Origin: a virus
Virus record (IMG/VR): IMGVR_UViG_3300046517_002304
Coordinates: 248,001 to 312,000 of that record
DNA length: 64,000 bases
Strand: one strand, 5' to 3'
Every line of letters begins with the position of its first letter. Within the stretch, counting starts at the first letter, position 1. The translations under genes and the position numbers were made by a program. Below are positions 1-64,000 of this stretch, one piece after another. The notes below the pieces were generated by a model. That model was not told the origin of the DNA, did not search any database, and worked only from the letters and a program-made list of their open reading frames with translations.

Positions 1-115
1 CTTCTTTCCAATCCATAGTCCAATTACCGGCTATATGTTTGGAAAAAGCTTGCTTAAAATCATTGGCTAAATTAGATAATGATTGGCTATGCTCAACAAA
101 TAGTTTAAACTTCAT
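1..115 (-). CDS. Hypothetical protein, 3' end outside window
   Basis: Open frame from an ATG at 115 running off the left edge (38 codons seen, start M-K-F-K-L-F-V-E-H). No function recognised. It follows the gene ending at 130 on the same strand with a 14-nt gap. Confidence 0.5.
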   Translation of the reverse strand, partial: MKFKLFVEHSQSLSNLANDFKQAFSKHIAGNWTMDWKE

Positions 116-129
116 ATACTATTTAGAAG

Positions 130-381
130 TTAATATCCGTAATCTTCGGAATAATCGCCGTCCATAGGATCAATTATAACGTCAGCATCATAGGCCCACT
201 TAGATAATAGCCTAGATACTTCTTCATAATTCCAGAAGCAGCTTACCATAATTGGACTTTCTTCCCCACAGCTCGGGCCAAATGATCTAATAATGCTTAT
301 AATTTCACTATCCCATTCACCGGAGGTCCATCTAATATGATAATCGTAAAGTCCAACTCCGCTGAAGTCAAATAGTTTCAT
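130..381 (-). CDS. Hypothetical 83-aa acidic protein
   Basis: Complete frame with an acidic C-terminus rich in Asp, Glu and Tyr. Its start is divergent from the plus-strand gene at 423, so the 41-bp gap must hold both sets of start signals. Function not recognised. Confidence 0.6.
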   Translation of the reverse strand: MKLFDFSGVGLYDYHIRWTSGEWDSEIISIIRSFGPSCGEESPIMVSCFWNYEEVSRLLSKWAYDADVIIDPMDGDYSEDYGY

Positions 382-406
382 CTGGTAAATCTCTTATTAA
401 AAATCC

Positions 407-422
407 ACTAATATATATTAGT
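407..422. promoter_or_regulatory. Perfect 16-bp palindrome abutting the start codon
   Basis: ACTAATATATATTAGT is a perfect palindrome whose last base touches the ATG at 423. It lies in the divergent gap between the genes at 381 and 423 and no Shine-Dalgarno is visible. It could be an AT-rich phage promoter core or an operator; the symmetry is directly seen, the role is inferred. Confidence 0.45.
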
Positions 423-1622
423 ATGCGATTTTCTCAATTCTTGACAGAAATTAGGACTCCTCCACATATGCCTCTGAAGTATTTCAGAGATAAGCTGGCC
501 AGCATTTCTGCTATAGAGCAAAATCTGAGTGAATTTGTTTTAAACTATGAAAAATTTCAAGATATTTTATATGATTTCAATGGTACTTCCAACTATTACA
601 GAATCCGCTTACCATGGGAAATTGGAGAAAAATTAGGCAAAAATACATCATATAAAGATTCATTTTCAGAGCCGATAAGAAGACTATTTCAATATTTAGA
701 GTTTGATAATCCTCACGGTTGGGAAAAATTTCTGCCAAACATTCTTCCGTTCGGAGAAGAAGGATATCAAGCTTTTATTACAAAGCATCAAAAGACATTG
801 AGGAAAATGACTCAATTTATAAAAGCTGCGCCTGATTTAGTTAATGAAATAAAAAGTGTTGCTGAATATTTGCAGGGTGGAAATCAAGCCGAGCCAGGAG
901 CGCCGACTTTAGCAGAGGCAGTAGGGTACGTGAATTACATTGCCAATGGATATCAAAATATAATGAAGTTGCTAAAAGAAGTTTTTGATCTTGAACATAA
1001 ATTAAAAGCGTATATGGAAAGAATACAACTTAATAAAGAGAGACAGTGGAACAGCACCGGAGAAGATATCAAGCCGAAACACGAAGGCACAGAAACATTA
1101 TATCATGCTACAATTGCCGCAGATGCTATTATAAACGGCGGATTTAAAACAAGAGCAGAATTAGGCCATAACGGAGCCTTAGGTGGTGGGCCGAGTGATG
1201 TAGTAAGTTTTACCGCCGACCTAAGAATAGCTAAAGAAATAAGCAAGAACCTAAGAATTGTAGTCAGAATAGCCAAAGGATTAATTAAACCAGAAGAAAT
1301 ACTAAAAATGGCCGCAGACGATAATGTTGACATTAGTAGATTTGACGCTCCCCGTAGTTATGCTCGCCATAAGACAGATGATCCAAAGATGACCTATGAG
1401 TTATTCAGAAGCTTTTTAGCACAGGCACATTTTGATAACAAGCATTATGACCCGTTATTCTTCGACGTATCTTTAGATGATTTGAAAAATGTAGATGAAC
1501 GACAAATTGGCGTACTAGCTTGTAAGGTTGATATGAGCCAAGTGAAAGATTATCTCACATCTATGGAAGAGTATAGAGCGCCGCCTAGTGCAGTTTTAGG
1601 TGTTAGAAAGGCTATAGGATAA
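423..1622 (+). CDS. Putative head-packaged protein with C-terminal ADP-ribosyltransferase-like domain
   Basis: 399 aa. Residues 1-9 (M-R-F-S-Q-F-L-T-E) resemble the capsid-targeting peptides of T4 internal proteins, which the prohead protease cuts after [L/I]-x-E. The middle is helical and charged. From about residue 225 the pattern L-Y-H-A-T, then I-I-x-G-G-F, then S-F-T-x-x-x-x-x-A is that of NAD-dependent ADP-ribosyltransferase folds (Y-H start, substrate-loop G-F, S-F-T strand); a catalytic Glu cannot be assigned by eye. The stop overlaps the next gene's start by one base (TAATG), so the two are probably translated together. Suggested role: an enzyme injected with the DNA that modifies host proteins, as T4 Alt does. 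The transferase call is tentative. Confidence 0.55.
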   Translation: MRFSQFLTEIRTPPHMPLKYFRDKLASISAIEQNLSEFVLNYEKFQDILYDFNGTSNYYRIRLPWEIGEKLGKNTSYKDSFSEPIRRLFQYLEFDNPHGWEKFLPNILPFGEEGYQAFITKHQKTLRKMTQFIKAAPDLVNEIKSVAEYLQGGNQAEPGAPTLAEAVGYVNYIANGYQNIMKLLKEVFDLEHKLKAYMERIQLNKERQWNSTGEDIKPKHEGTETLYHATIAADAIINGGFKTRAELGHNGALGGGPSDVVSFTADLRIAKEISKNLRIVVRIAKGLIKPEEILKMAADDNVDISRFDAPRSYARHKTDDPKMTYELFRSFLAQAHFDNKHYDPLFFDVSLDDLKNVDERQIGVLACKVDMSQVKDYLTSMEEYRAPPSAVLGVRKAIG

Positions 1623-2311
1623 TGCCATTTAAAAATAAAAGACAAATCAAAGCATGCTTCGCAGCACATGACCCAAAATGGAATTGCGAAAAATGGCTTA
1701 AAGTAACACCTAAAAATATTCCAGAGTCATTGTCATTTAAACAATGGTTGGAAGGCAAACATTTAACAGAAGCTACTAAGGAAGATTTCTGGGAACTAGG
1801 CAATCTTCAAAGAGATAGACCAGAGCACGCCATGCTTCAAGTTCAATATGCTATGGGAGGCGGAGTTATGAATCCTGTCATAGAACATGTCGGCGATTTA
1901 ATTCACAGAATGACAGAGCGCCCTACTTGGAGCTATGCGGGATATGAGTATGTAAAAAATAAAGTAGAAAAAACTCTTAGGTGGCTTACAAATGGGTATG
2001 GGTTTGCCAAAGAATTCAGCGAAAATATAGCCAACAATGCTAGTTCAATGGGAATCCCAGCAGAACAACTACGTAGCAAAATATATCGCGCTATGGATGT
2101 ATATGCCGATGAGCATGCTAAATTACCTACTTATAATAGAGCGCAGAAGCTAGCGCAAATAGCAGCAGTATCTTTAGGTAGACGACAGTTTCATAAAACT
2201 GTCCAGGCACTTAAAATGCTACAATCACATCTTGGATCAATGCAAGAATGGATTAACTTTGCCCATCAAGGCGTCACTCAGAATGAACCAGTCGTAGCAC
2301 CATTGCCTTAG
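1622..2311 (+). CDS. Putative virion-internal protein
   Basis: 229 aa, coupled to the previous gene by TAATG. The N-terminus K-R-Q-I-K-A-C-F-A-A ... W-x-C resembles a short motif frequent in phage and host proteins of unknown role. Around residues 35-46 a second capsid-targeting-like string (L-S-F-K-Q-W-L-E) appears, so cleavage there would release the mostly helical remainder. No enzyme motif is visible. Its last 38 nt overlap the convergent gene 2274-2726. Confidence 0.55.
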   Translation: MPFKNKRQIKACFAAHDPKWNCEKWLKVTPKNIPESLSFKQWLEGKHLTEATKEDFWELGNLQRDRPEHAMLQVQYAMGGGVMNPVIEHVGDLIHRMTERPTWSYAGYEYVKNKVEKTLRWLTNGYGFAKEFSENIANNASSMGIPAEQLRSKIYRAMDVYADEHAKLPTYNRAQKLAQIAAVSLGRRQFHKTVQALKMLQSHLGSMQEWINFAHQGVTQNEPVVAPLP

Positions 2312-2726
2312 GTGTGCGATATTCAAATAAACTGCCAACTCCCTTATATGGAGTGCCATTCCAATAATTAATTGCACATTCTTTGGCTTGATCAGGGTTA
2401 TCTATCCACTCATCAATTTCTGAATACCATCCCTCATCTGACGCCTCAACCCTACCAAGTGGCCTAACAAGGTATACAAAATCTAAATATCCGCCAGCAG
2501 AATCAATTTCGTCAATATCTGCTACCATATATACTGATTTTTTGCGGCTTAGCTTATCTTTTGGACGAACTAGCTCAAGAATATTTTCAGAGAACTGCAC
2601 TTCTGGATAACTAGTATATCCATCATTTTGTGGAGTTAAAATAAATCCATTAGGGAATTCCTTTCGGCTCCCATGATAAAGATTTTTAGGATTTAGATTC
2701 TCTAACCATAAACTGAAGGACTGCAT
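2274..2726 (-). CDS. Putative small ADP-ribosyltransferase (Arr-like fold) with targeting peptide
   Basis: 150 aa. The start M-Q-S-F-S-L-W-L-E-N again matches the x-F-S-x-(F/W)-L-x-E pattern. It is followed at once by N-L-Y-H-G-S, a G-F-I-L loop, a strand V-Y-M-V-A-D and Y-L-V-R-P-L-G-R-V-E, an order like that of rifampin ADP-ribosyltransferase (Y-H-G-T ... I-Y-V-V-E-P-T-G). Arr-type enzymes are about 140 aa, matching this length. The 3' end overlaps the convergent plus gene. Family call tentative; no target can be named. Confidence 0.5.
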   Translation of the reverse strand: MQSFSLWLENLNPKNLYHGSRKEFPNGFILTPQNDGYTSYPEVQFSENILELVRPKDKLSRKKSVYMVADIDEIDSAGGYLDFVYLVRPLGRVEASDEGWYSEIDEWIDNPDQAKECAINYWNGTPYKGVGSLFEYRTPKAMVLRLVHSE

Positions 2727-2744
2727 TCATTATTTATGAGTCTG

Positions 2745-2864
2745 CTACCAAGTATCTGTCCACTTAGCAACCTTACCTGCTACCGCACCGATAATGATGC
2801 CTCCAACCATTACACCTAAGGCAACCACCATACATCCAAAAAAAACTAGTATTAAATCTAACAT
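2745..2864 (-). CDS. 39-aa single-pass membrane peptide
   Basis: One long hydrophobic Gly/Val/Ile-rich helix (residues 3-29) followed by K-V-A-K-W-T-D-T-W. Lies just after another tiny membrane gene. Function unknown. Confidence 0.5.
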   Translation of the reverse strand: MLDLILVFFGCMVVALGVMVGGIIIGAVAGKVAKWTDTW

Positions 2865-2868
2865 CGCT

Positions 2869-2979
2869 TTAACCTTTCAAAACCATTGTCCAGAAAAATA
2901 TTCCCCATCCGATAAACATAGCTAGTATAACCCATCCAGCAGGTAATACTTTATTCTTTTCTTCAGTCGTGTTTTTCAT
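2869..2979 (-). CDS. 36-aa single-pass membrane peptide
   Basis: Charged N-terminus (M-K-N-T-T-E-E-K-N-K) then one membrane helix. Ends 4 nt before the next tiny membrane gene, an operon-like spacing; AAGGAAAATAAAAA precedes its start. Confidence 0.5.
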   Translation of the reverse strand: MKNTTEEKNKVLPAGWVILAMFIGWGIFFWTMVLKG

Positions 2980-2994
2980 TTTTTATTTTCCTTG

Positions 2995-3303
2995 TTAATC
3001 ATTAAAACCAACTTGTTCTCTGTACTTAAAAATAAACTCACAAGCCTTGTCTATGCTGGTGCTTCCTACACCATTTGGCGCAGTTACACTTTCAGAATAC
3101 AGCACTTGTGCCGTACTGGCTCCATAAACTGTAATAAAAGAGCCATTAATGGTAAGGCTAACTCTCCCAGCTTCGGTAGAGCCGTCTTTTGTTTTAATTA
3201 CGTGAAGCGGCCAGAACGTTTCTGAATCTAGGTAAGCGACCTGATCGTAAGCATCTTTCCAGCATCTTTCCCCTGATACATTTATACTAACGCTAGCTTT
3301 CAT
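2995..3303 (-). CDS. Family A paralogue (102 aa), distal end of array
   Basis: Starts M-K-A-S-V-S-I-N-V and ends ...F-I-F-K-Y-R-E-Q-V-G-F-N-D, matching the family A frame: N-terminal beta strand M-K-A-x-V-x-I, an aromatic middle, and a C-terminal helix with Y-R-x-x-x-G. It is the last member in transcription order and is separated from the rest by the repeat protein 3306-4139. Confidence 0.7.
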   Translation of the reverse strand: MKASVSINVSGERCWKDAYDQVAYLDSETFWPLHVIKTKDGSTEAGRVSLTINGSFITVYGASTAQVLYSESVTAPNGVGSTSIDKACEFIFKYREQVGFND

Positions 3304-3305
3304 AA

Positions 3306-4139
3306 TTACTCGTCTTTCTTATCAGTACTCTTATACATTCGCTCGCCATTAATCCACCACTGCACATTTCCGCTGGCGAAAACAATAGCCGGGCCTTCTT
3401 CTCTATGCAGCTTACCTTCCCTAAACCAGAACATTTCTGCATCTGACGTAATAACAGCAGGGCCATTATCACGGTGCTGTATTCCATCTTTATACCAGTA
3501 TTGACTTCCGTCCGATGTTTGTATGGCAGGACCATTATTGCGATGTAGCTTCCCGTCTAAATACCATAATTGACTACCGTCTGGTGCCATTACAGCCGGC
3601 TTTCCTACTCGGTGATATTTTCCATTAACCCACCATTCTTTTCTTGATTTATATTCTTTTTCAGGCGTGGAACCATGAACCTCTTCAAAAATAATTCTTG
3701 CTGGACCATCTACTCTATGTCTCTCCCCTTCAGAAAACCATTCTTGGTCTCCATTATTACGAATAATGGCAGGCCCACCGTCTCTATGTAATCTTCCTTG
3801 TTTATACCAGCATTGATCGCCATTACTAAAAATCATCGCCGGACCATCTTCCCGATGGAGAAGACCATGTTGGAACCATTCGGCCGTATACCAATTATCT
3901 TGGTAAACGATTGCTGGACCAGAATCTCTATGATATGATCCATACTCGTCAAACCAACGTTCAGTGTTGCCATTTGAATCAGTCTTATACCGTGGAACAT
4001 TAGCGAAACCCCGAGCAACTCCATCAATCGCGGGGCGAGATACAAAATCTTCTCCACGTACAACTTTTGTCCAGATTAGGTATGACCCAAACCCCAGCAA
4101 AAGCAAAAACAACACACGCATTAAATTATTTTTACTCAT
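3306..4139 (-). CDS. Membrane-anchored protein of eight H-R-x-x-G-P-A repeats
   Basis: 277 aa. Residues 6-24 form a membrane anchor or uncleaved signal. The rest is eight tandem units of about 24-30 aa with core W-(Y/F)-x-x-G-x-x-H-R-x-D-G-P-A-x-I, like the repeats found in many large phages and giant viruses (MORN-2-like beta hairpins). Such repeats form extended beta sheets, usually for binding. AAGGAG lies 8 nt before the ATG. It interrupts the family A array. Role unknown; envelope-facing display is likely from topology. Confidence 0.7.
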   Translation of the reverse strand: MSKNNLMRVLFLLLLGFGSYLIWTKVVRGEDFVSRPAIDGVARGFANVPRYKTDSNGNTERWFDEYGSYHRDSGPAIVYQDNWYTAEWFQHGLLHREDGPAMIFSNGDQCWYKQGRLHRDGGPAIIRNNGDQEWFSEGERHRVDGPARIIFEEVHGSTPEKEYKSRKEWWVNGKYHRVGKPAVMAPDGSQLWYLDGKLHRNNGPAIQTSDGSQYWYKDGIQHRDNGPAVITSDAEMFWFREGKLHREEGPAIVFASGNVQWWINGERMYKSTDKKDE

Positions 4140-4165
4140 TTTTTTCTCCTTGTTATTTTTTTCTT

Positions 4166-4396
4166 TCAGGTATTAATAAATTTTAAAACTTCAATAGCAA
4201 TCACGGCTACCCCAACGCCTATGAAGCACATTACTCCAAACATTAACATGACATATCTGGAGTTACTTCTATTTCCTGCCCGACACAGACCACAATCGTA
4301 TATCAATTCATGTCCGTCTATAATCATAGTTCGGCATGTTATATTATGCTTCTTACATTTATATCGGAAGATCAACGTCCTTACTTTAGCTTTCAT
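4166..4396 (-). CDS. Family A-like N-terminus with Cys pairs and membrane helix
   Basis: 76 aa. Starts M-K-A-K-V-R-T like family A but continues with C-x-x-H ... C ... C-x-x-C, a likely zinc site, then a membrane helix (about 48-70). It could be a chimera of the array N-terminus with another gene. Overlaps the upstream gene end by 11 nt. Confidence 0.6.
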   Translation of the reverse strand: MKAKVRTLIFRYKCKKHNITCRTMIIDGHELIYDCGLCRAGNRSNSRYVMLMFGVMCFIGVGVAVIAIEVLKFINT

Positions 4397-4706
4397 AATC
4401 GTCCTTGTATACTTTTCGGTAACGGTAAATAGTTGAGCGCATTTCCGTCAAAGTGTATTCCTTAAAAAACGCCGCACCAAAATCCTTCATCTTACCACTA
4501 CAAATTACACTTCCATCGTCTTTAAAAATAGTCAAAACACTGCTGGTCATTCCTCCTCCATTAGGCGGCACCACTCTACCGACTAATATAAGGTCTTTAT
4601 AAAAACGCTTTTCCAGCCTATTGTTAACCATATAAAAAGAAAGCGAATATTCGTATGTATTCTTTTTTTTCTCAGGCCCTACAGTAATTTTAACTTCAGC
4701 TTTCAT
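4386..4706 (-). CDS. Family A paralogue (106 aa)
   Basis: Starts M-K-A-E-V-K-I-T-V-G-P-E-K-K-K; longer middle than most members and a C-terminus ending Y-R-K-V-Y-K-D-D-Y-E-S rather than the usual G-(W/Y)-E. ATGA overlap with the preceding cistron. Confidence 0.75.
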   Translation of the reverse strand: MKAEVKITVGPEKKKNTYEYSLSFYMVNNRLEKRFYKDLILVGRVVPPNGGGMTSSVLTIFKDDGSVICSGKMKDFGAAFFKEYTLTEMRSTIYRYRKVYKDDYES

Positions 4707-4978
4707 TTGTTTAATCCATATGCGTTACGATAATAATATACTTCATGTCCAGCGATATCATTAGATTCATCAGACATTTCATACTTAAATGGACGATATG
4801 AGTATGACGCGCCAGAATTATCCTGATAAATATACAATCTTTTCTGGGAATAAACAACATACCCAACACAGTAATTGCCTGGAGTGTAAATGTATACAAT
4901 GCTATACAAATCACCGCTGGGTATAAAATGATATGGGTGTTCTTTAAAACGAATCTTATAATCAACAATGGCCTTCAT
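4703..4978 (-). CDS. Divergent family A paralogue (91 aa)
   Basis: M-K-A-I-V-D-Y-K-I-R-F, then H-P-Y at the usual place and many Tyr residues. C-terminal helix keeps Y-x-x-x-Y-G-L-N-K. Coupled by ATGA on both sides. Confidence 0.7.
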   Translation of the reverse strand: MKAIVDYKIRFKEHPYHFIPSGDLYSIVYIYTPGNYCVGYVVYSQKRLYIYQDNSGASYSYRPFKYEMSDESNDIAGHEVYYYRNAYGLNK

Positions 4979-5253
4979 TCCATTCCCTTGCCAGTCCGAT
5001 ATTCATGTAACGCAATACCAAAGGCATCATCGCTAGAATACCATTTTTTAAAAACACCTTTGTTTACCGCAAATCCATCTCCTGTTTCGCCATAAACAAC
5101 AACTAAGCCGTCAAGATCAAACCTCACGCCTACTTTATGATTATTATCATCACGGTAAATCGTACAATATGGCATGCCACTACCATAACATACTTTTTTT
5201 ATCGCATATGGATGTTCGATATTTACTTCTTTTATAATTACTTCAGCCTTCAT
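4975..5253 (-). CDS. Family A paralogue (92 aa)
   Basis: M-K-A-E-V-I-I-K-E-V ... E-H-P-Y ... A-F-G-I-A-L-H-E-Y-R-T-G-K-G-M-E. Closest in the middle to the member at 5776 (shared V-G-V-R-F-x-x-D-G and A-F-G-I-A-L-H-E-Y-R), a recent duplicate. Confidence 0.8.
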   Translation of the reverse strand: MKAEVIIKEVNIEHPYAIKKVCYGSGMPYCTIYRDDNNHKVGVRFDLDGLVVVYGETGDGFAVNKGVFKKWYSSDDAFGIALHEYRTGKGME

Positions 5254-5516
5254 ACATGCCCCAATTCTCTGAAACGAGTTTCATGAACATATTTCACTAT
5301 TTCATACAAAGCCTCATTAGGGTCAATAGTACGCAGTATATCACGATGATGATTTAAACAAGCATGAACGCGAACAGTGTTGTCAGACCAGTTAATCAAA
5401 CCTGCCAATCCACCATCCTGTAAAGATACTCTAATCATCTGATATGAAATATATTTCAGTCTATAGCCGAACATATCCGGCAACACTTCCAATTCAAATG
5501 AGTAAGGCTTAGTCAT
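5250..5516 (-). CDS. Highly divergent array member (88 aa)
   Basis: Starts M-T-K-P-Y-S-F-E-L-E-V and lacks the M-K-A-E-V head, but has the same size, position and a C-terminal helix ending H-E-T-R-F-R-E-L-G-H-V. Coupled by ATGA. Probably a diverged family A copy, though an unrelated insert is possible. Confidence 0.6.
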   Translation of the reverse strand: MTKPYSFELEVLPDMFGYRLKYISYQMIRVSLQDGGLAGLINWSDNTVRVHACLNHHRDILRTIDPNEALYEIVKYVHETRFRELGHV

Positions 5517-5779
5517 TCGTATCCCATCAACTTTCTTAGTTCGTGAATCCTAATGGCAATCTGATCGTCGGTTTCATTTTTACTAATACCAATATCACAA
5601 GTATTCTGAGAATTGTTATTAAAAACACTAGCCTCATCGCGCCTACGATTAATATACCCAACAAAAAATGTATTATCGCTATTCCTTAAGTCCGATCCAT
5701 AGAATGTCTTTTTAAGAGTATAAGGATGACTATTATTTTTTTCCTCAGACCCTAAAGTAATTTTAACTTCAGCTTTCAT
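5513..5779 (-). CDS. Family A paralogue (88 aa)
   Basis: M-K-A-E-V-K-I-T-L-G-S-E-E-K-N-N-S-H-P-Y-T-L ... I-H-E-L-R-K-L-M-G-Y-E. The S-H-P-Y-(T/S)-(L/M) head is shared with 6601 and 6852. Confidence 0.8.
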   Translation of the reverse strand: MKAEVKITLGSEEKNNSHPYTLKKTFYGSDLRNSDNTFFVGYINRRRDEASVFNNNSQNTCDIGISKNETDDQIAIRIHELRKLMGYE

Positions 5780-6045
5780 TCCAACCCCTTTGATTTACGA
5801 TATTCGTGTAGAGCAATGCCGAAAGCATTATTACTATCATAATGTTTGTTAAAGCCTATTGCTTCAGAAGTTATATCATTATGATTGTAGAACATCACGC
5901 TACCGTCACCATGAAATCTAACGCCTATAGGGTTATCGTTGTTATCTTTCCAAACCGTATAATGATTACCGCCCAAAACATAAACTTTTTCTGTTTTGTA
6001 AATGATGTTATTTGCTAACTCTCTTACGGTAACTTCAGCTTTCAT
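5776..6045 (-). CDS. Family A paralogue (89 aa)
   Basis: M-K-A-E-V-T-V-R-E-L ... N-P-I-G-V-R-F-H-G-D-G-S-V ... H-E-Y-R-K-S-K-G-L-E. Near-duplicate of 4975 in its second half. Confidence 0.8.
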   Translation of the reverse strand: MKAEVTVRELANNIIYKTEKVYVLGGNHYTVWKDNNDNPIGVRFHGDGSVMFYNHNDITSEAIGFNKHYDSNNAFGIALHEYRKSKGLE

Positions 6046-6320
6046 TAGTTTCTCCCCAAATAATACTTGCGATAAAGATTTACCTTAAACAAACATGCTT
6101 CTGGCGTAATCCCATCAGGAAGATCAATAGTAGTTACACGCTTCTCCGCTACTTCATCATATATTGAAATTGTGCAATCGGTTAAATTAATAGCAGCAAC
6201 TCTTCCAAGGTTTTTGGCGAAAGGAATCAATAAATAAACAGCACCTTTGGTTGCAGTGGAGTTCCAGTGTATCCGATAAGGCGAATCTTCAACCATTGAT
6301 ATTTTGACTTCAGCTTTCAT
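6045..6320 (-). CDS. Family A paralogue (91 aa)
   Basis: Start set at the ATG overlapping the previous stop (ATGA at 6317-6320) rather than at an ATG two codons upstream. M-K-A-E-V-K-I-S-M ... L-Y-R-K-Y-Y-L-G-R-N, so the terminal G-(W/Y)-E is lost. Confidence 0.75.
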   Translation of the reverse strand: MKAEVKISMVEDSPYRIHWNSTATKGAVYLLIPFAKNLGRVAAINLTDCTISIYDEVAEKRVTTIDLPDGITPEACLFKVNLYRKYYLGRN

Positions 6321-6604
6321 TCCCATCCCTTTGATTTACGATATTCGTGTACTATCTGGCCAAATTCATCATCACTAGTGTATTGATTAATAGGTAGATT
6401 TAATTCACCATAGTCAAAAGTATTTCCATTTTTATTATAGACAGCAAAACTTTTAGCATTATCATTACTCTCCGCAAACCTAAGAGCGGCTTTATGATTA
6501 TTACCACAGATATAAAGCGTATAATATAACGAACCATTATCGTGGTGCGTTTTCTCAATCTTATATGGGTTACTACAAACAGATACCTTAACAGTTGCTT
6601 TCAT
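6317..6604 (-). CDS. Family A paralogue (95 aa)
   Basis: M-K-A-T-V-K-V-S-V ... N-P-Y-K-I-E-K-T ... V-H-E-Y-R-K-S-K-G-W-E. ATGA overlaps at both ends. Confidence 0.8.
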   Translation of the reverse strand: MKATVKVSVCSNPYKIEKTHHDNGSLYYTLYICGNNHKAALRFAESNDNAKSFAVYNKNGNTFDYGELNLPINQYTSDDEFGQIVHEYRKSKGWE

Positions 6605-6855
6605 TCGTACCCTTGTTCTTTTCTAAACTCATAAATCCTATGAGCTACTTCATCATTCGTCTCATTTACCAAAGTCATAAACTTAGAAGCAGTCTGACCG
6701 TGTAGATCAAACGCCACTATCGTATTTTGAGGACGATTTACATACCCAACAAAACCATTAGCATTACGAAAGTCCATTCCATATGCCGTAGAATGAAGCG
6801 TGTAAGGGTGCTTGTTAGACCTAGACCCTACAGTAATTTTAACACTAGCCTTCAT
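6601..6855 (-). CDS. Family A paralogue (84 aa)
   Basis: M-K-A-S-V-K-I-T-V-G ... K-H-P-Y-T-L ... R-I-Y-E-F-R-K-E-Q-G-Y-E. Shares F-V-G-Y-(V/I)-N-R-(P/R) with 5513. Confidence 0.8.
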   Translation of the reverse strand: MKASVKITVGSRSNKHPYTLHSTAYGMDFRNANGFVGYVNRPQNTIVAFDLHGQTASKFMTLVNETNDEVAHRIYEFRKEQGYE

Positions 6856-7118
6856 TCGTATCCCTGTTCTTTCCTAATCTCATAAATCCTACAGGCTGCT
6901 TCGTTATTAGACTCGTAAAGAGAGAGAGGAAAACTAGCAAGAACAACACCATTATTATAAACAAATACAGTGTGATTTGAGCGATCTATCACACCAACCG
7001 TTTTCTCAAAACCATGCTGGTCTATTACAAATGTACTCTGAGTGCCTTCAGACATGCTATAAGGGTGGCTATTATTTTTTTTCTCAGGCCCCAAAGAGAT
7101 TTTAACAGTTGCTTTCAC
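6852..7118 (-). CDS. Family A paralogue (88 aa), GTG start
   Basis: Start set at GTG 7118, which overlaps the preceding stop as GTGA and aligns with the family head V/M-K-A-T-V-K-I-S-L-G. Ends R-I-Y-E-I-R-K-E-Q-G-Y-E. Confidence 0.75.
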   Translation of the reverse strand: MKATVKISLGPEKKNNSHPYSMSEGTQSTFVIDQHGFEKTVGVIDRSNHTVFVYNNGVVLASFPLSLYESNNEAACRIYEIRKEQGYE

Positions 7119-7387
7119 GTAGGCCACCCTTTACTTAAACGAAATTCATAGATTCTCTTAGCCACTTCTTCTAACATCTCCTCGTCTTTACCCGATTCTA
7201 CTGTAGTTAAGTGGTCTATACCATTAAAGGCTTTATTATAAATATTCATGTAAGAGTCACCAACATTCATCTTTCCAACAACTACATTCCCTGTAAAAGG
7301 TTTCTCCCAAAAAATATAATATCTACCATCCATAGTCCCAATCCAATAAGGATGCCCGCCAACAGTTATTTTAACTTCAGCTTTCAT
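7115..7387 (-). CDS. Family A paralogue (90 aa)
   Basis: M-K-A-E-V-K-I-T-V-G-G-H-P-Y-W-I-G ... K-R-I-Y-E-F-R-L-S-K-G-W-P-T. Closely similar to 7384-7659 (H-P-Y-(W/Y), N-K-(A/S)-F-N-G-(I/V)), a recent tandem duplicate. Confidence 0.8.
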   Translation of the reverse strand: MKAEVKITVGGHPYWIGTMDGRYYIFWEKPFTGNVVVGKMNVGDSYMNIYNKAFNGIDHLTTVESGKDEEMLEEVAKRIYEFRLSKGWPT

Positions 7388-7659
7388 GTTTCCCATCCAC
7401 TATACAAGCGAAATTCATAAATTCTCTTAGCAGCATTTTCTAAAGATTCCGGTGTAGCTTTTCCATCTATCCAGTCATGATGATGCACTCCGTTAAAACT
7501 CTTATTATAAACGGACACATACTTTTCATCCTTAGCCCATCTTCCTACAACCTTCGATGGATATACTCCTTTAAGCTTAACCATAATATAAGTATACCCA
7601 AATCCTTTAGAGAAATAGTAAGGATGCCCACCAACTGTAATTTTAACTTCTGCTTTCAT
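7384..7659 (-). CDS. Family A paralogue (91 aa)
   Basis: M-K-A-E-V-K-I-T-V-G-G-H-P-Y-Y-F-S ... A-A-K-R-I-Y-E-F-R-L-Y-S-G-W-E-T. Sister copy of 7115. Confidence 0.8.
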   Translation of the reverse strand: MKAEVKITVGGHPYYFSKGFGYTYIMVKLKGVYPSKVVGRWAKDEKYVSVYNKSFNGVHHHDWIDGKATPESLENAAKRIYEFRLYSGWET

Positions 7660-7898
7660 AGGTCGTGATTTTCCACATAACTGGCAATTACTGATGCTAC
7701 CTTTTTCAAATTTTTCGTCTCATAAACAGCATTAAATACCTGCATTCCCTTTTTATCAAATATTTCTAACGTACCGCTCTCGGTCAAAAACCTAGCAACC
7801 ATCGTATAATGGTCATAAAAATAATCCCATCCATAACAATGCATAATACGATAGTCCCCAATCATACTATAAACAATTATAGAAGATAATGCCTTCAT
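7656..7898 (-). CDS. Divergent family A paralogue (80 aa)
   Basis: M-K-A-L-S-S-I-I-V-Y; middle keeps short beta-strand-like segments, end I-A-S-Y-V-E-N-H-D-L. It has its own ribosome site (AAGGGATTCC) after a 28-nt gap, one of the few gaps in the array. Confidence 0.65.
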   Translation of the reverse strand: MKALSSIIVYSMIGDYRIMHCYGWDYFYDHYTMVARFLTESGTLEIFDKKGMQVFNAVYETKNLKKVASVIASYVENHDL

Positions 7899-7926
7899 AG
7901 GAATCCCTTAATATCCTTTAGAAAAA

Positions 7927-8217
7927 TCATTCCGTCCCAAAAAACTGTTTTCGGGAAGACCAAATTTGTTCGGCAACCTGATCCCTGGTCATATTCTCAT
8001 GACAACTAAAAGTAAATAAAGGACTACATTTATTATCATAAACAACAAATTTCTTACATGATTTAGACTTACTGTCATAGCTCATTGCGCCTACATCACG
8101 AAGTAATTTATAACTATAAACCCTATAATTAAAATCCCAGTCAAGCGCCGTCATGTGAATGCTATATGGATGATCACCTTCTGGTTTATTCACAGATAAT
8201 TTTACTTCAGCTTTCAC
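7927..8217 (-). CDS. Family A paralogue (96 aa), GTG start
   Basis: GTG start overlaps the previous stop (GTGA). Head V-K-A-E-V-K-L-S-V ... D-H-P-Y-S-I; end W-S-S-R-K-Q-F-F-G-T-E. Confidence 0.75.
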   Translation of the reverse strand: MKAEVKLSVNKPEGDHPYSIHMTALDWDFNYRVYSYKLLRDVGAMSYDSKSKSCKKFVVYDNKCSPLFTFSCHENMTRDQVAEQIWSSRKQFFGTE

Positions 8218-8477
8218 GCATCACCATTTATTCTTTGTAGTTCTGCGGCTAAGTCATTAGCGTCCCAATATTTTTGACTATAAGTACCAACAATTATTTG
8301 CAATCCTGATAAAGATACATCGTACCGTTCAAGGATATAGACACCAAGATTATTATCTCTAATCCTTCCCTTCTTCTCGCTAAAACCAGAGAAAACATTA
8401 TAATAACCATTGCCAATGTATACCGCATAATACAAAGGCTGGTGATTAATCTTCCAATCTGATAATATTGCTTTCAT
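8214..8477 (-). CDS. Divergent family A paralogue (87 aa)
   Basis: M-K-A-I-L-S-D-W-K-I-N-H-Q-P-L-Y-Y; similar opening to 4703. C-terminus L-A-A-E-L-Q-R-I-N-G-D-A. Confidence 0.65.
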   Translation of the reverse strand: MKAILSDWKINHQPLYYAVYIGNGYYNVFSGFSEKKGRIRDNNLGVYILERYDVSLSGLQIIVGTYSQKYWDANDLAAELQRINGDA

Positions 8478-8782
8478 ATATGTCCTAATTCCATCATTCT
8501 TTTAGCAAGAATAAATGTAAAAGACTCATACTCATTTGGCAAATATTCCCCTTCCCAAATTGTATTAACTTGATCATCAAACACTCTCATTACATTACTA
8601 TTTCCATCACAGGCACCAATGCTATAATAAGCGCCTTCTTCAGTAATCCTAGCAAATGAATAAAACTTCTTATTAAGATGTTTATACATTATAAAAGGAT
8701 GATATTTTGACGAACTGATAACATCGTATTCAATATATTTTGGAAATTTAAATACAACATCAATACTAACATTGGCTTTCAT
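8474..8782 (-). CDS. Family A paralogue (102 aa)
   Basis: Start at M-K-A-N-V-S-I-D-V (8782), inside the last codons of the upstream gene (17-nt overlap). Ends I-L-A-K-R-M-M-E-L-G-H-I. Confidence 0.7.
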   Translation of the reverse strand: MKANVSIDVVFKFPKYIEYDVISSSKYHPFIMYKHLNKKFYSFARITEEGAYYSIGACDGNSNVMRVFDDQVNTIWEGEYLPNEYESFTFILAKRMMELGHI

Positions 8783-9059
8783 GTTTACACCCAAATGCCT
8801 TACGTTTTTTGTAAATATGCTCTTCTATTTCTTCTTTACTCATAGCCTTATAATCACTTATAGATAACGTTTTAGATCCAACTCCTTTATTGGCATATAC
8901 TCTTAAGTCACGGATATATCCTGTACTGTTTGGCTTTTGATAACCACATACCAATTCGTTAGTGCTCTCAAGATAAGCGGCTATTCTTCCTAAAGTTGGA
9001 CTATCCCTAAAGACATAACCGTATCGGCTACCAAGACTAAGTTTAACTTCTGCCTTCAT
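8766..9059 (-). CDS. Family A paralogue (97 aa)
   Basis: Start at the ATGA overlap (9059). M-K-A-E-V-K-L-S-L-G ... H-I-Y-K-K-R-K-A-F-G-C then an extra K-H-E-S-Q-C tail that is read across the next gene's ATG-AAA-GC start region. Confidence 0.75.
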   Translation of the reverse strand: MKAEVKLSLGSRYGYVFRDSPTLGRIAAYLESTNELVCGYQKPNSTGYIRDLRVYANKGVGSKTLSISDYKAMSKEEIEEHIYKKRKAFGCKHESQC

Positions 9060-9340
9060 TGTTTTAACCAATCTCTCTTTAATAATTCATTATGAACATA
9101 GTGAATTAAATGATCATGATTCGCAAATTTAGGAATTCCGTTGATTACTATATACTGCATATTATTAGGATCAGTTGAGCCATATAAACAGATTTGTTCC
9201 GAACCACATAAATGAACTGCTACTAGATTACCCATTACCCAAGGAGGTTGACCTACGTGAACATGTGTCTCTAAAGGAAGCACATCCTGAGCACAATAAT
9301 CAAATATCTTGTTTACTTCTATTTTAACTTCGGCTTTCAT
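9056..9340 (-). CDS. Family A paralogue (94 aa)
   Basis: M-K-A-E-V-K-I-E-V-N ... Y-V-H-N-E-L-L-K-R-D-W-L-K-Q. Middle strongly diverged (several His/Val). Confidence 0.75.
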   Translation of the reverse strand: MKAEVKIEVNKIFDYCAQDVLPLETHVHVGQPPWVMGNLVAVHLCGSEQICLYGSTDPNNMQYIVINGIPKFANHDHLIHYVHNELLKRDWLKQ

Positions 9341-9597
9341 GGTTTCTCCAATCCAACCGAGATTCTGTATTCATGTAGCTTAGCTCCTACTGCTTCTAAA
9401 TCATCACCTTTTATACTAAGATAAATCGGAAGGCTATTATCTGATTGAATAACAGCCAACATTTTCTTATTCACGTAATACTTGCCAACTATTGCCATAC
9501 CATCTTGAGATATAAACCATTTCTCGTTATTTTTAAGATGATAAATTACATATGGATTATCATTGTTAACAATGGATATTTTAACCGAAGCTTTCAT
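9337..9597 (-). CDS. Family A paralogue (86 aa)
   Basis: M-K-A-S-V-K-I-S-I-V-N-N-D-N-P-Y-V-I-Y-H ... K-L-H-E-Y-R-I-S-V-G-L-E-K-P. Keeps the aromatic-W-F-x-x-x-D/N-G turn seen in the 9.6-11.1 kb group. Confidence 0.8.
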   Translation of the reverse strand: MKASVKISIVNNDNPYVIYHLKNNEKWFISQDGMAIVGKYYVNKKMLAVIQSDNSLPIYLSIKGDDLEAVGAKLHEYRISVGLEKP

Positions 9598-9843
9598 TCT
9601 AATCCCTTTTTCATACGAAACTCATAAATGAACTCAGCTATTTCATCTAAATCACTCATATGAGGAGACAAATACACCGTCTCCCCCATTCCAACGTCAA
9701 CCTGTAGTGAGTTGTTTTCTTTTTTATACATGGCAACAACATGATGTCCACCAGGTTTGCAGAAATAAGTTCCGCCATCATATTGATAATACCAATATCG
9801 CGGTTCTTTTTTTTTCAAGAAAAACTTTTACTTCAGCTTTCAT
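9594..9843 (-). pseudogene. Family A member split by a frameshift at an A9 run
   Basis: From the ATG at 9843 (TAATG overlap) the frame reads M-K-A-E-V-K-V-F-L-E-K-K then stops soon after a run of nine A on the coding strand (9807-9815). One base fewer joins it to E-P-R-Y-W-Y-Y-Q-Y-D-G ... F-R-M-K-K-G-L-E, a perfect family A continuation. Either the gene is broken, it is expressed by polymerase or ribosome slippage on A9, or it is a homopolymer sequencing error. Confidence 0.75.
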
Positions 9844-10091
9844 TAATCTTCCCACCCTTGATTAAACCTGTACGAATACACCCATCTAGCAACTTCATTT
9901 ACGTCTTTTGACTTAGTAGGAACAAAGAACGTGGACCCATTTGATCGGTAGATCTCTATTCTTTTTTTATTCGTGTCAAACTTTGCCGCTAAGTTGTTGT
10001 TATTTTTATTAGTGAACCAATACAACTGTGGGAAATCAGTAATATTATACGGAGGCTTGTTATTAACAGTGATTTTTACGGTTGCTTTCAT
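9843..10091 (-). CDS. Family A paralogue (82 aa)
   Basis: M-K-A-T-V-K-I-T-V-N-N-K-P-P-Y ... R-W-V-Y-S-Y-R-F-N-Q-G-W-E-D. Start chosen at the ATG that overlaps the upstream stop. Confidence 0.8.
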   Translation of the reverse strand: MKATVKITVNNKPPYNITDFPQLYWFTNKNNNNLAAKFDTNKKRIEIYRSNGSTFFVPTKSKDVNEVARWVYSYRFNQGWED

Positions 10092-10336
10092 AATTCCCAT
10101 CCTTGCACTGTTCTATAACTGTGTAGCCAAATCCCCGCTTCATCTACGTTAGTATTCGACCACCCGACAGTAATATTCTTTCCATTTGGAGGGAATATCA
10201 ATAGTCTACTGCCTAAAAACAATTTACCGTATATAGAAGATCCATCAGGTGGCGCGAACCAAACTTGGCCTTCTGCAACATAATGTGCCATATACGGATG
10301 TTTTTTATTAATAAAAATTTTGATTTCAGCTTTCAT
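10088..10336 (-). CDS. Family A paralogue (82 aa)
   Basis: M-K-A-E-I-K-I-F-I-N-K-K-H-P-Y ... V-W-F-A-P-P-D-G ... W-L-H-S-Y-R-T-V-Q-G-W-E-L. TAATG coupling. One of a tight subgroup with 10336 and 10578. Confidence 0.8.
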   Translation of the reverse strand: MKAEIKIFINKKHPYMAHYVAEGQVWFAPPDGSSIYGKLFLGSRLLIFPPNGKNITVGWSNTNVDEAGIWLHSYRTVQGWEL

Positions 10337-10581
10337 TAACCTTCCCACCCTTGCGCTACGCGATAGTTGTATAGGTAGTTTCCTATTTCATCTATGTCTA
10401 CGCTTGATGTACCAATGGTAATTTCATTTCCAACAGGCGAAAACATTACCATTTTGACTCCGAGCAAGAATTTACCGAATACGACATCGCCGTTAGTAAA
10501 CCAAACTTGTTTATCAGAGTAATGGTACTTCTTATAAGGATGCTTGTTATTAATAACGGTGATTTCTACAGATGCCTTCAT
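10336..10581 (-). CDS. Family A paralogue (81 aa)
   Basis: M-K-A-S-V-E-I-T-V-I-N-N-K-H-P-Y ... Q-V-W-F-T-N-G-D ... Y-L-Y-N-Y-R-V-A-Q-G-W-E-G. The longer upstream frame is rejected because the family head and the ATGA overlap fix the start at 10581. Confidence 0.8.
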   Translation of the reverse strand: MKASVEITVINNKHPYKKYHYSDKQVWFTNGDVVFGKFLLGVKMVMFSPVGNEITIGTSSVDIDEIGNYLYNYRVAQGWEG

Positions 10582-10829
10582 GGTTGCTCCCATCCCTGCT
10601 CTACTCTGTAGCGATGAATCAAATTTCCTGCATATTCTACGTCCGTACACATAGTAGAAACAATGATGCCTCCTCCTTTTGGAGGACATATCACTATTTT
10701 ACTGCCCCAAAAGAGCTTGCCGAATACCTTGTTTCCGTTCGGTGACGTAAACCAGGTTTGGAATTCGGAATATTGAAGTAAACCGTACGGATGTTTTTTA
10801 CCAATTGTTATTTTTACTTCAGCTTTCAT
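10578..10829 (-). CDS. Family A paralogue (83 aa)
   Basis: M-K-A-E-V-K-I-T-I-G-K-K-H-P-Y ... T-W-F-T-S-P-N-G ... L-I-H-R-Y-R-V-E-Q-G-W-E-Q-P. Sister of 10336. Confidence 0.8.
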   Translation of the reverse strand: MKAEVKITIGKKHPYGLLQYSEFQTWFTSPNGNKVFGKLFWGSKIVICPPKGGGIIVSTMCTDVEYAGNLIHRYRVEQGWEQP

Positions 10830-11074
10830 TCCAATCCTTTTTTCAGCCGGATGAAATAAATCGCTCTGCCAACGTCATCTATTGTATCTTGCGTTTTAGT
10901 CTTAAATATCGCTACGGCCTTACTTTCTCCAAAGCAAGCATGCGCAACTGAAATTCTGGCGAAATATTTGCCGACTAATTTATTTTCATTATTTCTAAAC
11001 TCTATTCTGCGAGGTCCATCATAAGCCCATTTATATGGATGTTTTAGAACAGAGATAATTACGGACGCTTTCAT
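10826..11074 (-). CDS. Family A paralogue (82 aa), first gene of the array
   Basis: M-K-A-S-V-I-I-S-V-L-K-H-P-Y-K-W ... A-I-Y-F-I-R-L-K-K-G-L-E. Promoter-proximal copy, with GGTGA 5 nt before the ATG and the sigma70-like promoter just upstream. Confidence 0.8.
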   Translation of the reverse strand: MKASVIISVLKHPYKWAYDGPRRIEFRNNENKLVGKYFARISVAHACFGESKAVAIFKTKTQDTIDDVGRAIYFIRLKKGLE

Positions 11075-11083
11075 GATTTCACC

Positions 11084-11112
11084 ACAATACCATAAAACCC
11101 CTGTAGAGTCAA
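11084..11112 (-). promoter_or_regulatory. Sigma70-like promoter for the family A array
   Basis: On the minus strand TTGACT (11112-11107), a 17-bp spacer, and TATTGT (11089-11084), followed within 10 nt by the ATG at 11074. It is the only clear promoter before about 8 kb of coupled genes. The short leader leaves little room for other control. Confidence 0.65.
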
Positions 11113-11425
11113 TAGGATTTTTTCCTGGTATTTTTGGGAAAACCCCTTGTGGCGATAAAGGGTATTTCCTGGATTTTTTTGAAATGGCCGAATGCGGAAA
11201 ATGTCCCTGAATGTTTATTAAAATGGCAGGGTGCCGGATGAATATGGAACCTTTAAATACCCCTTATGTTTCTAAAGGGGCGGGGTACCGGGAAAATAAA
11301 AGATGAGGGGAATGAGGATGGCTGTCCTGGTGGCGTAGCCCCCCATCTTACTCAGACCCCCCACATGTTCCGGAAGATAATTTATAGCAGCAAGGTTCTG
11401 CTACCAGTTATCCCTAGAGCATGTC
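11113..11425. other. Gene-free stretch with GTATTT/CCTGG repeats
   Basis: About 310 bp upstream of the family A promoter. It holds loose direct repeats of GGTATTT and TTTCCTGG (11127-11190), homopurine blocks with GGGG, and one plus-oriented AGTTATCC near 11410. No gene is seen. It marks the switch from the AT-rich array to the octamer-rich region. Confidence 0.5.
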
Positions 11426-11647
11426 CTACGCTGCGGTAGGGATGAACTCCTGATACCCGCTCTGTCTATCCAACGCAACCGCTACCTCTCCCGCACTCAC
11501 CGTCAAGTCCCCATGAACCTTGCCCCCTACCAGCACCCGCTTGGTATCCCGCAGTCCCACACTCCAGTGGTGGCAGCAGGTCAGCCCGCTCTCCCTGTCC
11601 CGCACGTAGACCAGACCATTCGGCAGCAGCTCGGCAGTCAGCATCAT
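11426..11647 (-). CDS. Hypothetical 73-aa protein
   Basis: AAGGAGAG lies 8 nt before an ATGATG start. L-V-Y-V-R-D-R-E-S-G-L-x-C-C-H-H and L-V-G-G-K-V-H-G-D-L-T-V suggest a small beta-rich fold. Function not recognised. Confidence 0.65.
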   Translation of the reverse strand: MMLTAELLPNGLVYVRDRESGLTCCHHWSVGLRDTKRVLVGGKVHGDLTVSAGEVAVALDRQSGYQEFIPTAA

Positions 11648-11668
11648 ACTTGGCTCTCCTTACAACCA

Positions 11669-11899
11669 TTAAAGGATAACTAACTGATCCGTGAACGTGT
11701 TCAGCGTGCCTGTCCCGCCCGATGCCCGGTAAGCCTCCCAGCATCGGGCCGCATAGACGACTTGCCCCAGCGAAACGAATGGCAGCCTCTTGCTGGCTTC
11801 CCGCTGGAACTCAGCCGCCTGCTGCCGATTGAACAGGCGAACTAACTCAACCCCGCCGGGCACCTTACGCAAGGCAAGTTGCGACGTTATCCGCATCAT
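11669..11899 (-). CDS. Hypothetical 76-aa protein; octamer read as codons
   Basis: Start set at ATG 11899 (AGGGGG upstream). Helical, basic. The last codons Q-L-V-I-L are encoded by the octamer itself (TTA-GTT-ATC-C), so the motif is translated here instead of holding the stop. Confidence 0.65.
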   Translation of the reverse strand: MMRITSQLALRKVPGGVELVRLFNRQQAAEFQREASKRLPFVSLGQVVYAARCWEAYRASGGTGTLNTFTDQLVIL

Positions 11900-11996
11900 G
11901 GGCAACCCCCTTAATAATAAACAAACAGGTGAACAGGTGTATAGAAAGGCCCACCCGCGGCGTAGATTGAAACGCACGCGGGGGGCGGTAGCAGCT

Positions 11997-12062
11997 CTAC
12001 TTCCTCATTCCCTGAATGACCGCGATGACGCCCGCAAAGTAGTAGGGGGTTGCTTCCGTCAT
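11997..12062 (-). CDS. 21-aa peptide
   Basis: M-T-E-A-T-P-Y-Y-F-A-G-V-I-A-V-I-Q-G-M-R-K with the standard CTTACAGGAGAG ribosome site 5 nt ahead. The strong start signal argues for a real short hydrophobic peptide. Confidence 0.5.
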   Translation of the reverse strand: MTEATPYYFAGVIAVIQGMRK

Positions 12063-12108
12063 GTTACTCTCCTGTAAGAGGTCGGGGATACAGAAGGGTA
12101 GGGATAAC

Positions 12109-12372
12109 TCAGGTCGTAAAGGTTCCGTCCGCGAACGTCTGGAGAATCTGGACTTTCTTATCGTGGTTGCCGTCGTCGGCTTTGCGGTTAACCGTCAGTT
12201 CCGCCAGGGTCGCTTCTCCCGCGTTCTGATAGGCGGGAAGGAATTCCTTTACCCATTGCTTGAAGTGAGTCTCAGCGGCGTGTAGAGCGTGCCCAGGCGT
12301 AGCATCGTTGAAGACGACAATCCCTTGAACAATCTGGCGAACCATTTTGAGGACGACGTAAGAATAAATCAC
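12109..12372 (-). CDS. Hypothetical 87-aa protein, GTG start
   Basis: GTG start with TAAGGAG in the end of the upstream gene. First half beta/hydrophobic, then H-A-A-E-T-H-F-K-Q-W-V helix. Stop TGA sits in TGA-GTTATCC? the final codons end T-F-T-T just before the octamer. Confidence 0.6.
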   Translation of the reverse strand: MIYSYVVLKMVRQIVQGIVVFNDATPGHALHAAETHFKQWVKEFLPAYQNAGEATLAELTVNRKADDGNHDKKVQILQTFADGTFTT

Positions 12373-12381
12373 GATGACTCC

Positions 12382-12591
12382 TTAGAGGGCGGTATAAACC
12401 CAGCCTGAATCGGGCCGACTATTCCAACGGTCAATCAGCTTCAGGAAATCTTGCCGATTGTAACAGTAAACGGTCTTCTCTCCGTCATGGTTGCCGTTGC
12501 CGTTGTACCGAATCCAGTGGTAGCGAAATTGTCGCATGCCAATATGATCGTTGCGGGAATACCAGACGTTGGCTGACGAATCGTGTTCCAT
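12382..12591 (-). CDS. Hypothetical 69-aa protein
   Basis: Aromatic, Asn/His-rich (W-I-R-Y-N-G-N-G-N-H-D-G-E-K) with a C-terminal helix. Its stop lies inside the next gene's ribosome site, so the two are coupled. Confidence 0.65.
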   Translation of the reverse strand: MEHDSSANVWYSRNDHIGMRQFRYHWIRYNGNGNHDGEKTVYCYNRQDFLKLIDRWNSRPDSGWVYTAL

Positions 12592-12593
12592 AA

Positions 12594-12791
12594 CTACGCC
12601 CAGGGACTTGACTTGATACGATTTTCGGCGGCTCGCAAAACGGCTGGCGTGCCAGTAAGACGATGGATAACTTCCTTCGCCTCTGCCTTTGTCATGCCGC
12701 CGATCATTCCGAGAATGCCATCGGGCATGTTCAGCGTTTTGCGGGCAACGCGGAGCTGGTGCTTTTCAGGGATACTTAGTTGTCGTGCCAT
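12594..12791 (-). CDS. Hypothetical 65-aa helical basic protein
   Basis: First gene after promoter-like module 1. R-V-A-R-K-T-L-N-M-P-D-G-I-L-G-M-I-G-G-M-T-K-A-E-A looks like paired helices. Ends TAG-TTATGG, a degenerate octamer. Confidence 0.7.
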   Translation of the reverse strand: MARQLSIPEKHQLRVARKTLNMPDGILGMIGGMTKAEAKEVIHRLTGTPAVLRAAENRIKSSPWA

Positions 12792-12801
12792 GCGGGGTAA
12801 T

Positions 12802-12897
12802 GGATAACTGCTCCCCGGCTAGTTATCCATATCTTAGGTACAGGGGAAACTATAAGAGTTAATAATTATAGTATCAGTACTTTAGCTATGGATAACT
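12802..12897 (-). promoter_or_regulatory. Promo­ter-like inverted-repeat module 1
   Basis: Three octamers in alternating orientation: AGTTATCC reading from 12897, GGATAACT at 12828, AGTTATCC at 12809 (minus-strand sense). The outer arms extend into ATAGCTAAAGTAC and GTACCTAAGATAT. The loop is AT-rich and contains TATAATTATTAA. It lies between a terminator and the gene at 12791, so it is probably the operon's start region; an RNA switch is also possible. Confidence 0.6.
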
Positions 12898-12911
12898 TAG
12901 AGGATCTCCGG

Positions 12912-12941
12912 GTAACGAAAACAGGGGGGACTTTCCCCCCT
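12912..12941 (-). terminator. Rho-independent terminator
   Basis: G6-A/T-C6 hairpin followed on the minus strand by TGTTTTCGTT. Follows the gene ending at 12954 and precedes module 1. Confidence 0.7.
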
Positions 12942-12953
12942 AGTTATCCCTGA

Positions 12954-13205
12954 TTAGTATTCGTCGAAGAATCCGTAGTCTTCGTCGGTCCCCATTCCGG
13001 CGCTGGTCATGGCCGAATCGTGGTCGCCATCCATATCTTCGCCGGGAATGTGGTCGTCGTCGGTCTGCTCTTCGTCTTCCAGAATTCCGACAGAGAGGAA
13101 CAGGCCAGTGGCAGCGTATGCCCGTACCAGCTTGACCGCTTCCTCTTCCGTGGCGACAACGTGCTCATGGCTGGCATTTTGCGTGCGACAGACGACAACT
13201 GGCAT
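12954..13205 (-). CDS. Hypothetical 83-aa protein with acidic tail
   Basis: Start set at ATG 13205, with ACAGGAGAC ahead. N-terminal beta-alpha (M-P-V-V-V-C-R-T ... E-E-A-V-K-L-V) then a Glu/Asp-rich tail ending F-F-D-E-Y. Tail resembles those at 30963 and 43784. Confidence 0.65.
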   Translation of the reverse strand: MPVVVCRTQNASHEHVVATEEEAVKLVRAYAATGLFLSVGILEDEEQTDDDHIPGEDMDGDHDSAMTSAGMGTDEDYGFFDEY

Positions 13206-13254
13206 AGTCCTGTCTCCTGTAAGGGGGGTGCTGAATATAACAGGAGATGGATAA

Positions 13255-13467
13255 CTACGATTTGGCGAAACCGGCTCCGAGCGTCGTTTCAAATTCCCCG
13301 GCGGTCTTGCGGGTTTCGTGGTCCCAGATATAGCCGTAATCCATGTTCGGGCGATTCTGGAATTCGGCGAGGATACGACGGGCCTGTTCCATGCTTTCGG
13401 CGGGCAGAAACGAGATTGACGGCTTGCCCGGCGAAATTTTGCGATGGCCCACGACGGTGAGTTTCAT
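13255..13467 (-). CDS. Hypothetical 70-aa protein
   Basis: M-K-L-T-V-V-G-H-R-K-I-S ... E-Q-A-R-R-I-L-A-E-F. Its start is preceded by GAAAGGATAAC, complementary to the octamer 33 nt upstream, so the ribosome site may be hidden in a hairpin. The leader is nearly identical to that of the gene at 18009. Stop TAG-TTATCC. Confidence 0.65.
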   Translation of the reverse strand: MKLTVVGHRKISPGKPSISFLPAESMEQARRILAEFQNRPNMDYGYIWDHETRKTAGEFETTLGAGFAKS

Positions 13468-13519
13468 AATTCGTTATCCTTTCAAAAATCGGGTGAAACT
13501 TACAACCGACTACGGATAA

Positions 13520-13717
13520 CTAACGGCTAATGCTCCCCGCGAGAAATCGCGTAAAGGGGTTGTGTGTCGTTTGCTGGATTTCTTCGAGGTCGGCCTTTGT
13601 TTCAGCGGCGATTCCCGATATGCGGGCATTGTCGGCGGCTGACATTTGATTTTTGTATCGGCGGGCGATTGACGTTACCTGAGTCAATGCCCGCAAGAGG
13701 TCAATCTGATCCCTCAT
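13520..13717 (-). CDS. Hypothetical 65-aa helical protein
   Basis: All-helical (M-R-D-Q-I-D-L-L-R-A-L-T-Q-V ... A-D-L-E-E-I-Q-Q-T), stop TAG-TTATCC. Start overlaps the upstream stop (ATGA). Confidence 0.65.
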   Translation of the reverse strand: MRDQIDLLRALTQVTSIARRYKNQMSAADNARISGIAAETKADLEEIQQTTHNPFTRFLAGSISR

Positions 13718-13878
13718 TCTTGCATCGCTGCGATTGCAGCGGCCTTTCTAGTTCTCTGCCTACGCGGGCGGGTATCGTGAACGTGATGAGCGGTGCGGGT
13801 TTGATGACCGATAGCTACGTCAAGGTAGCCGATTTTTACGATCATCTTACGGGTTGACTTCTGTGCGGGGGTGTGCAT
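13714..13878 (-). CDS. Hypothetical 54-aa basic protein
   Basis: Start at ATG 13878, 10 nt after an octamer; the longer frame through the octamer (S-Y-P-L-E-I-M) is rejected. Arg/His-rich (T-R-P-R-R-Q-R-T-R-K), nucleic-acid binding possible. Confidence 0.6.
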   Translation of the reverse strand: MHTPAQKSTRKMIVKIGYLDVAIGHQTRTAHHVHDTRPRRQRTRKAAAIAAMQE

Positions 13879-14047
13879 AATTTCTAACGGATAACTAAGA
13901 CAGTCCGCACATTTTGCGGCTAAAGGAATTATCACGTTTAGGTGGCCTGAAGGAGAGCCAGGCATTCACGGCAACCCCGCGTGGGATTGGTTAACCCCAT
14001 GAATTGTTGTCCTATTATTCCCGACCCGTTTGCCGGTGCGGATTGTC

Positions 14048-14212
14048 TTAGGCGTCAACTTTCTTGATGTAATTGGATTCGAGATAAGCGTTTTTCATGG
14101 CATCCGTGTGGCCGTTGTCCCAGTGAATGATACACTCACCGTTGAGTTCATGCACCACGGTGCCCTTGAGGCCCTTCTCGTTTTGGAGGCGGTCACCCTT
14201 TTTTACATCCAT
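14048..14212 (-). CDS. 54-aa SH3-like protein
   Basis: M-D-V-K-K-G-D-R-L-Q-N-E-K-G-L-K-G-T-V-V ... W-D-N-G-H-T has the G-D-x-V / G-x-V-V / W-D-N-G layout of small SH3/KOW barrels. Start fixed by ACAGGAGTATACA. Confidence 0.65.
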   Translation of the reverse strand: MDVKKGDRLQNEKGLKGTVVHELNGECIIHWDNGHTDAMKNAYLESNYIKKVDA

Positions 14213-14249
14213 TGTATACTCCTGTAAGAGACAAGAGTTAAAGGATAAC

Positions 14250-14414
14250 TCAGGCGGCACGCAATTCTTCAGCAACGCAGCCCTCTTCGTCGCCGTTATC
14301 CCATTGGACAGCGTAAATGCCGATGAAATTTCCCGGCACTCTGGCTACAATTTCGCCCCGCTTTGTTCCGTAATAATCCGTTACCCGTTGGCCGACTTCA
14401 AAAACGTATTGCAT
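14250..14414 (-). CDS. 54-aa SH3-like protein
   Basis: M-Q-Y-V-F-E-V-G-Q-R-V-T-D-Y-Y-G-T-K-R-G-E-I-V-A-R ... W-D-N-G-D-E-E-G. Paralogous in layout to 14048. CGGAG six bases before the ATG. Stop TGA-GTTATCC. Confidence 0.65.
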   Translation of the reverse strand: MQYVFEVGQRVTDYYGTKRGEIVARVPGNFIGIYAVQWDNGDEEGCVAEELRAA

Positions 14415-14536
14415 ATTTGCTCCGAGGGTGCTGGTCGTAGCGAGACGTTTACGCCCCATCTACTTTAATTCCCCCCACGTTGGAGTCCAGCGTTGCAGCG
14501 CTTACCCAATGGCGGGAGAAACTACAATCAGCGTTC

Positions 14537-14671
14537 CTAGGGATTACCCAGAAAAGTGAGAACATAGTAAACGAACGCGAAGAATCCGAAAATCAAGCTG
14601 CCGAATACGCCGCAGAAAACGGCCATTTCGGCGAATGGGACAATCCACTTGTCAACGAAGCGGTCCATCAT
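14537..14671 (-). CDS. 44-aa single-pass membrane protein
   Basis: M-M-D-R-F-V-D-K-W-I-V-P-F then a hydrophobic helix ending L-T-F-L-G-N-P. GAGGGG precedes ATGATG. An opposite-strand frame here (14480-14695) is taken as its shadow. Confidence 0.65.
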   Translation of the reverse strand: MMDRFVDKWIVPFAEMAVFCGVFGSLIFGFFAFVYYVLTFLGNP

Positions 14672-14687
14672 GCCCCTCAAAGGATAA

Positions 14688-15071
14688 CTAACTGACGGTG
14701 TTGACGGTGATCGTCTTACGTCGCTTGCCGTTGAACGGGAGCAAGGTCACGAGAAATTCGTTGTGCCGCACGCCGCGAATGGAGTCAATAAAACCGCGAT
14801 GCTTGTTGTAGTAGAAGAGCCCGCCCTCAGACAGCTTTGCCATGAGCTGGCCGTTTGTCAGATTGCCGGGGGTCGGTTTGTTGCCGTCGTCGTTAATCAG
14901 CTTGACGATTTTCGGGATGACATCGTTATCCAAAAGACATGCTGAATCGCAGCGACTTTCAACGTCTGTCGGGTAGTTACAAACAATGTCCAGACTTTCG
15001 CCATACCGCCCGCCGATTTCAGTAAGGCGGATAATGCGATTGTCGTTAGTGATTTGGTTGTCGGCTCTCAT
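14688..15071 (-). CDS. Hypothetical 127-aa protein
   Basis: Mixed alpha/beta: I-I-R-L-T-E-I-G-G-R-Y-G-E-S-L-D-I-V near the start, a beta/Lys-rich end (K-R-R-K-T-I-T-V-N-T-V-S). Stop TAG-TTATCC. Not recognised. Confidence 0.7.
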   Translation of the reverse strand: MRADNQITNDNRIIRLTEIGGRYGESLDIVCNYPTDVESRCDSACLLDNDVIPKIVKLINDDGNKPTPGNLTNGQLMAKLSEGGLFYYNKHRGFIDSIRGVRHNEFLVTLLPFNGKRRKTITVNTVS

Positions 15072-15105
15072 AATCGTTGTACCCTTTCAGGAACTAACGG
15101 ATAAC

Positions 15106-15345
15106 TTAGACCGCTTCCCCCCGACCGATCAGCCAATACCTATACTGGCCGTTCCGATATTCAATGACTGCGGAGCGGTCAATGTGGCTGGCATGGGTGA
15201 ACGCATGGTCGCGGCAATCGGCGAAACTGAAATCGGCAAGGCTTGGATTGACGACGAAGTAGTCAACGGCGATTGATTTGGGAGGAGCTGGCTTTGGCGG
15301 CGGGGACCATGAGCGGCGGTAGCCGTAATCGGTATATGGGTTCAT
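15106..15345 (-). CDS. Hypothetical 79-aa protein
   Basis: Pro-rich N-terminus (S-P-P-P-K-P-A-P-P-K-S) then H/D-rich core ending W-L-I-G-R-G-E-A-V. First gene after module 2. Stop TAA-GTTATCC. Confidence 0.65.
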   Translation of the reverse strand: MNPYTDYGYRRSWSPPPKPAPPKSIAVDYFVVNPSLADFSFADCRDHAFTHASHIDRSAVIEYRNGQYRYWLIGRGEAV

Positions 15346-15355
15346 GGTTGTTAAT

Positions 15356-15453
15356 GGATAACTGCGGGGTGGGCTAGTTATCCATATCTTAGGTACGGGG
15401 AGAGTTTTGTTGTACTAGGATTTAACTAGTAGGTACCTAAGATATGGATAACT
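15356..15453 (-). promoter_or_regulatory. Promoter-like module 2 with perfect 21-bp inverted repeat
   Basis: Arms 15376-15396 and 15433-15453 are perfectly complementary over 21 bp around a 36-nt loop, and begin and end with the octamer. A third octamer (15356-15363) can pair with the inner arm instead, giving two exclusive hairpins. It lies between a terminator and the gene at 15345. Confidence 0.65.
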
Positions 15454-15469
15454 CTGGCGGTACGTGGCG

Positions 15470-15502
15470 AAAAGAAAAAACGCTCCCGTTTCGGGGAGCG
15501 TT
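15470..15502 (-). terminator. Rho-independent terminator
   Basis: Minus-strand hairpin ACGCTCCCC/GGGAGCGT followed by TTTTTTCTTTT. Ends the operon from 15522 upward. Confidence 0.85.
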
Positions 15503-15521
15503 AGTTATCCTTAGCTTTGGT

Positions 15522-15890
15522 CTATCGCAGATACTCGGGACCGTATTCGTTCATCCGTCCCATGCCCTTGCTGACGTCGTAGATGTTTCCTCTGGCGTGC
15601 TTCGCGGGGGCTTTCCACGTTGCGGGTTTCAGAATGTCGCCGTTGGCCTTGACGATGAAAGCGAAAGCTGAACCCCTGCAATCTCTGGCCCGTTCGCTGG
15701 CCCGCGATTTCCAGATGCGGACGTATTTGTTGCCGGGATCTTGGATCAACTCCTCCCGCTCCAGGGTCGGGAAGTGAGCCGCCATGTATTCATCAATTTT
15801 CTTCTGGTTATCCGCAACCCATTCCGTCAGTCGCTTCTGAAAGGTCGCGGCCTGTTCGTCGGCATGTCGCTGCAATTCGGCGGCATCCAT
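15522..15890 (-). CDS. Hypothetical 122-aa protein
   Basis: Start ATG 15890 with CAGGAGTATACA. N-terminal helix (E-L-Q-R-H-A-D-E-Q-A-A-T-F-Q-K-R-L), then R-I-W-K-S-R-A ... A-F-A-F-I-V-K-A-N-G-D-I-L-K-P-A-T-W-K-A-P-A, a pattern common in phage proteins of unknown role ('NGDIxKPA'). Confidence 0.7.
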   Translation of the reverse strand: MDAAELQRHADEQAATFQKRLTEWVADNQKKIDEYMAAHFPTLEREELIQDPGNKYVRIWKSRASERARDCRGSAFAFIVKANGDILKPATWKAPAKHARGNIYDVSKGMGRMNEYGPEYLR

Positions 15891-15930
15891 TGTATACTCC
15901 TGAGTAAGGTTGACAATGGGGAATGGATAA

Positions 15931-16083
15931 CTAGCTGACCCGCACCAAGGCCCCACCGTTGCGAATGTCATGCCACGCGAAGCGAATGCCGTGCCGATCC
16001 AAAAATTCGGCGAAGCGAATTGCTCCCAGCGGGTGATTGAACAGGAACGAACGACCGATCCGACGAAAGCTAAGTTTATCCAT
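15931..16083 (-). CDS. Hypothetical 50-aa protein
   Basis: M-D-K-L-S-F-R-R-I-G-R-S-F-L-F-N-H-P-L-G ... G-A-L-V-R-V-S, stop TAG-TTATCC. Start has AGAGGATAACTCAG, the ribosome site overlapping an inverted octamer. Confidence 0.6.
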   Translation of the reverse strand: MDKLSFRRIGRSFLFNHPLGAIRFAEFLDRHGIRFAWHDIRNGGALVRVS

Positions 16084-16089
16084 CTGAGT

Positions 16090-16229
16090 TATCCTCTTGA
16101 GGAAAATGGACTCACTCTGGATTACGGATAACTAAACGTGCGGCATGTCGTGTGGAGTCAGTATTGCCCACCGGGCTAGGTGGTCCCGCTCCCAGTCTAT
16201 ACGCCGAACGCCTAGTTATAAAAACGAAT
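16090..16229. other. Gene-free segment bounded by octamers
   Basis: Between octamers at about 16126 and 16230 lies about 100 nt without a frame, with a CCACC/GGTGG hairpin. Probably another short folded RNA segment. Confidence 0.35.
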
Positions 16230-16315
16230 GGATAACTAAGCAAGTGAGGACGCCAAAATCGTTTTGTCCCTTTCGGAAGATTGCCGATCTGGCTATGTCT
16301 CTTGCCTAGTTATCC
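16230..16315. ncRNA. 86-nt hairpin segment closed by octamer arms
   Basis: GGATAACTAaGCAAG (16230-16245) pairs with CTTGCcTAGTTATCC (16301-16315), enclosing about 55 nt. Lies between the gene ending at 16321 and the next octamer. Structure seen; RNA function inferred. Confidence 0.45.
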
Positions 16316-16320
16316 GTAGC

Positions 16321-16518
16321 TTAGTTCTGGCGATACTTCGCAATCGCCGAGGCCATCGCGTCGTCAACGGTGCTGCCAGCGGCTACTGCTTCGCGGGTTT
16401 CGCTGAAGATTTTGCTGAGGTCAAACATCATCACCTCAACGCCGTTCCCAAGGCGGCTGTAGGCGTTGTCAATGCTGTCGTCCAACTGCTTTTCGGCTTT
16501 CGTCCTACGTTTCGCCAC
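16321..16518 (-). CDS. Hypothetical 65-aa helical protein, GTG start
   Basis: GTG start with ACAGGAGAGTATC ahead. A-K-R-R-T-K-A-E-K-Q-L-D-D-S-I-D-N-A-Y then F-D-L-S-K-I-F-S-E-T-R-E-A-V, coiled-coil-like. A much longer frame reading through the octamer is rejected. Confidence 0.65.
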   Translation of the reverse strand: MAKRRTKAEKQLDDSIDNAYSRLGNGVEVMMFDLSKIFSETREAVAAGSTVDDAMASAIAKYRQN

Positions 16519-16561
16519 GATACTCTCCTGTAAGGGGTGACTGATGAGAGTTAAAGGATAA

Positions 16562-16849
16562 CTAGCCGACAGTGAACAGCGGTCGGGTGTATTCCGCCAT
16601 GACCGCCTTATCACTCTGGCGAACGATACGGGCAGCGGAAACTGTCGTCGGGCCGAGATGTTTGTTGCCGCCGGTGCGAGTTGATTCCTCAAAAGCAGCG
16701 ACGTATTTCCGCAAGTTATCCGCAGTCGGTTGACCGTCGCCAGGGACTTGCTCTTGCGGCGATTTTCGCAGTCGCCATTCGCAAGGCGTGTAGATGAAGC
16801 CGGGAACCTTAATCTCAACCGTGAAAGGAATCGCTCTTGATCGTCCCAT
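16562..16849 (-). CDS. Hypothetical 95-aa protein
   Basis: ACAGGAGATTATC before ATG. Basic N-terminus with aromatic strands, then D-N-L-R-K-Y-V-A-A-F-E-E-S-T. Stop TAG-TTATCC. Confidence 0.7.
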   Translation of the reverse strand: MGRSRAIPFTVEIKVPGFIYTPCEWRLRKSPQEQVPGDGQPTADNLRKYVAAFEESTRTGGNKHLGPTTVSAARIVRQSDKAVMAEYTRPLFTVG

Positions 16850-16884
16850 GATAATCTCCTGTTAAGACAGGGAGAAATGGATAA

Positions 16885-17094
16885 CTATTCGCTGATTGTT
16901 TGCGTGTAGGGGATTTCCCCTAATGATTGGAGAATTTCCTCCGCAAGCACATTGCCGGCGTCAGCTCTGAGTTTCAACCCGCCGGCGATCAAGGCAAGTT
17001 TTCCGAGCGACAGGCCAGTAATTTCGTAAAGGTCGTACGCTCCCTTGATTAGTCCCTTAGTTTTCGTCAGTCCTAGCTTTTGCCCTTTCTTCAT
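16885..17094 (-). CDS. Hypothetical 69-aa protein
   Basis: Lys-rich start (M-K-K-G-Q-K-L-G-L-T-K-T-K) then an amphipathic helix L-G-K-L-A-L-I-A-G-G-L-K-L. ACAGGAGATACC before ATG; stop TAG-TTATCC. Confidence 0.7.
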   Translation of the reverse strand: MKKGQKLGLTKTKGLIKGAYDLYEITGLSLGKLALIAGGLKLRADAGNVLAEEILQSLGEIPYTQTISE

Positions 17095-17173
17095 GGTATC
17101 TCCTGTGAGAGAAAATTATAAGACTGCCCGTGTTTTCGTCCGCGACAGCACCGCAATGCCGCCAACTGCCTCA

Positions 17174-17261
17174 CCGACCGTTGCCGGGTAATCCGTGGTC
17201 TAGAACACACGACGTTCTACTTCCACGGGCCAGGTTTAGGAGCCTGTTGTCTTACGGTCGG
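17174..17261 (-). ncRNA. Folded 88-nt RNA, three-way junction
   Basis: Outer stem CCGACCGT (17261-17254) with ACGGTCGG (17181-17174). Inside, hairpin CAGG/CCTG and a double stem CCGTGG-AGAAC / GTTCT-CCACGG. It follows the octamer after the gene ending at 17272 and lies in an otherwise gene-free leader. tRNA-sized but without a tRNA T-loop or anticodon arm. Confidence 0.6.
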
Positions 17262-17271
17262 ATATGGATAA

Positions 17272-17463
17272 CTAGATGATCGGCATTGAAACCGTGCTGC
17301 CCTTGATTTCCGTGTCAACGATCTTGATATGATTGTTCGGACAATCCAAAGTGAAATTGTAGTCACAATCGGTCGCTGCCATATCGCCCGCGACTTCAGG
17401 TGAAAATACGTGCGGGTGTTCAATGTCAACCGCGACGACAAAGTAAACGCGGGATTTCAGCAT
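17272..17463 (-). CDS. Hypothetical 63-aa protein
   Basis: M-L-K-S-R-V-Y-F-V-V-A-V-D-I-E-H-P-H, beta-rich with Asp/His, stop TAG-TTATCC. AAAGGAGCGTC before ATG, inside the upstream stop region. Confidence 0.65.
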   Translation of the reverse strand: MLKSRVYFVVAVDIEHPHVFSPEVAGDMAATDCDYNFTLDCPNNHIKIVDTEIKGSTVSMPII

Positions 17464-17472
17464 GACGCTCCT

Positions 17473-17850
17473 TTATTCGTTTGAGTAACTCAAATCGTCG
17501 CTTGGCTGAAGTTGATTCCAGATATGCCCGCAATTTTCGCATGATTCACCATGCAACGCGGACTCAGGAATCGGCTCTTGACAGTCGGGACATTCGCCCT
17601 TATCATATTCGTTTCGGACGAGATCAGACGGAACCCAAGTCAGACGTTTGGGGAATGGTTTTTTATCACGGAAGCAAAGGATTCGTAAATCGCCCGATGC
17701 CTGACTTTTTGCAGAGGCAAGCGTAGGTGCCCAGTCCTGCCGATTAGTCCCGACTTTGTAACTCCAAAATGGAACAATGCCAGGCGTAGCAATCGGTTGC
17801 TGCCAGATTGTGCATTCGTAGTTCAGGTGTTTGGCGGTATACTGGAGCAT
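17473..17850 (-). CDS. 125-aa protein with C-terminal zinc ribbon
   Basis: Start at M-L-Q-Y-T-A-K-H-L (17850); the upstream M-S-Y-P-L-N-R is the octamer read as codons. C-P-D-C near residue 93 and C-E-N-C near 110 form a zinc ribbon. Resembles small phage 'metal-binding' proteins; no enzyme motif. Confidence 0.65.
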   Translation of the reverse strand: MLQYTAKHLNYECTIWQQPIATPGIVPFWSYKVGTNRQDWAPTLASAKSQASGDLRILCFRDKKPFPKRLTWVPSDLVRNEYDKGECPDCQEPIPESALHGESCENCGHIWNQLQPSDDLSYSNE

Positions 17851-17860
17851 ACGATTTAAT

Positions 17861-17957
17861 GGATAACTCATCGCCGCCTAGTTATCCATATCTTAGGTAC
17901 GCAGAGAGTTTTGTTGTACTAGGATTTAACTAGTAGGTACTCTAGCTATGGATAACT
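17861..17957 (-). promoter_or_regulatory. Promoter-like inverted-repeat module 3
   Basis: Octamers at 17861, 17880 (inverted) and 17950, with long imperfect arms and a loop almost identical to module 2 (shared GTTTTGTTGTACTAGG). Placed between a terminator and the gene at 17850. Confidence 0.6.
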
Positions 17958-17974
17958 AGACCTATCAGCTAGGC

Positions 17975-18004
17975 CAAAAAAATTGGCCCGGGTTTTCCGG
18001 GCCT
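17975..18004 (-). terminator. Rho-independent terminator
   Basis: GGCCCGG-AAAA-CCGGGCC hairpin followed on minus by AATTTTTTTGG. Follows the gene ending at 18009. Confidence 0.85.
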
Positions 18005-18008
18005 TGTC

Positions 18009-18182
18009 CTATTCACCTTGCAGGTTATCCCCCTGATAAGCGGCGTAGCTCTTCTCATCGTGCCAAGTCAGCTTGACCGCACGGCAGGTCGTGAAATCGT
18101 GGTTCCAGAAAAAATCGTAATAGCGGGGGGTGAGATTTCGGTGTTCCCCGCGAGCAAATTGCTCCGCAGTGAATTCAATCAT
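18009..18182 (-). CDS. Hypothetical 57-aa protein
   Basis: M-I-E-F-T-A-E-Q-F-A-R-G-E-H-R ... F-F-W-N-H-D-F-T-T-C. Leader carries AAAAGGATAACCGGT before ATG and shares about 35 bp with the leader of 13255. Confidence 0.65.
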   Translation of the reverse strand: MIEFTAEQFARGEHRNLTPRYYDFFWNHDFTTCRAVKLTWHDEKSYAAYQGDNLQGE

Positions 18183-18237
18183 ACCGGTTATCCTTTTAAT
18201 CGGGTGAAACTTACAACCGATTACGGATAACTAGAAT

Positions 18238-18267
18238 GACCCTCCCTAGGTATCACTAGGGAGGGTC
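18238..18267 (-). terminator. Hairpin, possible terminator
   Basis: GACCCTCCCTA/TAGGGAGGGTC perfect 11-bp stem just after the gene ending at 18283. Only ATTCT follows, so termination would be weak. Confidence 0.5.
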
Positions 18268-18282
18268 GGAGGGACGAACGCA

Positions 18283-18753
18283 TCAGGCAGCGGACTTGTC
18301 GGTCTTCTTCTTCGCGGGTTTCTTCGCAGCGACGGCTTTCGTCTTCGCGGCACGCGGCTTGCGGGGTTTGGCGGGTTTCGGGGTTTCGGCGACAGGTGCC
18401 GGCGGTTCAGGGGCGAGCGGTTCAACGGTCGGGGCGTCGTCCACCACAACGGCAGGCTTTCGCTTGCGTTGACGCGGGGCGGTCGGAAGGGCGACGGATT
18501 CGCCAACGGTCGGGATGATCTTTTCGCAGTCCAGTTGCACGCGGACACAATCGGTATCGTGATAGACTTCCAGCACCTTGCACTGAATGCCCATCCAGAC
18601 AGCGGCGGCCAGGCGGAAGAGATTCAGTCGGCCCTTATGGTCGCGGGACAACTCAACGCCGGTGATCGTGGTATCCTTTCGGTCACGAAACTTCAACTGC
18701 GGTTCTACCACCACTTCGCGGGGCTTTTCCTGTTCCTCAACTTCCATACGCAT
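18283..18753 (-). CDS. 156-aa protein with histone H1-like tail
   Basis: Residues 1-85 are an ordinary alpha/beta domain (K-F-R-D-R-K-D-T-T-I-T-G-V ... V-R-V-Q-L-D-C-E-K). Residues 95-156 are Lys/Pro/Ala-rich repeats (A-K-P-R-K-P-R-A-A-K-T-K) like H1 or bacterial histone-like tails, so DNA binding is likely. AAGGAG precedes the ATG. Ends the unit at the 18238 hairpin. Confidence 0.7.
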   Translation of the reverse strand: MRMEVEEQEKPREVVVEPQLKFRDRKDTTITGVELSRDHKGRLNLFRLAAAVWMGIQCKVLEVYHDTDCVRVQLDCEKIIPTVGESVALPTAPRQRKRKPAVVVDDAPTVEPLAPEPPAPVAETPKPAKPRKPRAAKTKAVAAKKPAKKKTDKSAA

Positions 18754-18795
18754 CGCATACTCCTTAGAGAAGGGGGATTGTTGATTGTTAAGGGA

Positions 18796-18916
18796 TAACT
18801 AACGCCAGTTAGGTGCCACTTCGGTCAACTGGACTACCTCGCACTCTATAGGACTTCGCGGGTGCATGGACGGTCGCAGGCGATTTCAACAGGCCCGCGT
18901 GCGTCTCGGTTAGTTA
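18796..18916 (-). ncRNA. Folded RNA segment of about 120 nt
   Basis: Outer stem TAACTAAC/GTTAGTTA, hairpin CGCGGG/CCCGCG, hairpin CCAGTT/AACTGG. No frame. Flanked by octamers on both sides, as for the 17174 segment. Confidence 0.5.
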
Positions 18917-18933
18917 CAACAATGAATGGATAA

Positions 18934-19122
18934 CTAGAAGCTGGATTTTCGTTCGTCCTGAGGCTTCGGCGGCATCGTCAGGCCATCCTGAAAAATCGCC
19001 CGACTTCGCAGCCATTGCAGCATTCCCTTCCAGCGTTCGGGGGGGATATGGTCGGGGCAACCGAAATCGTATCTGGTACATACCAGAAACGAATCAAGGT
19101 TCATTTTGCTGCAATCAATCAT
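18934..19122 (-). CDS. Hypothetical 62-aa protein
   Basis: M-I-D-C-S-K-M-N-L-D-S-F-L-V-C-T ... W-K-G-M-L-Q-W-L-R-S-R. Stop TAG falls exactly in TAG-TTATCC, the cleanest example of the shared stop. Confidence 0.65.
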   Translation of the reverse strand: MIDCSKMNLDSFLVCTRYDFGCPDHIPPERWKGMLQWLRSRAIFQDGLTMPPKPQDERKSSF

Positions 19123-19131
19123 AATACTATC

Positions 19132-19165
19132 AAACGGATAACTTAGTTGTTAGCTAGTTATCCGT
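19132..19165 (-). promoter_or_regulatory. Compact octamer hairpin between genes
   Basis: ACGGATAACT and AGTTATCCGT form a 10-bp perfect stem with a 12-nt loop between the genes 19174 and 18934. No T-run, so not a standard terminator. Confidence 0.5.
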
Positions 19166-19173
19166 AGCTTGTG

Positions 19174-19404
19174 TCAGTTGCCGTAAGCAAGGCCCATAGC
19201 AATCAACTCTTCGGCCACGCGCCGGGAAATCCGCAGCGCTCCGACATTGCCATTACGAACAATCGTGAGCTGAGGCCGACAACCATGAAACAAGTTGATA
19301 GTTGGCCGATGATCCGCTTTGGGAAGATTTCGGACTTTGCCGTCAATGCTGCCCTTCGGGAGCAACTCAGCAGCAGAGAAATCGGGGAGTTTACTTTTCG
19401 ACAT
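19174..19404 (-). CDS. Hypothetical 76-aa protein
   Basis: M-S-K-S-K-L-P-D-F-S-A-A-E-L ... L-T-I-V-R-N-G-N-V-G-A-L-R-I-S-R-R-V-A-E-E-L, a DNA- or nucleotide-binding style alpha/beta end. Stop TGA, then the inverted octamer hairpin. Confidence 0.65.
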   Translation of the reverse strand: MSKSKLPDFSAAELLPKGSIDGKVRNLPKADHRPTINLFHGCRPQLTIVRNGNVGALRISRRVAEELIAMGLAYGN

Positions 19405-19413
19405 TTTGACCTT

Positions 19414-19698
19414 TCATTCGTAAGATGGAATCTCTTCGTCAATCAGATAATTGCGGCAAAGTTTCAAGGCGTCAATCGCGTTGTCCCGTTCGTTTCGCCA
19501 GAATTTGAGGACTTGCCGCTTGGCATTCTCTGCCGTCAAAAACCAGTAGCCAGTGCCGGCACCCTCTGCATGAGCTATCTGGCCGTTGTCAAAAACTACA
19601 ATCTCTTGATCGTCGTCAATGAGAATGTCTTTATAACAGAGGCCGATGGCACAGCAGTTTTGTTCAACCCATCCGTATACTCGGACTTGCTTGCTCAT
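19414..19698 (-). CDS. Hypothetical 94-aa protein
   Basis: M-S-K-Q-V-R-V-Y-G-W-V ... L-I-D-D-D-Q-E-I-V-V-F-D-N-G-Q then helix N-A-K-R-Q-V-L-K-F-W-R-N-E-R-D-N-A-I-D-A-L. Not recognised. Confidence 0.65.
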   Translation of the reverse strand: MSKQVRVYGWVEQNCCAIGLCYKDILIDDDQEIVVFDNGQIAHAEGAGTGYWFLTAENAKRQVLKFWRNERDNAIDALKLCRNYLIDEEIPSYE

Positions 19699-19705
19699 AA
19701 TGATT

Positions 19706-19737
19706 GCTAATGGATAACTAGTTGCCCGCTAGTTATC
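19706..19737 (-). promoter_or_regulatory. Perfect 12-bp octamer hairpin
   Basis: ATGGATAACTAG-7 nt-CTAGTTATCCAT between the genes 19750 and 19414. Tightest of the inverted octamer pairs. Confidence 0.5.
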
Positions 19738-19749
19738 CATAGCTAGGTT

Positions 19750-19971
19750 TCAATGGATGTGAGTCTGGGACTTAAGTATGATGTCCTGATTTTCCTGTGC
19801 GGTCGCAACGCCCGTCAGAAGTCGGGTAGTGTAGATGACGACGTATCGCGGTTCGCCAGTCATACTATCGTGAGGCAGGTCAATCACTTGCATGCTTTCG
19901 CCAGGGTCAAGATTGCCAAGCAACTCAACCATTGCGTCGTGATTCCGACAGTGATAAACGGCGACAAGCAT
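19750..19971 (-). CDS. Hypothetical 73-aa protein
   Basis: M-L-V-A-V-Y-H-C-R-N-H-D-A-M-V-E-L-L ... R-Y-V-V-I-Y-T-T-R. AAAGGATAACTCACA before ATG, placing the ribosome site within an octamer just after tRNA processing. Confidence 0.65.
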   Translation of the reverse strand: MLVAVYHCRNHDAMVELLGNLDPGESMQVIDLPHDSMTGEPRYVVIYTTRLLTGVATAQENQDIILKSQTHIH

Positions 19972-19995
19972 TGTGAGTTATCCTTTACTAAAATT

Positions 19996-20068
19996 GGGGA
20001 TGCTAGGACTCGAACCTAGGACCAAAAAATTATGAGTTTTCTGCTCTGACCAACTGAGCTACACCCCC
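19996..20068 (-). tRNA. tRNA with CAT anticodon (Met or lysidine-Ile)
   Basis: Full cloverleaf on the minus strand: acceptor GGGGGTG/CATCCCC, D arm GCTC..GAGC, anticodon loop CTCATAA, T arm CTAGG-TTCGAGT-CCTAG. No CCA encoded. Elongator Met or Ile2 cannot be separated by eye. Confidence 0.92.
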
Positions 20069-20074
20069 GGTGAT

Positions 20075-20533
20075 TTACGCCGCTCCCGCGACCTTACCCC
20101 GACACTCGGGACCGAAACCTGATTCAATACTCTCGGGAACCGTCAACGTCTTGAGGCAACGCCCGCACCTGCCAGCGTTATGCAACTTGAAACCAGCCGC
20201 CTCAATCGCAGCCGTATCGCCCGCCCATACGCGAGCCAGCACGCGATTAATCAATTTGAACGTCATTGAATCCTTTGTGAATTTTGACAGCTTCGTAATC
20301 GTGACTTCGCCGGTGAAAGCATTGACCTTGCCTACGTCGCTGTAATCCCGTATATTTTCGGGACCAGTCAACTTGCCGACCCACCAAGCCTCCGGAAATT
20401 CTGCCGTTGCTTCCGAATAGTTCACGCGATACGTATAATGAGGCTTGCAGCCGTGTTTCGCCGCGAATTCAGCGGGCAACTCAAGAGTAAAAATTGCCTT
20501 GCCAGCGAGGACGAATTCTTTTGTAATCATCAT
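20075..20533 (-). CDS. 152-aa protein with DUF6011-like Cys motif
   Basis: C-terminal R-C-G-R-C-L-K-T-L-T-V-P-E-S-I-E-S-G-F-G-P-E-C matches the short metal-binding motif of many phage proteins (C-G-R-C-x-R-x-L-x-x-x-x-S-x-x-x-G-x-G-P-x-C). N-terminal 100 residues are beta-rich with a possible DNA- or RNA-binding role. Lies 6 nt after the tRNA. Confidence 0.75.
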   Translation of the reverse strand: MMITKEFVLAGKAIFTLELPAEFAAKHGCKPHYTYRVNYSEATAEFPEAWWVGKLTGPENIRDYSDVGKVNAFTGEVTITKLSKFTKDSMTFKLINRVLARVWAGDTAAIEAAGFKLHNAGRCGRCLKTLTVPESIESGFGPECRGKVAGAA

Positions 20534-20577
20534 ACACTCCTGTTTTATAATTGACAGAAGGGTAGGGATAACTAAAA

Positions 20578-20627
20578 GACTCTACGCGGCAGTAGTTCCC
20601 ATGGGCGGGCCTTACCGCGTCAGAGTC
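20578..20627 (-). ncRNA. Stem-loop RNA, possible terminator
   Basis: GACTCT-CGCGG / CCGCG-AGAGTC stem on minus followed by TTTTAG and the octamer. Lies between the genes 20635 and 20533. Confidence 0.5.
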
Positions 20628-20634
20628 CAAAACA

Positions 20635-21027
20635 TCACGCAACCGACGACGACCGCAACCGAGCGACTTCGTTGACGTAGGCAGCGGCTTCCGTATCAAC
20701 CGAAAGATACTCCAGAATTTTCTTGTTGACGATGAACGGAGCAACTCCGACGAATTCCCCGACGTATCCCCGAATCGCCGTGCTATACTTTCCGCAGAGC
20801 GAAAGGGCAACGTGATTGAAGGGGGAAACCTTGCGGTTGAGGATGACTTCATCATCCGACCGCCCGCCGAATCCCAAGGCGCGGGCCTCATTCGCCCGAT
20901 TCTGTTTGTCCTTCAGCAAGTCCAGACGAACCTGAGCCATTGCGACATTCGCCGCTGCCTTTGACTGCTGTTTGGCCGACTTCGGCTGAGTCATGCGAAT
21001 ATGAAGCGTCTTTTCGGTCTTCGCCAT
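20635..21027 (-). CDS. Hypothetical 130-aa protein
   Basis: Basic helical N-terminus (R-M-T-Q-P-K-S-A-K-Q-Q-S-K-A-A), middle P-F-N-H-V-A-L-S-L-C-G-K-Y-S-T-A-I-R-G-Y-V-G-E-F. AGGAGTAGAAGTT before ATG. Not recognised. Confidence 0.7.
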   Translation of the reverse strand: MAKTEKTLHIRMTQPKSAKQQSKAAANVAMAQVRLDLLKDKQNRANEARALGFGGRSDDEVILNRKVSPFNHVALSLCGKYSTAIRGYVGEFVGVAPFIVNKKILEYLSVDTEAAAYVNEVARLRSSSVA

Positions 21028-21097
21028 AACTTCTACTCCTGTTTAAGAATTGCCTTGACGAATGAGAATGGATAACTACACTAGCGAAAGTTATCCA

Positions 21098-21334
21098 CTA
21101 TTTCGGCGGTCCCTGATTTTTTACTTCGTCCTGCCACGTTGCTTGCTGCCATTCGTGGCTGAAATCTTCGCAAGCCGCTTCCATCTCGGTGATGACTTCG
21201 CGGCAGGCATCGGTCACACTTACGGCAGCGGCACTATCACGATACCGCTCTTGAATCAATTTTCCCAAAGCACGGCGGGTCACATTGCCGCGATTAAATC
21301 TGAGAATGAGAGCCTCAAGAAATTCATCCATCAT
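21098..21334 (-). CDS. Hypothetical 78-aa protein
   Basis: Helical, M-M-D-E-F-L-E-A-L-I-L-R-F-N-R-G-N-V-T-R-R-A-L-G-K-L-I, DNA-binding style first helices. ATGA overlap upstream. Confidence 0.65.
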   Translation of the reverse strand: MMDEFLEALILRFNRGNVTRRALGKLIQERYRDSAAAVSVTDACREVITEMEAACEDFSHEWQQATWQDEVKNQGPPK

Positions 21335-21618
21335 ACCCCCTCTACGGATAACTCAGGTTTTTTGAATTTTACCAACTCGGGAAACAACTCAGTCGCTTGT
21401 GTCGGTTGGCCGAATTTGACCGCTCGTAAAATTGCTCTTGACGGCGGGCCAGTCCATCGCCTCCAATGTGATTTGTCGATACGGTTTAACTCAACCGCCC
21501 GTACCCATTGCCCGCCGATCTTAACCGCTCCATCGTATGAACCGACAAAGCTATAATAATTGGCGTCAGAATTCCGTATGCTTCTGGAAATCGTCTTGCC
21601 TAGGTCGTAGTTGGGCAT
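21331..21618 (-). CDS. Hypothetical 95-aa protein
   Basis: Start M-P-N-Y-D-L-G-K-T-I-S (21618), after the octamer. N-Y-Y-S-F-V-G-S-Y-D-G-A-V-K-I-G-G-Q-W-V-R-A-V-E-L-N-R is beta-rich. Not recognised. Confidence 0.65.
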   Translation of the reverse strand: MPNYDLGKTISRSIRNSDANYYSFVGSYDGAVKIGGQWVRAVELNRIDKSHWRRWTGPPSRAILRAVKFGQPTQATELFPELVKFKKPELSVEGV

Positions 21619-21635
21619 GGAGTTTAAGGGATAAC

Positions 21636-22217
21636 TCAGTGTCTCTTTGCCTTGGCACGAAGATAGGCGTCTTCCCACGCATACGCCTCTTCTGCCGTGA
21701 CCGTGCCGCCGATTGCATTGAACATTGCATTCAGCTTGCGATTGTATTCAGCAGCATGCCGACGAACAACGGCAGGATTTGCCTCACCGTCGCAATGCAG
21801 AGTCTCGGGTTCAAGTGCCGCATAGCAAGCAACGATTGCCGCCATGATAGCCTTATCAATATTGGATTGCAGAATCGGATGGAAAACCGAATTTGCTGGT
21901 TGAACGCGACCGACCCCGAGCAACTTCATTGCGTCAACCGTCGCAACGTCAGCGGCGGTCAGCGTCACCTTTTCGCGGGGAGTTTCGGTCTTCTGCGAAG
22001 TAACCCGAGCAACGTCTGCCTCTGTTGCGGGAGTAAGCATTTCATAAGGGACAACCCAAATTGACCCTACTTCGCTGCCACGCCCGTACCCGCGTTGCTC
22101 CAATATGCGAACTTTCGCTTTGACGCGGTTACGCTTGAAAATTTTAGCGATAGTCCTTTGACCATTTTCGCGGCCAAAGCTCACCGGCATTCCGTCGTAT
22201 GCTTGTTCGTAATTCAT
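21636..22217 (-). CDS. Hypothetical 193-aa protein with SH3-like start
   Basis: Start M-N-Y-E-Q-A-Y-D-G-M-P-V-S-F (22217). Residues 8-55 look like an SH3 barrel (G-M-P-V-S-F-G-R ... R-V-K-A-K-V-R-I-L); the rest is helical. Not recognised. Confidence 0.65.
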   Translation of the reverse strand: MNYEQAYDGMPVSFGRENGQRTIAKIFKRNRVKAKVRILEQRGYGRGSEVGSIWVVPYEMLTPATEADVARVTSQKTETPREKVTLTAADVATVDAMKLLGVGRVQPANSVFHPILQSNIDKAIMAAIVACYAALEPETLHCDGEANPAVVRRHAAEYNRKLNAMFNAIGGTVTAEEAYAWEDAYLRAKAKRH

Positions 22218-22227
22218 ATTTGCCAAT

Positions 22228-22324
22228 GGATAACTCATCGCCGCCTAGTTATCCATATCTTAGGTACGTAGCAGATATTGTTGTACTAGGATTTTCTAAT
22301 GTTGTACTCTAGTTATGGATAACT
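22228..22324 (-). promoter_or_regulatory. Promoter-like inverted-repeat module 4
   Basis: Octamers at 22228, 22247 (inverted) and a degenerate right arm at 22317; loop shares TTGTTGTACTAGGATTT with modules 2 and 3. Between a terminator and the gene at 22217. Confidence 0.6.
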
Positions 22325-22340
22325 GGCCAGGACTACAGGC

Positions 22341-22369
22341 CAAAAAATTAGCCCCCGTTTAGCCGGGGG
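22341..22369 (-). terminator. Rho-independent terminator
   Basis: CCCCCGG/CGGGGGC hairpin followed on minus by TAATTTTTTGG. Confidence 0.85.
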
Positions 22370-22421
22370 AACGCTGACGCTCATTAGCCGCGAGCGACGA
22401 CAGCAAGGTGTAAGGGATAAC

Positions 22422-22568
22422 TCAGTCAAACAAATCCCGCTTTGCCTGATAGCCGTCATCTTCCGGCCCCCAGGTATTTTCGCAGTTGCCGTGTTCGTCA
22501 ATGTAACGAATCACGCCAGTAAGGTCAAGCTGAAGACAACCGCCGTCTTCCATTTCCAACTCTTGCAT
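22422..22568 (-). CDS. Hypothetical 48-aa acidic protein
   Basis: M-Q-E-L-E-M-E-D-G-G-C-L-Q-L-D-L-T-G-V-I-R-Y-I-D-E ... W-G-P-E-D-D-G-Y. AAAGGAGTCC before ATG; stop TGA-GTTATCC. Confidence 0.65.
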   Translation of the reverse strand: MQELEMEDGGCLQLDLTGVIRYIDEHGNCENTWGPEDDGYQAKRDLFD

Positions 22569-22600
22569 AATCAGGACTCCTTTAATTGTTAAGGGATAAC

Positions 22601-22789
22601 TCAGACGGGAACGTGAATGAATTCAATCGTTACGTGCTGGCGGGCAAATCTTCGGGCTTCCTCAATCGCCTCTAGTAAGTTATGATTAGAAGCGATTCCA
22701 AGCATTACGCCCCCTTCGTCGCGGGGAGCATTGCCGAAAATGTCATACCCTCTATAATCATTCGCTTGCACGTAAATCGCCGTAATCAT
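22601..22789 (-). CDS. Hypothetical 62-aa protein
   Basis: M-I-T-A-I-Y-V-Q-A-N-D-Y-R-G-Y-D-I-F-G ... L-L-E-A-I-E-E-A-R-R-F-A. ATGA overlap upstream; stop TGA-GTTATCC. Confidence 0.7.
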   Translation of the reverse strand: MITAIYVQANDYRGYDIFGNAPRDEGGVMLGIASNHNLLEAIEEARRFARQHVTIEFIHVPV

Positions 22790-23451
22790 TTTTCACCACC
22801 TACAAGAGACAGCAGCAATTCGGCGACGGCATTGTTTGTGAAGCGGGTAAGTTTCAAGTCCCTGATCGTGTTGACTCGGGGCTGGCAGTATTCGGCGAAC
22901 GCGGCGGAAATTTCCACAAGCTGATGATTGACTTCAACCAGATTCAACAGGTCGCGGTCAATCGCCTTGATGTATTCCTCTTTCTCGGTGAGTTGCTTCA
23001 CCACTTCAGCAAAAATGCCGTTGTAGCTTCGCCAATCGGGATTGTCCCAATCCTTAGACAAGTAGGTAGAAAGCCTATCGTCGCAACCGATGACCGCCTC
23101 ACGCAAGTAATACTGAGGACCGTCGCCCTTGCTTCGCTCAATCTGTTTGAGCATTTTATTCGACAGCAATTCGGCGGGATAGTAAACTTCACCGCCCCAA
23201 ATTTTGACGCGGACGTTGTAGTTCTCATTCTCCAGAATGACGCTCCACCCCTTGGCGAATGGGTTGTCTGATTTCGCCAAATCGGCCTTGAATTCGCGGA
23301 CCAGCACGTTATCCACACGAACACGATGCTTGATACGGTTCAGGGTGCCGATGAGAATCCCGAGGAGGAAACTTTCAACCTCTGCCACGAGGCGAGCACG
23401 GCGAAGATTCTTTTCGGCTGCAATCGTTTGCGGGAGCGGTGCGAATTCCAT
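22786..23451 (-). CDS. Hypothetical 221-aa protein
   Basis: Helical ends flank a beta segment (G-W-S-V-I-L-E-N-E-N-Y-N-V-R-V-K-I-W-G-G-E-V-Y-Y). CAGGAGTATCCC before ATG. One of the longer genes here; no domain recognised. A chance DnaA-box-like TTATCCACA occurs inside it. Confidence 0.7.
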   Translation of the reverse strand: MEFAPLPQTIAAEKNLRRARLVAEVESFLLGILIGTLNRIKHRVRVDNVLVREFKADLAKSDNPFAKGWSVILENENYNVRVKIWGGEVYYPAELLSNKMLKQIERSKGDGPQYYLREAVIGCDDRLSTYLSKDWDNPDWRSYNGIFAEVVKQLTEKEEYIKAIDRDLLNLVEVNHQLVEISAAFAEYCQPRVNTIRDLKLTRFTNNAVAELLLSLVGGEK

Positions 23452-23491
23452 GGGATACTCCTGAGTAATGTTGACGAAAGTTAAAGGATAA

Positions 23492-23764
23492 CTATTCGCT
23501 CACGTAGACTTTGCCGTGAGCGATGTAGTCCAGTGCCGTCGCCCAATCGCATCGCGGCTCTTCGCAAATGATCGTTGTCTTGCCGTCAAACGTGACCCCG
23601 ACAGAAATCAGTCTATCAGGATTTGTCGGAAGGGCCAGCAGAGTAATATTACGCTGCCGCCACTTGTTGACGGTGGCTCCGATGAGCGGAAGCTGTACGA
23701 TTTCTTCCATGCTCAACGTGGTATTGTTATGAATCTGCATAACGGCCTGATTGTTTGTTTTCAT
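23492..23764 (-). CDS. Hypothetical 90-aa protein
   Basis: Start placed at M-K-T-N-N-Q-A-V-M (23764); an ATG four codons upstream is possible. Helix-turn (L-S-M-E-E-I-V-Q-L-P-L-I-G-A-T-V-N-K-W) may bind DNA. Stop TAG-TTATCC. Confidence 0.6.
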   Translation of the reverse strand: MKTNNQAVMQIHNNTTLSMEEIVQLPLIGATVNKWRQRNITLLALPTNPDRLISVGVTFDGKTTIICEEPRCDWATALDYIAHGKVYVSE

Positions 23765-23785
23765 AATGAGCATCAAGGGATAACT

Positions 23786-23858
23786 GAAAAATTGGCGGGC
23801 CAGCTTGCGTTCAGTATTATCGGGCGTTCCCTAACCTACTAGCAAGCCGTTCCCCGCC
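23786..23858 (-). ncRNA. Stem-loop RNA or terminator
   Basis: GGCGGG-GGCTTGC / GCAAGC-CCCGCC double stem on minus, then AATTTTTC. Lies between module 5 and the gene at 23764, so it may attenuate the operon. Confidence 0.5.
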
Positions 23859-23872
23859 GTGAGATCAGTAAT

Positions 23873-23940
23873 GGATAACTAGCTGGCCTCATAGTTATCC
23901 ATATCTTAGGTACAGAGCAATTTTTAATTCTTATAATGAA
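23873..23940 (-). promoter_or_regulatory. Promoter-like module 5
   Basis: GGATAACT at 23873 and inverted AGTTATCCATATCTTAGGTAC-type arm at 23893; the far arm is missing. Next to the terminator at 23941. Confidence 0.5.
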
Positions 23941-23977
23941 ATAAAAAAACGCCAGCGGGTGATTCCCGCCAGCGTTA
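23941..23977 (-). terminator. Rho-independent terminator
   Basis: AACGCTGGCGGG/CCCGCTGGCGTT-type stem followed on minus by TTTTTTTATTTC. Confidence 0.85.
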
Positions 23978-24197
23978 TCAAATTCTAGCCCTCAAGGTTC
24001 TAACCTATCTAAACAAACCCCGATGTATAGTATGGCAGGCCGCTCTGCCGGCGCGACGGCACTAGGGAGAATGATGATTGATCTATGCTACATAGTAGGC
24101 TCCGGGCTAGTGGAGCAAAGCATAGCAAAATCAGCAGTGGAAGAAAAATAAACATAATGATTCCGAGGTTTTTGGCAGTTGCACACTATACTAAAGC
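23978..24197. other. Gene-poor segment upstream of the HNH gene
   Basis: About 220 bp with no clear minus gene. On plus, AGGGAG precedes ATGATG at 24071 and a 26-codon frame, too short to trust. Probably DNA that arrived with the HNH gene. Confidence 0.35.
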
Positions 24198-24677
24198 ATG
24201 CAAAAGTTTAACTGCGGGACTTGTGGAAAAGAAGTTTATCGACCGACTTGGAGAATCAAAAAATGTTTAACTGGCATTTTTTACTGTAGCCAGAAATGTT
24301 GCTGTGATGCTAATAACAAAAAAAAGGCGGATCAGGTTAGTGGTATGAGAAAAGGCGAAGTACTAAACCACTGTTCCACGTCCAGTAGGTTCGCAACGAT
24401 ACGGAAAAATGCTAGGCGAACATACCTTGCGTCAGACAAACCTAAGTGCTGCCTAGTATGCGGGTATTCTAAGCATATTGAAATTTGCCATGTTCAGGGG
24501 ATTACAACATTCCCCGATGAGACGAAGTTAATCGTTATCAACGATCTGACAAATCTCGTTGCTTTATGTCCGACCCATCATTGGGAGTTAGACAATAAGC
24601 AGCTTGACGAAGAAATACTCCCGGAAAGATTCGCACTTTCGACCCCCGGGTTAGAAACCCGATGCTCTATCTGCTGA
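24198..24677 (+). CDS. HNH homing endonuclease-like protein
   Basis: 159 aa, on the opposite strand to its neighbours. Cys pairs at C6/C9 and C30/C34, then C85-x2-C88, H98, N119 and C124-P-x-H127-H128, the zinc-binding HNH layout of free-standing phage homing nucleases. No Shine-Dalgarno. Residues from about 140 are the antisense of tRNA-Arg, so the native protein was probably shorter before fusing into the tRNA region. Mobile gene; its likely cut site is nearby. Confidence 0.8.
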   Translation: MQKFNCGTCGKEVYRPTWRIKKCLTGIFYCSQKCCCDANNKKKADQVSGMRKGEVLNHCSTSSRFATIRKNARRTYLASDKPKCCLVCGYSKHIEICHVQGITTFPDETKLIVINDLTNLVALCPTHHWELDNKQLDEEILPERFALSTPGLETRCSIC

Positions 24678-24688
24678 GCTACGAGAGC
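24616..24688 (-). tRNA. tRNA-Arg (TCT)
   Basis: Acceptor GCTCTCG/CGGGAGT with A discriminator, D arm GCTC..GAGC, anticodon loop TTTCTAA, T stem GAAAG/CTTTC. The T loop is TGCGAAT instead of TTCGAAT, which breaks the usual T54-psi55. First pair is G-T. No CCA encoded. Reads AGA. Confidence 0.8.
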
Positions 24689-24702
24689 AACTGACAGACA
24701 AC

Positions 24703-24734
24703 AATGGATAACTCAGGAGTTCCTGAGTTATCCT
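24703..24734 (-). promoter_or_regulatory. Octamer hairpin after gene 24745
   Basis: GGATAACTCAGG and CCTGAGTTATCC form a 12-bp perfect stem with a 4-nt loop, just before the tRNA-Arg. Confidence 0.5.
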
Positions 24735-24744
24735 TACCTGAAAT

Positions 24745-24957
24745 TCAAGCGACAACTTTTCCGTGTCTGATCCAGTCCAGTTCGCCACCGAAACACGATA
24801 CGGATGAACCGTCAGGAAAAGCCACTAAGTAATGAGCACGATTTGACATCATTTTCTTGCTCTTCACGCGACCAACCTTGTTGGTTCGCTCATAGAGCAC
24901 CGGGTCACCGACATTATGCTCGGGAACGAATTCCGCACGATAGCCAACAGACTTCAT
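24745..24957 (-). CDS. 70-aa SH3-like protein
   Basis: Start M-K-S-V-G-Y-R-A-E-F-V (24957), ACAGGAGCAACG ahead. V-G-D-P-V-L-Y-E-R-T-N-K-V-G-R-V-K-S ... F-P-D-G-S is a KOW/SH3 pattern. Confidence 0.65.
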   Translation of the reverse strand: MKSVGYRAEFVPEHNVGDPVLYERTNKVGRVKSKKMMSNRAHYLVAFPDGSSVSCFGGELDWIRHGKVVA

Positions 24958-25006
24958 AATCGTTGCTCCTGTAGAGTTGTGGACTTGATGCCTGTTAAGG
25001 GATAAC

Positions 25007-25270
25007 TCAGGATTCGGTGGAATGAACAATCAGGATATAGCTCTGACTCTCTTCCGGCGATGAACCAGCAACGTAAAATTGCCCGTCCATCAGGCAGTCC
25101 TCAAATTCGTCGGGAGTCATCACGTTTTCAATGCCGGGGGACGATTCTTTCGCCCACTTCAGGAATAGCTCTTCCGCTTGGCTATTCCCATCCTTATCGT
25201 CGGGGAAGGATGCCAGCTTGTCTACAACTGACTTATCGCTCACCCAAATCACGTTGACGGTTTTAAGCAC
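25007..25270 (-). CDS. Hypothetical 87-aa protein, GTG start
   Basis: GTG at 25270 with TTTTGGAG ahead. L-K-T-V-N-V-I-W-V-S-D-K-S-V then an acidic helix. Stop TGA-GTTATCC. Confidence 0.6.
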   Translation of the reverse strand: MLKTVNVIWVSDKSVVDKLASFPDDKDGNSQAEELFLKWAKESSPGIENVMTPDEFEDCLMDGQFYVAGSSPEESQSYILIVHSTES

Positions 25271-25394
25271 GGCAATTACTCCAAAAGAAAAGACCACCCG
25301 CCACTCCCTGTAAACTCACAATGAGCACCTGAGGGTTTAGGCAGAATGGGTCGTATTATATGGACCGCTTAGCATGCAAGGTTAAGGGATAACT
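25271..25394. other. Gene-free leader with TATAAT box
   Basis: Minus strand CCATATAATACG about 60 nt before the gene start at 25270 may be a -10 element; no convincing -35 at 17 bp. Otherwise nothing seen. Confidence 0.35.
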
Positions 25395-25682
25395 GTGTCC
25401 GCTGGTTTTATCTCTTGCTTTCATCGCAACGGGGATACGTTATCCAATAGCGTTGCAGTCATTACGACAAGCCTATTATCCAACTGTCATCACAATTTAG
25501 CAAGGCTCCAACCTTGGATTTAGCCATCGGCACCTACGACGATGGACTTACAGGACTCCAACTGCCTCTAGATTTCACCCGCTCCGCGAGAGCTATTCGG
25601 ATTCACTGGCTCTAGACGCCCAATGTTAAAGCCGCTTCATCGCATTGCGATACCTCACGACTTCAACACTGTATCATGGATA
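25395..25682 (-). ncRNA. Large multi-hairpin non-coding segment (about 290 nt)
   Basis: No frame. Successive perfect stems: GCAACG/CGTTGC enclosing GGATA/TATCC, CAAGG/CCTTG, CCATCG/CGATGG, GCTC/GAGC inside TCTAGA/TCTAGA, ATCGCA/TGCGAT. Octamers bound it on both sides. I do not recognise tmRNA, RNase P or a group I core. Confidence 0.55.
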
Positions 25683-25683
25683 A

Positions 25684-25827
25684 CTACTTGCGCTTCCGGC
25701 GACCGACGTTCAACAGCGTGCGGTCCTCAAATCCGAGTTTCACGCCATGAACGCGACACACCTGAGCCACCGCTTGAATGAGCTGACGGCCCTGTTCCGA
25801 TTTTGTCGGCTTGCAACTTTTCGCCAT
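25684..25827 (-). CDS. Hypothetical 47-aa basic protein
   Basis: M-A-K-S-C-K-P-T-K-S-E-Q-G-R-Q-L-I-Q-A-V ... N-V-G-R-R-K-R-K. Stop TAG-TTATCC. Confidence 0.65.
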   Translation of the reverse strand: MAKSCKPTKSEQGRQLIQAVAQVCRVHGVKLGFEDRTLLNVGRRKRK

Positions 25828-25878
25828 GACTCTATTCTCCAGAATGGAAATTGATTTGTCTGATTGACAATGGATAAC

Positions 25879-26148
25879 TCAGCCGCGATTGTCCTCTTGC
25901 CCCTCAACCAACATTGCGGGGACAGTGATGCGACCAGTCAGCATGCCCATCATCGCCCGCCGTGGTGCCGCATAGGTTTCGTAATCAATGCTCAACGCTG
26001 GCGTAGCGACTACCAGATCGGTGCGAGTGACGTAGAAGTATTTCGGGTATTTCAGAGGATTGAAATTGAAGAACGTCTGAAATTGTTCAAGCGTGCGGCT
26101 GGCGTTGCGGTAAACGTAGCCAGAGGCTCTGAGTACTTCAGGATTCAT
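25879..26148 (-). CDS. Hypothetical 89-aa protein
   Basis: L-E-Q-F-Q-T-F-F-N-F-N-P-L-K-Y-P-K-Y-F-Y-V-T-R-T-D-L. Stop TGA-GTTATCC. AAAGGAACCG ahead of ATG. Confidence 0.65.
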   Translation of the reverse strand: MNPEVLRASGYVYRNASRTLEQFQTFFNFNPLKYPKYFYVTRTDLVVATPALSIDYETYAAPRRAMMGMLTGRITVPAMLVEGQEDNRG

Positions 26149-26178
26149 AATCGGTTCCTTTAATTACTAAAGGATAAC

Positions 26179-26442
26179 TCAGCCGCGAAGATACAGCCGT
26201 TCACCCTTCACGATGACGTAGCAACTGCCGGCGTTGCTGTAGCAGATACAGTAAACGCGATACAGCTTCGTATCGCCGTTGAAGCGGAGCATTTTGTCAG
26301 TGCTGATTTTGCTACCGTAGCCGTCTTCCCCTTGCCCTGGGGCTAACTGAAGCATACCACGGCGAGGAACAGGCCGCTCAATCAACTCATAGTTGTCGGC
26401 GTATGTAATCGCCGGGCCACAAGATCCAGAGAGGATAGACAT
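26179..26442 (-). CDS. Hypothetical 87-aa protein
   Basis: C-terminal R-V-Y-C-I-C-Y-S-N-A-G-S-C-Y-V-I-V-K-G-E-R-L-Y-L is beta-rich with three Cys. CCGGAGTATTCA before ATG. Stop TGA-GTTATCC. Confidence 0.65.
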   Translation of the reverse strand: MSILSGSCGPAITYADNYELIERPVPRRGMLQLAPGQGEDGYGSKISTDKMLRFNGDTKLYRVYCICYSNAGSCYVIVKGERLYLRG

Positions 26443-26525
26443 TGAATACTCCGGTGATTTGTAAGGGGGATTTACATCATGGCGACTGTCGAACCCGCCG
26501 CGATAACCCCCAGATGCAGGACGAT

Positions 26526-26650
26526 GGATAACTAGCTGCCCCCATAGTTATCCATAGCTAAGGTACGGACTATCATTTAGATTCCCCTGCTAGTTATCCA
26601 TAGCTAAGGTACGGAACAATACTAGGATGCCCCCGTTAGTTATCCATAGC
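26526..26650 (-). promoter_or_regulatory. Module 6: three tandem 46-bp repeats with octamers
   Basis: Inverted octamers at 26546, 26592 and 26638, each followed by ATAGCT(A/T)AGGT(A/C)CGG, at exact 46-bp steps, plus one GGATAACT at 26526. Reads as a tandem operator/promoter array between the terminator 26684 and the gene at 26442. Confidence 0.6.
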
Positions 26651-26683
26651 TTAGGTCCGGCCGAACATAGCTGGGGCCAGTCG

Positions 26684-26721
26684 AAATAAAAAATGCCCCT
26701 CAGCCAATCAAGGCTGAGGGG
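26684..26721 (-). terminator. Rho-independent terminator
   Basis: CCCCTCAGCC/GGCTGAGGGG perfect stem, then CATTTTTTATTTC on minus. Ends the helicase operon. Confidence 0.9.
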
Positions 26722-26801
26722 ACTAACTAAGGCGGGACATTATGCCCGCAATCGTGGAGGTCCGCCAATCAGGCGGGCCAGTTGAGTCTAACTATGGATA
26801 A

Positions 26802-27590
26802 CTATTCGTCGCTCTCTTCCCATTCTTCATCCCGAGCAACTTCAGCCGTTGCCGTGCTCCGCCCCGGTGCCGCTGTCTTTTCTACCGTAATATAATTCAG
26901 GACACGCATAGACCGCGTATCGCGGACATACTCTAGGTTTCGCTCCTGTTGTAATTCGTGCGGTAGCTTGGCGTATGACGACGGGTAGAGGGAGGGGTCC
27001 AATACCCAAACGGTTTCGGCCTCCAATCCCTTAGCTTTATGCGTCGTCGTCAACAATACCGCGTGCTTTACGTCGCCGGCGTCATTGACTTCCGCGAAGA
27101 TACTGCTAATTAATTCCTTCAACGCTTTCGCAGTATCGGTCCCCTCAGTCAGAGCGATGAGAGTATCGCATTTATCATTAAGAGTTTCCGCCGCACGACC
27201 CGCATTTTTCCGCTTTTCCAGTTTCGTCAACTCCCGACCGCGATATGTTTCAATCCGTTCAATGAGAGTCGGGATATCGTCGGTCTTCATCCGATCAATC
27301 AGATTGATGAGGCCCTCCCCAAAATCGTTGCGGCCTGCAATCTGGACTTTGAGATGACGCCTCAGAAGTTTCCAGACAAGCGTTGCAAGGGGAGCATTGT
27401 TCCGACATTGAACCATATCCCCTGGGGCAATCAAATCAATCGCCGCTGCCAGAGGCATCGTATTGACTTCCCCCTGAGGGGCTGATGCCATTGCTTCAAA
27501 GGCAGGAACGAACGCCTGAGCAATTTCAACGTGCGACTTCGGGCACCGTCGCGTCTTCGTCAGCGTCAAGAGAGTCAAGCCGCGAGACAT
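26802..27590 (-). CDS. UvrD-like helicase, C-terminal half (motifs IV-VI)
   Basis: 262 aa. T-R-R-C-P-K-S-H near residue 13 is motif IV; C-R-N-N-A-P-L, then T-T-H-K-A-K-G-L-E-A-E-T-V-W (motif V) and Q-Q-E-R-N-L-E-Y-V-R-D-T-R (motif VI) follow, as in superfamily 1A helicases. ATP site residues of motifs I-III are on the separate upstream gene 27640-28605, so the two must assemble. AAAGGATAAC before ATG pairs with the octamer of the upstream gene. Confidence 0.85.
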   Translation of the reverse strand: MSRGLTLLTLTKTRRCPKSHVEIAQAFVPAFEAMASAPQGEVNTMPLAAAIDLIAPGDMVQCRNNAPLATLVWKLLRRHLKVQIAGRNDFGEGLINLIDRMKTDDIPTLIERIETYRGRELTKLEKRKNAGRAAETLNDKCDTLIALTEGTDTAKALKELISSIFAEVNDAGDVKHAVLLTTTHKAKGLEAETVWVLDPSLYPSSYAKLPHELQQERNLEYVRDTRSMRVLNYITVEKTAAPGRSTATAEVARDEEWEESDE

Positions 27591-27639
27591 ACTTGTTATC
27601 CTTTAAAAGTGTGCGGAGTTGATGGAAGTTAAAGGATAA
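27591..27639 (-). promoter_or_regulatory. 49-nt linker with 12-bp inverted repeat inside the split helicase
   Basis: GTTATCCTTTAA and TTAAAGGATAAC face each other across 25 nt. The right arm contains the second gene's AAAGGA ribosome site, so the hairpin would hide it. Protein on either side continues without loss. Confidence 0.6.
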
Positions 27640-28605
27640 CTAGGCGGATAGACGACGCTCAAACAATTGCATAGAATCTTCCGCTGCTCCGCAAAAGCCG
27701 TAGATAGCCTGATTCTCATCGCCCACCGCGATAATCCTGCCATTCTTGCCCGCGACCGTGAACGCCATTTCAATTCGGCACATATTCAGGTCTTGAACTT
27801 CGTCAACCAGCACGTTATCATAAGTCGGCAACGTAATCTTATTGACAATCGGAATCCAAATTTGATCGTCAAAATCAAATTCCCGCGTATTCTTGCGTGC
27901 GGCATCCAAAACCTTTGGAACCAATTCAAAAATCCGCTCTACTTCGTCGCCAATTTCAACGCTATGATATTCGCAGAGTTGCGTCAGATTTTCGGTTGTC
28001 GGTGCCAGCAATTTGTTTTTGCAGAGGGAAACCAACTTGACGACCGCATACTTGATACGGTTTTTATCGTTGTCGTCCATCCCCTCAGGGAGCATTGCAT
28101 CAACGCAATTATGCGTTTTGTATTCCTTCAATTCGGCACCCTTATAGAATGCCCGAATTGCACTCCAGCCGAAAGCATGGAACGTGCTAGTGGCCGTTCC
28201 CTCAGGCATGCGTGCTTTCAACTCTCGGGCGATTTTGTTATTAAACGCCAGAGCGATGACGCTACCAGTGAGGCGGGCGGCACCCATGACAATCGTTGTC
28301 GTCTTGCCCGTTCCCGCCAGTGCTTTGATAATCAGGTGGGAAGTCCCATTCTCCATTTCTTCCCATATCGCAATCTGCTGATCCGACCCCTTAAAGGTGG
28401 GGAGAGGAATTTTCGTAATCACCTCCTTAACATACTTGGCTTTCTGAGTATGTTTGCACTGGACTTCACCGGCGGCCTTATCAAACCCCTCAGGATTACG
28501 GGCCGACTTTTCATAGTAGCCCGGGCAACCATAAAACTTGCCGAAACTACTTTTCCGAGCAACCAGCGTTTTGTCGCACTTAGGGCAGAAATATTCGCTC
28601 ATCAT
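27640..28605 (-). CDS. UvrD-like helicase, N-terminal half with topoisomerase-type zinc finger
   Basis: 321 aa. C7/C10/C27/C50 form a zinc finger like those at topoisomerase I C-termini. Then Q76, Walker A G98-T-G-K-T102, Walker B D268-E-V-Q-D, motif III V294-G-D-E-N-Q-A-I-Y-G-F. It stops 17 residues later at F-E-R-R-L-S-A with TAG-TTATCC. Normal relatives continue straight into motif IV, found on the next gene. DNA unwinding for phage replication or repair is expected of the pair. Confidence 0.85.
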   Translation of the reverse strand: MMSEYFCPKCDKTLVARKSSFGKFYGCPGYYEKSARNPEGFDKAAGEVQCKHTQKAKYVKEVITKIPLPTFKGSDQQIAIWEEMENGTSHLIIKALAGTGKTTTIVMGAARLTGSVIALAFNNKIARELKARMPEGTATSTFHAFGWSAIRAFYKGAELKEYKTHNCVDAMLPEGMDDNDKNRIKYAVVKLVSLCKNKLLAPTTENLTQLCEYHSVEIGDEVERIFELVPKVLDAARKNTREFDFDDQIWIPIVNKITLPTYDNVLVDEVQDLNMCRIEMAFTVAGKNGRIIAVGDENQAIYGFCGAAEDSMQLFERRLSA

Positions 28606-28639
28606 AATCTTTCAGCAAGGGAATTCAAATCCAGTTGCC

Positions 28640-28750
28640 GTATTGTGGATAACTATTGCTACCCAATGGCAATTCCGTATCTCGTATCTTAGATACGGAT
28701 AACTATGGGGGAGAGGCGTTCTAACTCTACGCTTTGCCTCTCCCCCGTTT
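28640..28750 (-). promoter_or_regulatory. Module 7 with preceding hairpin
   Basis: CCGTATCT/AGATACGG inverted repeat with octamers at 28647 and 28697, preceded on minus by an 11-bp GGGGGAGAGGC/GCCTCTCCCCC hairpin (28706-28745) without a T-run. Same order as modules 1-6, before the helicase operon. Confidence 0.5.
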
Positions 28751-28754
28751 TGCG

Positions 28755-29000
28755 TCGGCCTCCGCACATTAGGCAGGGATAACTCCCCGACCTGTAACGT
28801 GGCATAAGCGACCCTCCGAGGTGTTACGTCGTAATGAGCGACATCCTACCGGCGTCCACTTATGCCGTGTCTGAATTTTTAGGATTGTTGTAATGCCTCT
28901 TATTCTCCTGCAAGTCAAATGAAGCGACCTCAGTCAAGAATATTTAGCTTGTAATGGTCGCATAGGCCAAGCCACAGCTTCCATAGACTTACAACAATTC
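28755..29000. ncRNA. Gene-free folded segment (about 240 nt)
   Basis: Stems GGCATAAG (28801) / CTTATGCC (28859) and TTGTTGTAA (28885) / TTACAACAA (28989), the latter enclosing GCGACC (28924) / GGTCGC (28956). No frame. Strand uncertain; neighbours are minus. Confidence 0.5.
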
Positions 29001-29233
29001 TAGGAATTCAGCAAATCCGCAATTTCTTGATTACGGATAACTACTGGTTTCGTGATATCGATGTTGAGGGCGGCTCTTGCCCCTTCCAAGTCACCCTCTT
29101 CTAGATAAAACGTGTCGGCGGCATCAGACAAACCGATATCGACTAGCTGATTAACCAGCTCAGCAACCCGCTTCTTACTCATACGAACGGGAGCGTCAAC
29201 CTTAACCAGCAGATTCACCGTTCGTTTTTTCAT
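29000..29233 (-). CDS. Family B paralogue (77 aa) with octamer read through
   Basis: M-K-K-R-T-V-N-L-L-V-K-V-D-A ... K-R-V-A-E-L-V-N-Q-L-V-D-I-G-L-S. The family-B-sized part would end near residue 62; the octamer TAGTTATCCGTAATCAAGA is then read as V-V-I-R-N-Q-E to a later stop. A C-terminal extension by stop loss is likely. Confidence 0.65.
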   Translation of the reverse strand: MKKRTVNLLVKVDAPVRMSKKRVAELVNQLVDIGLSDAADTFYLEEGDLEGARAALNIDITKPVVIRNQEIADLLNS

Positions 29234-29277
29234 GGTTTTCCTGATGGAGTTCGTTTTTTCATGGTTTTCCTGATGGA
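29220..29277. repeat. Tandem 29-bp duplication of a start region
   Basis: 29220-29248 and 29249-29277 are identical and each carries the ribosome site, ATG and first codons of gene 29000. The extra copy makes a 10-codon leader whose TGA overlaps the real ATG. Confidence 0.85.
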
Positions 29278-29290
29278 TCAGGGATAACTA

Positions 29291-29390
29291 AGAGAGATGC
29301 CCTATTCGCTTGCTACGTCTTCGGGCTACGATTTTTACTGAAGAGTTCTGCTCTTCGCGGCAAGATTCGTCGGATACGCCTATCTCTCGA
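29291..29390. ncRNA. Folded segment of about 100 nt
   Basis: GAGAGAT/ATCTCTC closing stem with inner GAAGAG/CTCTTC hairpin; octamers on both sides; no frame. Confidence 0.5.
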
Positions 29391-29402
29391 GGAACAATGG
29401 AT

Positions 29403-29528
29403 AACTAATTTGTTCTAGCCGTTATTCAGATTCCCGATTTTCACCGAAAGCCCGCTGATCGGGCGAGCCAAATCCTAGAGCTGGAGGCTTTCGCCCCACG
29501 GTCTCCTAACGACCAGAACGAATTAGTT
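29403..29528. ncRNA. Folded cloverleaf-like segment of about 125 nt
   Basis: Closing stem AACTAATTtGTTCT (29403) / AGAACgAATTAGTT (29515), inner CGTT/AACG, then CGAAAGCC/GGCTTTCG enclosing GCCCG/CGGGC. Octamers flank it. No frame. Confidence 0.6.
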
Positions 29529-29545
29529 AAATGAATAGGGATAAC

Positions 29546-29584
29546 TAAAAATTGCCGGGGAGGGTCTTGGCAACCCTCCCCGGC
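29546..29584 (-). terminator. Rho-independent terminator
   Basis: GCCGGGGAGGGT/ACCCTCCCCGGC stem followed on minus by AATTTTTAG, which runs into the octamer. Confidence 0.8.
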
Positions 29585-29601
29585 GCGCCAAGCGAAAGCC
29601 T

Positions 29602-29901
29602 TTAGACAGGTTCGCGGGACAGGTAATCGTTGTCGTCGCTGTCGTCGCGGAATTCACCGTCGCCAGAGTCATGCACGACCCCTTCACGCAATTTCTTGCC
29701 GTTTGCGATGAAGTTACGGGCCTCCTTTGCCGAATTCTTGAGGGCGTAGCCGCATGCACGGATGCCCTTATTTTCGGCGGTTTCAACGGGGTTCGCAGCG
29801 AAAATCAACTCCGACAACGCATCGGCTGAGGCCGCATCGTAGCAGGCGTTAATCATACCCTGAAAAGCAACTGCATTGAAAATGAACTTACGACTCATCA
29901 T
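29602..29901 (-). CDS. Hypothetical 99-aa protein with acidic tail
   Basis: M-M-S-R-K-F-I-F-N-A-V-A-F-Q-G-M-I, helical, K-N-S-A-K-E-A-R-N-F-I, tail D-D-S-D-D-N-D-Y-L. ACAGGAGACATG start. Confidence 0.65.
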   Translation of the reverse strand: MMSRKFIFNAVAFQGMINACYDAASADALSELIFAANPVETAENKGIRACGYALKNSAKEARNFIANGKKLREGVVHDSGDGEFRDDSDDNDYLSREPV

Positions 29902-29945
29902 GTCTCCTGTTTGGGTAAAAGAAACTTACAATTGTTAAGGGATAA

Positions 29946-30122
29946 CTAGGAGATAACCTCTCGGCAAGTTTCCCACGATTCCTCGCTCATTCCGATATCT
30001 GGTTCCGTTTCATCGTCAACCAGACAGTCCCCGATATTGAGGACATCAACGGCAATCTGCCTATGTTCGCAGAAATCAAGTATTGCCGATGCCGCACCAC
30101 GCGAAAGTTTTCGGTATTTCAT
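29946..30122 (-). CDS. Hypothetical 58-aa acidic protein
   Basis: M-K-Y-R-K-L-S-R-G-A-A-S-A-I-L-D-F-C-E-H ... C-L-V-D-D-E-T-E-P-D. AAAGGACTTA before ATG; stop TAG-TTATCC. Confidence 0.65.
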   Translation of the reverse strand: MKYRKLSRGAASAILDFCEHRQIAVDVLNIGDCLVDDETEPDIGMSEESWETCREVIS

Positions 30123-30159
30123 TAAGTCCTTTCAAGAATGACCGAAAGTGTATGGATAA

Positions 30160-30336
30160 CTAACGTTGCCCGCCTTGTTTAGCTATTGCCCAATGAATAC
30201 ACCTGCTGTAAGCGTCTTCCCCACCGTTCTCCGAATGAATTGCTACCCAAAGCAGCAACCCTTTCTCCTGAACAGTAGTAAGTTGCAACTCAGGCGAATA
30301 CGTCACCTTGAGTTCCCCCACCATTATTTCTTTCAC
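30160..30336 (-). CDS. Hypothetical 58-aa protein, GTG start
   Basis: GTGA overlap with the upstream stop. K-E-I-M-V-G-E-L-K-V-T-Y-S ... W-V-A-I-H-S-E-N-G-G-E-D-A-Y. Stop TAG-TTATCC. Confidence 0.6.
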   Translation of the reverse strand: MKEIMVGELKVTYSPELQLTTVQEKGLLLWVAIHSENGGEDAYSRCIHWAIAKQGGQR

Positions 30337-30473
30337 AATGTCCTCAGGTATGCACGAAACAGGCTAATCGCTTCCCGGCGAGTGTAGCCGATGTATGACA
30401 TTCTCACCAGGTACCCACCGTGAATCGTGGATATCTTCCAGTGGCCGTTATGGTAGGATCGTTCAACTGTCAT
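30333..30473 (-). CDS. Hypothetical 46-aa basic protein
   Basis: M-T-V-E-R-S-Y-H-N-G-H-W-K-I-S-T ... S-L-F-R-A-Y-L-R-T-L. GAGGAATC before ATG. Confidence 0.6.
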   Translation of the reverse strand: MTVERSYHNGHWKISTIHGGYLVRMSYIGYTRREAISLFRAYLRTL

Positions 30474-30489
30474 GATTCCTCACGGATAA

Positions 30490-30675
30490 CTAAATTAAGT
30501 CCCGTTGTGCTTTGCACAGCATGGAATGAAGATCGGGAGCAACGAGTGACTTGGTATTCTCCATATAATACTCGATAGAATTGAACAAGCAAAGTAGCTT
30601 GCCACGGGTGATAACCAACTCAACTTTCACAAGCTGATTGTCATCAACGTATTTCATCTTAACTGACTCTTGCAC
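30490..30675 (-). CDS. Family D paralogue (61 aa), GTG start
   Basis: GTG at 30675 with GTGGAGGTTTTC ahead, stronger than the alternative upstream starts. V-K-V-E-L-V-I-T-R-G-K-L-L-C-L-F matches K-I-E-L-V-L-S-x-x-N-A-L in 33762 and 38515. Confidence 0.6.
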   Translation of the reverse strand: MQESVKMKYVDDNQLVKVELVITRGKLLCLFNSIEYYMENTKSLVAPDLHSMLCKAQRDLI

Positions 30676-30719
30676 GAAAACCTCCACAAAAATTGATTGC
30701 ACGGAAGTTGCACGGATAA

Positions 30720-30788
30720 CTAATACATCAACCAGAGGGCCAATGCACCAAGCATCACACCTAAGCTAATCCCGATGAACATAATCAT
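30720..30788 (-). CDS. 22-aa membrane peptide
   Basis: One hydrophobic helix, M-I-M-F-I-G-I-S-L-G-V-M-L-G-A-L-A-L-W-L, start overlapping the upstream stop (ATGA), stop TAG-TTATCC. Confidence 0.5.
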   Translation of the reverse strand: MIMFIGISLGVMLGALALWLMY

Positions 30789-30946
30789 GCTACGGCTTTC
30801 TCGGTGAGGGCGACGTACCCGTTGTCTTTGCGTTCAACGATACCTTGATTTTCAAGGATATCAAGAATGCGCTTTTCGGCCGGCATTAGGTCATCATGAT
30901 GAATGCCGATCAACTGTTTGGCGATAGCAACAAGTGCTTTTTTCAT
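30785..30946 (-). CDS. Hypothetical 53-aa winged-helix-like protein
   Basis: L-M-P-A-E-K-R-I-L-D-I-L-E-N-Q-G-I-V-E-R-K-D-N-G-Y-V-A-L-T looks like helix, recognition helix and wing of a small winged-helix domain. DNA-binding role inferred. Confidence 0.6.
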   Translation of the reverse strand: MKKALVAIAKQLIGIHHDDLMPAEKRILDILENQGIVERKDNGYVALTEKAVA

Positions 30947-30962
30947 AGTGACCTATGGATAA

Positions 30963-31196
30963 CTAGTTTTCGTCGGCGTCCATAAAATCATCTTCAACTT
31001 CGTCGTCGTTATCGCTTTCTGGGTCATCGTCCCTATCGTCCAGATCTTCTTCGTCACCCCCATGCTCATCCCAGAGGTCATGAGCATAAGTCTCAATCTC
31101 TGACATAACAGATTCAAAGTCACTATGACCAGTTGTCTTGCCGATATCATCAAAGACTCGGCTGATACGTTCAAGTTGTGCGGGGGTGAATTTCAT
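30963..31196 (-). CDS. Hypothetical 77-aa protein with acidic tail
   Basis: Helical first 45 residues then almost only Asp/Glu. Stop TAG-TTATCC. Confidence 0.65.
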   Translation of the reverse strand: MKFTPAQLERISRVFDDIGKTTGHSDFESVMSEIETYAHDLWDEHGGDEEDLDDRDDDPESDNDDEVEDDFMDADEN

Positions 31197-31198
31197 AA

Positions 31199-31501
31199 TT
31201 ATGAAGGGATAACTCTAATCTTGAGGAATTCTTCAGGTGGATTGACGCTGGTGTTCGTAAATACGATTGCTTCACCTACCTGTTTGGCTTCTTTGCCTTT
31301 CCAGATAAGATCAATCGTTTCACCGACCGTAGGTCCGTCAAGAAATTCGGACTCCATATACTGAGAAGTCTGCCTCTTTACTTGGCGACTGGTAAACTGC
31401 ATGCCGGGCCGACAATGAACGGCATTACGCCCAATGAACTCGGCAGCAAACTTAGTGCCAACTGGCAGACGACGTTTGACATCGGCGATAGAAATTTTCA
31501 T
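31199..31501 (-). CDS. Hypothetical 100-aa protein; octamer translated
   Basis: M-K-I-S-I-A-D-V-K-R-R-L-P-V-G-T-K-F ... F-L-D-G-P ... W-K-G-K-E-A. The octamer forms its last codons (R-V-I-P-S). Not recognised, but the layout resembles a small beta-barrel. Confidence 0.65.
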   Translation of the reverse strand: MKISIADVKRRLPVGTKFAAEFIGRNAVHCRPGMQFTSRQVKRQTSQYMESEFLDGPTVGETIDLIWKGKEAKQVGEAIVFTNTSVNPPEEFLKIRVIPS

Positions 31502-31529
31502 ATTTACCTATGGATAACTAGGAATTTTT

Positions 31530-31676
31530 GGGGCAGCATCACTAGCTTAGTGGATGAATTGGATAGTATCTATTACAGAATATCGGGAAGAATCCGCTCC
31601 GGGACAAGTCAAATCATTTCGGCGAAAAACTGCACAAATATAATTTGCACAAAATCAGGGAATAACAGTTACCAGC
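31530..31676. other. Short gene-free stretch with repeated TTTGTGC
   Basis: Minus strand carries TTTTGTGCAAATTATATTTG with a second TTTGTGC 14 nt on. Could be an operator; nothing else seen. Confidence 0.3.
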
Positions 31677-31874
31677 CTACATTGTCCTATCTAATCCAGT
31701 GGGAACAACAGGCTTAGTCTGCAAATCTTCCAGCCAAGCCGTAAGACCACGAAACAATCTGATGAAGACAACCGCTACAATCACCGTCCCGACACCGTAA
31801 GTAAGGGGCGATACTTTAAGATTGTCCTGAGCAATGAAGATCAGCCAAACCCACATCATTTCTCGCATCATCAT
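31677..31874 (-). CDS. 65-aa membrane protein
   Basis: Two hydrophobic stretches (7-15 and 27-43) then a charged tail. The start has several ATGs in a row; the first is used. Confidence 0.55.
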   Translation of the reverse strand: MMMREMMWVWLIFIAQDNLKVSPLTYGVGTVIVAVVFIRLFRGLTAWLEDLQTKPVVPTGLDRTM

Positions 31875-31890
31875 GATTTCCTACGGATAA

Positions 31891-32064
31891 CTAATCAATC
31901 TTTACGTCGGAAACGTCAACAGGACGAATACCTAGCACACGTAGATGGCCGTCTTTCCACAAGCAATGATCGGTAAGAGCATTGTCAACGGCATCAACAA
32001 TATCCCCTGCTGTAGTCACTTCAGTATTGTAATCAATTGATACGGTGAGAGTGACTGTAGCCAT
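31891..32064 (-). CDS. Family B paralogue (57 aa)
   Basis: M-A-T-V-T-L-T-V-S-I-D-Y-N-T-E-V ... D-I-V-D-A-V-D-N-A-L-T-D-H. TAATG coupling with 32064-32294. Stop TAG-TTATCC. Confidence 0.7.
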   Translation of the reverse strand: MATVTLTVSIDYNTEVTTAGDIVDAVDNALTDHCLWKDGHLRVLGIRPVDVSDVKID

Positions 32065-32294
32065 TAAGCCGCTTCCATTTCATCCTGGCGGGAGGGTTTA
32101 ACTTTGTGAACTTTCTTAGGCTTGCTCGCCGTAGCTTTGGAGAAATCGGGGTAGCCCAAACAGTAATTGAGGCTGTCTCCACTGACGATTTCGTTGATAA
32201 TCAAGTTATCAAGAGCCTCAGCCAATGCTCTCGGATGAGTCTCTACGTCGTCATACTCAACTCGGACACTGATAATTGTTGATCGCTTTGCCAT
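32064..32294 (-). CDS. Family B paralogue (76 aa)
   Basis: S-V-R-V-E-Y-D-D-V-E-T-H-P-R-A-L-A-E-A-L-D-N-L-I, the clearest family B pattern (strand, V-E-Y-D-D, helix). Basic tail. Confidence 0.7.
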   Translation of the reverse strand: MAKRSTIISVRVEYDDVETHPRALAEALDNLIINEIVSGDSLNYCLGYPDFSKATASKPKKVHKVKPSRQDEMEAA

Positions 32295-32315
32295 GATTCC
32301 CTTCCTTATGGATAA

Positions 32316-32477
32316 CTAGACCTCTTCCAAGCAACCTTCCAAAATCGCAGCCAATACACCGATCACAATGCACGCGGTAACGTAGGCGTTAGTATTATCT
32401 CCAAACATTAGATAACATACACCGTCAGCCGCCAGCAGGAAGCTGATTGCAATGATGAAGGGGAATGGCTTTTTCAT
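32316..32477 (-). CDS. 53-aa two-helix membrane protein
   Basis: M-K-K-P-F-P-F-I-I-A-I-S-F-L-L-A-A-D-G and a second helix near 33-47. Stop TAG-TTATCC. Confidence 0.6.
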   Translation of the reverse strand: MKKPFPFIIAISFLLAADGVCYLMFGDNTNAYVTACIVIGVLAAILEGCLEEV

Positions 32478-32493
32478 AACTACCTATGGATAA

Positions 32494-32646
32494 CTAAGAA
32501 TTTTTCTCAATAAGATACATTCCAATCCCCGATACGACAACGCCAACTGCCGCACCAACATACCAGCCAATCGGTGCGTTAATGTATGCACCAAGGCCAG
32601 CAACTATGAATCCAGCAGCAACAGAGATAAGCAGGACTTCTTTCAT
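32494..32646 (-). CDS. 50-aa two-helix membrane protein
   Basis: Two Gly/Val/Ala-rich helices split by N-A-P-I-G-W. TGATG overlap with the upstream gene. Confidence 0.6.
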   Translation of the reverse strand: MKEVLLISVAAGFIVAGLGAYINAPIGWYVGAAVGVVVSGIGMYLIEKNS

Positions 32647-32921
32647 CATGATGTTTTGTACCAGAATTGGAATGAATCGTCGTAGTAGTGCGGTTCAGCG
32701 TGAAAACAAGTATAATACTCGGTAACTCCAAGCAAGGCGACTGCTTCACGAATTGCCTTTGTATAAGTCTGACGCTTCTGGCTTAACCAGATGCACATAG
32801 AGTCCATCTTGAAGTTTTCAAAGACTCTTAGTGTGTCAATCTGGCGACCGAAAGGCAGGGCGTTAAACTGTTTCTCGGGGAAGACGCCTTTAATTTTATA
32901 CTTGCGTGTATAGGTGGGCAT
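32646..32921 (-). CDS. Hypothetical 91-aa protein
   Basis: M-P-T-Y-T-R-K-Y-K-I-K-G-V-F-P-E-K-Q ... C-F-H-A-E-P-H-Y-Y-D-D. AAAGGAAACTT before ATG. Confidence 0.65.
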   Translation of the reverse strand: MPTYTRKYKIKGVFPEKQFNALPFGRQIDTLRVFENFKMDSMCIWLSQKRQTYTKAIREAVALLGVTEYYTCFHAEPHYYDDSFQFWYKTS

Positions 32922-32958
32922 AAGTTTCCTTTAAGTGAGGATATAAGAGGATGGATAA

Positions 32959-33177
32959 CTACTCAATCTCATTGCCGTCGCAATCATATAATTCATCTTC
33001 GCTGTAATGAATTACGTGAATTGCATTGTGTCCCGTATGCTCCTGAAAGGCTTTGTAATACCCTAGTCGCTTACAGTGCTCATGGTTGACCAATACGAAT
33101 GTCCCTACGTCGCTATAATTACCACCGTAGTAGGTGAGGTCATATTCAAATCGGACAAATTTTGTGCGTTTGGGCAT
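32959..33177 (-). CDS. Hypothetical 72-aa protein
   Basis: Tyr/His/Asp-rich, M-P-K-R-T-K-F-V-R-F-E-Y-D-L-T-Y-Y ... H-Y-S-E-D-E-L. Stop TAG-TTATCC. Confidence 0.65.
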   Translation of the reverse strand: MPKRTKFVRFEYDLTYYGGNYSDVGTFVLVNHEHCKRLGYYKAFQEHTGHNAIHVIHYSEDELYDCDGNEIE

Positions 33178-33460
33178 TGCTCTGAATCCCTTTTATGCTC
33201 TCGGGAGGCTCTAAAATCGCATTTGCCGTAAGTCGTTGCAGTGGAACCCCTTAGAGTTCCTGAAAACAATTCGCCGTAAGTCGTTGCTATGAAAGGAGTT
33301 AGGATGGGTGCCAAGCCCCACTCAAATCAAACCCTACCGCATTGGCGTCTTTTCCCTGATTTCGGGGATTTTTACCGCACTTCTTTTATGTCGGTGGCAG
33401 TTTAACGGGTCATGCCCCAGGATCACACTCGCACTCTGATTTATTTCATACTACGGATAA
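33178..33460. other. Gene-free stretch with a repeated 16-mer
   Basis: GCCGTAAGTCGTTGC occurs at about 33228 and again at about 33273, 45 bp apart, each followed by a purine-rich block. Possible operator or RNA element; no gene or clear fold. Confidence 0.45.
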
Positions 33461-33547
33461 CTACTTTCCCCGACTGGCCTGCCATGCCAAGAATAGTAAG
33501 CCGCAAGGATTAACTACAACCGCGATGAACATAGAAATCATTTGCAT
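33461..33547 (-). CDS. 28-aa membrane peptide
   Basis: M-Q-M-I-S-M-F-I-A-V-V-V-N-P-C-G-L-L-F-L; stop TAG-TTATCC. Confidence 0.45.
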   Translation of the reverse strand: MQMISMFIAVVVNPCGLLFLAWQASRGK

Positions 33548-33761
33548 GTTTTAACTCTTCTCCGTTTCCGAGGACGCCCAATTCCCCCCATTTTCCCCCA
33601 CCGATCCCCACCGATCATTCTATAATTAATCAAAACACTTGAAATATCTATAATTCAGGGGAGTTTGCTCTGGTGGGCAGCTACTCTGCATCGGCCAGTT
33701 TGGCGTTCCCCGAACTATAGATTTAATTTGATAACTCTGAATTATTCCTAATTATGGATAA
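33548..33761. other. Gene-free stretch with repeated AATTATAGA and GATCGGTGGGG
   Basis: On minus, AATTATAGA occurs twice 30 bp apart (around 33625-33655) and GATCGGTGGGG twice in tandem (about 33597-33618). Likely a promoter/regulator region for 33547 downstream. Confidence 0.4.
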
Positions 33762-34010
33762 CTACCGCATTTCCTGCGGGTGTTCCCCTTGACGATACGG
33801 CGGAATCCTATAATGCGATTTGAAATTACTCGGCCACTTTTTCGCAATGGACTCCTCAATCATCCTGCAAACAATTTCCGCTTGTCCGCTTGGTTGCTGC
33901 GACTGCAATGCCTTCAGCACTAAAAGAGAGTTTCGCCGCGAAAGAGTCAGTTTCAATTTAAGAAACTTCTTTTTCGCCTTATGCTTGACCGTGACCGATT
34001 CAGTTTTCAT
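33762..34010 (-). CDS. Family D paralogue (82 aa)
   Basis: F-L-K-L-K-L-T-L-S-R-R-N-S-L-L-V-L-K-A-L-Q-S matches K-x-E-L-V-L-S-x-x-N-A-L-A-V-L-K-x-L of 38515. TAATG coupling; stop TAG-TTATCC. Confidence 0.65.
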   Translation of the reverse strand: MKTESVTVKHKAKKKFLKLKLTLSRRNSLLVLKALQSQQPSGQAEIVCRMIEESIAKKWPSNFKSHYRIPPYRQGEHPQEMR

Positions 34011-34210
34011 TACCAGTCCCTTCCTTCGCTTTCGTCTTCCCGCAACGCATTTTCAAAACGGTTGACTGCTTCAGCAGAGAAATCCCCATTAAGAATCGCC
34101 TGTTTGGATTCATACAACTCCCACTGGAGAATACTACACCAATAATGCTGCTTTGATCCTTGAACCGTAAAGCAAACCGCAGTCTTCGTTCTTTTGATTT
34201 CGGTTTTCAT
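34010..34210 (-). CDS. Hypothetical 66-aa protein
   Basis: M-K-T-E-I-K-R-T-K-T-A-V-C-F-T-V-Q-G-S-K-Q-H ... A-V-N-R-F-E-N-A-L-R-E-D. The longer frame with S-Y-P-L-D-I-M is the octamer. Confidence 0.65.
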   Translation of the reverse strand: MKTEIKRTKTAVCFTVQGSKQHYWCSILQWELYESKQAILNGDFSAEAVNRFENALREDESEGRDW

Positions 34211-34215
34211 AATGT

Positions 34216-34461
34216 CTAATGGATAACTAACTGTTCCGCCGCAGAATTCGTTTTGAAATCTGCCAGACAGATGTTCGTAATGCCACAACTATCAAGAATG
34301 ATAGTTTTCTTAGGCAAGTATAATATAAACTTTGCTGGAAGCGGTTGCTTGCGGTTCCAATCCTCTACCTTGCTTCTGGCAAAGGCTACATTGGTATCAG
34401 CGACCTGAATAAGCGTTGTCGGCCAACCATCATATCTAACAACAAAATGGTAAAGATTCAT
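34216..34461 (-). CDS. Family E paralogue (81 aa); octamer translated
   Basis: M-N-L-Y-H-F-V-V-R-Y-D-G-W ... N-V-A-F-A-R-S-K-V-E-D-W aligns with 36369. The final Q-L-V-I-H is encoded by the octamer. Confidence 0.65.
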   Translation of the reverse strand: MNLYHFVVRYDGWPTTLIQVADTNVAFARSKVEDWNRKQPLPAKFILYLPKKTIILDSCGITNICLADFKTNSAAEQLVIH

Positions 34462-34510
34462 GAGTTGCATTCTTAAATCCTCAAAAACACTTCGTTTCTA
34501 ACAGGGATAA

Positions 34511-34828
34511 CTATCTCAACAAATTTTGCGGGAGGTCCAGCTCAAACTCAACAGGACAAACCCACAAAAGCCGATCATTAAGAGTATTCTGACCTAGCGG
34601 CATCCTGTCAAACGTATACATAAATATAAACAATTCGTGCGGGATATCCCCTCGCCAGACCTTTTTGCCCCACAGAGATTTTTGAGAAATAGTAAAACGC
34701 TCACGAAAGACTTCGGCACGAAACTTGGGATTAAGAACCGCGTTGATTGCAGCAGCACCAGGGCAGGCCGCACAATTTCCCTGCATTCCATTTTTGATAT
34801 GCTCTTCTGTGATTTTAACTAATGTCAT
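34511..34828 (-). CDS. Family C paralogue (105 aa)
   Basis: I-T-E-E-H-I-K-N-G-M ... C-A-A-C-P-G-A-A-A-I-N-A-V-L ... F-E-L-D-L-P. The C-x2-C-P pair and the terminal F-x-L-x-(I/L)-P are the family marks. Function unknown; a metal or disulfide site is possible. Confidence 0.7.
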   Translation of the reverse strand: MTLVKITEEHIKNGMQGNCAACPGAAAINAVLNPKFRAEVFRERFTISQKSLWGKKVWRGDIPHELFIFMYTFDRMPLGQNTLNDRLLWVCPVEFELDLPQNLLR

Positions 34829-34837
34829 AGGGATAAC

Positions 34838-35104
34838 TTACTTCCTCTGATCTACAAGGGTTTCCCAATGGACAGCAATCCACGTTTCATCCAAGTCTTC
34901 GGGCAACTCAATACGCTTGACCTCTGCCGTCGTCAGTTCCAGCACGACCTCAAGGGAAGCAAGATTATACTCCACCGTGAAACCATTGGCGGCAGGAAGG
35001 ATATTCTTGATATCTTCGGCGGCCACCTTATCGGTGCAACTATCCTTGATCCACATAAAGCCATGTTGTTTGAGCAACTGTCTGAGCGTGCCGTCAACTT
35101 TCAT
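34838..35104 (-). CDS. Hypothetical 88-aa protein
   Basis: R-Q-L-L-K-Q-H-G-F-M-W-I-K ... V-L-E-L-T-T-A-E-V-K-R-I-E-L. Stop TAA-GTTATCC. Confidence 0.65.
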   Translation of the reverse strand: MKVDGTLRQLLKQHGFMWIKDSCTDKVAAEDIKNILPAANGFTVEYNLASLEVVLELTTAEVKRIELPEDLDETWIAVHWETLVDQRK

Positions 35105-35105
35105 C

Positions 35106-35291
35106 TTATGGTCCCTCCAGTAAATCCATTTGAAACTGCCAGTCTGTGCTTTCGTCGTCCGTCAATGCTTTGAATTCAGGATGAACTTCAACGATATGCT
35201 CCTCAATATAATAAGAAACTGCATCCTCAAATATCTGCTTCACCACTTCTGGCGGGAGGTTTGCGATTCTTGCTTTGACGATGAAATTCAT
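35106..35291 (-). CDS. Family B paralogue (61 aa)
   Basis: Start M-N-F-I-V-K-A-R-I (35291), sharing bases with the upstream TAA. Helix E-V-V-K-Q-I-F-E-D-A-V-S-Y-Y as in family B. Confidence 0.65.
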   Translation of the reverse strand: MNFIVKARIANLPPEVVKQIFEDAVSYYIEEHIVEVHPEFKALTDDESTDWQFQMDLLEGP

Positions 35292-35518
35292 TACTGTTTT
35301 TCCGCCTCTTCCATCCAGCCGTTCAGCCACCTTGCACCATCTCTACTACCAATGTAAGGATTTGCATTGGCGGGAACGCCTGCCCTTTTAGCTTGCTTGC
35401 CAGATTCAACGATGGATGCAAGGTAGGCATCACGACCTTTAGATGCTTCCTTCACCATGAAACACATCCCCCATATCACGGCGATGACCACAGCTAGAAT
35501 TGCAAAGTATTTTTTCAT
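35291..35518 (-). CDS. Membrane-anchored RMF-like protein (family F, 75 aa)
   Basis: Membrane helix 5-21, then G-K-Q-A-K-R-A-G ... A-N-P-Y ... A-R-W-L-N-G-W-M-E-E. The G-x-x-A-x-x-x-G...N-P-Y...W-L-x-G-W order is that of ribosome modulation factor. RMF itself has no anchor, so the role is uncertain. Confidence 0.6.
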   Translation of the reverse strand: MKKYFAILAVVIAVIWGMCFMVKEASKGRDAYLASIVESGKQAKRAGVPANANPYIGSRDGARWLNGWMEEAEKQ

Positions 35519-35534
35519 GATTGATTAGGGATAA

Positions 35535-35831
35535 CTAGGCGAGATACTTTTTGGGAATGTCCATCGTGAAGCGGAAAGGTTTCGCCAAACCATTGTCATA
35601 GTCAAAGTTCCAAATGAAATCCTTAACCTTACGCGGAAGCGGCATATTTGCCAGCTCAACCGTGAATGGTTGCGGGTATCGTTTACAAATCATCAAAATG
35701 CCAAACGCGGCCTTTGCCATTAAAGACGATTTGAGTCTGGCATTGATTGCCCGAGCGACGGGACATTTCCTACAATCCTTCAAAATGCCAGCGTCAATAC
35801 GCTTCTGGGTGACGTAGAATTGAATTTTCAT
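35535..35831 (-). CDS. Family C paralogue (98 aa)
   Basis: M-K-I-Q-F-Y-V-T-Q-K-R-I-D-A-G ... C-R-K-C-P-V-A-R-A-I-N ... K-P-F-R-F-T-M-D-I-P. Start 35831; stop TAG-TTATCC. Confidence 0.7.
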   Translation of the reverse strand: MKIQFYVTQKRIDAGILKDCRKCPVARAINARLKSSLMAKAAFGILMICKRYPQPFTVELANMPLPRKVKDFIWNFDYDNGLAKPFRFTMDIPKKYLA

Positions 35832-35832
35832 A

Positions 35833-36018
35833 TCAGCCTGCATCCACTGGTTTCGTTGGTTCAACAACCGTTGGAATCCCGAACAACGTAGACTCCAGTC
35901 CCTTGACTAACGGCGGGAGGGCTTCAAATACATCTTGGAGCGCCTCACGAATGATAAAATGATTCGTTACTTCATCATCGTATTCCACGTACATCGTGAC
36001 TTTGGCGGATTTTTTCAT
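35833..36018 (-). CDS. Family B paralogue (61 aa)
   Basis: K-V-T-M-Y-V-E-Y-D-D-E-V-T-N-H-F-I-I-R-E-A-L-Q-D-V-F. ATGA overlap upstream. Confidence 0.7.
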   Translation of the reverse strand: MKKSAKVTMYVEYDDEVTNHFIIREALQDVFEALPPLVKGLESTLFGIPTVVEPTKPVDAG

Positions 36019-36176
36019 GGTTTCTCAAAAGATAAGAGAACATTTTCACCAATGGGAAACTCTTGCTTAAATTCTAATCCTTGAGTCTTCATAACAGTAA
36101 TAACACCTTCCTTATCTTCAGGACGGCAGACGACTCCCAGCGAAGTCACATTGAATTTTCTACAGTTGATAATCAT
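36015..36176 (-). CDS. Hypothetical 53-aa protein
   Basis: M-I-I-N-C-R-K-F-N-V-T-S-L-G-V-V-C-R-P-E-D-K-E-G-V-I-T. beta-rich; no Shine-Dalgarno, octamer 7 nt upstream. Confidence 0.6.
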   Translation of the reverse strand: MIINCRKFNVTSLGVVCRPEDKEGVITVMKTQGLEFKQEFPIGENVLLSFEKP

Positions 36177-36192
36177 GGTTGATTACGGATAA

Positions 36193-36372
36193 CTAACGAA
36201 ACATATCATGCCAGAATTTGCGATGGGCCGCATTGTTTTCATACTCCACACTGCCGGGGCGGGGAGTTGCCCATCCACCATAGCCGATATTATTAATACC
36301 AGCGACGTAGAAAGAAACGCCAGTCAGAACGATGAGCAATGCCAGAAGCCAGATATCCCAGTATTTTTTCAT
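36193..36372 (-). CDS. 59-aa single-pass membrane protein
   Basis: Helix 6-24 then G-W-A-T-P-R-P-G-S-V-E-Y-E-N-N outside. Coupled by ATGA to 36369. Confidence 0.6.
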   Translation of the reverse strand: MKKYWDIWLLALLIVLTGVSFYVAGINNIGYGGWATPRPGSVEYENNAAHRKFWHDMFR

Positions 36373-36587
36373 AGCGGTTTCTTGTTTGGGTAAATGTGAA
36401 CAACCTTACTGTCGTCCAGCGACGTAGTAAACTCAGGCAGATAATTCATAACATATTCTGCCTGAGGGTAATTCTGCCCAACCCATTTCGTTGCATCACT
36501 GCGGGCAAAGGCAGCACAAGTGCCGGTGACCTGAATAATCATCGGCTCTTCGCCTTTGATTCGGATATCAAAATGATAAAGACTCAT
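36369..36587 (-). CDS. Family E paralogue (72 aa)
   Basis: M-S-L-Y-H-F-D-I-R-I-K-G ... C-A-A-F-A-R-S-D-A-T-K-W aligns with 34216. Confidence 0.65.
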   Translation of the reverse strand: MSLYHFDIRIKGEEPMIIQVTGTCAAFARSDATKWVGQNYPQAEYVMNYLPEFTTSLDDSKVVHIYPNKKPL

Positions 36588-36811
36588 GGTTCATATCTCG
36601 GATATCCATGATAGGAAGGCATATTGACATGCACTAGACCCAAACCAGTGCCAGGTTCCGTCTGACTTGGATCAAGATCAATTTTGAGAATTTCCTGATA
36701 CTCCAACTCCGAACCGTCAAGACACAGATACAATACCGCGTTACCCTTCAGCGGGTTAGACTTAGCCATCTTTTGGAGGCTCTTGATTGCGTCGTTGATT
36801 GTCATAGACAT
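36584..36811 (-). CDS. Hypothetical 75-aa protein
   Basis: Helix I-K-S-L-Q-K-M-A then V-L-Y-L-C-L-D-G-S-E-L-E-Y. ATGA to next gene. Starts M-S-M-T-I. Confidence 0.6.
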   Translation of the reverse strand: MSMTINDAIKSLQKMAKSNPLKGNAVLYLCLDGSELEYQEILKIDLDPSQTEPGTGLGLVHVNMPSYHGYPRYEP

Positions 36812-36820
36812 AGGGATAAC

Positions 36821-37117
36821 TTAGGCAGCACCTTTCAATGCAATTTTGGGAATGTTCAGTGTAAAACAGAACGGCTTGACTGTTCTGCCATTATCAAATG
36901 CCTTGATAAATTTCTTCACACTTGTCGGCATCTTTAAGCGGCGAAAGACTCCTCTTGTCTTAGTAAAATTATAAATTTCAATACTGCCAGCGATTACATG
37001 AGCGTAATAAGGCCACGCCAGCCTCGCATTAATCACCAAAGCGGCGGGACAAAGCATACAATCACTAGCAATTCCATGTTGGATTTGCTCCTGCATTACT
37101 ACGAATCGTGTTTTCAT
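36821..37117 (-). CDS. Family C paralogue (98 aa)
   Basis: M-K-T-R-F-V-V-M-Q-E-Q-I-Q-H-G ... C-M-L-C-P-A-A-L-V-I-N ... K-P-F-C-F-T-L-N-I-P. Start 37117, not the longer frame. Confidence 0.7.
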   Translation of the reverse strand: MKTRFVVMQEQIQHGIASDCMLCPAALVINARLAWPYYAHVIAGSIEIYNFTKTRGVFRRLKMPTSVKKFIKAFDNGRTVKPFCFTLNIPKIALKGAA

Positions 37118-37119
37118 AA

Positions 37120-37302
37120 TTACATCCTCAACAGCCAGATACGGGAGTGGCGCGGTTGTTCTTTCTCCCACAAAAGAATAGCACAACAGGCAAGAAACGC
37201 AACTATTGCCCACACTATCATCTCCCCCTCATTAGAGGAAGATTTGAGAATGATAGAGAACGCTTTCAGGCAGATAGCAATAAGAGCGATTTTAATTTTC
37301 AT
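37120..37302 (-). CDS. 60-aa membrane protein
   Basis: M-K-I-K-I-A-L-I-A-I and a second helix M-I-V-W-A-I-V-A-F-L-A-C-C-A-I-L-L-W, then a basic tail. Confidence 0.6.
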   Translation of the reverse strand: MKIKIALIAICLKAFSIILKSSSNEGEMIVWAIVAFLACCAILLWEKEQPRHSRIWLLRM

Positions 37303-37308
37303 GGATAA

Positions 37309-37542
37309 CTACCTGATCGTTTCCTCAGCACAACATTCGCTTGCACCGCCATTGAACACGAATGGTTTTTCTGGCGTGCCGTCGTTGAATCGGTTGTAGC
37401 CGTTGTCGGATGGAGGCCGCTCCCCTTCCTTTTTGAATACCTTATCGCAAGCATCCTTCGGGGAGTCTGCCTTAACGCTCCTGAACATGTTGAACCCAGC
37501 GCCTAGATTATACGGTCGGGTATAGACGTTATATTTGCTCAT
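37309..37542 (-). CDS. Hypothetical 77-aa protein
   Basis: M-S-K-Y-N-V-Y-T-R-P-Y-N-L-G-A-G ... D-A-C-D-K-V-F-K-K-E. Stop TAG-TTATCC. Confidence 0.65.
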   Translation of the reverse strand: MSKYNVYTRPYNLGAGFNMFRSVKADSPKDACDKVFKKEGERPPSDNGYNRFNDGTPEKPFVFNGGASECCAEETIR

Positions 37543-37558
37543 AGATATTCATGGATAA

Positions 37559-37786
37559 CTACTTACACTTCCGCATCTTCCAAATTTCCTGATCGTTTTC
37601 CACCTTGATAAACTCAGGACTCCATCCCGTTGCTTCCTCAAAATGATCCATATACCGACCAATGGTCATTCGTCTGGTATAGTAATCAGGGTTTACGCTG
37701 ACGCTATCCGTAGCAATGATATGCTCCACCTTCCGCATATACTCCACGAATCCATCCCATAATGCTTGCGCTTTAACTTTCGTCAT
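37559..37786 (-). CDS. Hypothetical 75-aa protein
   Basis: Helical, W-D-G-F-V-E-Y-M-R-K-V-E-H-I ending K-M-R-K-C-K. The end DNA is close to the 8-codon frame at 38492. Stop TAG-TTATCC. Confidence 0.65.
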   Translation of the reverse strand: MTKVKAQALWDGFVEYMRKVEHIIATDSVSVNPDYYTRRMTIGRYMDHFEEATGWSPEFIKVENDQEIWKMRKCK

Positions 37787-37935
37787 CGGATGTTCACCCT
37801 TCCGTTTTCGTCAGAGTAATAAAAATCAATCTTGAGAAGGACGTGGGCGGTTTTCAATGCCAGCCAACGGTGATAGGCGATTGCGAAGTCCGAAAACGAT
37901 TCGGCACCTTCATTCGGATTCGTTACGTAGAACAT
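37783..37935 (-). CDS. Hypothetical 50-aa protein
   Basis: M-F-Y-V-T-N-P-N-E-G-A-E-S-F-S-D-F-A-I-A-Y-H-R-W-L. TAATG on the frameshifted family C gene, ATGA on 37786. Confidence 0.55.
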   Translation of the reverse strand: MFYVTNPNEGAESFSDFAIAYHRWLALKTAHVLLKIDFYYSDENGRVNIR

Positions 37936-38248
37936 TAAGTGGCTTTCAACAGGAATTCAGGAATATCCATCAGGAAAGTAAGCGGACTCGGCTTTTGATC
38001 GTAATCCTTCTCATCAAACCGCATAATGAAAAAACTCGCTGTATCGGGCAAGTGGCTGGAATATACTTCTTTTCCGCCAAGTCGCCTTGGCGATTTTACG
38101 CTGTAGAACGCTACTCGCCTTTCTCAACATGGAGTTGATACTCTTCAGAAATTAACGGAATAATTGCCAAAGCAATCGGGCATTCCCCGCCCGAACAGGC
38201 AACTCCGTTGTTAATACACTCTTGCGTTACGGCGATTGTTTTAATCAT
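37935..38248 (-). pseudogene. Family C member with -1 frameshift
   Basis: Frame 1 reads M-I-K-T-I-A-V-T-Q-E-C-I-N-N-G ... C-S-G-G-E-C-P-I-A-L-A-I to TAG near 38115. The -1 frame continues V-A-F-Y-S-V ... F-I-M-R-F-D-E-K-D-Y ... P-L-T-F-L-M-D-I-P-E-F-L-L-K-A-T, a full family C end. No strong slippery heptamer is visible (GAG-AAA-GGC), so a broken gene is likelier than programmed frameshifting. Confidence 0.75.
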
Positions 38249-38475
38249 ACCTGATTCACGTTTTCGTGGAGTCTGACCCCGCTTGTCTCTGCTGCTTCCC
38301 TGATGATTGCTTCGTCACTACTCAGCCCCGCTACCCAAATCTTAATACCATTCTTGCCATTATAATCAATGTAAGTCGCAACAGTATCCTTAGCATTGCC
38401 TTCCAGCTTTGCCATGAAATTGTCGGCGGCTCTACGGGAGTGTGATACCACTAATGACGCGAATGGCTTTATCAT
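38245..38475 (-). CDS. Hypothetical 76-aa protein
   Basis: M-I-K-P-F-A-S-L-V-V-S-H-S-R-R-A-A-D-N-F ... I-K-I-W-V-A-G-L-S-S-D-E-A. ATGA with the frameshifted gene. Confidence 0.65.
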   Translation of the reverse strand: MIKPFASLVVSHSRRAADNFMAKLEGNAKDTVATYIDYNGKNGIKIWVAGLSSDEAIIREAAETSGVRLHENVNQV

Positions 38476-38491
38476 AATGTTTAACGGATAA

Positions 38492-38518
38492 CTACTCGCA
38501 CTTCCGCAAGGTTTTCAT
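38492..38518 (-). CDS. 8-codon mini-frame, gene remnant
   Basis: M-K-T-L-R-K-C-E overlapping the upstream stop (ATGA) and ending TAG-TTATCC. Near-copy of the last codons of 37559, so probably the leftover end of a lost duplicate. Confidence 0.35.
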   Translation of the reverse strand: MKTLRKCE

Positions 38519-38721
38519 GGTGCGAAATTTACGCCGATCTGATACTTAGCATTGAAGTCGCCGTCAGCATTCTTGACATGCTGATAGACTACGGCAGCGT
38601 GCGGATTATTTCCAGTGCAGAGAGTTTTCAGCACGGCAAGAGCATTGGCTTGCGAAAGAACCAACTCAATCTTGCAGGATTTTGTCTCTTCCTTATACTC
38701 AATTGAGAATGATTCTTCCAT
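38515..38721 (-). CDS. Family D paralogue (68 aa)
   Basis: S-C-K-I-E-L-V-L-S-Q-A-N-A-L-A-V-L-K-T-L, best conserved D member. Confidence 0.65.
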   Translation of the reverse strand: MEESFSIEYKEETKSCKIELVLSQANALAVLKTLCTGNNPHAAVVYQHVKNADGDFNAKYQIGVNFAP

Positions 38722-38740
38722 TGTATTTTTCTATGGATAA

Positions 38741-39034
38741 CTAGGCGGCACGCAAGATGTGGTCGGGGATGTCCAGCTCAAATGTGAACGGTTTCACCGT
38801 ATTATTACCGTCAAAATTCTCAATAAACTTAGCGACTTTTGTCGGAGTCTCCATAAGAGGACAAACCTTTGCGGTATGGTTTTTATAACTAAACCAGATT
38901 AAATCTAGTCCGACCATCACATCATAATGTGTATCAATCACCCCGATGATTGCTCTTGCCACTGGACAATTACCAGAATGGCACGGCTCGCCAGCGTCAA
39001 TGTCTTGCTGAGTGACTGAGATTGTTTTAATCAT
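38741..39034 (-). CDS. Family C paralogue (97 aa)
   Basis: I-S-V-T-Q-Q-D-I-D-A-G-E-P-C ... N-C-P-V-A-R-A-I ... K-P-F-T-F-E-L-D-I-P. Clearest member; stop TAG-TTATCC. Confidence 0.75.
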   Translation of the reverse strand: MIKTISVTQQDIDAGEPCHSGNCPVARAIIGVIDTHYDVMVGLDLIWFSYKNHTAKVCPLMETPTKVAKFIENFDGNNTVKPFTFELDIPDHILRAA

Positions 39035-39273
39035 GCTTTCACGATTTCAATGTAATTCAAATCGCCCTGGGGATCTCTGATCCAAAGGTCCACATTTTCC
39101 GCAAGATGGCAGACAATGGTTTTCTTACCACGAGGTCTGGTAATCTGGTAAGCGGTTCGTCCATAAGATTTATAAATCTTATTAATCCGATAATCTCTCC
39201 CGCCTTCCAACTTCTCCAGCCATACCCAACCATGCACCCTGATGATACTGCCGACTTGGATTTTAGTATTCAT
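39031..39273 (-). CDS. 80-aa SH3-like protein
   Basis: I-Q-V-G-S-I-I-R-V-H-G-W-V-W-L-E ... Y-R-I-N-K-I-Y, barrel-like strands. ATGA coupling. Confidence 0.6.
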   Translation of the reverse strand: MNTKIQVGSIIRVHGWVWLEKLEGGRDYRINKIYKSYGRTAYQITRPRGKKTIVCHLAENVDLWIRDPQGDLNYIEIVKA

Positions 39274-39289
39274 AATTGATTACGGATAA

Positions 39290-39604
39290 CTAGAGGATAT
39301 CAATATCCTCAACGATGTTTTCGTGAAAGAATGCAGAGATACGGACGACACCGAATCTTACTTTATCGTTGTCGTCCTCCCACGAATAGCCTACAGTATA
39401 CTCTCTCTTGTCGCCAATTCGTACGATGCCGTCAATCTGAAGTCCACCGAGCCATTGCTTGCCGTCAATTTCAACGCCGTGCGGAATGTTCCGACGATGC
39501 CTGACGATTGCCCGTTCAAGGCAACTCCGTTGTCCATCGGTGAGCTGGTTGTGGAAGCTATTGATCTTCTGAACCATGCCGTTTTTAATGATTACTGGAG
39601 TCAT
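39290..39604 (-). CDS. Hypothetical 104-aa protein
   Basis: H-N-Q-L-T-D-G-Q-R-S-C-L-E-R-A-I-V-R-H helix then beta strands with Trp. Stop TAG-TTATCC. Confidence 0.65.
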   Translation of the reverse strand: MTPVIIKNGMVQKINSFHNQLTDGQRSCLERAIVRHRRNIPHGVEIDGKQWLGGLQIDGIVRIGDKREYTVGYSWEDDNDKVRFGVVRISAFFHENIVEDIDIL

Positions 39605-39610
39605 AATTAA

Positions 39611-39808
39611 CTACTCGTCTATCTCCACGCTCTCAGGATAGAATGACACCAAGCAATCAGCGTCCATTTTGACTTCGACGATTTCGTTACGACCGTTAGA
39701 GAAAACAGAGTAGACACATCCCTTATGTCCACGCCAATTAGCAATAGAGCAAGATTCTTTAATCTTAACTCTGACGCCGGGGCGGGGAAAAGTGATTGTT
39801 GTTTGCAT
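39611..39808 (-). CDS. Family G SH3-like protein (65 aa)
   Basis: P-R-P-G-V-R-V-K-I-K-E-S-C-S-I-A-N-W-R-G-H-K-G ... F-Y-P-E-S-V-E. Same layout in 40220 and 40984. KOW/SH3-type barrel. Confidence 0.65.
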   Translation of the reverse strand: MQTTITFPRPGVRVKIKESCSIANWRGHKGCVYSVFSNGRNEIVEVKMDADCLVSFYPESVEIDE

Positions 39809-39824
39809 AATGTTTAACGGATAA

Positions 39825-40019
39825 CTAGGCGGCTGAGAAAATCATCTTGCCGATTCGCTCAACGTCGGAATCGGGATGAATGAATCCCATTCTCCCGTCA
39901 GCGTGAGCAATGTTGTATTTTTCGGAAGTGGGATTGACGACAATCAATCTGATTGCATGATCCATGCCTCCGATTGTCGTTTCAATTACGTCCCATGTTT
40001 TGCATTCTTTAAGTTTCAT
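39825..40019 (-). CDS. 64-aa SH3-like protein
   Basis: Start M-K-L-K-E-C-K-T-W-D-V-I-E (40019), CCGGAGTATACA ahead, inside the upstream gene end. Confidence 0.6.
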   Translation of the reverse strand: MKLKECKTWDVIETTIGGMDHAIRLIVVNPTSEKYNIAHADGRMGFIHPDSDVERIGKMIFSAA

Positions 40020-40203
40020 TTGTATACTCCGGTGCAAGTGGCGGTCTTCGCTCGCCTGTTTTGGGATCGTTCCAGAATTGATGACTTGACTGCTTACACT
40101 TTTTACAATACCTTATCCCCATGCTGGGAGTTGAATAATAATGAACATCACCGCCGCAATCGCCAGTGTGGATTCCGATCTTTCGGTCTTCGTTCTTTTT
40201 CAT
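40009..40203 (-). CDS. 64-aa protein with C-x-x-C pair
   Basis: H-T-G-D-C-G-G-D-V ... Y-C-K-K-C-K-Q-S-S-H-Q-F-W, likely zinc ribbon. Confidence 0.65.
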   Translation of the reverse strand: MKKNEDRKIGIHTGDCGGDVHYYSTPSMGIRYCKKCKQSSHQFWNDPKTGERRPPLAPEYTNET

Positions 40204-40219
40204 AATTGATTACGGATAA

Positions 40220-40417
40220 CTAGAGAAGGTCTAGACTGCTCTCGCGGACCTTAACAACTAACTTTCCGCCCAATCCAACATGGATGCAATCCTTGCCGAT
40301 GCCTTTGATCTGGCCCATCCTGCCGCGATACTTCGGGAGGAGACAGTTCTGGCGAATTCTGACAACCATGCCAGGCGCGGGAATTGTTTGGGGGATGAAG
40401 GCGGGGAAAGTAATCAT
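40220..40417 (-). CDS. Family G SH3-like protein (65 aa)
   Basis: I-P-A-P-G-M-V-V-R-I-R-Q-N-C-L-L-P-K-Y-R-G-R-M-G-Q-I. Stop TAG-TTATCC. Confidence 0.65.
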   Translation of the reverse strand: MITFPAFIPQTIPAPGMVVRIRQNCLLPKYRGRMGQIKGIGKDCIHVGLGGKLVVKVRESSLDLL

Positions 40418-40671
40418 GAGAGGACTTCTATTGTAATGTGGCCTTTGGCGGATTTACGGGGAATGATTTGCGACACATCTTCAAGATTAAACTTGGCAAT
40501 ACCTAATCCATCAGGGTAAACAACGTATTCAAATCGCTCAAATTCGTTGTTTGTCTTGCCAGCCAGAAGTTGCCCATACATGATAAAAAATCGTTCGCCG
40601 CTCGCACGGTGGATGCCCGCGACTCTGACTCCCTTGCCGATATGCTGCTTCAGTATTTCAAGGTTTGTCAT
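40414..40671 (-). CDS. 85-aa SH3-like protein
   Basis: L-K-Q-H-I-G-K-G-V-R-V-A-G-I ... K-F-N-L-E-D-V-S-Q-I-I-P-R. ATGA overlap with 40417. Confidence 0.6.
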   Translation of the reverse strand: MTNLEILKQHIGKGVRVAGIHRASGERFFIMYGQLLAGKTNNEFERFEYVVYPDGLGIAKFNLEDVSQIIPRKSAKGHITIEVLS

Positions 40672-40687
40672 GATTGATAAAGGATAA

Positions 40688-40987
40688 CTAGGCTTTCAGG
40701 ATTGCTTTCGGCAACCGCAGACTGAATCGGAATGGCTTGACCGCTCTGAAGTTGTCAAAATCTTCAATAAATTTTTGCACTCTAAGAGGGAGCGAGAATT
40801 GGATCGGCACTTCCTGATTATGTAAATAAACATCTGCAACCCTCCCAATCACCATAATCAATCTAACTTTCTCGGATAGCTTCTGGCCGATCACTAATGC
40901 AACAGGGCAAGTGGAGCAACTGCATACGTCACCGTCAACGATTAATTCCTCATTAACGGAAAAATAAACTCTTTTTTTGTCGCTCAT
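40688..40987 (-). CDS. Family C paralogue (99 aa)
   Basis: C-S-C-S-T-C-P-V-A-L-V-I ... K-F-I-E-D-F-D-N ... K-P-F-R-F-S-L-R-L-P. Stop TAG-TTATCC. Confidence 0.7.
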   Translation of the reverse strand: MSDKKRVYFSVNEELIVDGDVCSCSTCPVALVIGQKLSEKVRLIMVIGRVADVYLHNQEVPIQFSLPLRVQKFIEDFDNFRAVKPFRFSLRLPKAILKA

Positions 40988-41184
40988 CTTAAATCCATGC
41001 TTTCAGGATAAACATCAATTTGATCGATGCCGTCAAGTTGAACCTCAATGGTTCCTGATTCCTTTTCGCCTGAGACAACCGTTCCAAGTCGGCCACGCGC
41101 CCACTCAATTCGGCATTCGTTGTTAATTGTAACTGGCGTTCCGACTGACGGAATGAATGGTCTTGTTTCGTCCATGAAAGTCAT
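40984..41184 (-). CDS. Family G SH3-like protein (66 aa)
   Basis: P-S-V-G-T-P-V-T-I-N-N-E-C-R-I-E-W-A-R-G-R-L-G-T-V-V ... Y-P-E-S-M-D. Confidence 0.65.
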   Translation of the reverse strand: MTFMDETRPFIPSVGTPVTINNECRIEWARGRLGTVVSGEKESGTIEVQLDGIDQIDVYPESMDLR

Positions 41185-41193
41185 ACGGATAAC

Positions 41194-41577
41194 TCACCCT
41201 TCCATTGCCTTGCAAGCCTGTTCAAAACTATCAAACGACATTTCGTTTCTTGTATAACGAAAGCCGCACCGAGGATGACGGTTACTTTGAAAAGCAACAT
41301 ACCAAACATCTTCATCCCTGATTGCAAACGTCCAATCACCGCAACTGGCAGTCCAGTCAATGACTCTAACCTCACTGTATCCTAAGAATTTAAATAATTT
41401 CTTATAACTAGATGATCCAGCATTCGGCAGCTCAATACTTTCACCGTTATTAAACAAATCTGCTGCTGGCCTACTCCTCAGAGCGTTTCCATTATCATCA
41501 TAGATGATGCCGAAACCACTCGGGTTTTCGTGCATTCCAGTCGCTTGCTCATGAGCGAATTGTTCGGCTGCTTTCAT
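41194..41577 (-). CDS. Hypothetical 127-aa protein
   Basis: Start M-K-A-A-E-Q-F-A-H-E-Q-A-T (41577); the longer frame is the octamer. Mixed, Trp-rich middle (W-T-A-S-C-G-D-W-T-F-A-I). Stop TGA-GTTATCC. Confidence 0.65.
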   Translation of the reverse strand: MKAAEQFAHEQATGMHENPSGFGIIYDDNGNALRSRPAADLFNNGESIELPNAGSSSYKKLFKFLGYSEVRVIDWTASCGDWTFAIRDEDVWYVAFQSNRHPRCGFRYTRNEMSFDSFEQACKAMEG

Positions 41578-41593
41578 AGTTGTTAATGGATAA

Positions 41594-41935
41594 CTAATCG
41601 TGGGTGCCGATGTGAATCCCATCAGGGTAATGGTCGGGACAAATGTATGACCGTGCGCAGACGCACTGAGTATACTCTGCTTTTTCGCAGCAGATTTGAC
41701 CTTGCTTAACTTCTAATTTCTTTTTGCACTGGTCCCTTCCACATGCTTTCCGCTCAAATGATCTTCTGGCCCAGCTCGCCGTATCAATGTTGAGCGCATC
41801 ACCACAAATGCAGCAATGATAATATTCTTGAACCTTGACCGAACAGTCAGAACAAACATTCAAGCCGTCAGCCATTTTCGTAGTATGCGGCCTTTGTCGG
41901 CACCACTCGCAAGCATCGGCGTATTTAAGTTTCAT
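41594..41935 (-). CDS. 113-aa Cys-rich zinc-binding protein
   Basis: Cys at about 9 and 12, 28/31, 41/42/45, 64/69, with H-x-x-C near the end: three likely zinc sites. Stop TAG-TTATCC. Regulator or RNA binding is guesswork. Confidence 0.65.
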   Translation of the reverse strand: MKLKYADACEWCRQRPHTTKMADGLNVCSDCSVKVQEYYHCCICGDALNIDTASWARRSFERKACGRDQCKKKLEVKQGQICCEKAEYTQCVCARSYICPDHYPDGIHIGTHD

Positions 41936-41962
41936 GGTTGATTACGGATAACTAGGCGACTT

Positions 41963-42106
41963 TTATGGAGTCAACCAGATGAAAAACCAAGTTATTAAAC
42001 AAACTGGAAGAACATAAAAAAGCAAAAATGGCAAAACTCCAAACCATGCGTAATACATGGCGATACCAATAATAGTAATCAATTTATTCTTAATGCGCTC
42101 AATCAT
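41963..42106 (-). CDS. 47-aa membrane protein
   Basis: Helices 10-24 and 25-45, Phe/Leu-rich. ATGA overlap with the next. Stop TAA before the octamer. Confidence 0.6.
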   Translation of the reverse strand: MIERIKNKLITIIGIAMYYAWFGVLPFLLFYVLPVCLITWFFIWLTP

Positions 42107-42246
42107 CGCAGCCTAGTTTCCGCTCTGATTGTTGACAGTGCCGTATCAAGGCTCAGGACTTCCGTACTCCACGACAATTCACCGTCGCGGTAGCACTTCA
42201 GCATCCAACAGCCAGCACCGATCTGATTGATTTCAAATTTAAGCAT
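42103..42246 (-). CDS. Hypothetical 47-aa protein
   Basis: M-L-K-F-E-I-N-Q-I-G-A-G-C-W-M-L-K-C-Y-R-D-G-E-L. Small beta fold. Confidence 0.6.
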   Translation of the reverse strand: MLKFEINQIGAGCWMLKCYRDGELSWSTEVLSLDTALSTIRAETRLR

Positions 42247-42578
42247 TAGGCTGATTTCAACACATATTGCGGAAAGTCAAGCGTGAAGTGGGCAGGCGTG
42301 ACTGGCTCGGGATAATGGCCGGGATCAAAACAATGAGCGTAGAATTTTTTGGCAATTGTTGCTAACTTAGTAACGACGCCTAAACGCCAAGTTGTGCGTA
42401 TGCCTGAATTGGCAGTTTTAAAAATCAAAACTTCGCCGTCCAACACGCAAACAAAATAACCATCTTTAATTCTTTCGCGGATAGCAAGGTCAACGGGATC
42501 ATGGATGCCGCGATTTTCCATGCTTTTGTTGATTCTGCGTTGCGTGATGCAAAATCTAGTCGGTTTGTAGTTTTTCAT
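42246..42578 (-). CDS. Divergent family C paralogue (110 aa) lacking the Cys pair
   Basis: F-C-I-T-Q-R-R-I-N-K-S ... D-P-V-D-L-A-I-R-E-R-I ... H-F-T-L-D-F-P. D-P-V-D-L-A-I replaces C-P-V-A-x-A-I. Confidence 0.6.
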   Translation of the reverse strand: MKNYKPTRFCITQRRINKSMENRGIHDPVDLAIRERIKDGYFVCVLDGEVLIFKTANSGIRTTWRLGVVTKLATIAKKFYAHCFDPGHYPEPVTPAHFTLDFPQYVLKSA

Positions 42579-42595
42579 GATTGGTTTATGGATAA

Positions 42596-42817
42596 CTAAA
42601 TGAAGATAGGTTGACAGGTGACTAGCATTTGTTTCTCAATGGCAATTTCTAATCGCTCAAAAACCCATGCTTGCCGTTGTTCCAGCCATCTATAGTAAGC
42701 GACCTGAGACAATCCTTTAACGGGATAGCGTCTCATCCTATGCCCTTCCATCGGCTGATGAGACAAGTCTAATACTAGACCATCTTGCGGGCCACCGATG
42801 ACATTAGTTTTAGGCAC
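42596..42817 (-). CDS. 73-aa protein with G-G-P-Q-D-G start
   Basis: M-P-K-T-N-V-I-G-G-P-Q-D-G-L-V, a pattern seen in many small phage proteins. Stop TAG-TTATCC. Function unknown. Confidence 0.65.
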   Translation of the reverse strand: MPKTNVIGGPQDGLVLDLSHQPMEGHRMRRYPVKGLSQVAYYRWLEQRQAWVFERLEIAIEKQMLVTCQPIFI

Positions 42818-42818
42818 G

Positions 42819-43022
42819 TTAATTCCTCTGAACGAGAATTCGTTTGTATTCGGGACTGTCTACGCTGATTAAGTGATGTGTTGTATCAAAATACTTCATA
42901 TACTTCAAATGTTCGCTGCTCTCCGTGTTCTGAAAGTATTGATAACCGTCTGCTTCGCCTTGATAGATATAAATCTTATTGTGGCGAGTTGAGTAGTAGC
43001 GTTGGCCGATTTGGAAATTCAT
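42819..43022 (-). CDS. Hypothetical 67-aa protein
   Basis: Start M-N-F-Q-I-G-Q-R-Y-Y-S-T-R-H-N-K-I-Y-I-Y (43022). Tyr-rich beta protein. Confidence 0.6.
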   Translation of the reverse strand: MNFQIGQRYYSTRHNKIYIYQGEADGYQYFQNTESSEHLKYMKYFDTTHHLISVDSPEYKRILVQRN

Positions 43023-43038
43023 AATATTTAAAGGATAA

Positions 43039-43191
43039 CTAGTATCCCCTTTTACGATACAGAATCCATGCAAGATCTTCTAACGCCAGCCTGCGACGGC
43101 GAGTCTCCCACCCTTTGAATGCTGCCAGTCGCCTCTTATTCAGCTTGCGACGACGATTCAGCCATCCTTGTTTCTGCGGGGATGTTTTCAT
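43039..43191 (-). CDS. 50-aa strongly basic protein
   Basis: Seven to nine Arg in clusters (L-N-R-R-R-K-L-N-K-R-R-L). Stop TAG-TTATCC; ATGA coupling. Nucleic-acid binding likely. Confidence 0.6.
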   Translation of the reverse strand: MKTSPQKQGWLNRRRKLNKRRLAAFKGWETRRRRLALEDLAWILYRKRGY

Positions 43192-43346
43192 GCTTCCTTG
43201 ACCGCCCAACCGTATATAACGGTTTCAGGGTATGCTACCAAAGCGATTTCTCTTGCGTGAGAATAATCGGCAGCATCAAACATGCTTTCATGCTTGAGAG
43301 AGCCATTCTCAAAATACTGGCAATGAAATCTCTTGTATGTTTTCAT
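43188..43346 (-). CDS. Hypothetical 52-aa protein
   Basis: M-K-T-Y-K-R-F-H-C-Q-Y-F-E-N-G-S ... A-R-E-I-A-L-V-A-Y-P-E-T-V. No Shine-Dalgarno, octamer 8 nt upstream. Confidence 0.6.
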   Translation of the reverse strand: MKTYKRFHCQYFENGSLKHESMFDAADYSHAREIALVAYPETVIYGWAVKEA

Positions 43347-43362
43347 AATTATGAAGGGATAA

Positions 43363-43767
43363 CTACTTATATTCCATTTTATTTACAACGCGGGCCGCGA
43401 CTTCCGCCACAACTTCGCCACCATTAATTTTAATGTTAGCGCCGGCATATTCGTTGCTTAAAATTTCATTGCCGATAACCCCCAAATCTTCGGGACGAAT
43501 TTTTCCGACAATAGGCTTGTCGGAAACAACCGAAACGACAATTGAATAATGATACATTTTCTTGACGAAATCGTTGTCGCCAAAATATTTTTCCTGGCAA
43601 CTTAAACAGACAGGCTCATCAATCTCCTCTTCTCCTCCATTTTCGCCGTCTAGAAAACTAGGCGTCCACCCAGCGGCTTGAGCTGCGTCAACATTTGCCA
43701 CCCTGTTATCGCAAAAGTAGCAAGCGATTTCTTTATTCCATCCTGCGGTTTGTTCGGTTTCGATCAT
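43363..43767 (-). CDS. 134-aa fusion of a zinc-ribbon part with a family B domain
   Basis: C-Y-F-C ... C-L-S-C in the first half, then M-Y-H-Y-S-I-V-V-S-V-V-S-D-K-P-I-V ... like 43784. Start 43767. Confidence 0.65.
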   Translation of the reverse strand: MIETEQTAGWNKEIACYFCDNRVANVDAAQAAGWTPSFLDGENGGEEEIDEPVCLSCQEKYFGDNDFVKKMYHYSIVVSVVSDKPIVGKIRPEDLGVIGNEILSNEYAGANIKINGGEVVAEVAARVVNKMEYK

Positions 43768-43783
43768 GATGTTTAAAGGATAA

Positions 43784-44035
43784 CTAATCCTCAAGGTCTT
43801 CGCCGTCATCGTTGATTTGAAAGAATTCTGGCTCTGACGCTTGCTCTCGCAATAGTTCTGCCATTCGCTTCGCGTCAACCGCCTCCGTTACAGATTTTAC
43901 GTCGCCAGAATATTCGCCGTTGATACACTCGTCTACGATAACCTCAAGACTATCCAAATTCACATCGCGGATTGGGTCTTCGGAAAGAACCGTCAACGTG
44001 ATTTCGGTTTTGTAAAACTTGCGTTTTGATGGCAT
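43784..44035 (-). CDS. Family B-like paralogue (83 aa) with acidic tail
   Basis: E-I-T-L-T-V-L-S-E-D-P-I-R-D-V ... I-V-D-E-C-I-N-G-E-Y-S-G, matching the end half of 43363. Stop TAG-TTATCC. Confidence 0.65.
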   Translation of the reverse strand: MPSKRKFYKTEITLTVLSEDPIRDVNLDSLEVIVDECINGEYSGDVKSVTEAVDAKRMAELLREQASEPEFFQINDDGEDLED

Positions 44036-44059
44036 GATTTTCTCTGTAGCGAAAGGGAT

Positions 44060-44091
44060 AACTCACGCCTATTAATTAATAGGCGTGAGTT
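44060..44091 (-). terminator. 32-nt perfect palindrome, terminator-like
   Basis: AACTCACGCCTATTAA/TTAATAGGCGTGAGTT; the octamer is its left end. No T-run. Confidence 0.5.
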
Positions 44092-44103
44092 AGTTGTTGA
44101 CAA

Positions 44104-44325
44104 CTAGGCGACCGAACGAAACTTGCTGGCGTCATTGATGACGACCGCACGACCTTCGGCGAGAAGCATCAAGTGAAAGTCAAAGACTTCGGCTTGCTTG
44201 CGTGCGAAATGATCCTGAACAGGCGGCTGAGCGATAGGCCGAATGCCCAGCACCTTGACAAGCCGCTGCTTCTTTTCAATGACGACGTTGTAGCACTGGC
44301 CTTTGATAATGTCGGTTCGCTTCAT
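44104..44325 (-). CDS. 73-aa SH3-like protein
   Basis: I-I-K-G-Q-C-Y-N-V-V-I-E-K-K-Q-R-L-V-K-V-L-G-I, pair with 44575. Planctomycete-style small barrel. Confidence 0.6.
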   Translation of the reverse strand: MKRTDIIKGQCYNVVIEKKQRLVKVLGIRPIAQPPVQDHFARKQAEVFDFHLMLLAEGRAVVINDASKFRSVA

Positions 44326-44380
44326 GATTTTCTTTCTAGGTTGGAGTCAATAGGAACGATTTATAATTGTTAAAGGATAA

Positions 44381-44578
44381 CTAAGCGGGAGTTTTCAGCC
44401 GATCATGTAATTCGGCTTTCGCTTTCGCAGTCATGTATCGCGGATTAGAAATCGCCTCAATCTTCATCGTAGGCGACGATATACCGAAACAATTTCTAGC
44501 TGCCGCATTAGCATCGGCAACGCGGTCAGAGTAGCGAATGTTCCCGCACCAGCTCACTGCGAAGAATTGATTTTTCAT
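44381..44578 (-). CDS. Hypothetical 65-aa protein
   Basis: Start M-K-N-Q-F-F-A-V-S-W-C (44578). H-D-R-L-K-T-P-A end. ATGA coupling; stop TAG-TTATCC. Confidence 0.6.
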   Translation of the reverse strand: MKNQFFAVSWCGNIRYSDRVADANAAARNCFGISSPTMKIEAISNPRYMTAKAKAELHDRLKTPA

Positions 44579-44787
44579 GCTTGTGGCAATTCGTAAATAA
44601 ATTTGCGAACGGTTGTGAAAACGAGAGGCACTTTGCCGTAACAAGTTGTTACATGGAAAAAAATCGGAGAAACTAGACCACGATCAAACGGCATTGTTTC
44701 ATTGATTTCATCTACTCTAACGGCAGTTAATTTTTTATTAACTTTCGCCATGTAGAATTTTCCAGCTTGAATCTCGCTGCGTATCAT
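44575..44787 (-). CDS. 70-aa SH3-like protein
   Basis: M-I-R-S-E-I-Q-A-G-K-F-Y-M-A-K-V-N-K-K-L-T-A-V-R-V; the G-K-x-Y-x-A-K-V-x-x-K-L-x-x-V-R-V line is frequent in planctomycete proteins. Confidence 0.6.
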   Translation of the reverse strand: MIRSEIQAGKFYMAKVNKKLTAVRVDEINETMPFDRGLVSPIFFHVTTCYGKVPLVFTTVRKFIYELPQA

Positions 44788-44789
44788 AA

Positions 44790-45251
44790 CTAAATGTACC
44801 TTATCCGATACGGAAATTGATCCGCAAGCATCTGATAGCCCCACCACTCTGTTCCTACATCATCGGCACAGGCGTCTACGGCTACCGAAATTCTCGCCTT
44901 TGTTCTTTCTAATAACCCGCATACTGTATCAAATACACACATGCTTTGATAAATGCCGCAAACCCTTAAATGCTCTACTTTAACTTTTAGTTTTTTTAAA
45001 GCAGAAATTACTCCCCGACTACCATCTTGATCGTACTTGGTGATCTGCACAGCCTTTTCGTAATTCGCAACTTTTTTTAGAATACATGGCATTACTGGCC
45101 CACAACGCGACAACCGCACAATAATAATTGGTGCCTTCCGCTTTTTTGCTAACGTAATTTCATGATGAACATTTTTACGGACTTTCGCCCATGTCGGACC
45201 TCCCCACTCAAAATAACCTTGCATATCAATGACAACTAATGCTTGTTTCAT
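44790..45251 (-). CDS. Isochorismatase/nicotinamidase-like hydrolase
   Basis: 153 aa, short for the family (180-210). Starts A-L-V-V-I-D9-M-Q; K72 in I-T-K-Y-D and C105 in G-I-Y-Q-S-M-C-V-F complete the D-K-C triad. Substrate not readable: nicotinamide, isochorismate or an amide. NAD recycling fits the ADP-ribosyltransferase-like genes at 423 and 2274, but that is inference. Confidence 0.75.
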   Translation of the reverse strand: MKQALVVIDMQGYFEWGGPTWAKVRKNVHHEITLAKKRKAPIIIVRLSRCGPVMPCILKKVANYEKAVQITKYDQDGSRGVISALKKLKVKVEHLRVCGIYQSMCVFDTVCGLLERTKARISVAVDACADDVGTEWWGYQMLADQFPYRIRYI

Positions 45252-45267
45252 AACTTATAACGGATAA

Positions 45268-45441
45268 CTAGGTGCCGACCACATGCAAACTGCCGACTTC
45301 TGGCGTTCCAACTTCATCTAAGACGCCATCCGTGCTTAGGGCATTTTCAAGCAACGTATCCAATGCTTCGCACACTAAATCAGCATCGGTAATGCTGTCG
45401 TCGTATTCAACCGTAACTGAAAGAACTGCGGTTTGTTTCAT
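45268..45441 (-). CDS. Family B paralogue (57 aa)
   Basis: V-L-S-V-T-V-E-Y-D-D-S-I-T-D-A-D-L-V-C-E-A-L-D-T-L-L. Stop TAG-TTATCC. A plus-strand frame here is its shadow. Confidence 0.7.
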   Translation of the reverse strand: MKQTAVLSVTVEYDDSITDADLVCEALDTLLENALSTDGVLDEVGTPEVGSLHVVGT

Positions 45442-45450
45442 GATTGTTTC

Positions 45451-45705
45451 CTAGCTTACGCGAATGTCAATGCTCGCAACGCCATTCATTGCTTTGATAA
45501 TTTTCAACTTGCTAACTAAGCGGTTAGGCATCGGTATTGTGGAACCGATGAGAACGTAGCCAGGCGAATCGGTTTCCGTATAATCATGAAACATCTCATC
45601 GGCTAGTTTTAGCTTGTGTGATTTCGATTCAACTTGGTCACATTCTAACGCCCCGGCGCTCGTAAGCATATAAACCGTGACGCGAATTTTAAATGATTTG
45701 CTCAT
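45451..45705 (-). CDS. Family B-like protein (84 aa)
   Basis: F-K-I-R-V-T-V-Y-M-L ... K-I-I-K-A-M-N-G-V-A-S-I-D-I-R-V. Looser match to B. Confidence 0.6.
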   Translation of the reverse strand: MSKSFKIRVTVYMLTSAGALECDQVESKSHKLKLADEMFHDYTETDSPGYVLIGSTIPMPNRLVSKLKIIKAMNGVASIDIRVS

Positions 45706-45725
45706 GATTGTTTTCTAATGGATAA

Positions 45726-46169
45726 CTAGTTGATCGGTTTCGTGCCGCTGCATTTCTTAGATGAGAAACCGATACACCCCCAAAACTCTGATTCGGTTTT
45801 TGCATTTTTGCGAACGACCATCGGCCTCCCGCAATGACAAGTTTCATGCGTGCGGGTAGTCGCTTCATCAATGCGGTTCGCAAGATTCTTTTTCCATCCC
45901 TCAACCCGATGGACCCGTTTCTGTTTCCCAACAGGAACAATTGCTCCATCTTCATCTTTATAAACAATCGCGGTGCGAATTGCATCCTCACCACATCCCC
46001 GACTGCTTTCGCCCACGATGCCGCTGAAGATTCTCAGGCAAAGTCTCGGGCCGATAATCTTTCCGTAAACTGCCTCTTTGCAGTTTGGAACAGTGATCGG
46101 AGCAAAACCGAGATTCTTGAGATAAGAATCAAATTCGGTTAGACTGATGTTTTTGTATGTTGCTGCCAT
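45726..46169 (-). CDS. 147-aa protein with topoisomerase-type zinc finger
   Basis: C-terminal C-H-C-G-R-P-M-V-V-R ... F-W-G-C ... C is a four-Cys topoisomerase finger. N-terminal 90 residues (C-L-R-I-F-S-G-I ... D-A-I-R-T-A-I-V) are a conserved unknown domain in phages. DNA binding likely. Confidence 0.7.
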   Translation of the reverse strand: MAATYKNISLTEFDSYLKNLGFAPITVPNCKEAVYGKIIGPRLCLRIFSGIVGESSRGCGEDAIRTAIVYKDEDGAIVPVGKQKRVHRVEGWKKNLANRIDEATTRTHETCHCGRPMVVRKNAKTESEFWGCIGFSSKKCSGTKPIN

Positions 46170-46188
46170 GATGTAATCTAACGGATAA

Positions 46189-46365
46189 CTAAAGTCGCTT
46201 CCAGATAAACCAGATTCCTCTAACAGTCAACCATACAGAAGCAACAAAAGATAACGATGCAAGTATATGATTGCGACTTGTATCAATCTCATACATTGTA
46301 TTAATCCATACTAGCCCTATAACAATTAACAACACCGTTGCGATTGATTTGAAAAAATCGTTCAT
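46189..46365 (-). CDS. 58-aa membrane protein
   Basis: Helices 8-23 and 36-52 with a basic end (I-W-K-R-L). ATGA overlap. Confidence 0.6.
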   Translation of the reverse strand: MNDFFKSIATVLLIVIGLVWINTMYEIDTSRNHILASLSFVASVWLTVRGIWFIWKRL

Positions 46366-46652
46366 CGGTAGAACCTTAGATTGGGGTATTGAAATTGCAT
46401 TTTTGCCTTAGCATCCCACCGACTAAATGCACGCACAAAATCTTGAAAGCCATCGCCTATTGCAGCATACAACGGACATCCACCACCACCCCAGTAAGCA
46501 CCACCACGATCATAATCGCCGCTTACAAAACGGACTCGGAATAACTGGACTTTGGCCGATTGATTCGTTGTGATTCGCGCACGGCCCTTCGGTGCGCCAT
46601 ATTTACACGGCACATCCGTAAGCAATTTATTTCCGTCGCCTAGCTTTGGCAT
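46362..46652 (-). CDS. Hypothetical 96-aa protein
   Basis: C-K-Y-G-A-P-K-G-R-A ... G-G-A-Y-W-G-G-G-G-C-P-L-Y. Gly-rich middle; ends R-F-Y-R. Confidence 0.65.
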   Translation of the reverse strand: MPKLGDGNKLLTDVPCKYGAPKGRARITTNQSAKVQLFRVRFVSGDYDRGGAYWGGGGCPLYAAIGDGFQDFVRAFSRWDAKAKMQFQYPNLRFYR

Positions 46653-46653
46653 T

Positions 46654-46971
46654 TTATCTTACCGATGGGATATAGGATGTAACCAGATTCTTGAATCCAT
46701 CGTCAACGTCTGAGTTTGCGATTTGCTCTTTAAGAAGATTGACAAGATTCGCTCGCTTAATCTTCTTATCTCTTGCGGCCTGAGTGTTAGGACAATCCTG
46801 TTTCCATTCTATACGATTGAAATTAGGACTCCACGAAACAATACAGCCACAAGCAAACTCACGTTCCTCAAATCCATCCCCGCAAGTATGCACGCTCCGA
46901 CACGATTCAGCCACGATATCGGCGGAACAGGTCGGGCAACTTTCAATATGGGCAATGAGTTTAAGATTCAT
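46654..46971 (-). CDS. 105-aa Cys-rich protein
   Basis: C-P-T-C ... C-R-S-V-H-T-C ... A-C-G-C ... D-C-P-N, a zinc-site pattern typical of phage host-transfer proteins. ATGA with 46968. Confidence 0.65.
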   Translation of the reverse strand: MNLKLIAHIESCPTCSADIVAESCRSVHTCGDGFEEREFACGCIVSWSPNFNRIEWKQDCPNTQAARDKKIKRANLVNLLKEQIANSDVDDGFKNLVTSYIPSVR

Positions 46972-47282
46972 CTGAGTTTCCAGTGTTGCGCCAGGGCATC
47001 GTATCGCCTTATCCGATGAATAGACTGTTCACGACGAAAGGTTTGCAAACGATATCCGATGCGAGTTAATTCTTTATGCAATTCGTTATATTCTTCCAGC
47101 TTTGCTGGCGACGTTGCACGAATGCAGTGAGTATAATCAGCACTTCCATGCTGGCCGATATGCTGATATGACTGGCAAGTATGAGATTCGTTAGTTCCCG
47201 GCAATTCAGGGAACAGAGCGAAGATTTCGCCGTCTTTATCTTTTCGGAAGATGACTGCCGTGAGCGGTTCGGTTGTATTCAT
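46968..47282 (-). CDS. Hypothetical 104-aa protein
   Basis: A-V-I-F-R-K-D-K-D-G-E-I-F-A-L-F-P-E-L-P-G-T: like small phage proteins of unknown role with R-D-x-D-G-x-I-x-A-L-F-P. Confidence 0.65.
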   Translation of the reverse strand: MNTTEPLTAVIFRKDKDGEIFALFPELPGTNESHTCQSYQHIGQHGSADYTHCIRATSPAKLEEYNELHKELTRIGYRLQTFRREQSIHRIRRYDALAQHWKLR

Positions 47283-47298
47283 AATTGTTAAAGGATAA

Positions 47299-47493
47299 CT
47301 ACTTCGCTTCTACAGTAAATTTATAATCGTCAACCGTTAAGTTAGGATGATCGGAGGTAAGCATCCCGCGATGTGCTGCGGTTTTTACGAGGTCTCTCAA
47401 AACCTGCTCGCATTCGGTCGGATCGGGATGAGTTGTCGTTTCGCTGCGAAACTTAACCGTCAGCTTTAACTCAACTGCTTGAATGCGAGGCAT
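47299..47493 (-). CDS. Family B-like protein (64 aa)
   Basis: Start M-P-R-I-Q-A-V-E-L-K-L-T-V-K-F (47493). E-C-E-Q-V-L-R-D-L-V helix. Stop TAG-TTATCC. Confidence 0.6.
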   Translation of the reverse strand: MPRIQAVELKLTVKFRSETTTHPDPTECEQVLRDLVKTAAHRGMLTSDHPNLTVDDYKFTVEAK

Positions 47494-47495
47494 GC

Positions 47496-47744
47496 TTACA
47501 CTTCCGCTTCTGGTCGGATGCAAAGAGGTTTTGTGTGGGGAGCGCCACTAACAATCTTGCCAGTCTTGCGATTAAAAACAAGAATCGTTTCGCAGATATC
47601 AACCTTGATAAGTTTTTTTGTAACTGTAGCAACCTTGCCGTCCCAATCCCCGCCGTATAATCCAGTATTGGTATCAGCGTAGAACACTCTAACTTCGTCA
47701 CCACGTTGGCGAGAGTTAGCTTTAATTGGTGGGAGTGATTGCAT
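47496..47744 (-). CDS. 82-aa SH3-like protein
   Basis: E-V-R-V-F-Y-A-D-T-N-T-G ... G-K-V-A-T-V-T-K-K-L-I-K-V. Overlaps the upstream gene by 23 nt. Confidence 0.6.
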   Translation of the reverse strand: MQSLPPIKANSRQRGDEVRVFYADTNTGLYGGDWDGKVATVTKKLIKVDICETILVFNRKTGKIVSGAPHTKPLCIRPEAEV

Positions 47745-48030
47745 TTTTCTTATTCTTATGTTCGTTGCAGCACTTTGCTGAACAGAATGCGTTTGGATGT
47801 TTTTTCATTTCACCGCAATTAATACAAGGCTTCGCAGGATAAACTGGTTTACTTCTGCCTCCACCGCCATAACCCAGCACTCCCATATAAGGCATACCAA
47901 CTAATGCAGCAGCCAAACTAAGATGCATTCGTCCTACTCTGGACAATGCCGATGAGCGAGTAGGATGAATTTCTACTGTATCGTTTCCAGATGTGATTGT
48001 CTCAACCGTATCAGACAAAGCATGCTCCAT
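47722..48030 (-). CDS. 102-aa protein with Cys-pair end
   Basis: C-I-N-C-G-E-M-K-K-H-P-N-A-F-C-S-A-K-C-C near the end (zinc ribbon). Gly-rich centre. Confidence 0.65.
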   Translation of the reverse strand: MEHALSDTVETITSGNDTVEIHPTRSSALSRVGRMHLSLAAALVGMPYMGVLGYGGGGRSKPVYPAKPCINCGEMKKHPNAFCSAKCCNEHKNKKNAITPTN

Positions 48031-48062
48031 TAAGTTTGGGGTTTATAACTTATAATGGATAA

Positions 48063-48209
48063 CTAAGGCTCAAATCCAGTTCCGTCCATAACATCACAAG
48101 CCGCCGCATAAATTTCAGCCATGCGTTCTGCCAGCGTTTCAGGCGATTGATTAGGATCGGACGCACCTTGAATTCTATACAGTGCCATGAGAATTTCGTA
48201 GCTTGTCAT
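48063..48209 (-). CDS. Hypothetical 48-aa acidic protein
   Basis: M-T-S-Y-E-I-L-M-A-L-Y-R-I-Q-G ... A-E-R-M-A-E-I-Y. Helical. Stop TAG-TTATCC; ATGA. Confidence 0.6.
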   Translation of the reverse strand: MTSYEILMALYRIQGASDPNQSPETLAERMAEIYAAACDVMDGTGFEP

Positions 48210-48775
48210 GGTCTTCCTTTCAGCTTGTAATTCGGAAGTGATTGCTTATCAACATACTTACACGTATCAATAGCAATCACCGAATCAGGACCGTAAAAAC
48301 AAGATTCCATTTCGTTTGCGTCTTCCTCTGTTTCTGGCATCGCCATATTGTCAAACATCCACTGAATAACTTCATAAAAATTTCCTGTGACGGGCTGAGT
48401 AACATGCACAGTTAATTTTTTAACAGGAGCAAGTCTGGTATGCTGCGTCTTAAGAAGATACAATAAATTTAGGTCATTGATAGATTGAATAGATTGTCTT
48501 GACGACAGCATCCCATCTTGCCAGTTTGTTTTCTTGCTACTAAGCCAATCATACTTGCACAGAACAATAGTATGAGGCTCTGTGATAAAATGAGCGTATG
48601 ATGGTTGTCTGACCATTTCGCAGATGCGAGCAACGTCAGACTGGCGAGCGAAAAATGCTCTGTTATATCGCATAAAGTTAAACATATTTCGCAATCCGTG
48701 AGTAGCAAGGATTGCGAAGTTGAACCGATTAAGCGGTCCCTGATCTAAGTATGTTGGTTCGGCGAGTGTAATCAT
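48206..48775 (-). CDS. Hypothetical 189-aa protein
   Basis: Large for this region; M-I-T-L-A-E-P-T-Y-L-D-Q-G ... C-K-Y-D-W-L-S-S-K-K ... C-F-Y-G-P-D-S-V-I-A-I-D-T. No domain recognised. Confidence 0.65.
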   Translation of the reverse strand: MITLAEPTYLDQGPLNRFNFAILATHGLRNMFNFMRYNRAFFARQSDVARICEMVRQPSYAHFITEPHTIVLCKYDWLSSKKTNWQDGMLSSRQSIQSINDLNLLYLLKTQHTRLAPVKKLTVHVTQPVTGNFYEVIQWMFDNMAMPETEEDANEMESCFYGPDSVIAIDTCKYVDKQSLPNYKLKGRP

Positions 48776-49128
48776 GGGAGCGGAGCTACGTCGGCAGAGT
48801 TACAGGCAATGGTATGAACCAACTCCAAAGGAATATCTCCTCTCCCTAATAGACATGAAACTTTAATGATATGCTGGCCTTCATCGTAGCCGATGATTTC
48901 GCCATGCCCCTCAACGCCGCTTACGAAAAAATTAACTTTATCACCGATGGTTGCTTGTGTATCATCGGTGATATCGTGTGCCGTAATAACTTCGGGAAGA
49001 TATTCAGTTAAGGTTCTAGCCGATACTTCAAGCATCGGCCTATGTTTAACCTTGCCGTCTTCGCTAAAAGCAGAATGCAACTGGCGAAGCAAACTGATCG
49101 GAATGAGGATTTGTTCGTCGTTATTCAT
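48772..49128 (-). CDS. Hypothetical 118-aa protein
   Basis: L-I-P-I-S-L-L-R-Q-L-H-S-A ... G-D-K-V-N-F-F-V-S-G-V-E-G-H-G-E-I-I-G-Y-D-E-G looks like a C-terminal SH3 barrel. Confidence 0.65.
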   Translation of the reverse strand: MNNDEQILIPISLLRQLHSAFSEDGKVKHRPMLEVSARTLTEYLPEVITAHDITDDTQATIGDKVNFFVSGVEGHGEIIGYDEGQHIIKVSCLLGRGDIPLELVHTIACNSADVAPLP

Positions 49129-49144
49129 GATTGATTACGGATAA

Positions 49145-49306
49145 CTACTTTCGCAAAAAGAGAGTAGAGCCTGTCTGAACGTATGTTCCGTTTTCAGATT
49201 TAAAATAAAGCCACATACCATCTTTGCGTATCGCCAGCAACCCATTAGACAAATGGCGAAAACTATTTACGTGGTAACGATGAAGGATGCCTGAGACGCT
49301 GGTCAT
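49145..49306 (-). CDS. Hypothetical 53-aa protein
   Basis: H-L-S-N-G-L-L-A-I-R-K-D-G-M-W-L-Y-F-K-S-E, beta hairpins. Stop TAG-TTATCC. Confidence 0.6.
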   Translation of the reverse strand: MTSVSGILHRYHVNSFRHLSNGLLAIRKDGMWLYFKSENGTYVQTGSTLFLRK

Positions 49307-49332
49307 GGTGTCGCCTTATTGTTACTAGAACA

Positions 49333-49512
49333 TCAACCAATCGGTTCAACTTCCAGCACCTCAACCGTGCGGTCAAGGGTATTTCTCCGACACTTTGCGA
49401 GATTGTCGCTTCCCGCTTCACGAACTTCTTCCTCTACGTCGTCAATGCAATCAGCTTCAATTTCATAGACTGCCCGCATATCTTGACGAATGATGACACG
49501 AAACAAAGGCAT
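49333..49512 (-). CDS. Hypothetical 59-aa acidic protein
   Basis: Start M-P-L-F-R-V-I-I-R-Q-D (49512), CTGGAGAAATCAC ahead. beta-alpha-beta. Confidence 0.6.
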   Translation of the reverse strand: MPLFRVIIRQDMRAVYEIEADCIDDVEEEVREAGSDNLAKCRRNTLDRTVEVLEVEPIG

Positions 49513-49543
49513 GTGATTTCTCCAGTTGATTATTAAGGGATAA

Positions 49544-49756
49544 CTAGCGGGGCCTGTTTCGCATACGTGATGCAGAGGCAAGCCGCTTGATTCGGTTGCG
49601 ACGGAATCTTTCGTTCTTAGAAATGGGACTACGCGCCCGCAACCATCCCGACTTACCGTAGGGATTACTCTGCAAATGCGGTTGACCGCACATGACGCGA
49701 GCAATCGTGTCGGCATAGTATCGGGTGCCGCACATTTCAATCATATCTGGCATCAT
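49544..49756 (-). CDS. Hypothetical 70-aa basic protein
   Basis: Arg/Lys-rich end R-F-R-R-N-R-I-K-R-L-A; stop TAG-TTATCC. Confidence 0.6.
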   Translation of the reverse strand: MMPDMIEMCGTRYYADTIARVMCGQPHLQSNPYGKSGWLRARSPISKNERFRRNRIKRLASASRMRNRPR

Positions 49757-49796
49757 GCGTATGTTCCTTTATGAGTGTTGATTTGTTAAAGGATAA

Positions 49797-50816
49797 CTAG
49801 CGGGGGGTCAACGTCGTTGTCTGGAAATTCGTGATGTTATCGTTTTCCGCCTTGCCTTCAAAATCCATCGGCACAATGTTCGGATCAGTAGGTTGAACTA
49901 CAGGCCGATACATGGAAAGGAATTTCGTTATGACTGCCTTAGTCACGATCTTTAACTGCTGCGGCGTATAAGTCGCCACAACCGCCGGTGGAGGCATCTT
50001 AGCGTTAGAGTCATACAATCCGCCATCCCCGAGAACTCCGTCAAGTCCCGGAGCGATGATCTGGAAACCTTGCGGCTTGAATGGCGTAGGCGTTTTGAAT
50101 GGGTCAATGTTGGGAAGCATGTAAGGGATGACCGATCCATCGGGAACGCTCACGCCAAACATTGCTTGCATGGCGGCTTTTGAGTTTGAATCGAAGTTCC
50201 GCTTAGATACATAAAAATCATTGTAGTTATAAACAGAGCCGTCATACGAACTATAATAAACAATCGGATCGGTATCTTCGGTGCCGCTCATTGTGTATTC
50301 GCGGAACCCATCGCCGTCATAGTCGCGTAGCCGACTCGGCATAAATTCGTAGATGATCTGCTGGCGATTTGTGGATACGGCGAACGGATTCGTTATCATT
50401 GAGGCGAACCCGCTTGGAGTCTTGCCGTTGTCAAATGTGCCGCCCAAAAAGAACACGAGACATTCAGCACCGTCAAGAAATGTCGGCTGGTCAATCGTTC
50501 CATTCCTGTTAATATCGTTATTAACAGTGAAATCAAACATCGGCCACATTTGAGTAATCTGGTATTTTGCCGATGGATAGGATGCCCAATCAGAAGCATT
50601 TTCGCAGAGCGTAATCCCGCTTGGAGGCTGGACACCATAGCGGATTTTGAAAATTGAAATTGCATTGTCAAGCTGAGCAACTTCAATGCGAGATGCGGCG
50701 ATCATCGCTCTTATCCGCACGCCGTTGACAGCGGGGACAAGGAGGCCCATGAGAACAAGAATTACGCTAATCACAATGATTAGCTCAACCACAGTAAACG
50801 CCTTGCGATTCTTCAT
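49797..50816 (-). CDS. Prepilin-like protein of Gemmataceae type
   Basis: 339 aa. Basic leader M-K-N-R-K-A then F-T-V-V-E-L (F+1, E+5) and an 18-residue hydrophobic helix, the class III signal of type IV/II prepilins. The rest is a large globular domain with L-D-G-A-E-C-L-V-F-F-L-G-G, a string characteristic of many Gemmataceae prepilins. Start set at M10 of the longer frame. Probably acquired from the host; may decorate or jam the pilus system. Stop TAG-TTATCC. Confidence 0.8.
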   Translation of the reverse strand: MKNRKAFTVVELIIVISVILVLMGLLVPAVNGVRIRAMIAASRIEVAQLDNAISIFKIRYGVQPPSGITLCENASDWASYPSAKYQITQMWPMFDFTVNNDINRNGTIDQPTFLDGAECLVFFLGGTFDNGKTPSGFASMITNPFAVSTNRQQIIYEFMPSRLRDYDGDGFREYTMSGTEDTDPIVYYSSYDGSVYNYNDFYVSKRNFDSNSKAAMQAMFGVSVPDGSVIPYMLPNIDPFKTPTPFKPQGFQIIAPGLDGVLGDGGLYDSNAKMPPPAVVATYTPQQLKIVTKAVITKFLSMYRPVVQPTDPNIVPMDFEGKAENDNITNFQTTTLTPR

Positions 50817-50862
50817 AGCGATCTTTCTGTAAGTGAGGTTCAAGATGATTGTTAAAGGATAA

Positions 50863-51243
50863 CTAAGAGAGGATATGCTTGATATCAGAAATGGTTTCCA
50901 AAACGAAAACCATTGTCGGAAAAATCAAAGGGTCTACCACAAATATAAACATGCTATAGAGCATGATGCAAAATTGAAATATGTTTAGTCCCTTCATGGT
51001 TTTGCAGGCAGTCTCTACCCGTTTCCTGTTGTAGACGATGGCCATTGCCGCGATGACAATAAAGGACAATTTAATTTTTACGCCGATCAAACCCATTATG
51101 CCGTTATTGTTGATGTGTGCTTCGGCGAGAGGATTGGCTTCGTAGAACGTATTCCCTTTGTTAATGACCGTCGCAACAGTCATAACAACGTCCATTGATT
51201 GAAGGAACAGGAACAGCAAGAAATGTTTGACGAGCGTTTTCAT
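50863..51243 (-). CDS. 126-aa multi-pass membrane protein (DUF5658-like)
   Basis: Four helices; Q-S-M-D-V-V-M-T-V ... F-Y-E-A-N-P-L-A-E matches the D-x-x-x-T...(E)-x-N-P-L pattern of DUF5658. Role unknown. Confidence 0.7.
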   Translation of the reverse strand: MKTLVKHFLLFLFLQSMDVVMTVATVINKGNTFYEANPLAEAHINNNGIMGLIGVKIKLSFIVIAAMAIVYNRKRVETACKTMKGLNIFQFCIMLYSMFIFVVDPLIFPTMVFVLETISDIKHILS

Positions 51244-51263
51244 ATTTGATAACGGATAACTAA

Positions 51264-51455
51264 TTAGAAGTTTTCAGGAAGCCATTCTCCTAAATCTTTA
51301 ATCATTTTGATAAATGGTGCAATTTTTTCCTCTAGCTGTTGCGGCGTAATGACGCCAGCGGCAGCATTAGATACATTGCCCTCAAGGCCCATGAGGATTG
51401 CAGTGAGTTGCATTTTAGGCGTAGGCTGACGCCAGAGTGGATTAAGTGTTTTCAT
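51264..51455 (-). CDS. Hypothetical 63-aa protein
   Basis: Start M-K-T-L-N-P-L-W (51455) at the ATGA overlap. V-I-T-P-Q-Q-L-E-E-K-I-A-P-F-I-K-M-I-K. Confidence 0.6.
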   Translation of the reverse strand: MKTLNPLWRQPTPKMQLTAILMGLEGNVSNAAAGVITPQQLEEKIAPFIKMIKDLGEWLPENF

Positions 51456-51601
51456 AAATTCCACATCCATCGGCCATGAATTGTTATGTAATTAATCCAG
51501 TCGTGTTCATTCCAATTTCCCGTATACACTGGCGGGGGAGAAAATAGATATTTGCCAGCTCTGTATAGCTGGACTTTATCATCGTAAGATAGGACTACCA
51601 T
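51452..51601 (-). CDS. Hypothetical 49-aa protein
   Basis: M-V-V-L-S-Y-D-D-K-V-Q-L-Y-R-A-G-K-Y-L-F ... N-W-N-E-H-D-W-I. Coupled to both neighbours. Confidence 0.6.
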   Translation of the reverse strand: MVVLSYDDKVQLYRAGKYLFSPPPVYTGNWNEHDWINYITIHGRWMWNL

Positions 51602-51723
51602 TTTTGAATGATATCTGTAAGTCGCCAGTAGGCGAACAAAAGAGCGAATGGGAGGAGAAACATTTCAACCTCAATCCATGTTTCGCAAAAGACTTGATTA
51701 ATATCTTTGAGTAGTTCTTTCAT
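51595..51723 (-). CDS. 42-aa membrane protein
   Basis: Amphipathic N-terminus then helix 20-34 ending in W-R-L-T-D-I-I-Q-K-W. Confidence 0.55.
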   Translation of the reverse strand: MKELLKDINQVFCETWIEVEMFLLPFALLFAYWRLTDIIQKW

Positions 51724-51724
51724 T

Positions 51725-51877
51725 TCAAAAACCTGCCAGCATCAAATCGCGGGTTGTTGAAAAGTAGAAATAAAGTTCGTGGTCTAAGTATGCCAACACA
51801 TATTGACACACTTCACCACTAGGAACATCAAACGTATCGTTGTAGCTGTTCCAGATTTGAGGATTGCTTTTAGGCAT
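51725..51877 (-). CDS. Hypothetical 50-aa protein
   Basis: Start M-P-K-S-N-P-Q-I-W-N-S-Y (51877). Y-F-Y-F-S-T-T-R end. Confidence 0.6.
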   Translation of the reverse strand: MPKSNPQIWNSYNDTFDVPSGEVCQYVLAYLDHELYFYFSTTRDLMLAGF

Positions 51878-51908
51878 TGGATTTTCTTTCTTATCTGGTA
51901 AGGGATAA

Positions 51909-52148
51909 CTACTTACTCCATCCTCTTTCCCACGCTGACGCTTCATCTGCATAAAGCATTCGGTCGTAAATATCACTTTTCTTATAAGGATTTTTGAATT
52001 GCTCTCCACTCATTTTAGTAGAGTAGGCGTCTTCCTCAATCTTAACCAACACTGATTTTCTCGCTTGCATAAACCTTGCGTAATCGGAAAATGCGAACCC
52101 CGCAAATCCAAAAACTAACACGCCAGCGATTATGATTGACGGTCGCAT
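51909..52148 (-). CDS. 79-aa membrane-anchored protein
   Basis: Helix 5-18 then charged region ending D-E-A-S-A-W-E-R-G-W-S-K; weak echo of family F (A-x-W-x-x-G-W). Stop TAG-TTATCC. Confidence 0.6.
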   Translation of the reverse strand: MRPSIIIAGVLVFGFAGFAFSDYARFMQARKSVLVKIEEDAYSTKMSGEQFKNPYKKSDIYDRMLYADEASAWERGWSK

Positions 52149-52288
52149 ATTTTATAAGGGATAACTAAGGTTGCCCAATCCGTCCTCATTGAATTTTCAG
52201 TCAGTCGACTAAACTTACTAATTCTCCGAATGTTGATTGTCAGATCTGGGAGTTTTATGACCTGATCTTCACCCTTGGCAATCCGTCG
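52149..52288. other. Open frame after a TAA with no start codon
   Basis: In frame with gene 52289 beyond its TAA, about 40 codons read like protein (K-G-E-D-Q-V-I-K-L-P-D-L-T-I). No start codon is present. Gene relic or readthrough tail. Confidence 0.35.
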
Positions 52289-52561
52289 TTATTCTTCGTC
52301 GGAAATGGTTTTGTTGTTGGCCGTGATTTCAAGTCCGGGAAACGGCGATCCGTCTCTGCCGATTTTCTGGACCGTTTTGAATTTCGCTGGAGCAAAATTG
52401 CTGTTCATATAATTATTAAATGCCGTGTTGTTTCGGCATCGCATACGAACGTGCTTTGCAAACTTGGTGAGGAACCAGAGTTGTTCAGCAGTAGCATCCT
52501 TCACCGAAAATCCAAAAGCCGATTCAAAAGCGGTTGTGAAATCTTTGCCAGTAAAGTGCAT
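52289..52561 (-). CDS. Hypothetical 90-aa protein
   Basis: Start M-H-F-T-G-K-D-F-T-T-A-F (52561), AAAAGGAACCGAACC ahead. Helical. Confidence 0.65.
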   Translation of the reverse strand: MHFTGKDFTTAFESAFGFSVKDATAEQLWFLTKFAKHVRMRCRNNTAFNNYMNSNFAPAKFKTVQKIGRDGSPFPGLEITANNKTISDEE

Positions 52562-52602
52562 GGTTCGGTTCCTTTTGTTAATTGACAAATGAAAAGGGAT
52601 AA

Positions 52603-52809
52603 CTATTCGCCGAACATTCCGATGTCGTGGGCAAGACAATCCTTCAAATCAGAAGAAGTATCCGTAAGTTGCACGCCGTTCCCCGACCAAACTTGCACAT
52701 TTAATTTTCCATTAACAATCGTTGTTCTGAGGATACAGCAGAGCCGTTTCCCGTTCACAACTCGGAGAATAGATTGTTCGTCAGTCAATGTTTGTGCGAT
52801 GATGTTCAT
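52603..52809 (-). CDS. Hypothetical 68-aa protein
   Basis: Start M-N-I-I-A-Q-T-L-T-D-E-Q (52809). L-C-C-I-L-R-T-T-I-V-N-G-K-L-N-V. Confidence 0.65.
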   Translation of the reverse strand: MNIIAQTLTDEQSILRVVNGKRLCCILRTTIVNGKLNVQVWSGNGVQLTDTSSDLKDCLAHDIGMFGE

Positions 52810-52829
52810 AGTTTCTAATGGATAACTAA

Positions 52830-52863
52830 AAACTGCCGTGTGGGAATTCCCACACGGCAGTTT
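52830..52863 (-). terminator. Perfect palindromic terminator
   Basis: 34-nt perfect palindrome AAACTGCCGTGTGGGAA/TTCCCACACGGCAGTTT; the minus strand continues TTTAG into an octamer. Confidence 0.85.
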
Positions 52864-52888
52864 AAACATCCTACCATCACTGCCGAGA

Positions 52889-53902
52889 CTAGGCAGCGTC
52901 GTCTTCGGTCGCCACAGGCAGAGCCTTGTAACGCTGATTCGCCATCTTGCTGATGATGAACCGAACACGCTCAATCCCTTCAAGTGCGTCCATGCTCTCA
53001 GCCAGCTTCGTCAGCTTGCTGGTATTGAGGAGCAATTCCTTCATTTCGCCGAGCGTCTTTGCCTTGGCACGAGCCTTGCTGTTGCCAGCTTCGGTTTCGT
53101 CGGCACCGTCAGTCGCTTCCACCTTCTTGATGAGGCCACGCTTGACGAGGATAGCGGTGTATCCCTTCTTGCCGTCAGCAATGTCCTGGCGATCCTGATC
53201 CGTAACCTTGTCGTCATGCAGCAACGCAAAGTTGCGAGCCTGCTGCTGATTCGGCTTCGGCGGCTGACCCTTCACCGACTTCTGGAAGAGTCCAAGTTTG
53301 CTGGCGATGTCCTTGTAGGACAGTCCCGCAACCTTGTTCAGCCGTGCGGCCTGTCGGCCCAAATCCACAGGCGACAATGCCTTGCGGAAGGTGTTTTCAG
53401 CGACCGAAAACTGTTCGGCCTTGACCTGATCCACCGTCAGCACCTTGACTTCAATCTCGTCGTCCGAAATCTCAGGCGACATGATGTGAGCGGCGGTCTT
53501 CGCAATGAAGCGGCGAGCACCCCACACAATGTTGTATTCGCCATTCGTGGAATGAACCACGCCGATGGCCTGCAACTGACCGTCAGTCAGCAGTTCCTGA
53601 GCGAACGCCCACAGCGCCGGCTCCTTACGCAAACGCTTGACGAAATCAGCTTTCGTCTCTTCGGTGGCGGTGTCGCCCCAGGCGAGGTCGCGGAGAACCT
53701 GTCGGTTATCAACAACCTGCTTCGGCGATTCGCCTTCGGGAAGAACTTCGCCCTCTGCCAGCGGCAGATCGTAGGTGGGAACGAGTTCCGTCTTGAACAG
53801 AACTTCGTCCATTCCCAAGTTTTCAAAGTGTTCGCGGGTATTCTTCCCGTCGTCGCGGGCGAACCCAGTGATCTTGGACAGCTTCAGCTTCTGAGTACTC
53901 AT
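52889..53902 (-). CDS. ParB-like partition/nucleoid protein
   Basis: 337 aa, start M-S-T-Q-K-L-K-L-S (53902). L-T-D-G-Q-L-Q-A-I-G-V-V-H, then G128-A-R-R (CTP-binding box, usually G-E-R-R) and A168-E-N-T-F-R-K-A-L-S-P, then a helix-turn-helix (189-212) as in ParB/Spo0J. N-terminal 95 residues and the C-terminus are extra. CTP clamp binding to a parS-like site would be expected; the octamer inverted repeats are possible but untested targets. Terminated at 52830. Confidence 0.8.
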   Translation of the reverse strand: MSTQKLKLSKITGFARDDGKNTREHFENLGMDEVLFKTELVPTYDLPLAEGEVLPEGESPKQVVDNRQVLRDLAWGDTATEETKADFVKRLRKEPALWAFAQELLTDGQLQAIGVVHSTNGEYNIVWGARRFIAKTAAHIMSPEISDDEIEVKVLTVDQVKAEQFSVAENTFRKALSPVDLGRQAARLNKVAGLSYKDIASKLGLFQKSVKGQPPKPNQQQARNFALLHDDKVTDQDRQDIADGKKGYTAILVKRGLIKKVEATDGADETEAGNSKARAKAKTLGEMKELLLNTSKLTKLAESMDALEGIERVRFIISKMANQRYKALPVATEDDAA

Positions 53903-54118
53903 CGTCTTGTTTCTCCGTATGAGAGTTTGCCATGTATCTTTGGGAGCGAAGTCGGACGACTTCTTATTAACTCCCCCTTGTCTCTTCTTCTGTTGATGGA
54001 TAACTAAGAGAGTATTTCTTAACAACCCATCCTTCCCATCCCGCCAAAACTAAGTTAGCTGCTCATGTTGCCGCGTCTCCTGTTAAGAGTGAAACTTTTG
54101 AATTTGATTTCCGATACC
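53903..54118 (-). promoter_or_regulatory. Leader of the ParB-like gene
   Basis: GAAGTCG/CGACTTC perfect hairpin at 53951-53966, an octamer at 53999, and an AGGAG followed by a 4-codon frame (M-S-S) upstream. A structured leader about 120 nt long, unlike the short leaders of its neighbours. Confidence 0.5.
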
Positions 54119-54373
54119 CTACGGATAACTAACGACGACATTTTTGCCGTCTTTTCTAAGAGTATAAAGAGCAAACTTAGCAAGCATCAGTATATCCCAA
54201 TTAACTTCAAAGTTGATACCCGCTTCTACGATATCGTTTCTAGAAACGATAATTTGAATTTCTTCGGGGTCTTCCGAATACCTTACAGCATGGATTGCAA
54301 CGCCAAGAGCTAAAACAGAACTGGCATGTTGCCATCTCATGCCACTTTTTGCGATGATGAAATAGGTATTCAT
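54119..54373 (-). CDS. Hypothetical 84-aa protein; octamer translated
   Basis: M-N-T-Y-F-I-I-A-K-S-G-M-R-W ... ends V-V-V-S-Y-P from the octamer. Not recognised. Confidence 0.6.
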   Translation of the reverse strand: MNTYFIIAKSGMRWQHASSVLALGVAIHAVRYSEDPEEIQIIVSRNDIVEAGINFEVNWDILMLAKFALYTLRKDGKNVVVSYP

Positions 54374-54388
54374 GATGCGTTGTGATAA

Positions 54389-54655
54389 CTAATTGTTACT
54401 TTTAGATGACGATGCATCTGATGTTAAATCAATTAGTAATGCAATAATAATTAGTAAAGTCCATCCTCCAGAGACTTCATGATTATTGTAAATCATCGCA
54501 GCGATATATGCGAGTGTAGTATATGGAACTAAGAGAAAACCAATAAATGCCCACAAGCAACTCATTGATTGCGAAATAACGTTTGTAAAAACCGCCAGCA
54601 CCAATAAAACCAATCTTGGCATAAGTAAGCCAAGTATTACGGCTAAGCAAGGCAT
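54389..54655 (-). CDS. 88-aa multi-pass membrane protein
   Basis: Start M-P-C-L-A-V-I-L-G-L-L-M-P-R (54655). Four helices with P-Y-T-T-L-A-Y in the middle, a frequent phage/actinobacterial membrane family of unknown role. Confidence 0.65.
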   Translation of the reverse strand: MPCLAVILGLLMPRLVLLVLAVFTNVISQSMSCLWAFIGFLLVPYTTLAYIAAMIYNNHEVSGGWTLLIIIALLIDLTSDASSSKSNN

Positions 54656-54656
54656 T

Positions 54657-54830
54657 TTATTTCTCCTGTTTCCATCGCCAATGAAACTTATTAGTAGAAG
54701 TGGCCGACACCCATTCGGCATGACCTTTATTTACAGAATCAATTTGCCACCATAAATCCATTGCCAATGCCGATACGAACATCCACAGTATAATATAGAG
54801 AAGCCGAGATAGTTTGCTTGTATCTTTCAT
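54657..54830 (-). CDS. 57-aa single-pass membrane protein
   Basis: Helix 9-27 then charged tail W-R-W-K-Q-E-K. Coupled 1 nt before 54655. Confidence 0.6.
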   Translation of the reverse strand: MKDTSKLSRLLYIILWMFVSALAMDLWWQIDSVNKGHAEWVSATSTNKFHWRWKQEK

Positions 54831-54834
54831 TGGC

Positions 54835-54999
54835 TTACATTAGGTTCGCGGCAGCAGCAAGACCGATTAATCCCAACACCGTAACCACCAATCCCCAAAA
54901 AGCCATTTGCTTACTGCCAAGGTCGATATAGTTAAAAAATGCCACCGTCATTCCACCTAATGCGATGGATATGGACGTAAAAATTAGAAACGCTTGCAT
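54835..54999 (-). CDS. 54-aa membrane protein
   Basis: Helices 2-23 and 33-52. Same membrane-peptide cluster. Confidence 0.6.
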   Translation of the reverse strand: MQAFLIFTSISIALGGMTVAFFNYIDLGSKQMAFWGLVVTVLGLIGLAAAANLM

Positions 55000-55003
55000 G
55001 ATT

Positions 55004-55186
55004 TTAATCCTTAATTTTTGGTGATGTTAAGAACTTGCAATTAGAAGAGTGTTCACTTAAACCCTTCTTAAACCATTGCTTACACTTCCTGCACTGGCCT
55101 TCGCAGCATGCTATAATATGCAGCATTCCGCCTTTATGGCATTGGCACTTACATATAACAGAAATAGTTTTGTTTTGAGTTTGCAC
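55004..55186 (-). CDS. 60-aa Cys-rich zinc-binding peptide
   Basis: C-K-C-Q-C-H ... C-C-E-G-Q-C-R-K-C ... C; at least two zinc sites. Confidence 0.6.
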   Translation of the reverse strand: MQTQNKTISVICKCQCHKGGMLHIIACCEGQCRKCKQWFKKGLSEHSSNCKFLTSPKIKD

Positions 55187-55213
55187 GGTTTCAGTCCACG
55201 CCGCAATGGATAA

Positions 55214-55408
55214 CTATAGTCCTGCGTCCTCTGCTGCTATTAATGCTTTAACTAAACTGCGATATCTTTTATTAATCGTCGGGCTTAAAAAGTTTTCTGG
55301 CACTTCACGAAGTTTATTTGTGGTCCGCTGACACAACCAGCGTAAGCGATCACTACGCTTTGTCCATTTACGATTTGTGATGTTTTCTTTATCTGCACCA
55401 AAAATCAT
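55214..55408 (-). CDS. Hypothetical 64-aa basic protein
   Basis: R-K-W-T-K-R-S-D-R-L-R-W-L-C-Q-R. Stop TAG-TTATCC. Nucleic-acid binding possible. Confidence 0.6.
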   Translation of the reverse strand: MIFGADKENITNRKWTKRSDRLRWLCQRTTNKLREVPENFLSPTINKRYRSLVKALIAAEDAGL

Positions 55409-55436
55409 GCCACGGCCCTCATTCGCAGGCTACATT

Positions 55437-55463
55437 TTGACGATAGTATATTACACATATATG
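55437..55463 (+). promoter_or_regulatory. Possible promoter for the plus-strand gene 55475
   Basis: TTGACG at 55437 and TATATG at 55458, spacer 15 bp, so a weak match; then GAGGAG before the ATG. Confidence 0.45.
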
Positions 55464-55474
55464 AGGAGAAGAAA

Positions 55475-55609
55475 ATGAAGAAATATTTTATACTAGGGGC
55501 TATTGCTGCTTGTGGTTTCGTGTGGTACTACTGGATTGAGTCAAATATGCTTTTTATTTATTGGAGCTATAACCTACGTGGCTGGCTTGCAGATGTGATT
55601 CGGCCTTAA
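55475..55609 (+). CDS. 44-aa membrane protein on the opposite strand
   Basis: GAGGAGAAGAAA then ATG: M-K-K-Y-F-I-L-G-A-I-A-A-C-G-F-V-W-Y-Y-W, one helix. The only small plus gene in the minus block; converges with 55606. Confidence 0.65.
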   Translation: MKKYFILGAIAACGFVWYYWIESNMLFIYWSYNLRGWLADVIRP

Positions 55610-55794
55610 AGCACGCATCTCTTCCCACGAATAATTGTGCAGCGCCAGTTTCGCTTTGCCACAATTAGAAACCAGTCGGATACGCCGCTCATGATTTCTC
55701 TCGCGGCAAACTCCAGCAGGGACACCGGCACACATTGCGGCTTGCAATTTGCGGTATGGTTATAAACTTTATGTGTGGAGAAAATGTTATTCAT
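55606..55794 (-). CDS. Hypothetical 62-aa protein
   Basis: Start M-N-N-I-F-S-T-H-K (55794), overlapping the next gene. C-K-P-Q-C ... basic, ends R-G-K-R-C-V-L. Overlaps the plus gene by 4 nt. Confidence 0.55.
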   Translation of the reverse strand: MNNIFSTHKVYNHTANCKPQCVPVSLLEFAAREIMSGVSDWFLIVAKRNWRCTIIRGKRCVL

Positions 55795-55969
55795 GGTACA
55801 CCGATTTTCGCCACAGCTCAACATGCGGCGGATCAACGTCGTCAAACCACTCTCCCATTTGCTCAATAGCTTGTTGCACAGAAAAAGCTTTGATATAATA
55901 ACCAACTTTTCGCCAATGGTGGAGCGCACGGTAGCCGATGACATTTCTTGTGCAACGATATTCATTCAT
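55787..55969 (-). CDS. Hypothetical 60-aa protein
   Basis: M-N-E-Y-R-C-T-R-N-V-I-G-Y-R-A-L-H-H-W ... Q-A-I-E-Q-M-G-E-W-F-D-D-V-D. ATGA coupling. Confidence 0.6.
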   Translation of the reverse strand: MNEYRCTRNVIGYRALHHWRKVGYYIKAFSVQQAIEQMGEWFDDVDPPHVELWRKSVYHE

Positions 55970-56103
55970 TGCGGCACACAGTATTTGCTAATGAGAGAAA
56001 TCAAAAGTCCTAGCCAACCGATAATGCACAGAACAAGAATTAAAAGAAACATTGAAAGGCATCCATGCAAGATGCCGCCAAAGTTATTCGGTGGAAGTTT
56101 CAT
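55966..56103 (-). CDS. 45-aa membrane protein
   Basis: M-K-L-P-P-N-N-F-G-G then helix 18-40. Confidence 0.6.
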   Translation of the reverse strand: MKLPPNNFGGILHGCLSMFLLILVLCIIGWLGLLISLISKYCVPQ

Positions 56104-56127
56104 GATGCACAAACTTTGCACAAAGTT

Positions 56128-56379
56128 CTACACAAAATAAATATAAACTACGGTTCCGAACGCACCACTTAAAACTGTTCCTACCCAAAAAAGTCGCTCT
56201 TGCTTAGATGAAAAACCAATTCCCATACTTAAGTATAATTTGTCTAACCAAGGGTCATTTCTTGCTCTGTTATAAAATCTGCCCCAAGTAGCCGTACCTG
56301 CCATCATAAATAACGAAACCGAGAGAATCCAGCCGGTTGCGGCGATCATGAAAATGTATGGGAATGGTTCGTTGTTCAT
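56128..56379 (-). CDS. 83-aa two-helix membrane protein
   Basis: Helices 8-28 and 63-83; soluble loop between. Confidence 0.6.
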   Translation of the reverse strand: MNNEPFPYIFMIAATGWILSVSLFMMAGTATWGRFYNRARNDPWLDKLYLSMGIGFSSKQERLFWVGTVLSGAFGTVVYIYFV

Positions 56380-56383
56380 TATT

Positions 56384-56683
56384 TTACTTCACAAAAAACC
56401 ATTGTGCGGCGATGCACACCACAATGCTGCTTATGACACCAAGTAAGATGCATGCAAACACCCCTATTTGAGCTGCGCCTGTGATGGCATTCCAAAAATC
56501 CTCCCCAAACCATTGGGTGCCTCTTCCCAGCAAACAAGAATAATTCTTAGAATAGGCTATCTTGCCTGGCATGGAATCATTTGTTTCTTTCCACTCAATA
56601 ATTTCTCTGAATCCAGCTCCAATTTCTGCGATGATATAAAGAATAAAAGCAAGAAGGAAAAGAGCCAGTGGAAGGTAAAACAT
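56384..56683 (-). CDS. 99-aa two-helix membrane protein
   Basis: Helices 3-22 and 67-96; AAAGAAACAAA before ATG. Confidence 0.65.
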   Translation of the reverse strand: MFYLPLALFLLAFILYIIAEIGAGFREIIEWKETNDSMPGKIAYSKNYSCLLGRGTQWFGEDFWNAITGAAQIGVFACILLGVISSIVVCIAAQWFFVK

Positions 56684-56708
56684 TTTGTTTCTTTCTGAAA
56701 GTTAAAGG

Positions 56709-56746
56709 AATTCTGTGCAGGACCGCAATTAGCCCTGCACAGAATT
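56709..56746 (-). terminator. 13-bp hairpin, terminator-like
   Basis: AATTCTGTGCAGG/CCTGCACAGAATT perfect stem; the minus strand follows with CCTTTAACTTTC. Confidence 0.55.
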
Positions 56747-56802
56747 GTCCACACTATGTTTTATCTATCATTCGCTGAACCACAGCACGACAGCGAACTA
56801 TA

Positions 56803-56851
56803 CCGGCATGCGTATTTAGTGTCGCTGAATCCCAGTCTGTATTCATGCCGG
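56803..56851 (-). ncRNA. Stem-loop in a gene-free stretch
   Basis: CCGGCATG/CATGCCGG 8-bp stem with a 33-nt loop, in the 150 nt before 56906. Confidence 0.4.
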
Positions 56852-56905
56852 AGAACACAGAAGATTGCTAGACTCAACAACGATCTTTTTATGTGATAGG
56901 GATAA

Positions 56906-57127
56906 CTAATAAAGCAGACTCAACACAAATAAAAGGAGTAAAACTGCGGACGCCATAAAAAACCAGTCATTTAATTTTTGGTATGACTTATGTTTTAGGA
57001 CTGCATTTTTTTTATCTTTGCACCAAATATAAGTTGCATCCCGAAAAAACCTCTCGGCAGACCTACCAAATGATACATTCAAAGCAATACTGACACATAG
57101 CAACATGAGTATGATATAGGCCAGCAT
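56906..57127 (-). CDS. 73-aa two-helix membrane protein
   Basis: Helices 2-18 and 54-72 with a basic middle. Stop TAG-TTATCC. Confidence 0.65.
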   Translation of the reverse strand: MLAYIILMLLCVSIALNVSFGRSAERFFRDATYIWCKDKKNAVLKHKSYQKLNDWFFMASAVLLLLFVLSLLY

Positions 57128-57132
57128 CAGCG

Positions 57133-57486
57133 CTACTCAATTACGTGTGTTTGACCCCGACCTTGCTTGCCGTGATTCCAGTTTGCACCATTAATATCTT
57201 GCACTGAATGAATATGAAATTCCATATTATAATAATAGTGATTTCCTCGTTCTCCTTTAAACCACATTGACTTGCCTTCTGGAACATCTTGTATGAAAGT
57301 GATGGGCGGTTCGCTATCATACGGGTCAATTCTGTAAAGCTTTAGCTTGTCGCCATCGGCCACCAGAACGGAAAATGTACGTACGTCATGCATAAAAAGA
57401 CGCTCAAAATTAAACTGGTCTACTACATGAGGAGGAGCATAAACACATCCCACAACCAACAGCAGCAGTGGAAGAAAACATTTCAT
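57133..57486 (-). CDS. 117-aa lipoprotein
   Basis: M-K-C-F-L-P-L-L-L-L-V-V-G-C: lipobox V-V-G-C14. Mature part has Y-x-Y-D-S-E-P-P-I-T-F-I and W-F-K-G-E-R-G-N-H-Y-Y-Y. Envelope-located; superinfection exclusion is a possible role. Confidence 0.65.
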   Translation of the reverse strand: MKCFLPLLLLVVGCVYAPPHVVDQFNFERLFMHDVRTFSVLVADGDKLKLYRIDPYDSEPPITFIQDVPEGKSMWFKGERGNHYYYNMEFHIHSVQDINGANWNHGKQGRGQTHVIE

Positions 57487-57496
57487 GATTTGTTTC

Positions 57497-57808
57497 TTAT
57501 ATTGAGAAATCGGGTTCGTAAACTTCTGTTTGCTTATTTATAGAGCCATCCAGCACATCTTGAAAATCTCTCGCAATATTAATTTGCTCATATTTAATCT
57601 CCATAATCTTATCGCAGCAATCTCTGAGTTTATAAAAACTAATACCAGTTCGTTGCCTAAGAGCGTCGTTCAGTACGCCCATATCACAGATATTGACGCC
57701 AAGGTCTTCAATCTGATTAGCAGCACTGTTTAGGCATGCTACCAGTTTATCTAATCTTCTGATAGAGTCCCAGCTAATAACATCGCGTATATGATACTTA
57801 GGTCGCAT
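57497..57808 (-). CDS. Hypothetical 103-aa helical protein
   Basis: V-I-S-W-D-S-I-R-R-L-D-K-L-V-A-C-L-N-S-A ... helices throughout. Confidence 0.65.
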   Translation of the reverse strand: MRPKYHIRDVISWDSIRRLDKLVACLNSAANQIEDLGVNICDMGVLNDALRQRTGISFYKLRDCCDKIMEIKYEQINIARDFQDVLDGSINKQTEVYEPDFSI

Positions 57809-57984
57809 TAGATGTACCGAACAGGTCGGATTGCGTCAACGATGAACGGAGCAAGAAACATGGCAAAACAACCCCAAAAGAAGTTGACTTCTCCACCGCG
57901 CAAGCACCACATGATGGGACCGCCAATCAGTCCCATAGCAAGACCTTGCCAAAGTGTCTTCCAGCCAATGCATCCAGTTGTCAT
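57808..57984 (-). CDS. 58-aa membrane protein
   Basis: TAATG overlap. Helices 10-25 and 35-50 with C-L-R-G-G-E between. Confidence 0.6.
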   Translation of the reverse strand: MTTGCIGWKTLWQGLAMGLIGGPIMWCLRGGEVNFFWGCFAMFLAPFIVDAIRPVRYI

Positions 57985-57987
57985 GAT

Positions 57988-58248
57988 TCAATCTTTCAGT
58001 TGAAATTTATCAAACATCAACAAACATTCCAACTTGTTTTTTGTATCATTCATAATATTGCCGCAACCTAAACTAATTGCAGCAGTTGACAATGCGGCCA
58101 AAGCACCAGCAGCATCGTTGCCTTCAAGGCATTCCCACTGAACACTCTGGTTATTCCAGATTTCTTTCGGGAGGCCAATGCCATCGGCCCACATACGGAA
58201 CCAGATATCGATTTGTTCAACTCGTTCAGGAGTAGCTGGAGGCATCAT
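57988..58248 (-). CDS. Hypothetical 86-aa protein
   Basis: W-F-R-M-W-A-D-G-I-G-L-P-K-E-I-W ... A-A-G-A-L-A-A-L-S-T-A-A. Helical; AAAGGAAAACC before ATG. Confidence 0.65.
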   Translation of the reverse strand: MMPPATPERVEQIDIWFRMWADGIGLPKEIWNNQSVQWECLEGNDAAGALAALSTAAISLGCGNIMNDTKNKLECLLMFDKFQLKD

Positions 58249-58267
58249 GGTTTTCCTTTATTGTAAG

Positions 58268-58351
58268 TGCCGGAAGAGGGATTTGAACCCACACACCCCG
58301 AAGGATACGACATTTTAAGTGTCGTGCGGCTGCCAATTACGCCATTCCGGC
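58268..58351 (-). tRNA. tRNA-Leu (TAA)
   Basis: Acceptor GCCGGAA/TTCCGGC, long variable arm, anticodon loop CTTAAAA in stem CGACA/TGTCG, T arm GTGGG-TTCAAAT-CCCTC. No CCA. Reads TTA. Confidence 0.92.
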
Positions 58352-58364
58352 CTGTTTCGTCCGC

Positions 58365-58553
58365 TTAATCCTTTTCCCCTAACGGCGAAATATCCCACCA
58401 AAACCGTACGCCAAAAAATATAGCAACCATTGTGATTGAAGTAATAAGAAACTCAAGTTTACCGATTTGAGCATCATGATAGTGTGTAATCCAGATAGCG
58501 CCGCACTGTGCAGAGAAAAGAGCCAGTGCAACATCTCTAATAGTTCTTTTCAT
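58365..58553 (-). CDS. 62-aa membrane protein
   Basis: Helices 7-23 and 34-53; acidic end P-L-G-E-K-D. Confidence 0.6.
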   Translation of the reverse strand: MKRTIRDVALALFSAQCGAIWITHYHDAQIGKLEFLITSITMVAIFFGVRFWWDISPLGEKD

Positions 58554-58673
58554 GATTTGTTCCAGTTATTTATTAAACTAGTTTTGCAACAATAAACATT
58601 CACAAAAGCGAGCCAGAGCGGAGAACTAGAAACCACAAAGACTACTGCTGCTATTGAGTTTATTGCCGGGTCT

Positions 58674-58692
58674 GTACGCTAGGCTAGCATAC
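58674..58692. promoter_or_regulatory. 19-bp near-perfect palindrome
   Basis: GTACGCTAGGCTAGCATAC, one mismatch, in a gene-free 185-bp gap before 58553. Operator or short hairpin. Confidence 0.45.
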
Positions 58693-58738
58693 TTTTCAGT
58701 AGCTTGCTTCGGTCAGGTGAATGCCTATGGATAACTAA

Positions 58739-59023
58739 CTACTTTGAATCTTTTTCCATCTTTCCTTGCGACCAGCCGTTAAGCCACAAAGCGGCCTCAG
58801 CCGTCTTATCGCCGTGCCATGCACTAGATGCGCGTTGCCACGGATTTGCTTCCGACGATGCGCCAGCACGACCAGCTAACTTACCAGATTCAAAAATAGA
58901 ATTTACATAAGCCTGTTGTTTGGCCGCTCTGTTTTCTGCCTCAATTTGACTCCCGCGAAGATGGATGTGAAGGCAACCGCCGACGCACAATAAGCCAATT
59001 ATCCAAAAGATTATTTTCTTCAT
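58739..59023 (-). CDS. Membrane-anchored RMF-like protein (family F, 94 aa)
   Basis: Start M-K-K-I-I-F-W-I-I-G (59023). G-K-L-A-G-R-A-G ... A-N-P-W ... A-A-L-W-L-N-G-W-S-Q-G matches 35291. Confidence 0.6.
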   Translation of the reverse strand: MKKIIFWIIGLLCVGGCLHIHLRGSQIEAENRAAKQQAYVNSIFESGKLAGRAGASSEANPWQRASSAWHGDKTAEAALWLNGWSQGKMEKDSK

Positions 59024-59064
59024 TTTATTTCTCCACCACAAAGAATGCCAACTGCGAACTCAAC

Positions 59065-59286
59065 TCAAATAGCTTCACCGATATCTGATAGCATTCTTAT
59101 TTTTACATTTACTCCACCATCTAATAGCTTCTTTACCCATCTTTCGCTGCGGCCAATTCTTTGGGCCAACTGTAAATTAGTGATATGTTTCTCTTGCATA
59201 ATCTCACAAATTACTTCAGTAACATCAAGAATTAACTTTTCTTGGAAGAAAAGCTTTTTGTATTTTTCGCTTGTCCTAATAATCAT
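59065..59286 (-). CDS. XRE-type helix-turn-helix regulator
   Basis: 73 aa. I-T-N-L-Q-L-A-Q-R-I-G-R-S-E-R-W-V-K-K-L-L-D-G-G is a Cro/C1 helix-turn-helix. TAATG with 59286. Possible repressor of nearby phage genes. Confidence 0.7.
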   Translation of the reverse strand: MIIRTSEKYKKLFFQEKLILDVTEVICEIMQEKHITNLQLAQRIGRSERWVKKLLDGGVNVKIRMLSDIGEAI

Positions 59287-59696
59287 TACGGCACCCATTT
59301 AGTTCTGGAAGCAGGATGGCTATCATAAGTTCTAATGTAATAATCATCCTTTTCCTTACCAGGAGCCTTTGTGGGAGCAGGCGATACTTTACCACGAGGC
59401 GGGGGAGATACGTCATTTGCCAATGAACCAAGGAAGAACATGCCAAAAATTATAGTTAATATAAAACAACTGCCAGCCAAACAGCCATAACTTTCAGCGT
59501 GCGAACGATACTCATTCCACTTAACTGTGCCGCTTTTAGCGGTAGCTGATTTATAGACTCCATTATGCCAGTCCAGCTTTACTGTTGAATCATACGATTT
59601 ATTAGAAAGCTGCTGCCTGTTGTACTGCATTTTCCAAAAAGTAGCGGTCAATGCGAGAAGAACCAGCACTACCATTCCGATAATAGCGGTCATCAT
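59286..59696 (-). CDS. 136-aa two-helix membrane protein
   Basis: Helices 3-22 and 73-93; Pro-rich tail V-S-P-P-P-R-G-K-V-S-P-A-P. Confidence 0.65.
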   Translation of the reverse strand: MMTAIIGMVVLVLLALTATFWKMQYNRQQLSNKSYDSTVKLDWHNGVYKSATAKSGTVKWNEYRSHAESYGCLAGSCFILTIIFGMFFLGSLANDVSPPPRGKVSPAPTKAPGKEKDDYYIRTYDSHPASRTKWVP

Positions 59697-59905
59697 TGTG
59701 GCACCTTCTCTTTTAAGATATGGTATTCAGTGCCGCCCAACTCCTTATAAAGATTGCGAACTTTGCGATAGAGAAGAATAAGCTGAGTATCCATGGTTGC
59801 TGAAGTGCCTTGGTCGTTGCGGAATCCATAATGGCGATCCCATAACTCTTCTGTTCTAGAGAGAGTTTTGTGCAACTCAGCGGTAATTTGTTTTTTAGTT
59901 CTCAT
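59693..59905 (-). CDS. Hypothetical 70-aa helical protein
   Basis: M-R-T-K-K-Q-I-T-A-E-L-H-K-T-L-S-R-T-E-E-L-W. ATGA coupling. Confidence 0.65.
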   Translation of the reverse strand: MRTKKQITAELHKTLSRTEELWDRHYGFRNDQGTSATMDTQLILLYRKVRNLYKELGGTEYHILKEKVPQ

Positions 59906-60075
59906 TAATATTCTTTCTTACAGCCCGGACAAACCGTATCCTTGCGAGAAATGATTTCGGCATGAGCCTCGCAATACCAAACACAATGCTTGCCACACGC
60001 ATACATTACTGTAGCAGTGCTACGGCATCCGCCTGGGGCCGCACATATTCTTCTCTTAGGAGTTTTCTTTTTCAT
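59905..60075 (-). CDS. 56-aa zinc-ribbon protein
   Basis: C-A-A-P-G-G-C ... C-G-K-H-C ... C-P-G-C-K. TAATG with 59905. Confidence 0.65.
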   Translation of the reverse strand: MKKKTPKRRICAAPGGCRSTATVMYACGKHCVWYCEAHAEIISRKDTVCPGCKKEY

Positions 60076-60091
60076 AAGATTTAAAGGATAA

Positions 60092-60400
60092 CTAGAAAGC
60101 GAACCTAGCGGTCAAGACTTCAAGATGACGCATACCGCTCAACTCTTCGTCATCATCGTCAATACCAATCCCCTCATCAAATTCTTCGCTATCTTCATCA
60201 ATATCGTCGTCGTCAAACTCATCGTCTTCATCATCAAACTCGTCGCTTTCAAATAATTCGTCGTCGTCTTCGTCATCAAAATCGTCTTCATCTTGATCGT
60301 CAAAGTCAATATCGTCTTCGTCAATTTCGCCGAAGTCTTCGTCTTCTTCGTTAATTTCATTAACGAGCAAATCAAGTTCATCGGGATTAGGATTGCTCAT
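60092..60400 (-). CDS. Extremely acidic 102-aa protein
   Basis: More than half of residues 8-85 are Asp or Glu. DNA-mimic proteins that block nucleases or restriction enzymes look like this; the short C-terminus (M-R-H-L-E-V-L-T-A-R) is ordinary. Stop TAG-TTATCC. Confidence 0.7.
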   Translation of the reverse strand: MSNPNPDELDLLVNEINEEDEDFGEIDEDDIDFDDQDEDDFDDEDDDELFESDEFDDEDDEFDDDDIDEDSEEFDEGIGIDDDDEELSGMRHLEVLTARFAF

Positions 60401-60490
60401 GATTTCATTCCTTTTGGTGTACGATGGGGAAGGTGCGGGCCGAACGGGAATGTATCCCTGATATCCAACCGTTCCTTACCCCATTTATTT

Positions 60491-60685
60491 TTACTTAGAA
60501 TTGTCAAACAATAGTTTGAAAAACCACCTCACCACATAAAAAACAATAATTATAAAAGCCGAACACCATAAATAATCACCCTTGCCCACTTTTACATCTT
60601 GGTATCCCAAGACCATTACGGCCCCAATTACGCCGGCAAGAATAGCCAGCAAGGTATCTTTGAAAAACTGTGCAACATTCATCAT
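60491..60685 (-). CDS. 64-aa two-helix membrane protein
   Basis: Helices 10-26 and 41-57; W-F-F-K-L-L-F-D end. Confidence 0.6.
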   Translation of the reverse strand: MMNVAQFFKDTLLAILAGVIGAVMVLGYQDVKVGKGDYLWCSAFIIIVFYVVRWFFKLLFDNSK

Positions 60686-60718
60686 GATGATTTTTCCTTT
60701 ATGGATTGTGATGGATAA

Positions 60719-60841
60719 CTAAAAACAAAAAGCTATCCCGACTGCGACGATTGCCAGAAGCCACACAGAAATCATAATGGCTACAAAAGAATAGGCAAGC
60801 AACATTCCTAATCCGTAATATGAAAAGTTAGGGTTTTTCAT
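60719..60841 (-). CDS. 40-aa membrane protein
   Basis: M-K-N-P-N-F-S-Y-Y-G-L-G-M then one long helix. ATGA; stop TAG-TTATCC. Confidence 0.6.
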   Translation of the reverse strand: MKNPNFSYYGLGMLLAYSFVAIMISVWLLAIVAVGIAFCF

Positions 60842-61041
60842 ATTACGCAATCAATCTCTATAACGGAACCGACAATACATTTGACTTCCCATAGGTTAAA
60901 CTCAAAGTTGTTTACAGAAAACCCGCCAAGAGTAAGGTCAGCCAGCTCACCCTTCATCAATATCTGTGCTTGACTATTAATTAGGGCAACTTTAGCCTTT
61001 TTTAACTTCAAAAGTTGCTCATAGATTTGCTTGGAAGGCAT
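60838..61041 (-). CDS. Hypothetical 67-aa protein
   Basis: K-K-A-K-V-A-L-I-N-S-Q-A-Q-I-L-M-K-G-E ... beta strands N-F-E-F-N-L. Confidence 0.65.
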   Translation of the reverse strand: MPSKQIYEQLLKLKKAKVALINSQAQILMKGELADLTLGGFSVNNFEFNLWEVKCIVGSVIEIDCVI

Positions 61042-61082
61042 ATTTGCCTATGGATAACTAAAATTATATACTATCTTATAGT

Positions 61083-61310
61083 ATGTTCAAAGTAGAGCGG
61101 CATCATATCAAAGAAAATCCTGAAATTATACGTCTTTGCACGCTCAGTAAGGAGTTGTATAACAAGTGTAATTACTACAAAAGTAATCCAGGACAGTGAA
61201 TTTCTTGCTCAACTGGATAGGAGCCTTGTCGCAAGGCCAAAAGTAGTTAATCCATTAAAATCTAGTTGCGTAAAACGGCAGCTAGAGGGTTATATTGCTT
61301 AAACTGAGTT
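61083..61310 (+). pseudogene. Possible TnpB relic
   Basis: M-F-K-V-E-R-H-H-I-K ... L-S-K-E-L-Y-N-K-C-N resembles the start of TnpB (E-R-H-x-I-K, S-K-x-L-Y-N). Frame stops after 38 codons (61199); a second frame ends near 61310. No RuvC motif remains. Flanks carry no visible ends. Confidence 0.4.
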
Positions 61311-61345
61311 ATTAATATTACTTAGAACGATAACTAAATAATTAT

Positions 61346-62146
61346 ATGCGTTTTTCCGAATTCTTAGATGAAATGGCGTTCAGCACTGGAGTAGTGCCAA
61401 ATGAACACAAACAGCTATTGCAATTTGATGACACCGATAAACAATTATATCAATGGGCTAAAGCAAAGTTTAATGCTGTTGCTGCGGCTAAAGTTATATT
61501 AGCCAGATATGGATATTTAAGGCCAGACCTACAGCAAAAGGCGATAGAATCTGGCGTTTACTTTAAAGACATAAATGAAAATGTACCAGGCAGTCCAGGA
61601 ATTCTAGTTTTTAAAAATAAAGAGTTTCCGATACAGTCTAATATCAGAGAATTAAGAAACAGAATCAAAGACCAAATACCGCTGCTTACTAGATGGGGAG
61701 GCCGCGCACCTTCAGCAAAGACAGGCATAGATTATGATAGGTTGAGTAAGGGCTTCCAGCTCAACTATCACGCAAAAGCCGATTATTCTAATAATGAGTT
61801 ATGGCAATCAATTATTAAGGCCGATGGGTCAAGGTGTAATTCTCAAGAAGAGTTCAAACAAGAATTTACAAACCCGCACGCTCTTAATTTTAATATGAAA
61901 TTAGGGAGTACTCACGTTGACCACGATCAAATCATAAGGTTGATTAATGATCGGATCAAAAGTAAATTTGGGTCAGTCGCTCCCCCGGGGGATATTAAGA
62001 AAGTATTAGATTATTTATACCTTAACCTCGGCAAGATCGCCAGCAATAGCGGTACAATTCAGTCATCTATCGGAGCCGTTTTTAGGGACTGGGAATATAA
62101 AAATTCTGGGGACAAAGGCAGCTACACGCCTAACTACATCCCATAA
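61346..62146 (+). CDS. Putative virion-internal protein with capsid-targeting peptide
   Basis: 266 aa. Starts M-R-F-S-E-F-L-D-E, matching gene 423. Mature part helical and basic, with no enzyme motif. No strong Shine-Dalgarno. Followed by a plus-strand terminator. Fits a protein packed in the head and injected. Confidence 0.6.
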   Translation: MRFSEFLDEMAFSTGVVPNEHKQLLQFDDTDKQLYQWAKAKFNAVAAAKVILARYGYLRPDLQQKAIESGVYFKDINENVPGSPGILVFKNKEFPIQSNIRELRNRIKDQIPLLTRWGGRAPSAKTGIDYDRLSKGFQLNYHAKADYSNNELWQSIIKADGSRCNSQEEFKQEFTNPHALNFNMKLGSTHVDHDQIIRLINDRIKSKFGSVAPPGDIKKVLDYLYLNLGKIASNSGTIQSSIGAVFRDWEYKNSGDKGSYTPNYIP

Positions 62147-62240
62147 GCGTAATCGTTCAGTCCACCGATTTCTACTCCACGCTTGCCCCTAATAAGCATC
62201 GCTTTCCGCTCTCTCCGCGAAAGGACGGGAACGTAAACTA

Positions 62241-62284
62241 AAATCCACTCGCCCTTATGGGCTGGTTTTCGCTTTTTGCGTTTT
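62241..62284 (+). terminator. Terminator for the plus-strand gene
   Basis: GCCC-TTAT-GGGC short stem followed by TGGTTTTCGCTTTTTGCGTT on plus. Weak stem, long T-rich tail. Confidence 0.55.
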
Positions 62285-62298
62285 ATGATTGGCACGAT

Positions 62299-62514
62299 TC
62301 ACCATCCCCACAGAACATTATGGATTAAATATATAGCCAATGCCGGCCCTTCCATTATTAAAAAGAAAAGGCTAATGGTTAGACACCAAGCGTACATGTC
62401 TTCATTAATATAATTCAGAGTATTTTCAAACTTATACTTATAATACCATGCCGTAAGAGCAAATAGTGCCGCCACAAAGGCAAATACTATCATTGCTGCA
62501 ACTGCTAGTGGCAT
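62299..62514 (-). CDS. 71-aa two-helix membrane protein
   Basis: Start M-P-L-A-V-A-A-M-I-V (62514), within the end of the upstream gene. Helices 3-23 and 41-62. Confidence 0.55.
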   Translation of the reverse strand: MPLAVAAMIVFAFVAALFALTAWYYKYKFENTLNYINEDMYAWCLTISLFFLIMEGPALAIYLIHNVLWGW

Positions 62515-62669
62515 TGTGGGCGCTGTTCTTCTGCTTGTTTGATCCAAGTAGAGCAATAGCCGATGCTATCATCATCATGCCAGCATGACCGTACTTTGCC
62601 AATCCAGTACATCACAAGGATATCACTGGATTGTTTGGCAACAGCTTCGCAATATTGCCAAAAACTCAC
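62505..62669 (-). CDS. Hypothetical 54-aa protein, GTG start
   Basis: GTGA overlap. S-F-W-Q-Y-C-E-A-V-A-K-Q-S-S-D-I-L-V-M-Y-W, three Cys near the end. Confidence 0.5.
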   Translation of the reverse strand: MSFWQYCEAVAKQSSDILVMYWIGKVRSCWHDDDSIGYCSTWIKQAEEQRPQCH

Positions 62670-62965
62670 TTAACTTCCTCTACCAAGAGGATTTCTTCGT
62701 CCGGCTGCTCTTCAGTAATTCGATCTCTTGCATGTTTCTTAGACACACACTGGAGAACAAAATACTTGCCGGATTTTGTTTCAATTCGCCAAGGGGCAGA
62801 CTTAGAAAGCCCTTCAATGTTAGCCTTCTTGGGTTCCGCTTCAACGGCGACAGGAGCCGCCACCTCAACTGCTTTCTTCTTCATTGTTTTCCTTACATGA
62901 ACTTCGGTGCCATTTTCGGTTGTCTGGCTACCAGATGCGGTTTCAGAACCTTTTTTCTTCATCAT
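62666..62965 (-). CDS. 99-aa basic protein
   Basis: Lys/Ala-rich start (V-R-K-T-M-K-K-K-A-V-E-V-A-A-P) then G-K-Y-F-V-L-Q-C-V-S-K-K-H-A. Confidence 0.65.
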   Translation of the reverse strand: MMKKKGSETASGSQTTENGTEVHVRKTMKKKAVEVAAPVAVEAEPKKANIEGLSKSAPWRIETKSGKYFVLQCVSKKHARDRITEEQPDEEILLVEEVK

Positions 62966-62999
62966 GTCTTTCTATGGATAACTAAGGTTTGATTTTAAA

Positions 63000-63074
63000 A
63001 ACAATCATTCGGCTAATCCGCAAGTATCCCGGTGTTGCCACCCTGGTTTCACAGAGCTTAACCGAACAATTGTC
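63000..63074. other. Frame after TAA without start codon
   Basis: In frame behind gene 63075, readable as C-E-T-R-V-A-T-P-G-Y-L-R-I-S-R to TAG-TTATCC. No ATG; a GTG start 21 codons in is possible. Confidence 0.35.
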
Positions 63075-63206
63075 TTATGTCTTTTTTGGCTTCGGCCACT
63101 TCAGATCTGCGGAATTCACAACCCCTTTACCCCGCCATTTTCCCTGAAGTCGGTCCCACAGTCGCCACTTGTCTCCATCCCGACGCATAATAAATCTGAT
63201 TTTCAT
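63075..63206 (-). CDS. 43-aa basic protein
   Basis: M-K-I-R-F-I-M-R-R-D-G-D-K-W-R-L-W-D-R-L-Q. No clear ribosome site. Confidence 0.55.
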   Translation of the reverse strand: MKIRFIMRRDGDKWRLWDRLQGKWRGKGVVNSADLKWPKPKKT

Positions 63207-63207
63207 C

Positions 63208-63519
63208 TTACGCCTTCTTCAATCCAGCGCCGGGGGTTTTCTTCTTGGCCGAAAAATGAATTCGGTTACTGTTGTCGTAATGCCATTCGAATCTGGAATC
63301 GCCGCGAACCAGACCCTTCATAGCCCACACCAAATCTTTATCGTCGCAAGAAATGGAAACCATTGAACCGCTGATGAGCGTCTTCAAGTGTTCCGCTGCT
63401 TTGCTTGCGGCAGCATTCTGAGTCGCTTCACGACGACGCTCAAATCCGTCTCGCTTACGCTTCTCTTTATTCCAATCTCCGAGGGAAAACCCTTCAGCGA
63501 AGTTGCCCTTGCCAGCCAT
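63208..63519 (-). CDS. 103-aa basic protein
   Basis: K-R-K-R-D-G-F-E-R-R-R-E-A-T-Q then I-S-G-S-M-V-S-I-S. AAAGGAAATTAAA before ATG. Confidence 0.65.
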   Translation of the reverse strand: MAGKGNFAEGFSLGDWNKEKRKRDGFERRREATQNAAASKAAEHLKTLISGSMVSISCDDKDLVWAMKGLVRGDSRFEWHYDNSNRIHFSAKKKTPGAGLKKA

Positions 63520-63571
63520 TTTAATTTCCTTTAAAAAAGGTTATTGAATTGTTATGAACTAGTATGGATAA

Positions 63572-63769
63572 CTAAATTTCGATAATGTCTACAACAACGT
63601 CTTTTTCATCTAATATCAAAACTAAACATTCGGCATGTTTCTTATATTCATACAAATCTTTGTTATTCAAATTATCATTAGGTTTTTTGCGAACAGTTAG
63701 ATAACCCATTTTAACTAAATACTTTTCGGCTTTACCTACCTTCATTCCGATTGCGTTTGTTGTTTTCAT
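63572..63769 (-). CDS. Hypothetical 65-aa protein
   Basis: I-G-M-K-V-G-K-A-E-K-Y-L-V-K-M-G-Y ... L-V-L-I-L-D-E-K-D-V. Stop TAG-TTATCC. Confidence 0.65.
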   Translation of the reverse strand: MKTTNAIGMKVGKAEKYLVKMGYLTVRKKPNDNLNNKDLYEYKKHAECLVLILDEKDVVVDIIEI

Positions 63770-63969
63770 ATCTTGATAATTCTTGGGAATGCTTTTAATA
63801 TAACCTTATCAAATGCCTTACAGCAATCTTGCTGCAACCTGTCTATTACGGCATGTCTCCACGCGATATGAGATGGGCTAAGAAGACCCCCTGTAGGAGG
63901 GTCAACCTTATAATGCTTTTTCATACCTTGAAAAAATTGATCTTGCGATAAGCCAGTATCATTGTTCAT
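63766..63969 (-). CDS. Hypothetical 67-aa protein
   Basis: M-N-N-D-T-G-L-S-Q-D-Q-F-F-Q-G-M-K-K. ATGA with the next gene. Confidence 0.65.
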   Translation of the reverse strand: MNNDTGLSQDQFFQGMKKHYKVDPPTGGLLSPSHIAWRHAVIDRLQQDCCKAFDKVILKAFPRIIKI

Positions 63970-64000
63970 AGCAACTTCTTGAGTAAATAAACCGCTTCTG
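63966..64000 (-). CDS. End of a gene entering from the right
   Basis: E-A-V-Y-L-L-K-K-L-L then TGA overlapping the ATG at 63969 (ATGA). Partial; no function. Confidence 0.45.
   Translation of the reverse strand, partial: EAVYLLKKLL

Follow-up and report, generated by a model that had tools for sequence, protein, structure and literature searches.

Late promoters of bacteriophage T4 (TATAAATA) are read by gp55, and region 4 of sigma factors normally reads the -35 element. Some RNAs of the GOLLD and ROOL type are associated with phages; as far as we are aware, only a few phages have been described with several structured RNAs other than tRNAs. In cluster K mycobacteriophages, the start-associated 13-mer SAS (consensus GGGATAGGAGCCC, taken from PMC12699233) has a partial potential for pairing to 16S rRNA (PMC3203893, PMC12699233). 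The stoperators of cluster A mycobacteriophages are asymmetric repressor sites that stop elongation (PMC9283540). Among phage RNAs, T4 RNAC and RNAD are small and of unknown function (PMC9697503), while GOLLD and ROOL are structured non-coding ornate RNAs (PMC12286853).

We analyzed a window of 64,000 nucleotides, bases 248001-312000 of the 511,233-base virus record IMGVR_UViG_3300046517_002304, which represents a 511-kb huge phage. The window is punctuated by an octamer, AGTTATCC on the minus strand and GGATAACT on the plus strand, whose nearest described counterpart in layout is the SAS/ESAS of cluster K. In both cases a short asymmetric word is repeated upstream of start codons, mostly in one orientation and mostly outside structural genes; its function is unproven in both; and a subset of the copies has an extra imperfect inverted repeat upstream (here, four convergent repeats with a 61- to 62-nt spacer). 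Unlike SAS, the octamer is invariant, contributes letters to the stop codon upstream, comes after terminators and heads non-coding units; it is present in more than 180 copies, and a related phage uses a different word. No match to the SAS consensus was found near start codons, the word here being AGTTATCC, located mostly at least 10 nt before the ATG. Stoperators are likewise asymmetric sites repeated across a phage genome, but the fixed spacing to the ATG and the overlap with stop codons described below point to the octamers as starts of units instead. Among described RNAs, the closest are those of T4, RNAC and RNAD, small phage RNAs made as part of the phage programme. The units described here are candidates for RNAs of that kind, with the differences that there are several of them, each in an octamer-bounded unit, and that no Rfam family matched. 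They are also shorter than GOLLD and ROOL, again with no Rfam match.

Results

The phage terminase shares 43% identity with its counterpart in LR756511.1, an uncultured phage of 595 kb, and has no close relative among named phages. Sigma factors are encoded as well: the first, of 156 aa (phrog_234), is gp55-like and of the late type, and the second has 215 aa (phrog_351). The phage is thus of the T4 type in its transcription genes. A phage-encoded multi-subunit RNA polymerase was searched for, with no match. Outside the octamer array, TAAATA-type words are found upstream of genes, as would be expected of late genes that depend on the gp55-like sigma factor, which we infer them to be. A further likeness to T4 late promoters is that the octamer is a single core without a -35 element; the word itself and the gene set are different.

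The first-pass annotation had described nine folded non-coding segments flanked by the same octamer that marks genes. The flanking octamer was readily verified: the window holds 114 copies on the minus strand, where about 2 would be expected (observed/expected of 69 under a second-order Markov model), versus 19 on the other strand. Over the whole genome the counts by strand are 162 and 23, nearly all within a stretch of approximately 150 kb (259.6-409 kb) where the octamer precedes most small genes, the remainder of the genome having almost none, and the orientation of the octamers follows transcription. In the window, the minus-strand array spans positions 11674-63573 and heads both protein-gene units and candidate RNA units. 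Alignment of the 114 sites yielded the extended consensus TAGTTATCCNT(A/T)A; the positions ahead of the octamer carry almost no information, and no -35 element is seen at standard spacing. When up to one mismatch was allowed, TAGTTATCCNT gave 134 matches, versus 3.4 ± 2.0 in shuffled sequences, and the changes fell almost only outside the core, which is thus nearly invariant. Some copies are paired. Ten inverted pairs have a spacer of 11-12 nt, and four convergent pairs with a spacer of 61-62 nt adjoin inverted pairs. An example is found at 12802-12897, where an inverted pair (spacer 11) and a convergent inverted repeat lie ahead of a new operon; the layouts at 15356-15453, 17861-17957 and 22228-22324 are similar.

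We determined the coding status of the segments from a listing of ORFs and codon-score gene calls, and their folding from z-scores against dinucleotide-preserving shuffles, which control for composition. Pairing of the 5′ part with the 3′ end was likewise set against shuffles; the resulting p values for end closure are uncorrected for nine tests. The observation of folded non-coding segments proved mostly real, with some reassignments. Three of the nine segments, all on the minus strand, are parts of neighbouring genes. The segment at 16238-16320 (z = -2.5) lies between the stop codon of gene 16321-16518, at 16321, and an octamer with which its closing stem is flush, and it is thus a structured 3′ region rather than a separate unit. 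The segment at 17095-17265 (z = -1.1) is a moderately structured leader of 171 nt running from an octamer to gene 16885-17094. Finally, the 61-nt segment at 20574-20634 (z = -4.3) is a terminator-like hairpin directly after the stop codon of gene 20635-21027, whose tail GAGTCTTTT runs into the octamer. With a GC-rich hairpin, a T-run (tail CTTTT) and its position directly behind a gene, it has the attributes of an intrinsic terminator; it was not among the hits of a simple terminator scan that allowed loops of 3-8.

The other six segments are frameless and octamer bounded, and two further units of this type, at 16134-16229 and 28785-29034, were absent from the original list. Five of these eight non-coding units are individually above chance (z < -2.5), and their folding is convincing. 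The first, an 87-nt unit without ORF at 23786-23872 (minus strand; z = -4.1; closing stem, p = 0.007), forms a rod-like hairpin closed by GGCGGG/CCCGCC, and its tail AATTTTTC runs into the next octamer; upstream of the unit, a terminator occupies 23948-23976 and two octamers form an inverted pair. The 283-nt unit at 25395-25677 (minus strand; z = -2.7, versus -0.4 on the plus strand), in which the best ORF has 20 aa and a negative coding score, contains several hairpins, including one with an 11-bp stem, TGTTGAAGTCG/CGGCTTTAACA. The 72-nt unit at 28705-28776 (minus strand; z = -3.5, and -3.3 on the plus strand) has a hairpin, GGGGGAGAGGC/GCCTCTCCCCC, with its end flush with the octamer, and its 3′ arm closes (p = 0.007). 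The 250-nt unit at 28785-29034 (minus strand; z = -3.6, and -3.9 on the plus strand) is among the best supported. Reading of its sequence distinguishes two domains, CTGAATT..TTGTTGTAA/TTACAACAA..AATTCAG and GGCATAAG/CTTATGCC, with a possible pseudoknot, and according to the gene call its first 35 nt, at the 5′ end, overlap the end of gene 29000-29233. The fifth, a 132-nt unit at 29407-29538 (minus strand; z = -2.9; closure, p = 0.02), has a long closing stem and inner hairpins.

The remaining three units, all on the minus strand, are not clearly above chance individually. In the 109-nt unit at 29290-29398, which has no ORF, the overall z-score is only -0.8, and structure is supported solely by an AGAGAT/ATCTCT closing stem between its two octamers (p = 0.03). 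The 96-nt unit at 16134-16229 has no ORF and is weakly structured (z = -1.6; closure, p = 0.07), and the 127-nt unit at 18801-18927, without a credible ORF, showed no folding above chance against shuffles (z = +0.9; closure, p = 0.34). Some support for folding was thus obtained for five of the six flagged non-coding units, that at 18801 being at chance level. Stems joining the 5′ and 3′ ends were stronger than in shuffles for the 23786, 28705, 29290 and 29407 units (p from 0.007 to 0.03, uncorrected for nine tests). No such excess was found in the 25395 and 28785 units, which consist of successive domains instead. An ORF runs across the octamer at the interval 12673-12801, which for this reason was discarded as a non-coding unit.

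Taken together, the eight non-coding units show stronger folding on the octamer strand than 60 length-matched coding pieces (mean z of -2.2 versus -0.5; Mann-Whitney p = 0.0019). The octamer strand of the units also outperforms their opposite strand (paired p = 0.02). One might argue that no independent small RNAs exist here and that every folded segment is an untranslated part of a neighbouring transcript, be it a terminator, a leader or a stabiliser of the 3′ end. This is true of three of the nine flagged segments, and strong hairpins also abut octamers behind ordinary genes (18238-18267, 29554-29584). We nevertheless regard it as unlikely for the set, if still worth serious consideration, as six flagged and two initially missed segments are frameless with an octamer on both sides, and the units of 132, 250 and 283 nt exceed terminators by far in both size and branching.

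The searches for relatives of the segments were negative. The Rfam search proposed along with the segments matched no family: at gathering and permissive thresholds, only tRNAs reached threshold in the window, and the best non-tRNA matches within 12000-30200 were at chance level. No homologues were found in viral or bacterial genome collections, and DNA patterns designed for relatives sharing the octamer word gave only isolated chance matches in these collections. The segments are not paralogous to one another, and neither similarity nor long complementarity was found between them and other parts of the phage or the examined parts of LR756511. An identical fragment (L042) offered no variation.

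The position of the octamers relative to genes suggests what they may do. Of 113 octamers, 66 share 1-2 nt with the stop codon that ends an upstream ORF of 40 aa or longer, where chance predicts 1.1, and 36 are followed by an ATG exactly 10 nt downstream. A Shine-Dalgarno-like sequence precedes only 3 of the 40 starts located at most 12 nt behind an octamer, versus 26 of the 36 starts located at least 20 nt behind one. Moreover, strong intrinsic terminators run straight into octamers, for instance at 18238-18267 and at 29554-29584 (minus strand), where the terminator scan identified a 13-bp stem with a T-run that joins the octamer at 29539-29546. Our main argument is that a unit which begins immediately after a strong terminator requires a promoter of its own, and we therefore read the octamer as, probably, a strict phage-specific promoter. 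The unit at 29407-29538 starts directly behind the terminator at 29554-29584 and its octamer, which makes that octamer its only plausible promoter. The proposal that the segments are made as separate units is thus well supported by the anatomy of the locus, with octamers at the joints between units and terminators running into them. As for the 36 ATGs at exactly 10 nt, they are only consistent with a transcription start at a fixed distance.

The same fixed spacing in 36 units, without a Shine-Dalgarno sequence there, and the extreme invariance of the octamer could also speak for an RNA processing or translation signal. Long leftward transcripts would then be cut at the octamer, or ribosomes would use it, and RNAs would be released between cuts; the SAS of cluster K mycobacteriophages has been proposed to act in translation initiation (PMC3203893). 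We find this quite improbable, since a strong terminator immediately upstream would leave the next unit silent unless that unit had a promoter, and the octamer also heads frameless units as well as genes that possess an ordinary leader with a Shine-Dalgarno sequence. Least probable of all is that the octamer is a stoperator-like site, bound by a phage repressor or by a factor that blocks elongation, and that the segments derive from decayed genes and fold only incidentally. In favour of this, the octamers keep to one orientation at short intergenic joints, much as stoperators do, the ten inverted pairs 19-20 bp apart suggest a dimeric binder and 18801-18927 has no structure; but the folding excess holds with shuffles that control composition, the segments match no other part of the phage or of the examined LR756511 parts, and the tight 10-nt spacing to the ATG is unexpected for a repressor site.

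This layout recurs, built on a different word, in the related phage LR756511. There, AGCTGTAC is overrepresented in the first 50 kb, which are GC-rich, with 55 copies on the plus and 33 on the minus strand, according to gene direction. The stop codon of the upstream ORF lies within 2 nt of the word in 15 of 54 cases, a T-rich end precedes 13 of 54 words (versus 3% of random positions), and many genes behind AGCTGTAC have an AAGGAG-type Shine-Dalgarno sequence after the word. The AGCTGTAC units include a tRNA-Leu and folded non-coding segments such as those at 3415-3632, 7821-8118 and 10290-10397; compared with coding pieces of the same phage these gave p = 0.018, an optimistic value since they were picked after inspecting their folding. 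A tmRNA candidate scored 50.4 in one scan and 15.4 on a shorter stretch, and it was set aside because of this disagreement. Between the octamer region and the LR756511 word region, some proteins match and no RNAs do. LR756511 also has a homologue of the second sigma factor (34% identity). No comparable repeated word was detected in three terminase relatives (G001 to G003, G002 in part), six LR756508 pieces and 50 kb of Phosso; one repeated in G001 was rejected as a tandem repeat inside a gene-like stretch.

Discussion

The explanation that we favour, and consider somewhat more likely than not, is that TAGTTATCCNT(A/T)A is the promoter core of short leftward units, about seven of which, frameless, make structured small RNAs. 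The accessory region of this T4-type huge phage would be organized in many short leftward transcription units, each headed by the octamer as a strict phage-specific promoter core. Most units would yield one or a few small proteins, either from an ATG 10 nt behind the octamer without a Shine-Dalgarno sequence, on a probably near-leaderless mRNA, or after a leader of 25-45 nt carrying a Shine-Dalgarno sequence. The seven or so frameless units would give rise to structured RNAs of approximately 70-280 nt, several of which may finish in a stem or terminator hairpin abutting the next octamer. The initial proposal of a set of phage small RNAs is thus plausible, judging from sequence features, for about seven segments, two of which it had not listed; three others belong to the transcripts of neighbouring genes, and one is unstructured.

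A phage sigma factor would read the octamer. Our guess is the second sigma factor, chosen as a candidate because it is present in both this phage and LR756511. We also guess that the RNAs may act in host takeover, because their units sit among small accessory genes. Several observations do not fit the favoured explanation easily. The candidate sigma factor has a region 4, yet no -35 element is seen, and ordinary promoters vary far more than the octamer does. In addition, the 16134, 18801 and 29290 units lack clear individual folding, those at 28705 and 28785 fold equally well on the plus strand, and several RNA units have no proper T-run at their 3′ end.

More tentatively, the two related phages might exemplify a lineage of T4-type huge phages with accessory cassettes in which an invariant eight-letter promoter, read by a phage sigma factor and varying in its word from phage to phage (AGTTATCC, AGCTGTAC), delivers fast-changing, unrelated structured RNAs and small proteins for host takeover. 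If the RNAs are real, the octamer would serve as a simple guide to their like in other uncultured huge phages, and the change of word between the two related phages makes the recognizing factor testable.

Arrangement of octamers and neighboring genes

Inverted pairs of the octamer, the invariant word that heads units, are spaced by 11 to 12 nt and accompanied by longer inverted repeats (AGTTATCCATATCTTAGGTAC) at positions 12802-12897, 15356-15453, 17861-17957, 22228-22324, 23873-23912, and 26526-26660 of the window. These arrangements are found at operon starts, 3′ of terminators, and three of them stand in tandem at 26546-26660. A UvrD-like helicase is split into two ORFs (26802-28605), encoding the N-terminal part at 27640-28605 and the C-terminal part at 26802-27590, each preceded by its own octamer. 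The plus strand encodes an HNH endonuclease (ORF 24198-24677) within a long octamer interval, otherwise non-coding, beside tRNA-Arg; this is probably a mobile element.

The GC content of the window (positions 1-64000) is 44.5%, above that of the rest of the phage genome (37-41%). The related phage LR756511 likewise has a GC content of 50% in its first 20 kb versus ~42% elsewhere. A tmRNA-like 3′ half was detected in LR756511 (stretch L044, 2250-2386), with scores that were inconsistent from scan to scan. In the window, a 348-residue ORF (49797-50843) carries a weak N-terminal methylation (pilin-type) motif.

On the minus strand at 4166-11074, approximately 25 ORFs of similar size (80 to 106 residues) are arranged head to tail, their ends overlapping slightly, with no octamer separating them; they possibly represent a repeated gene family.
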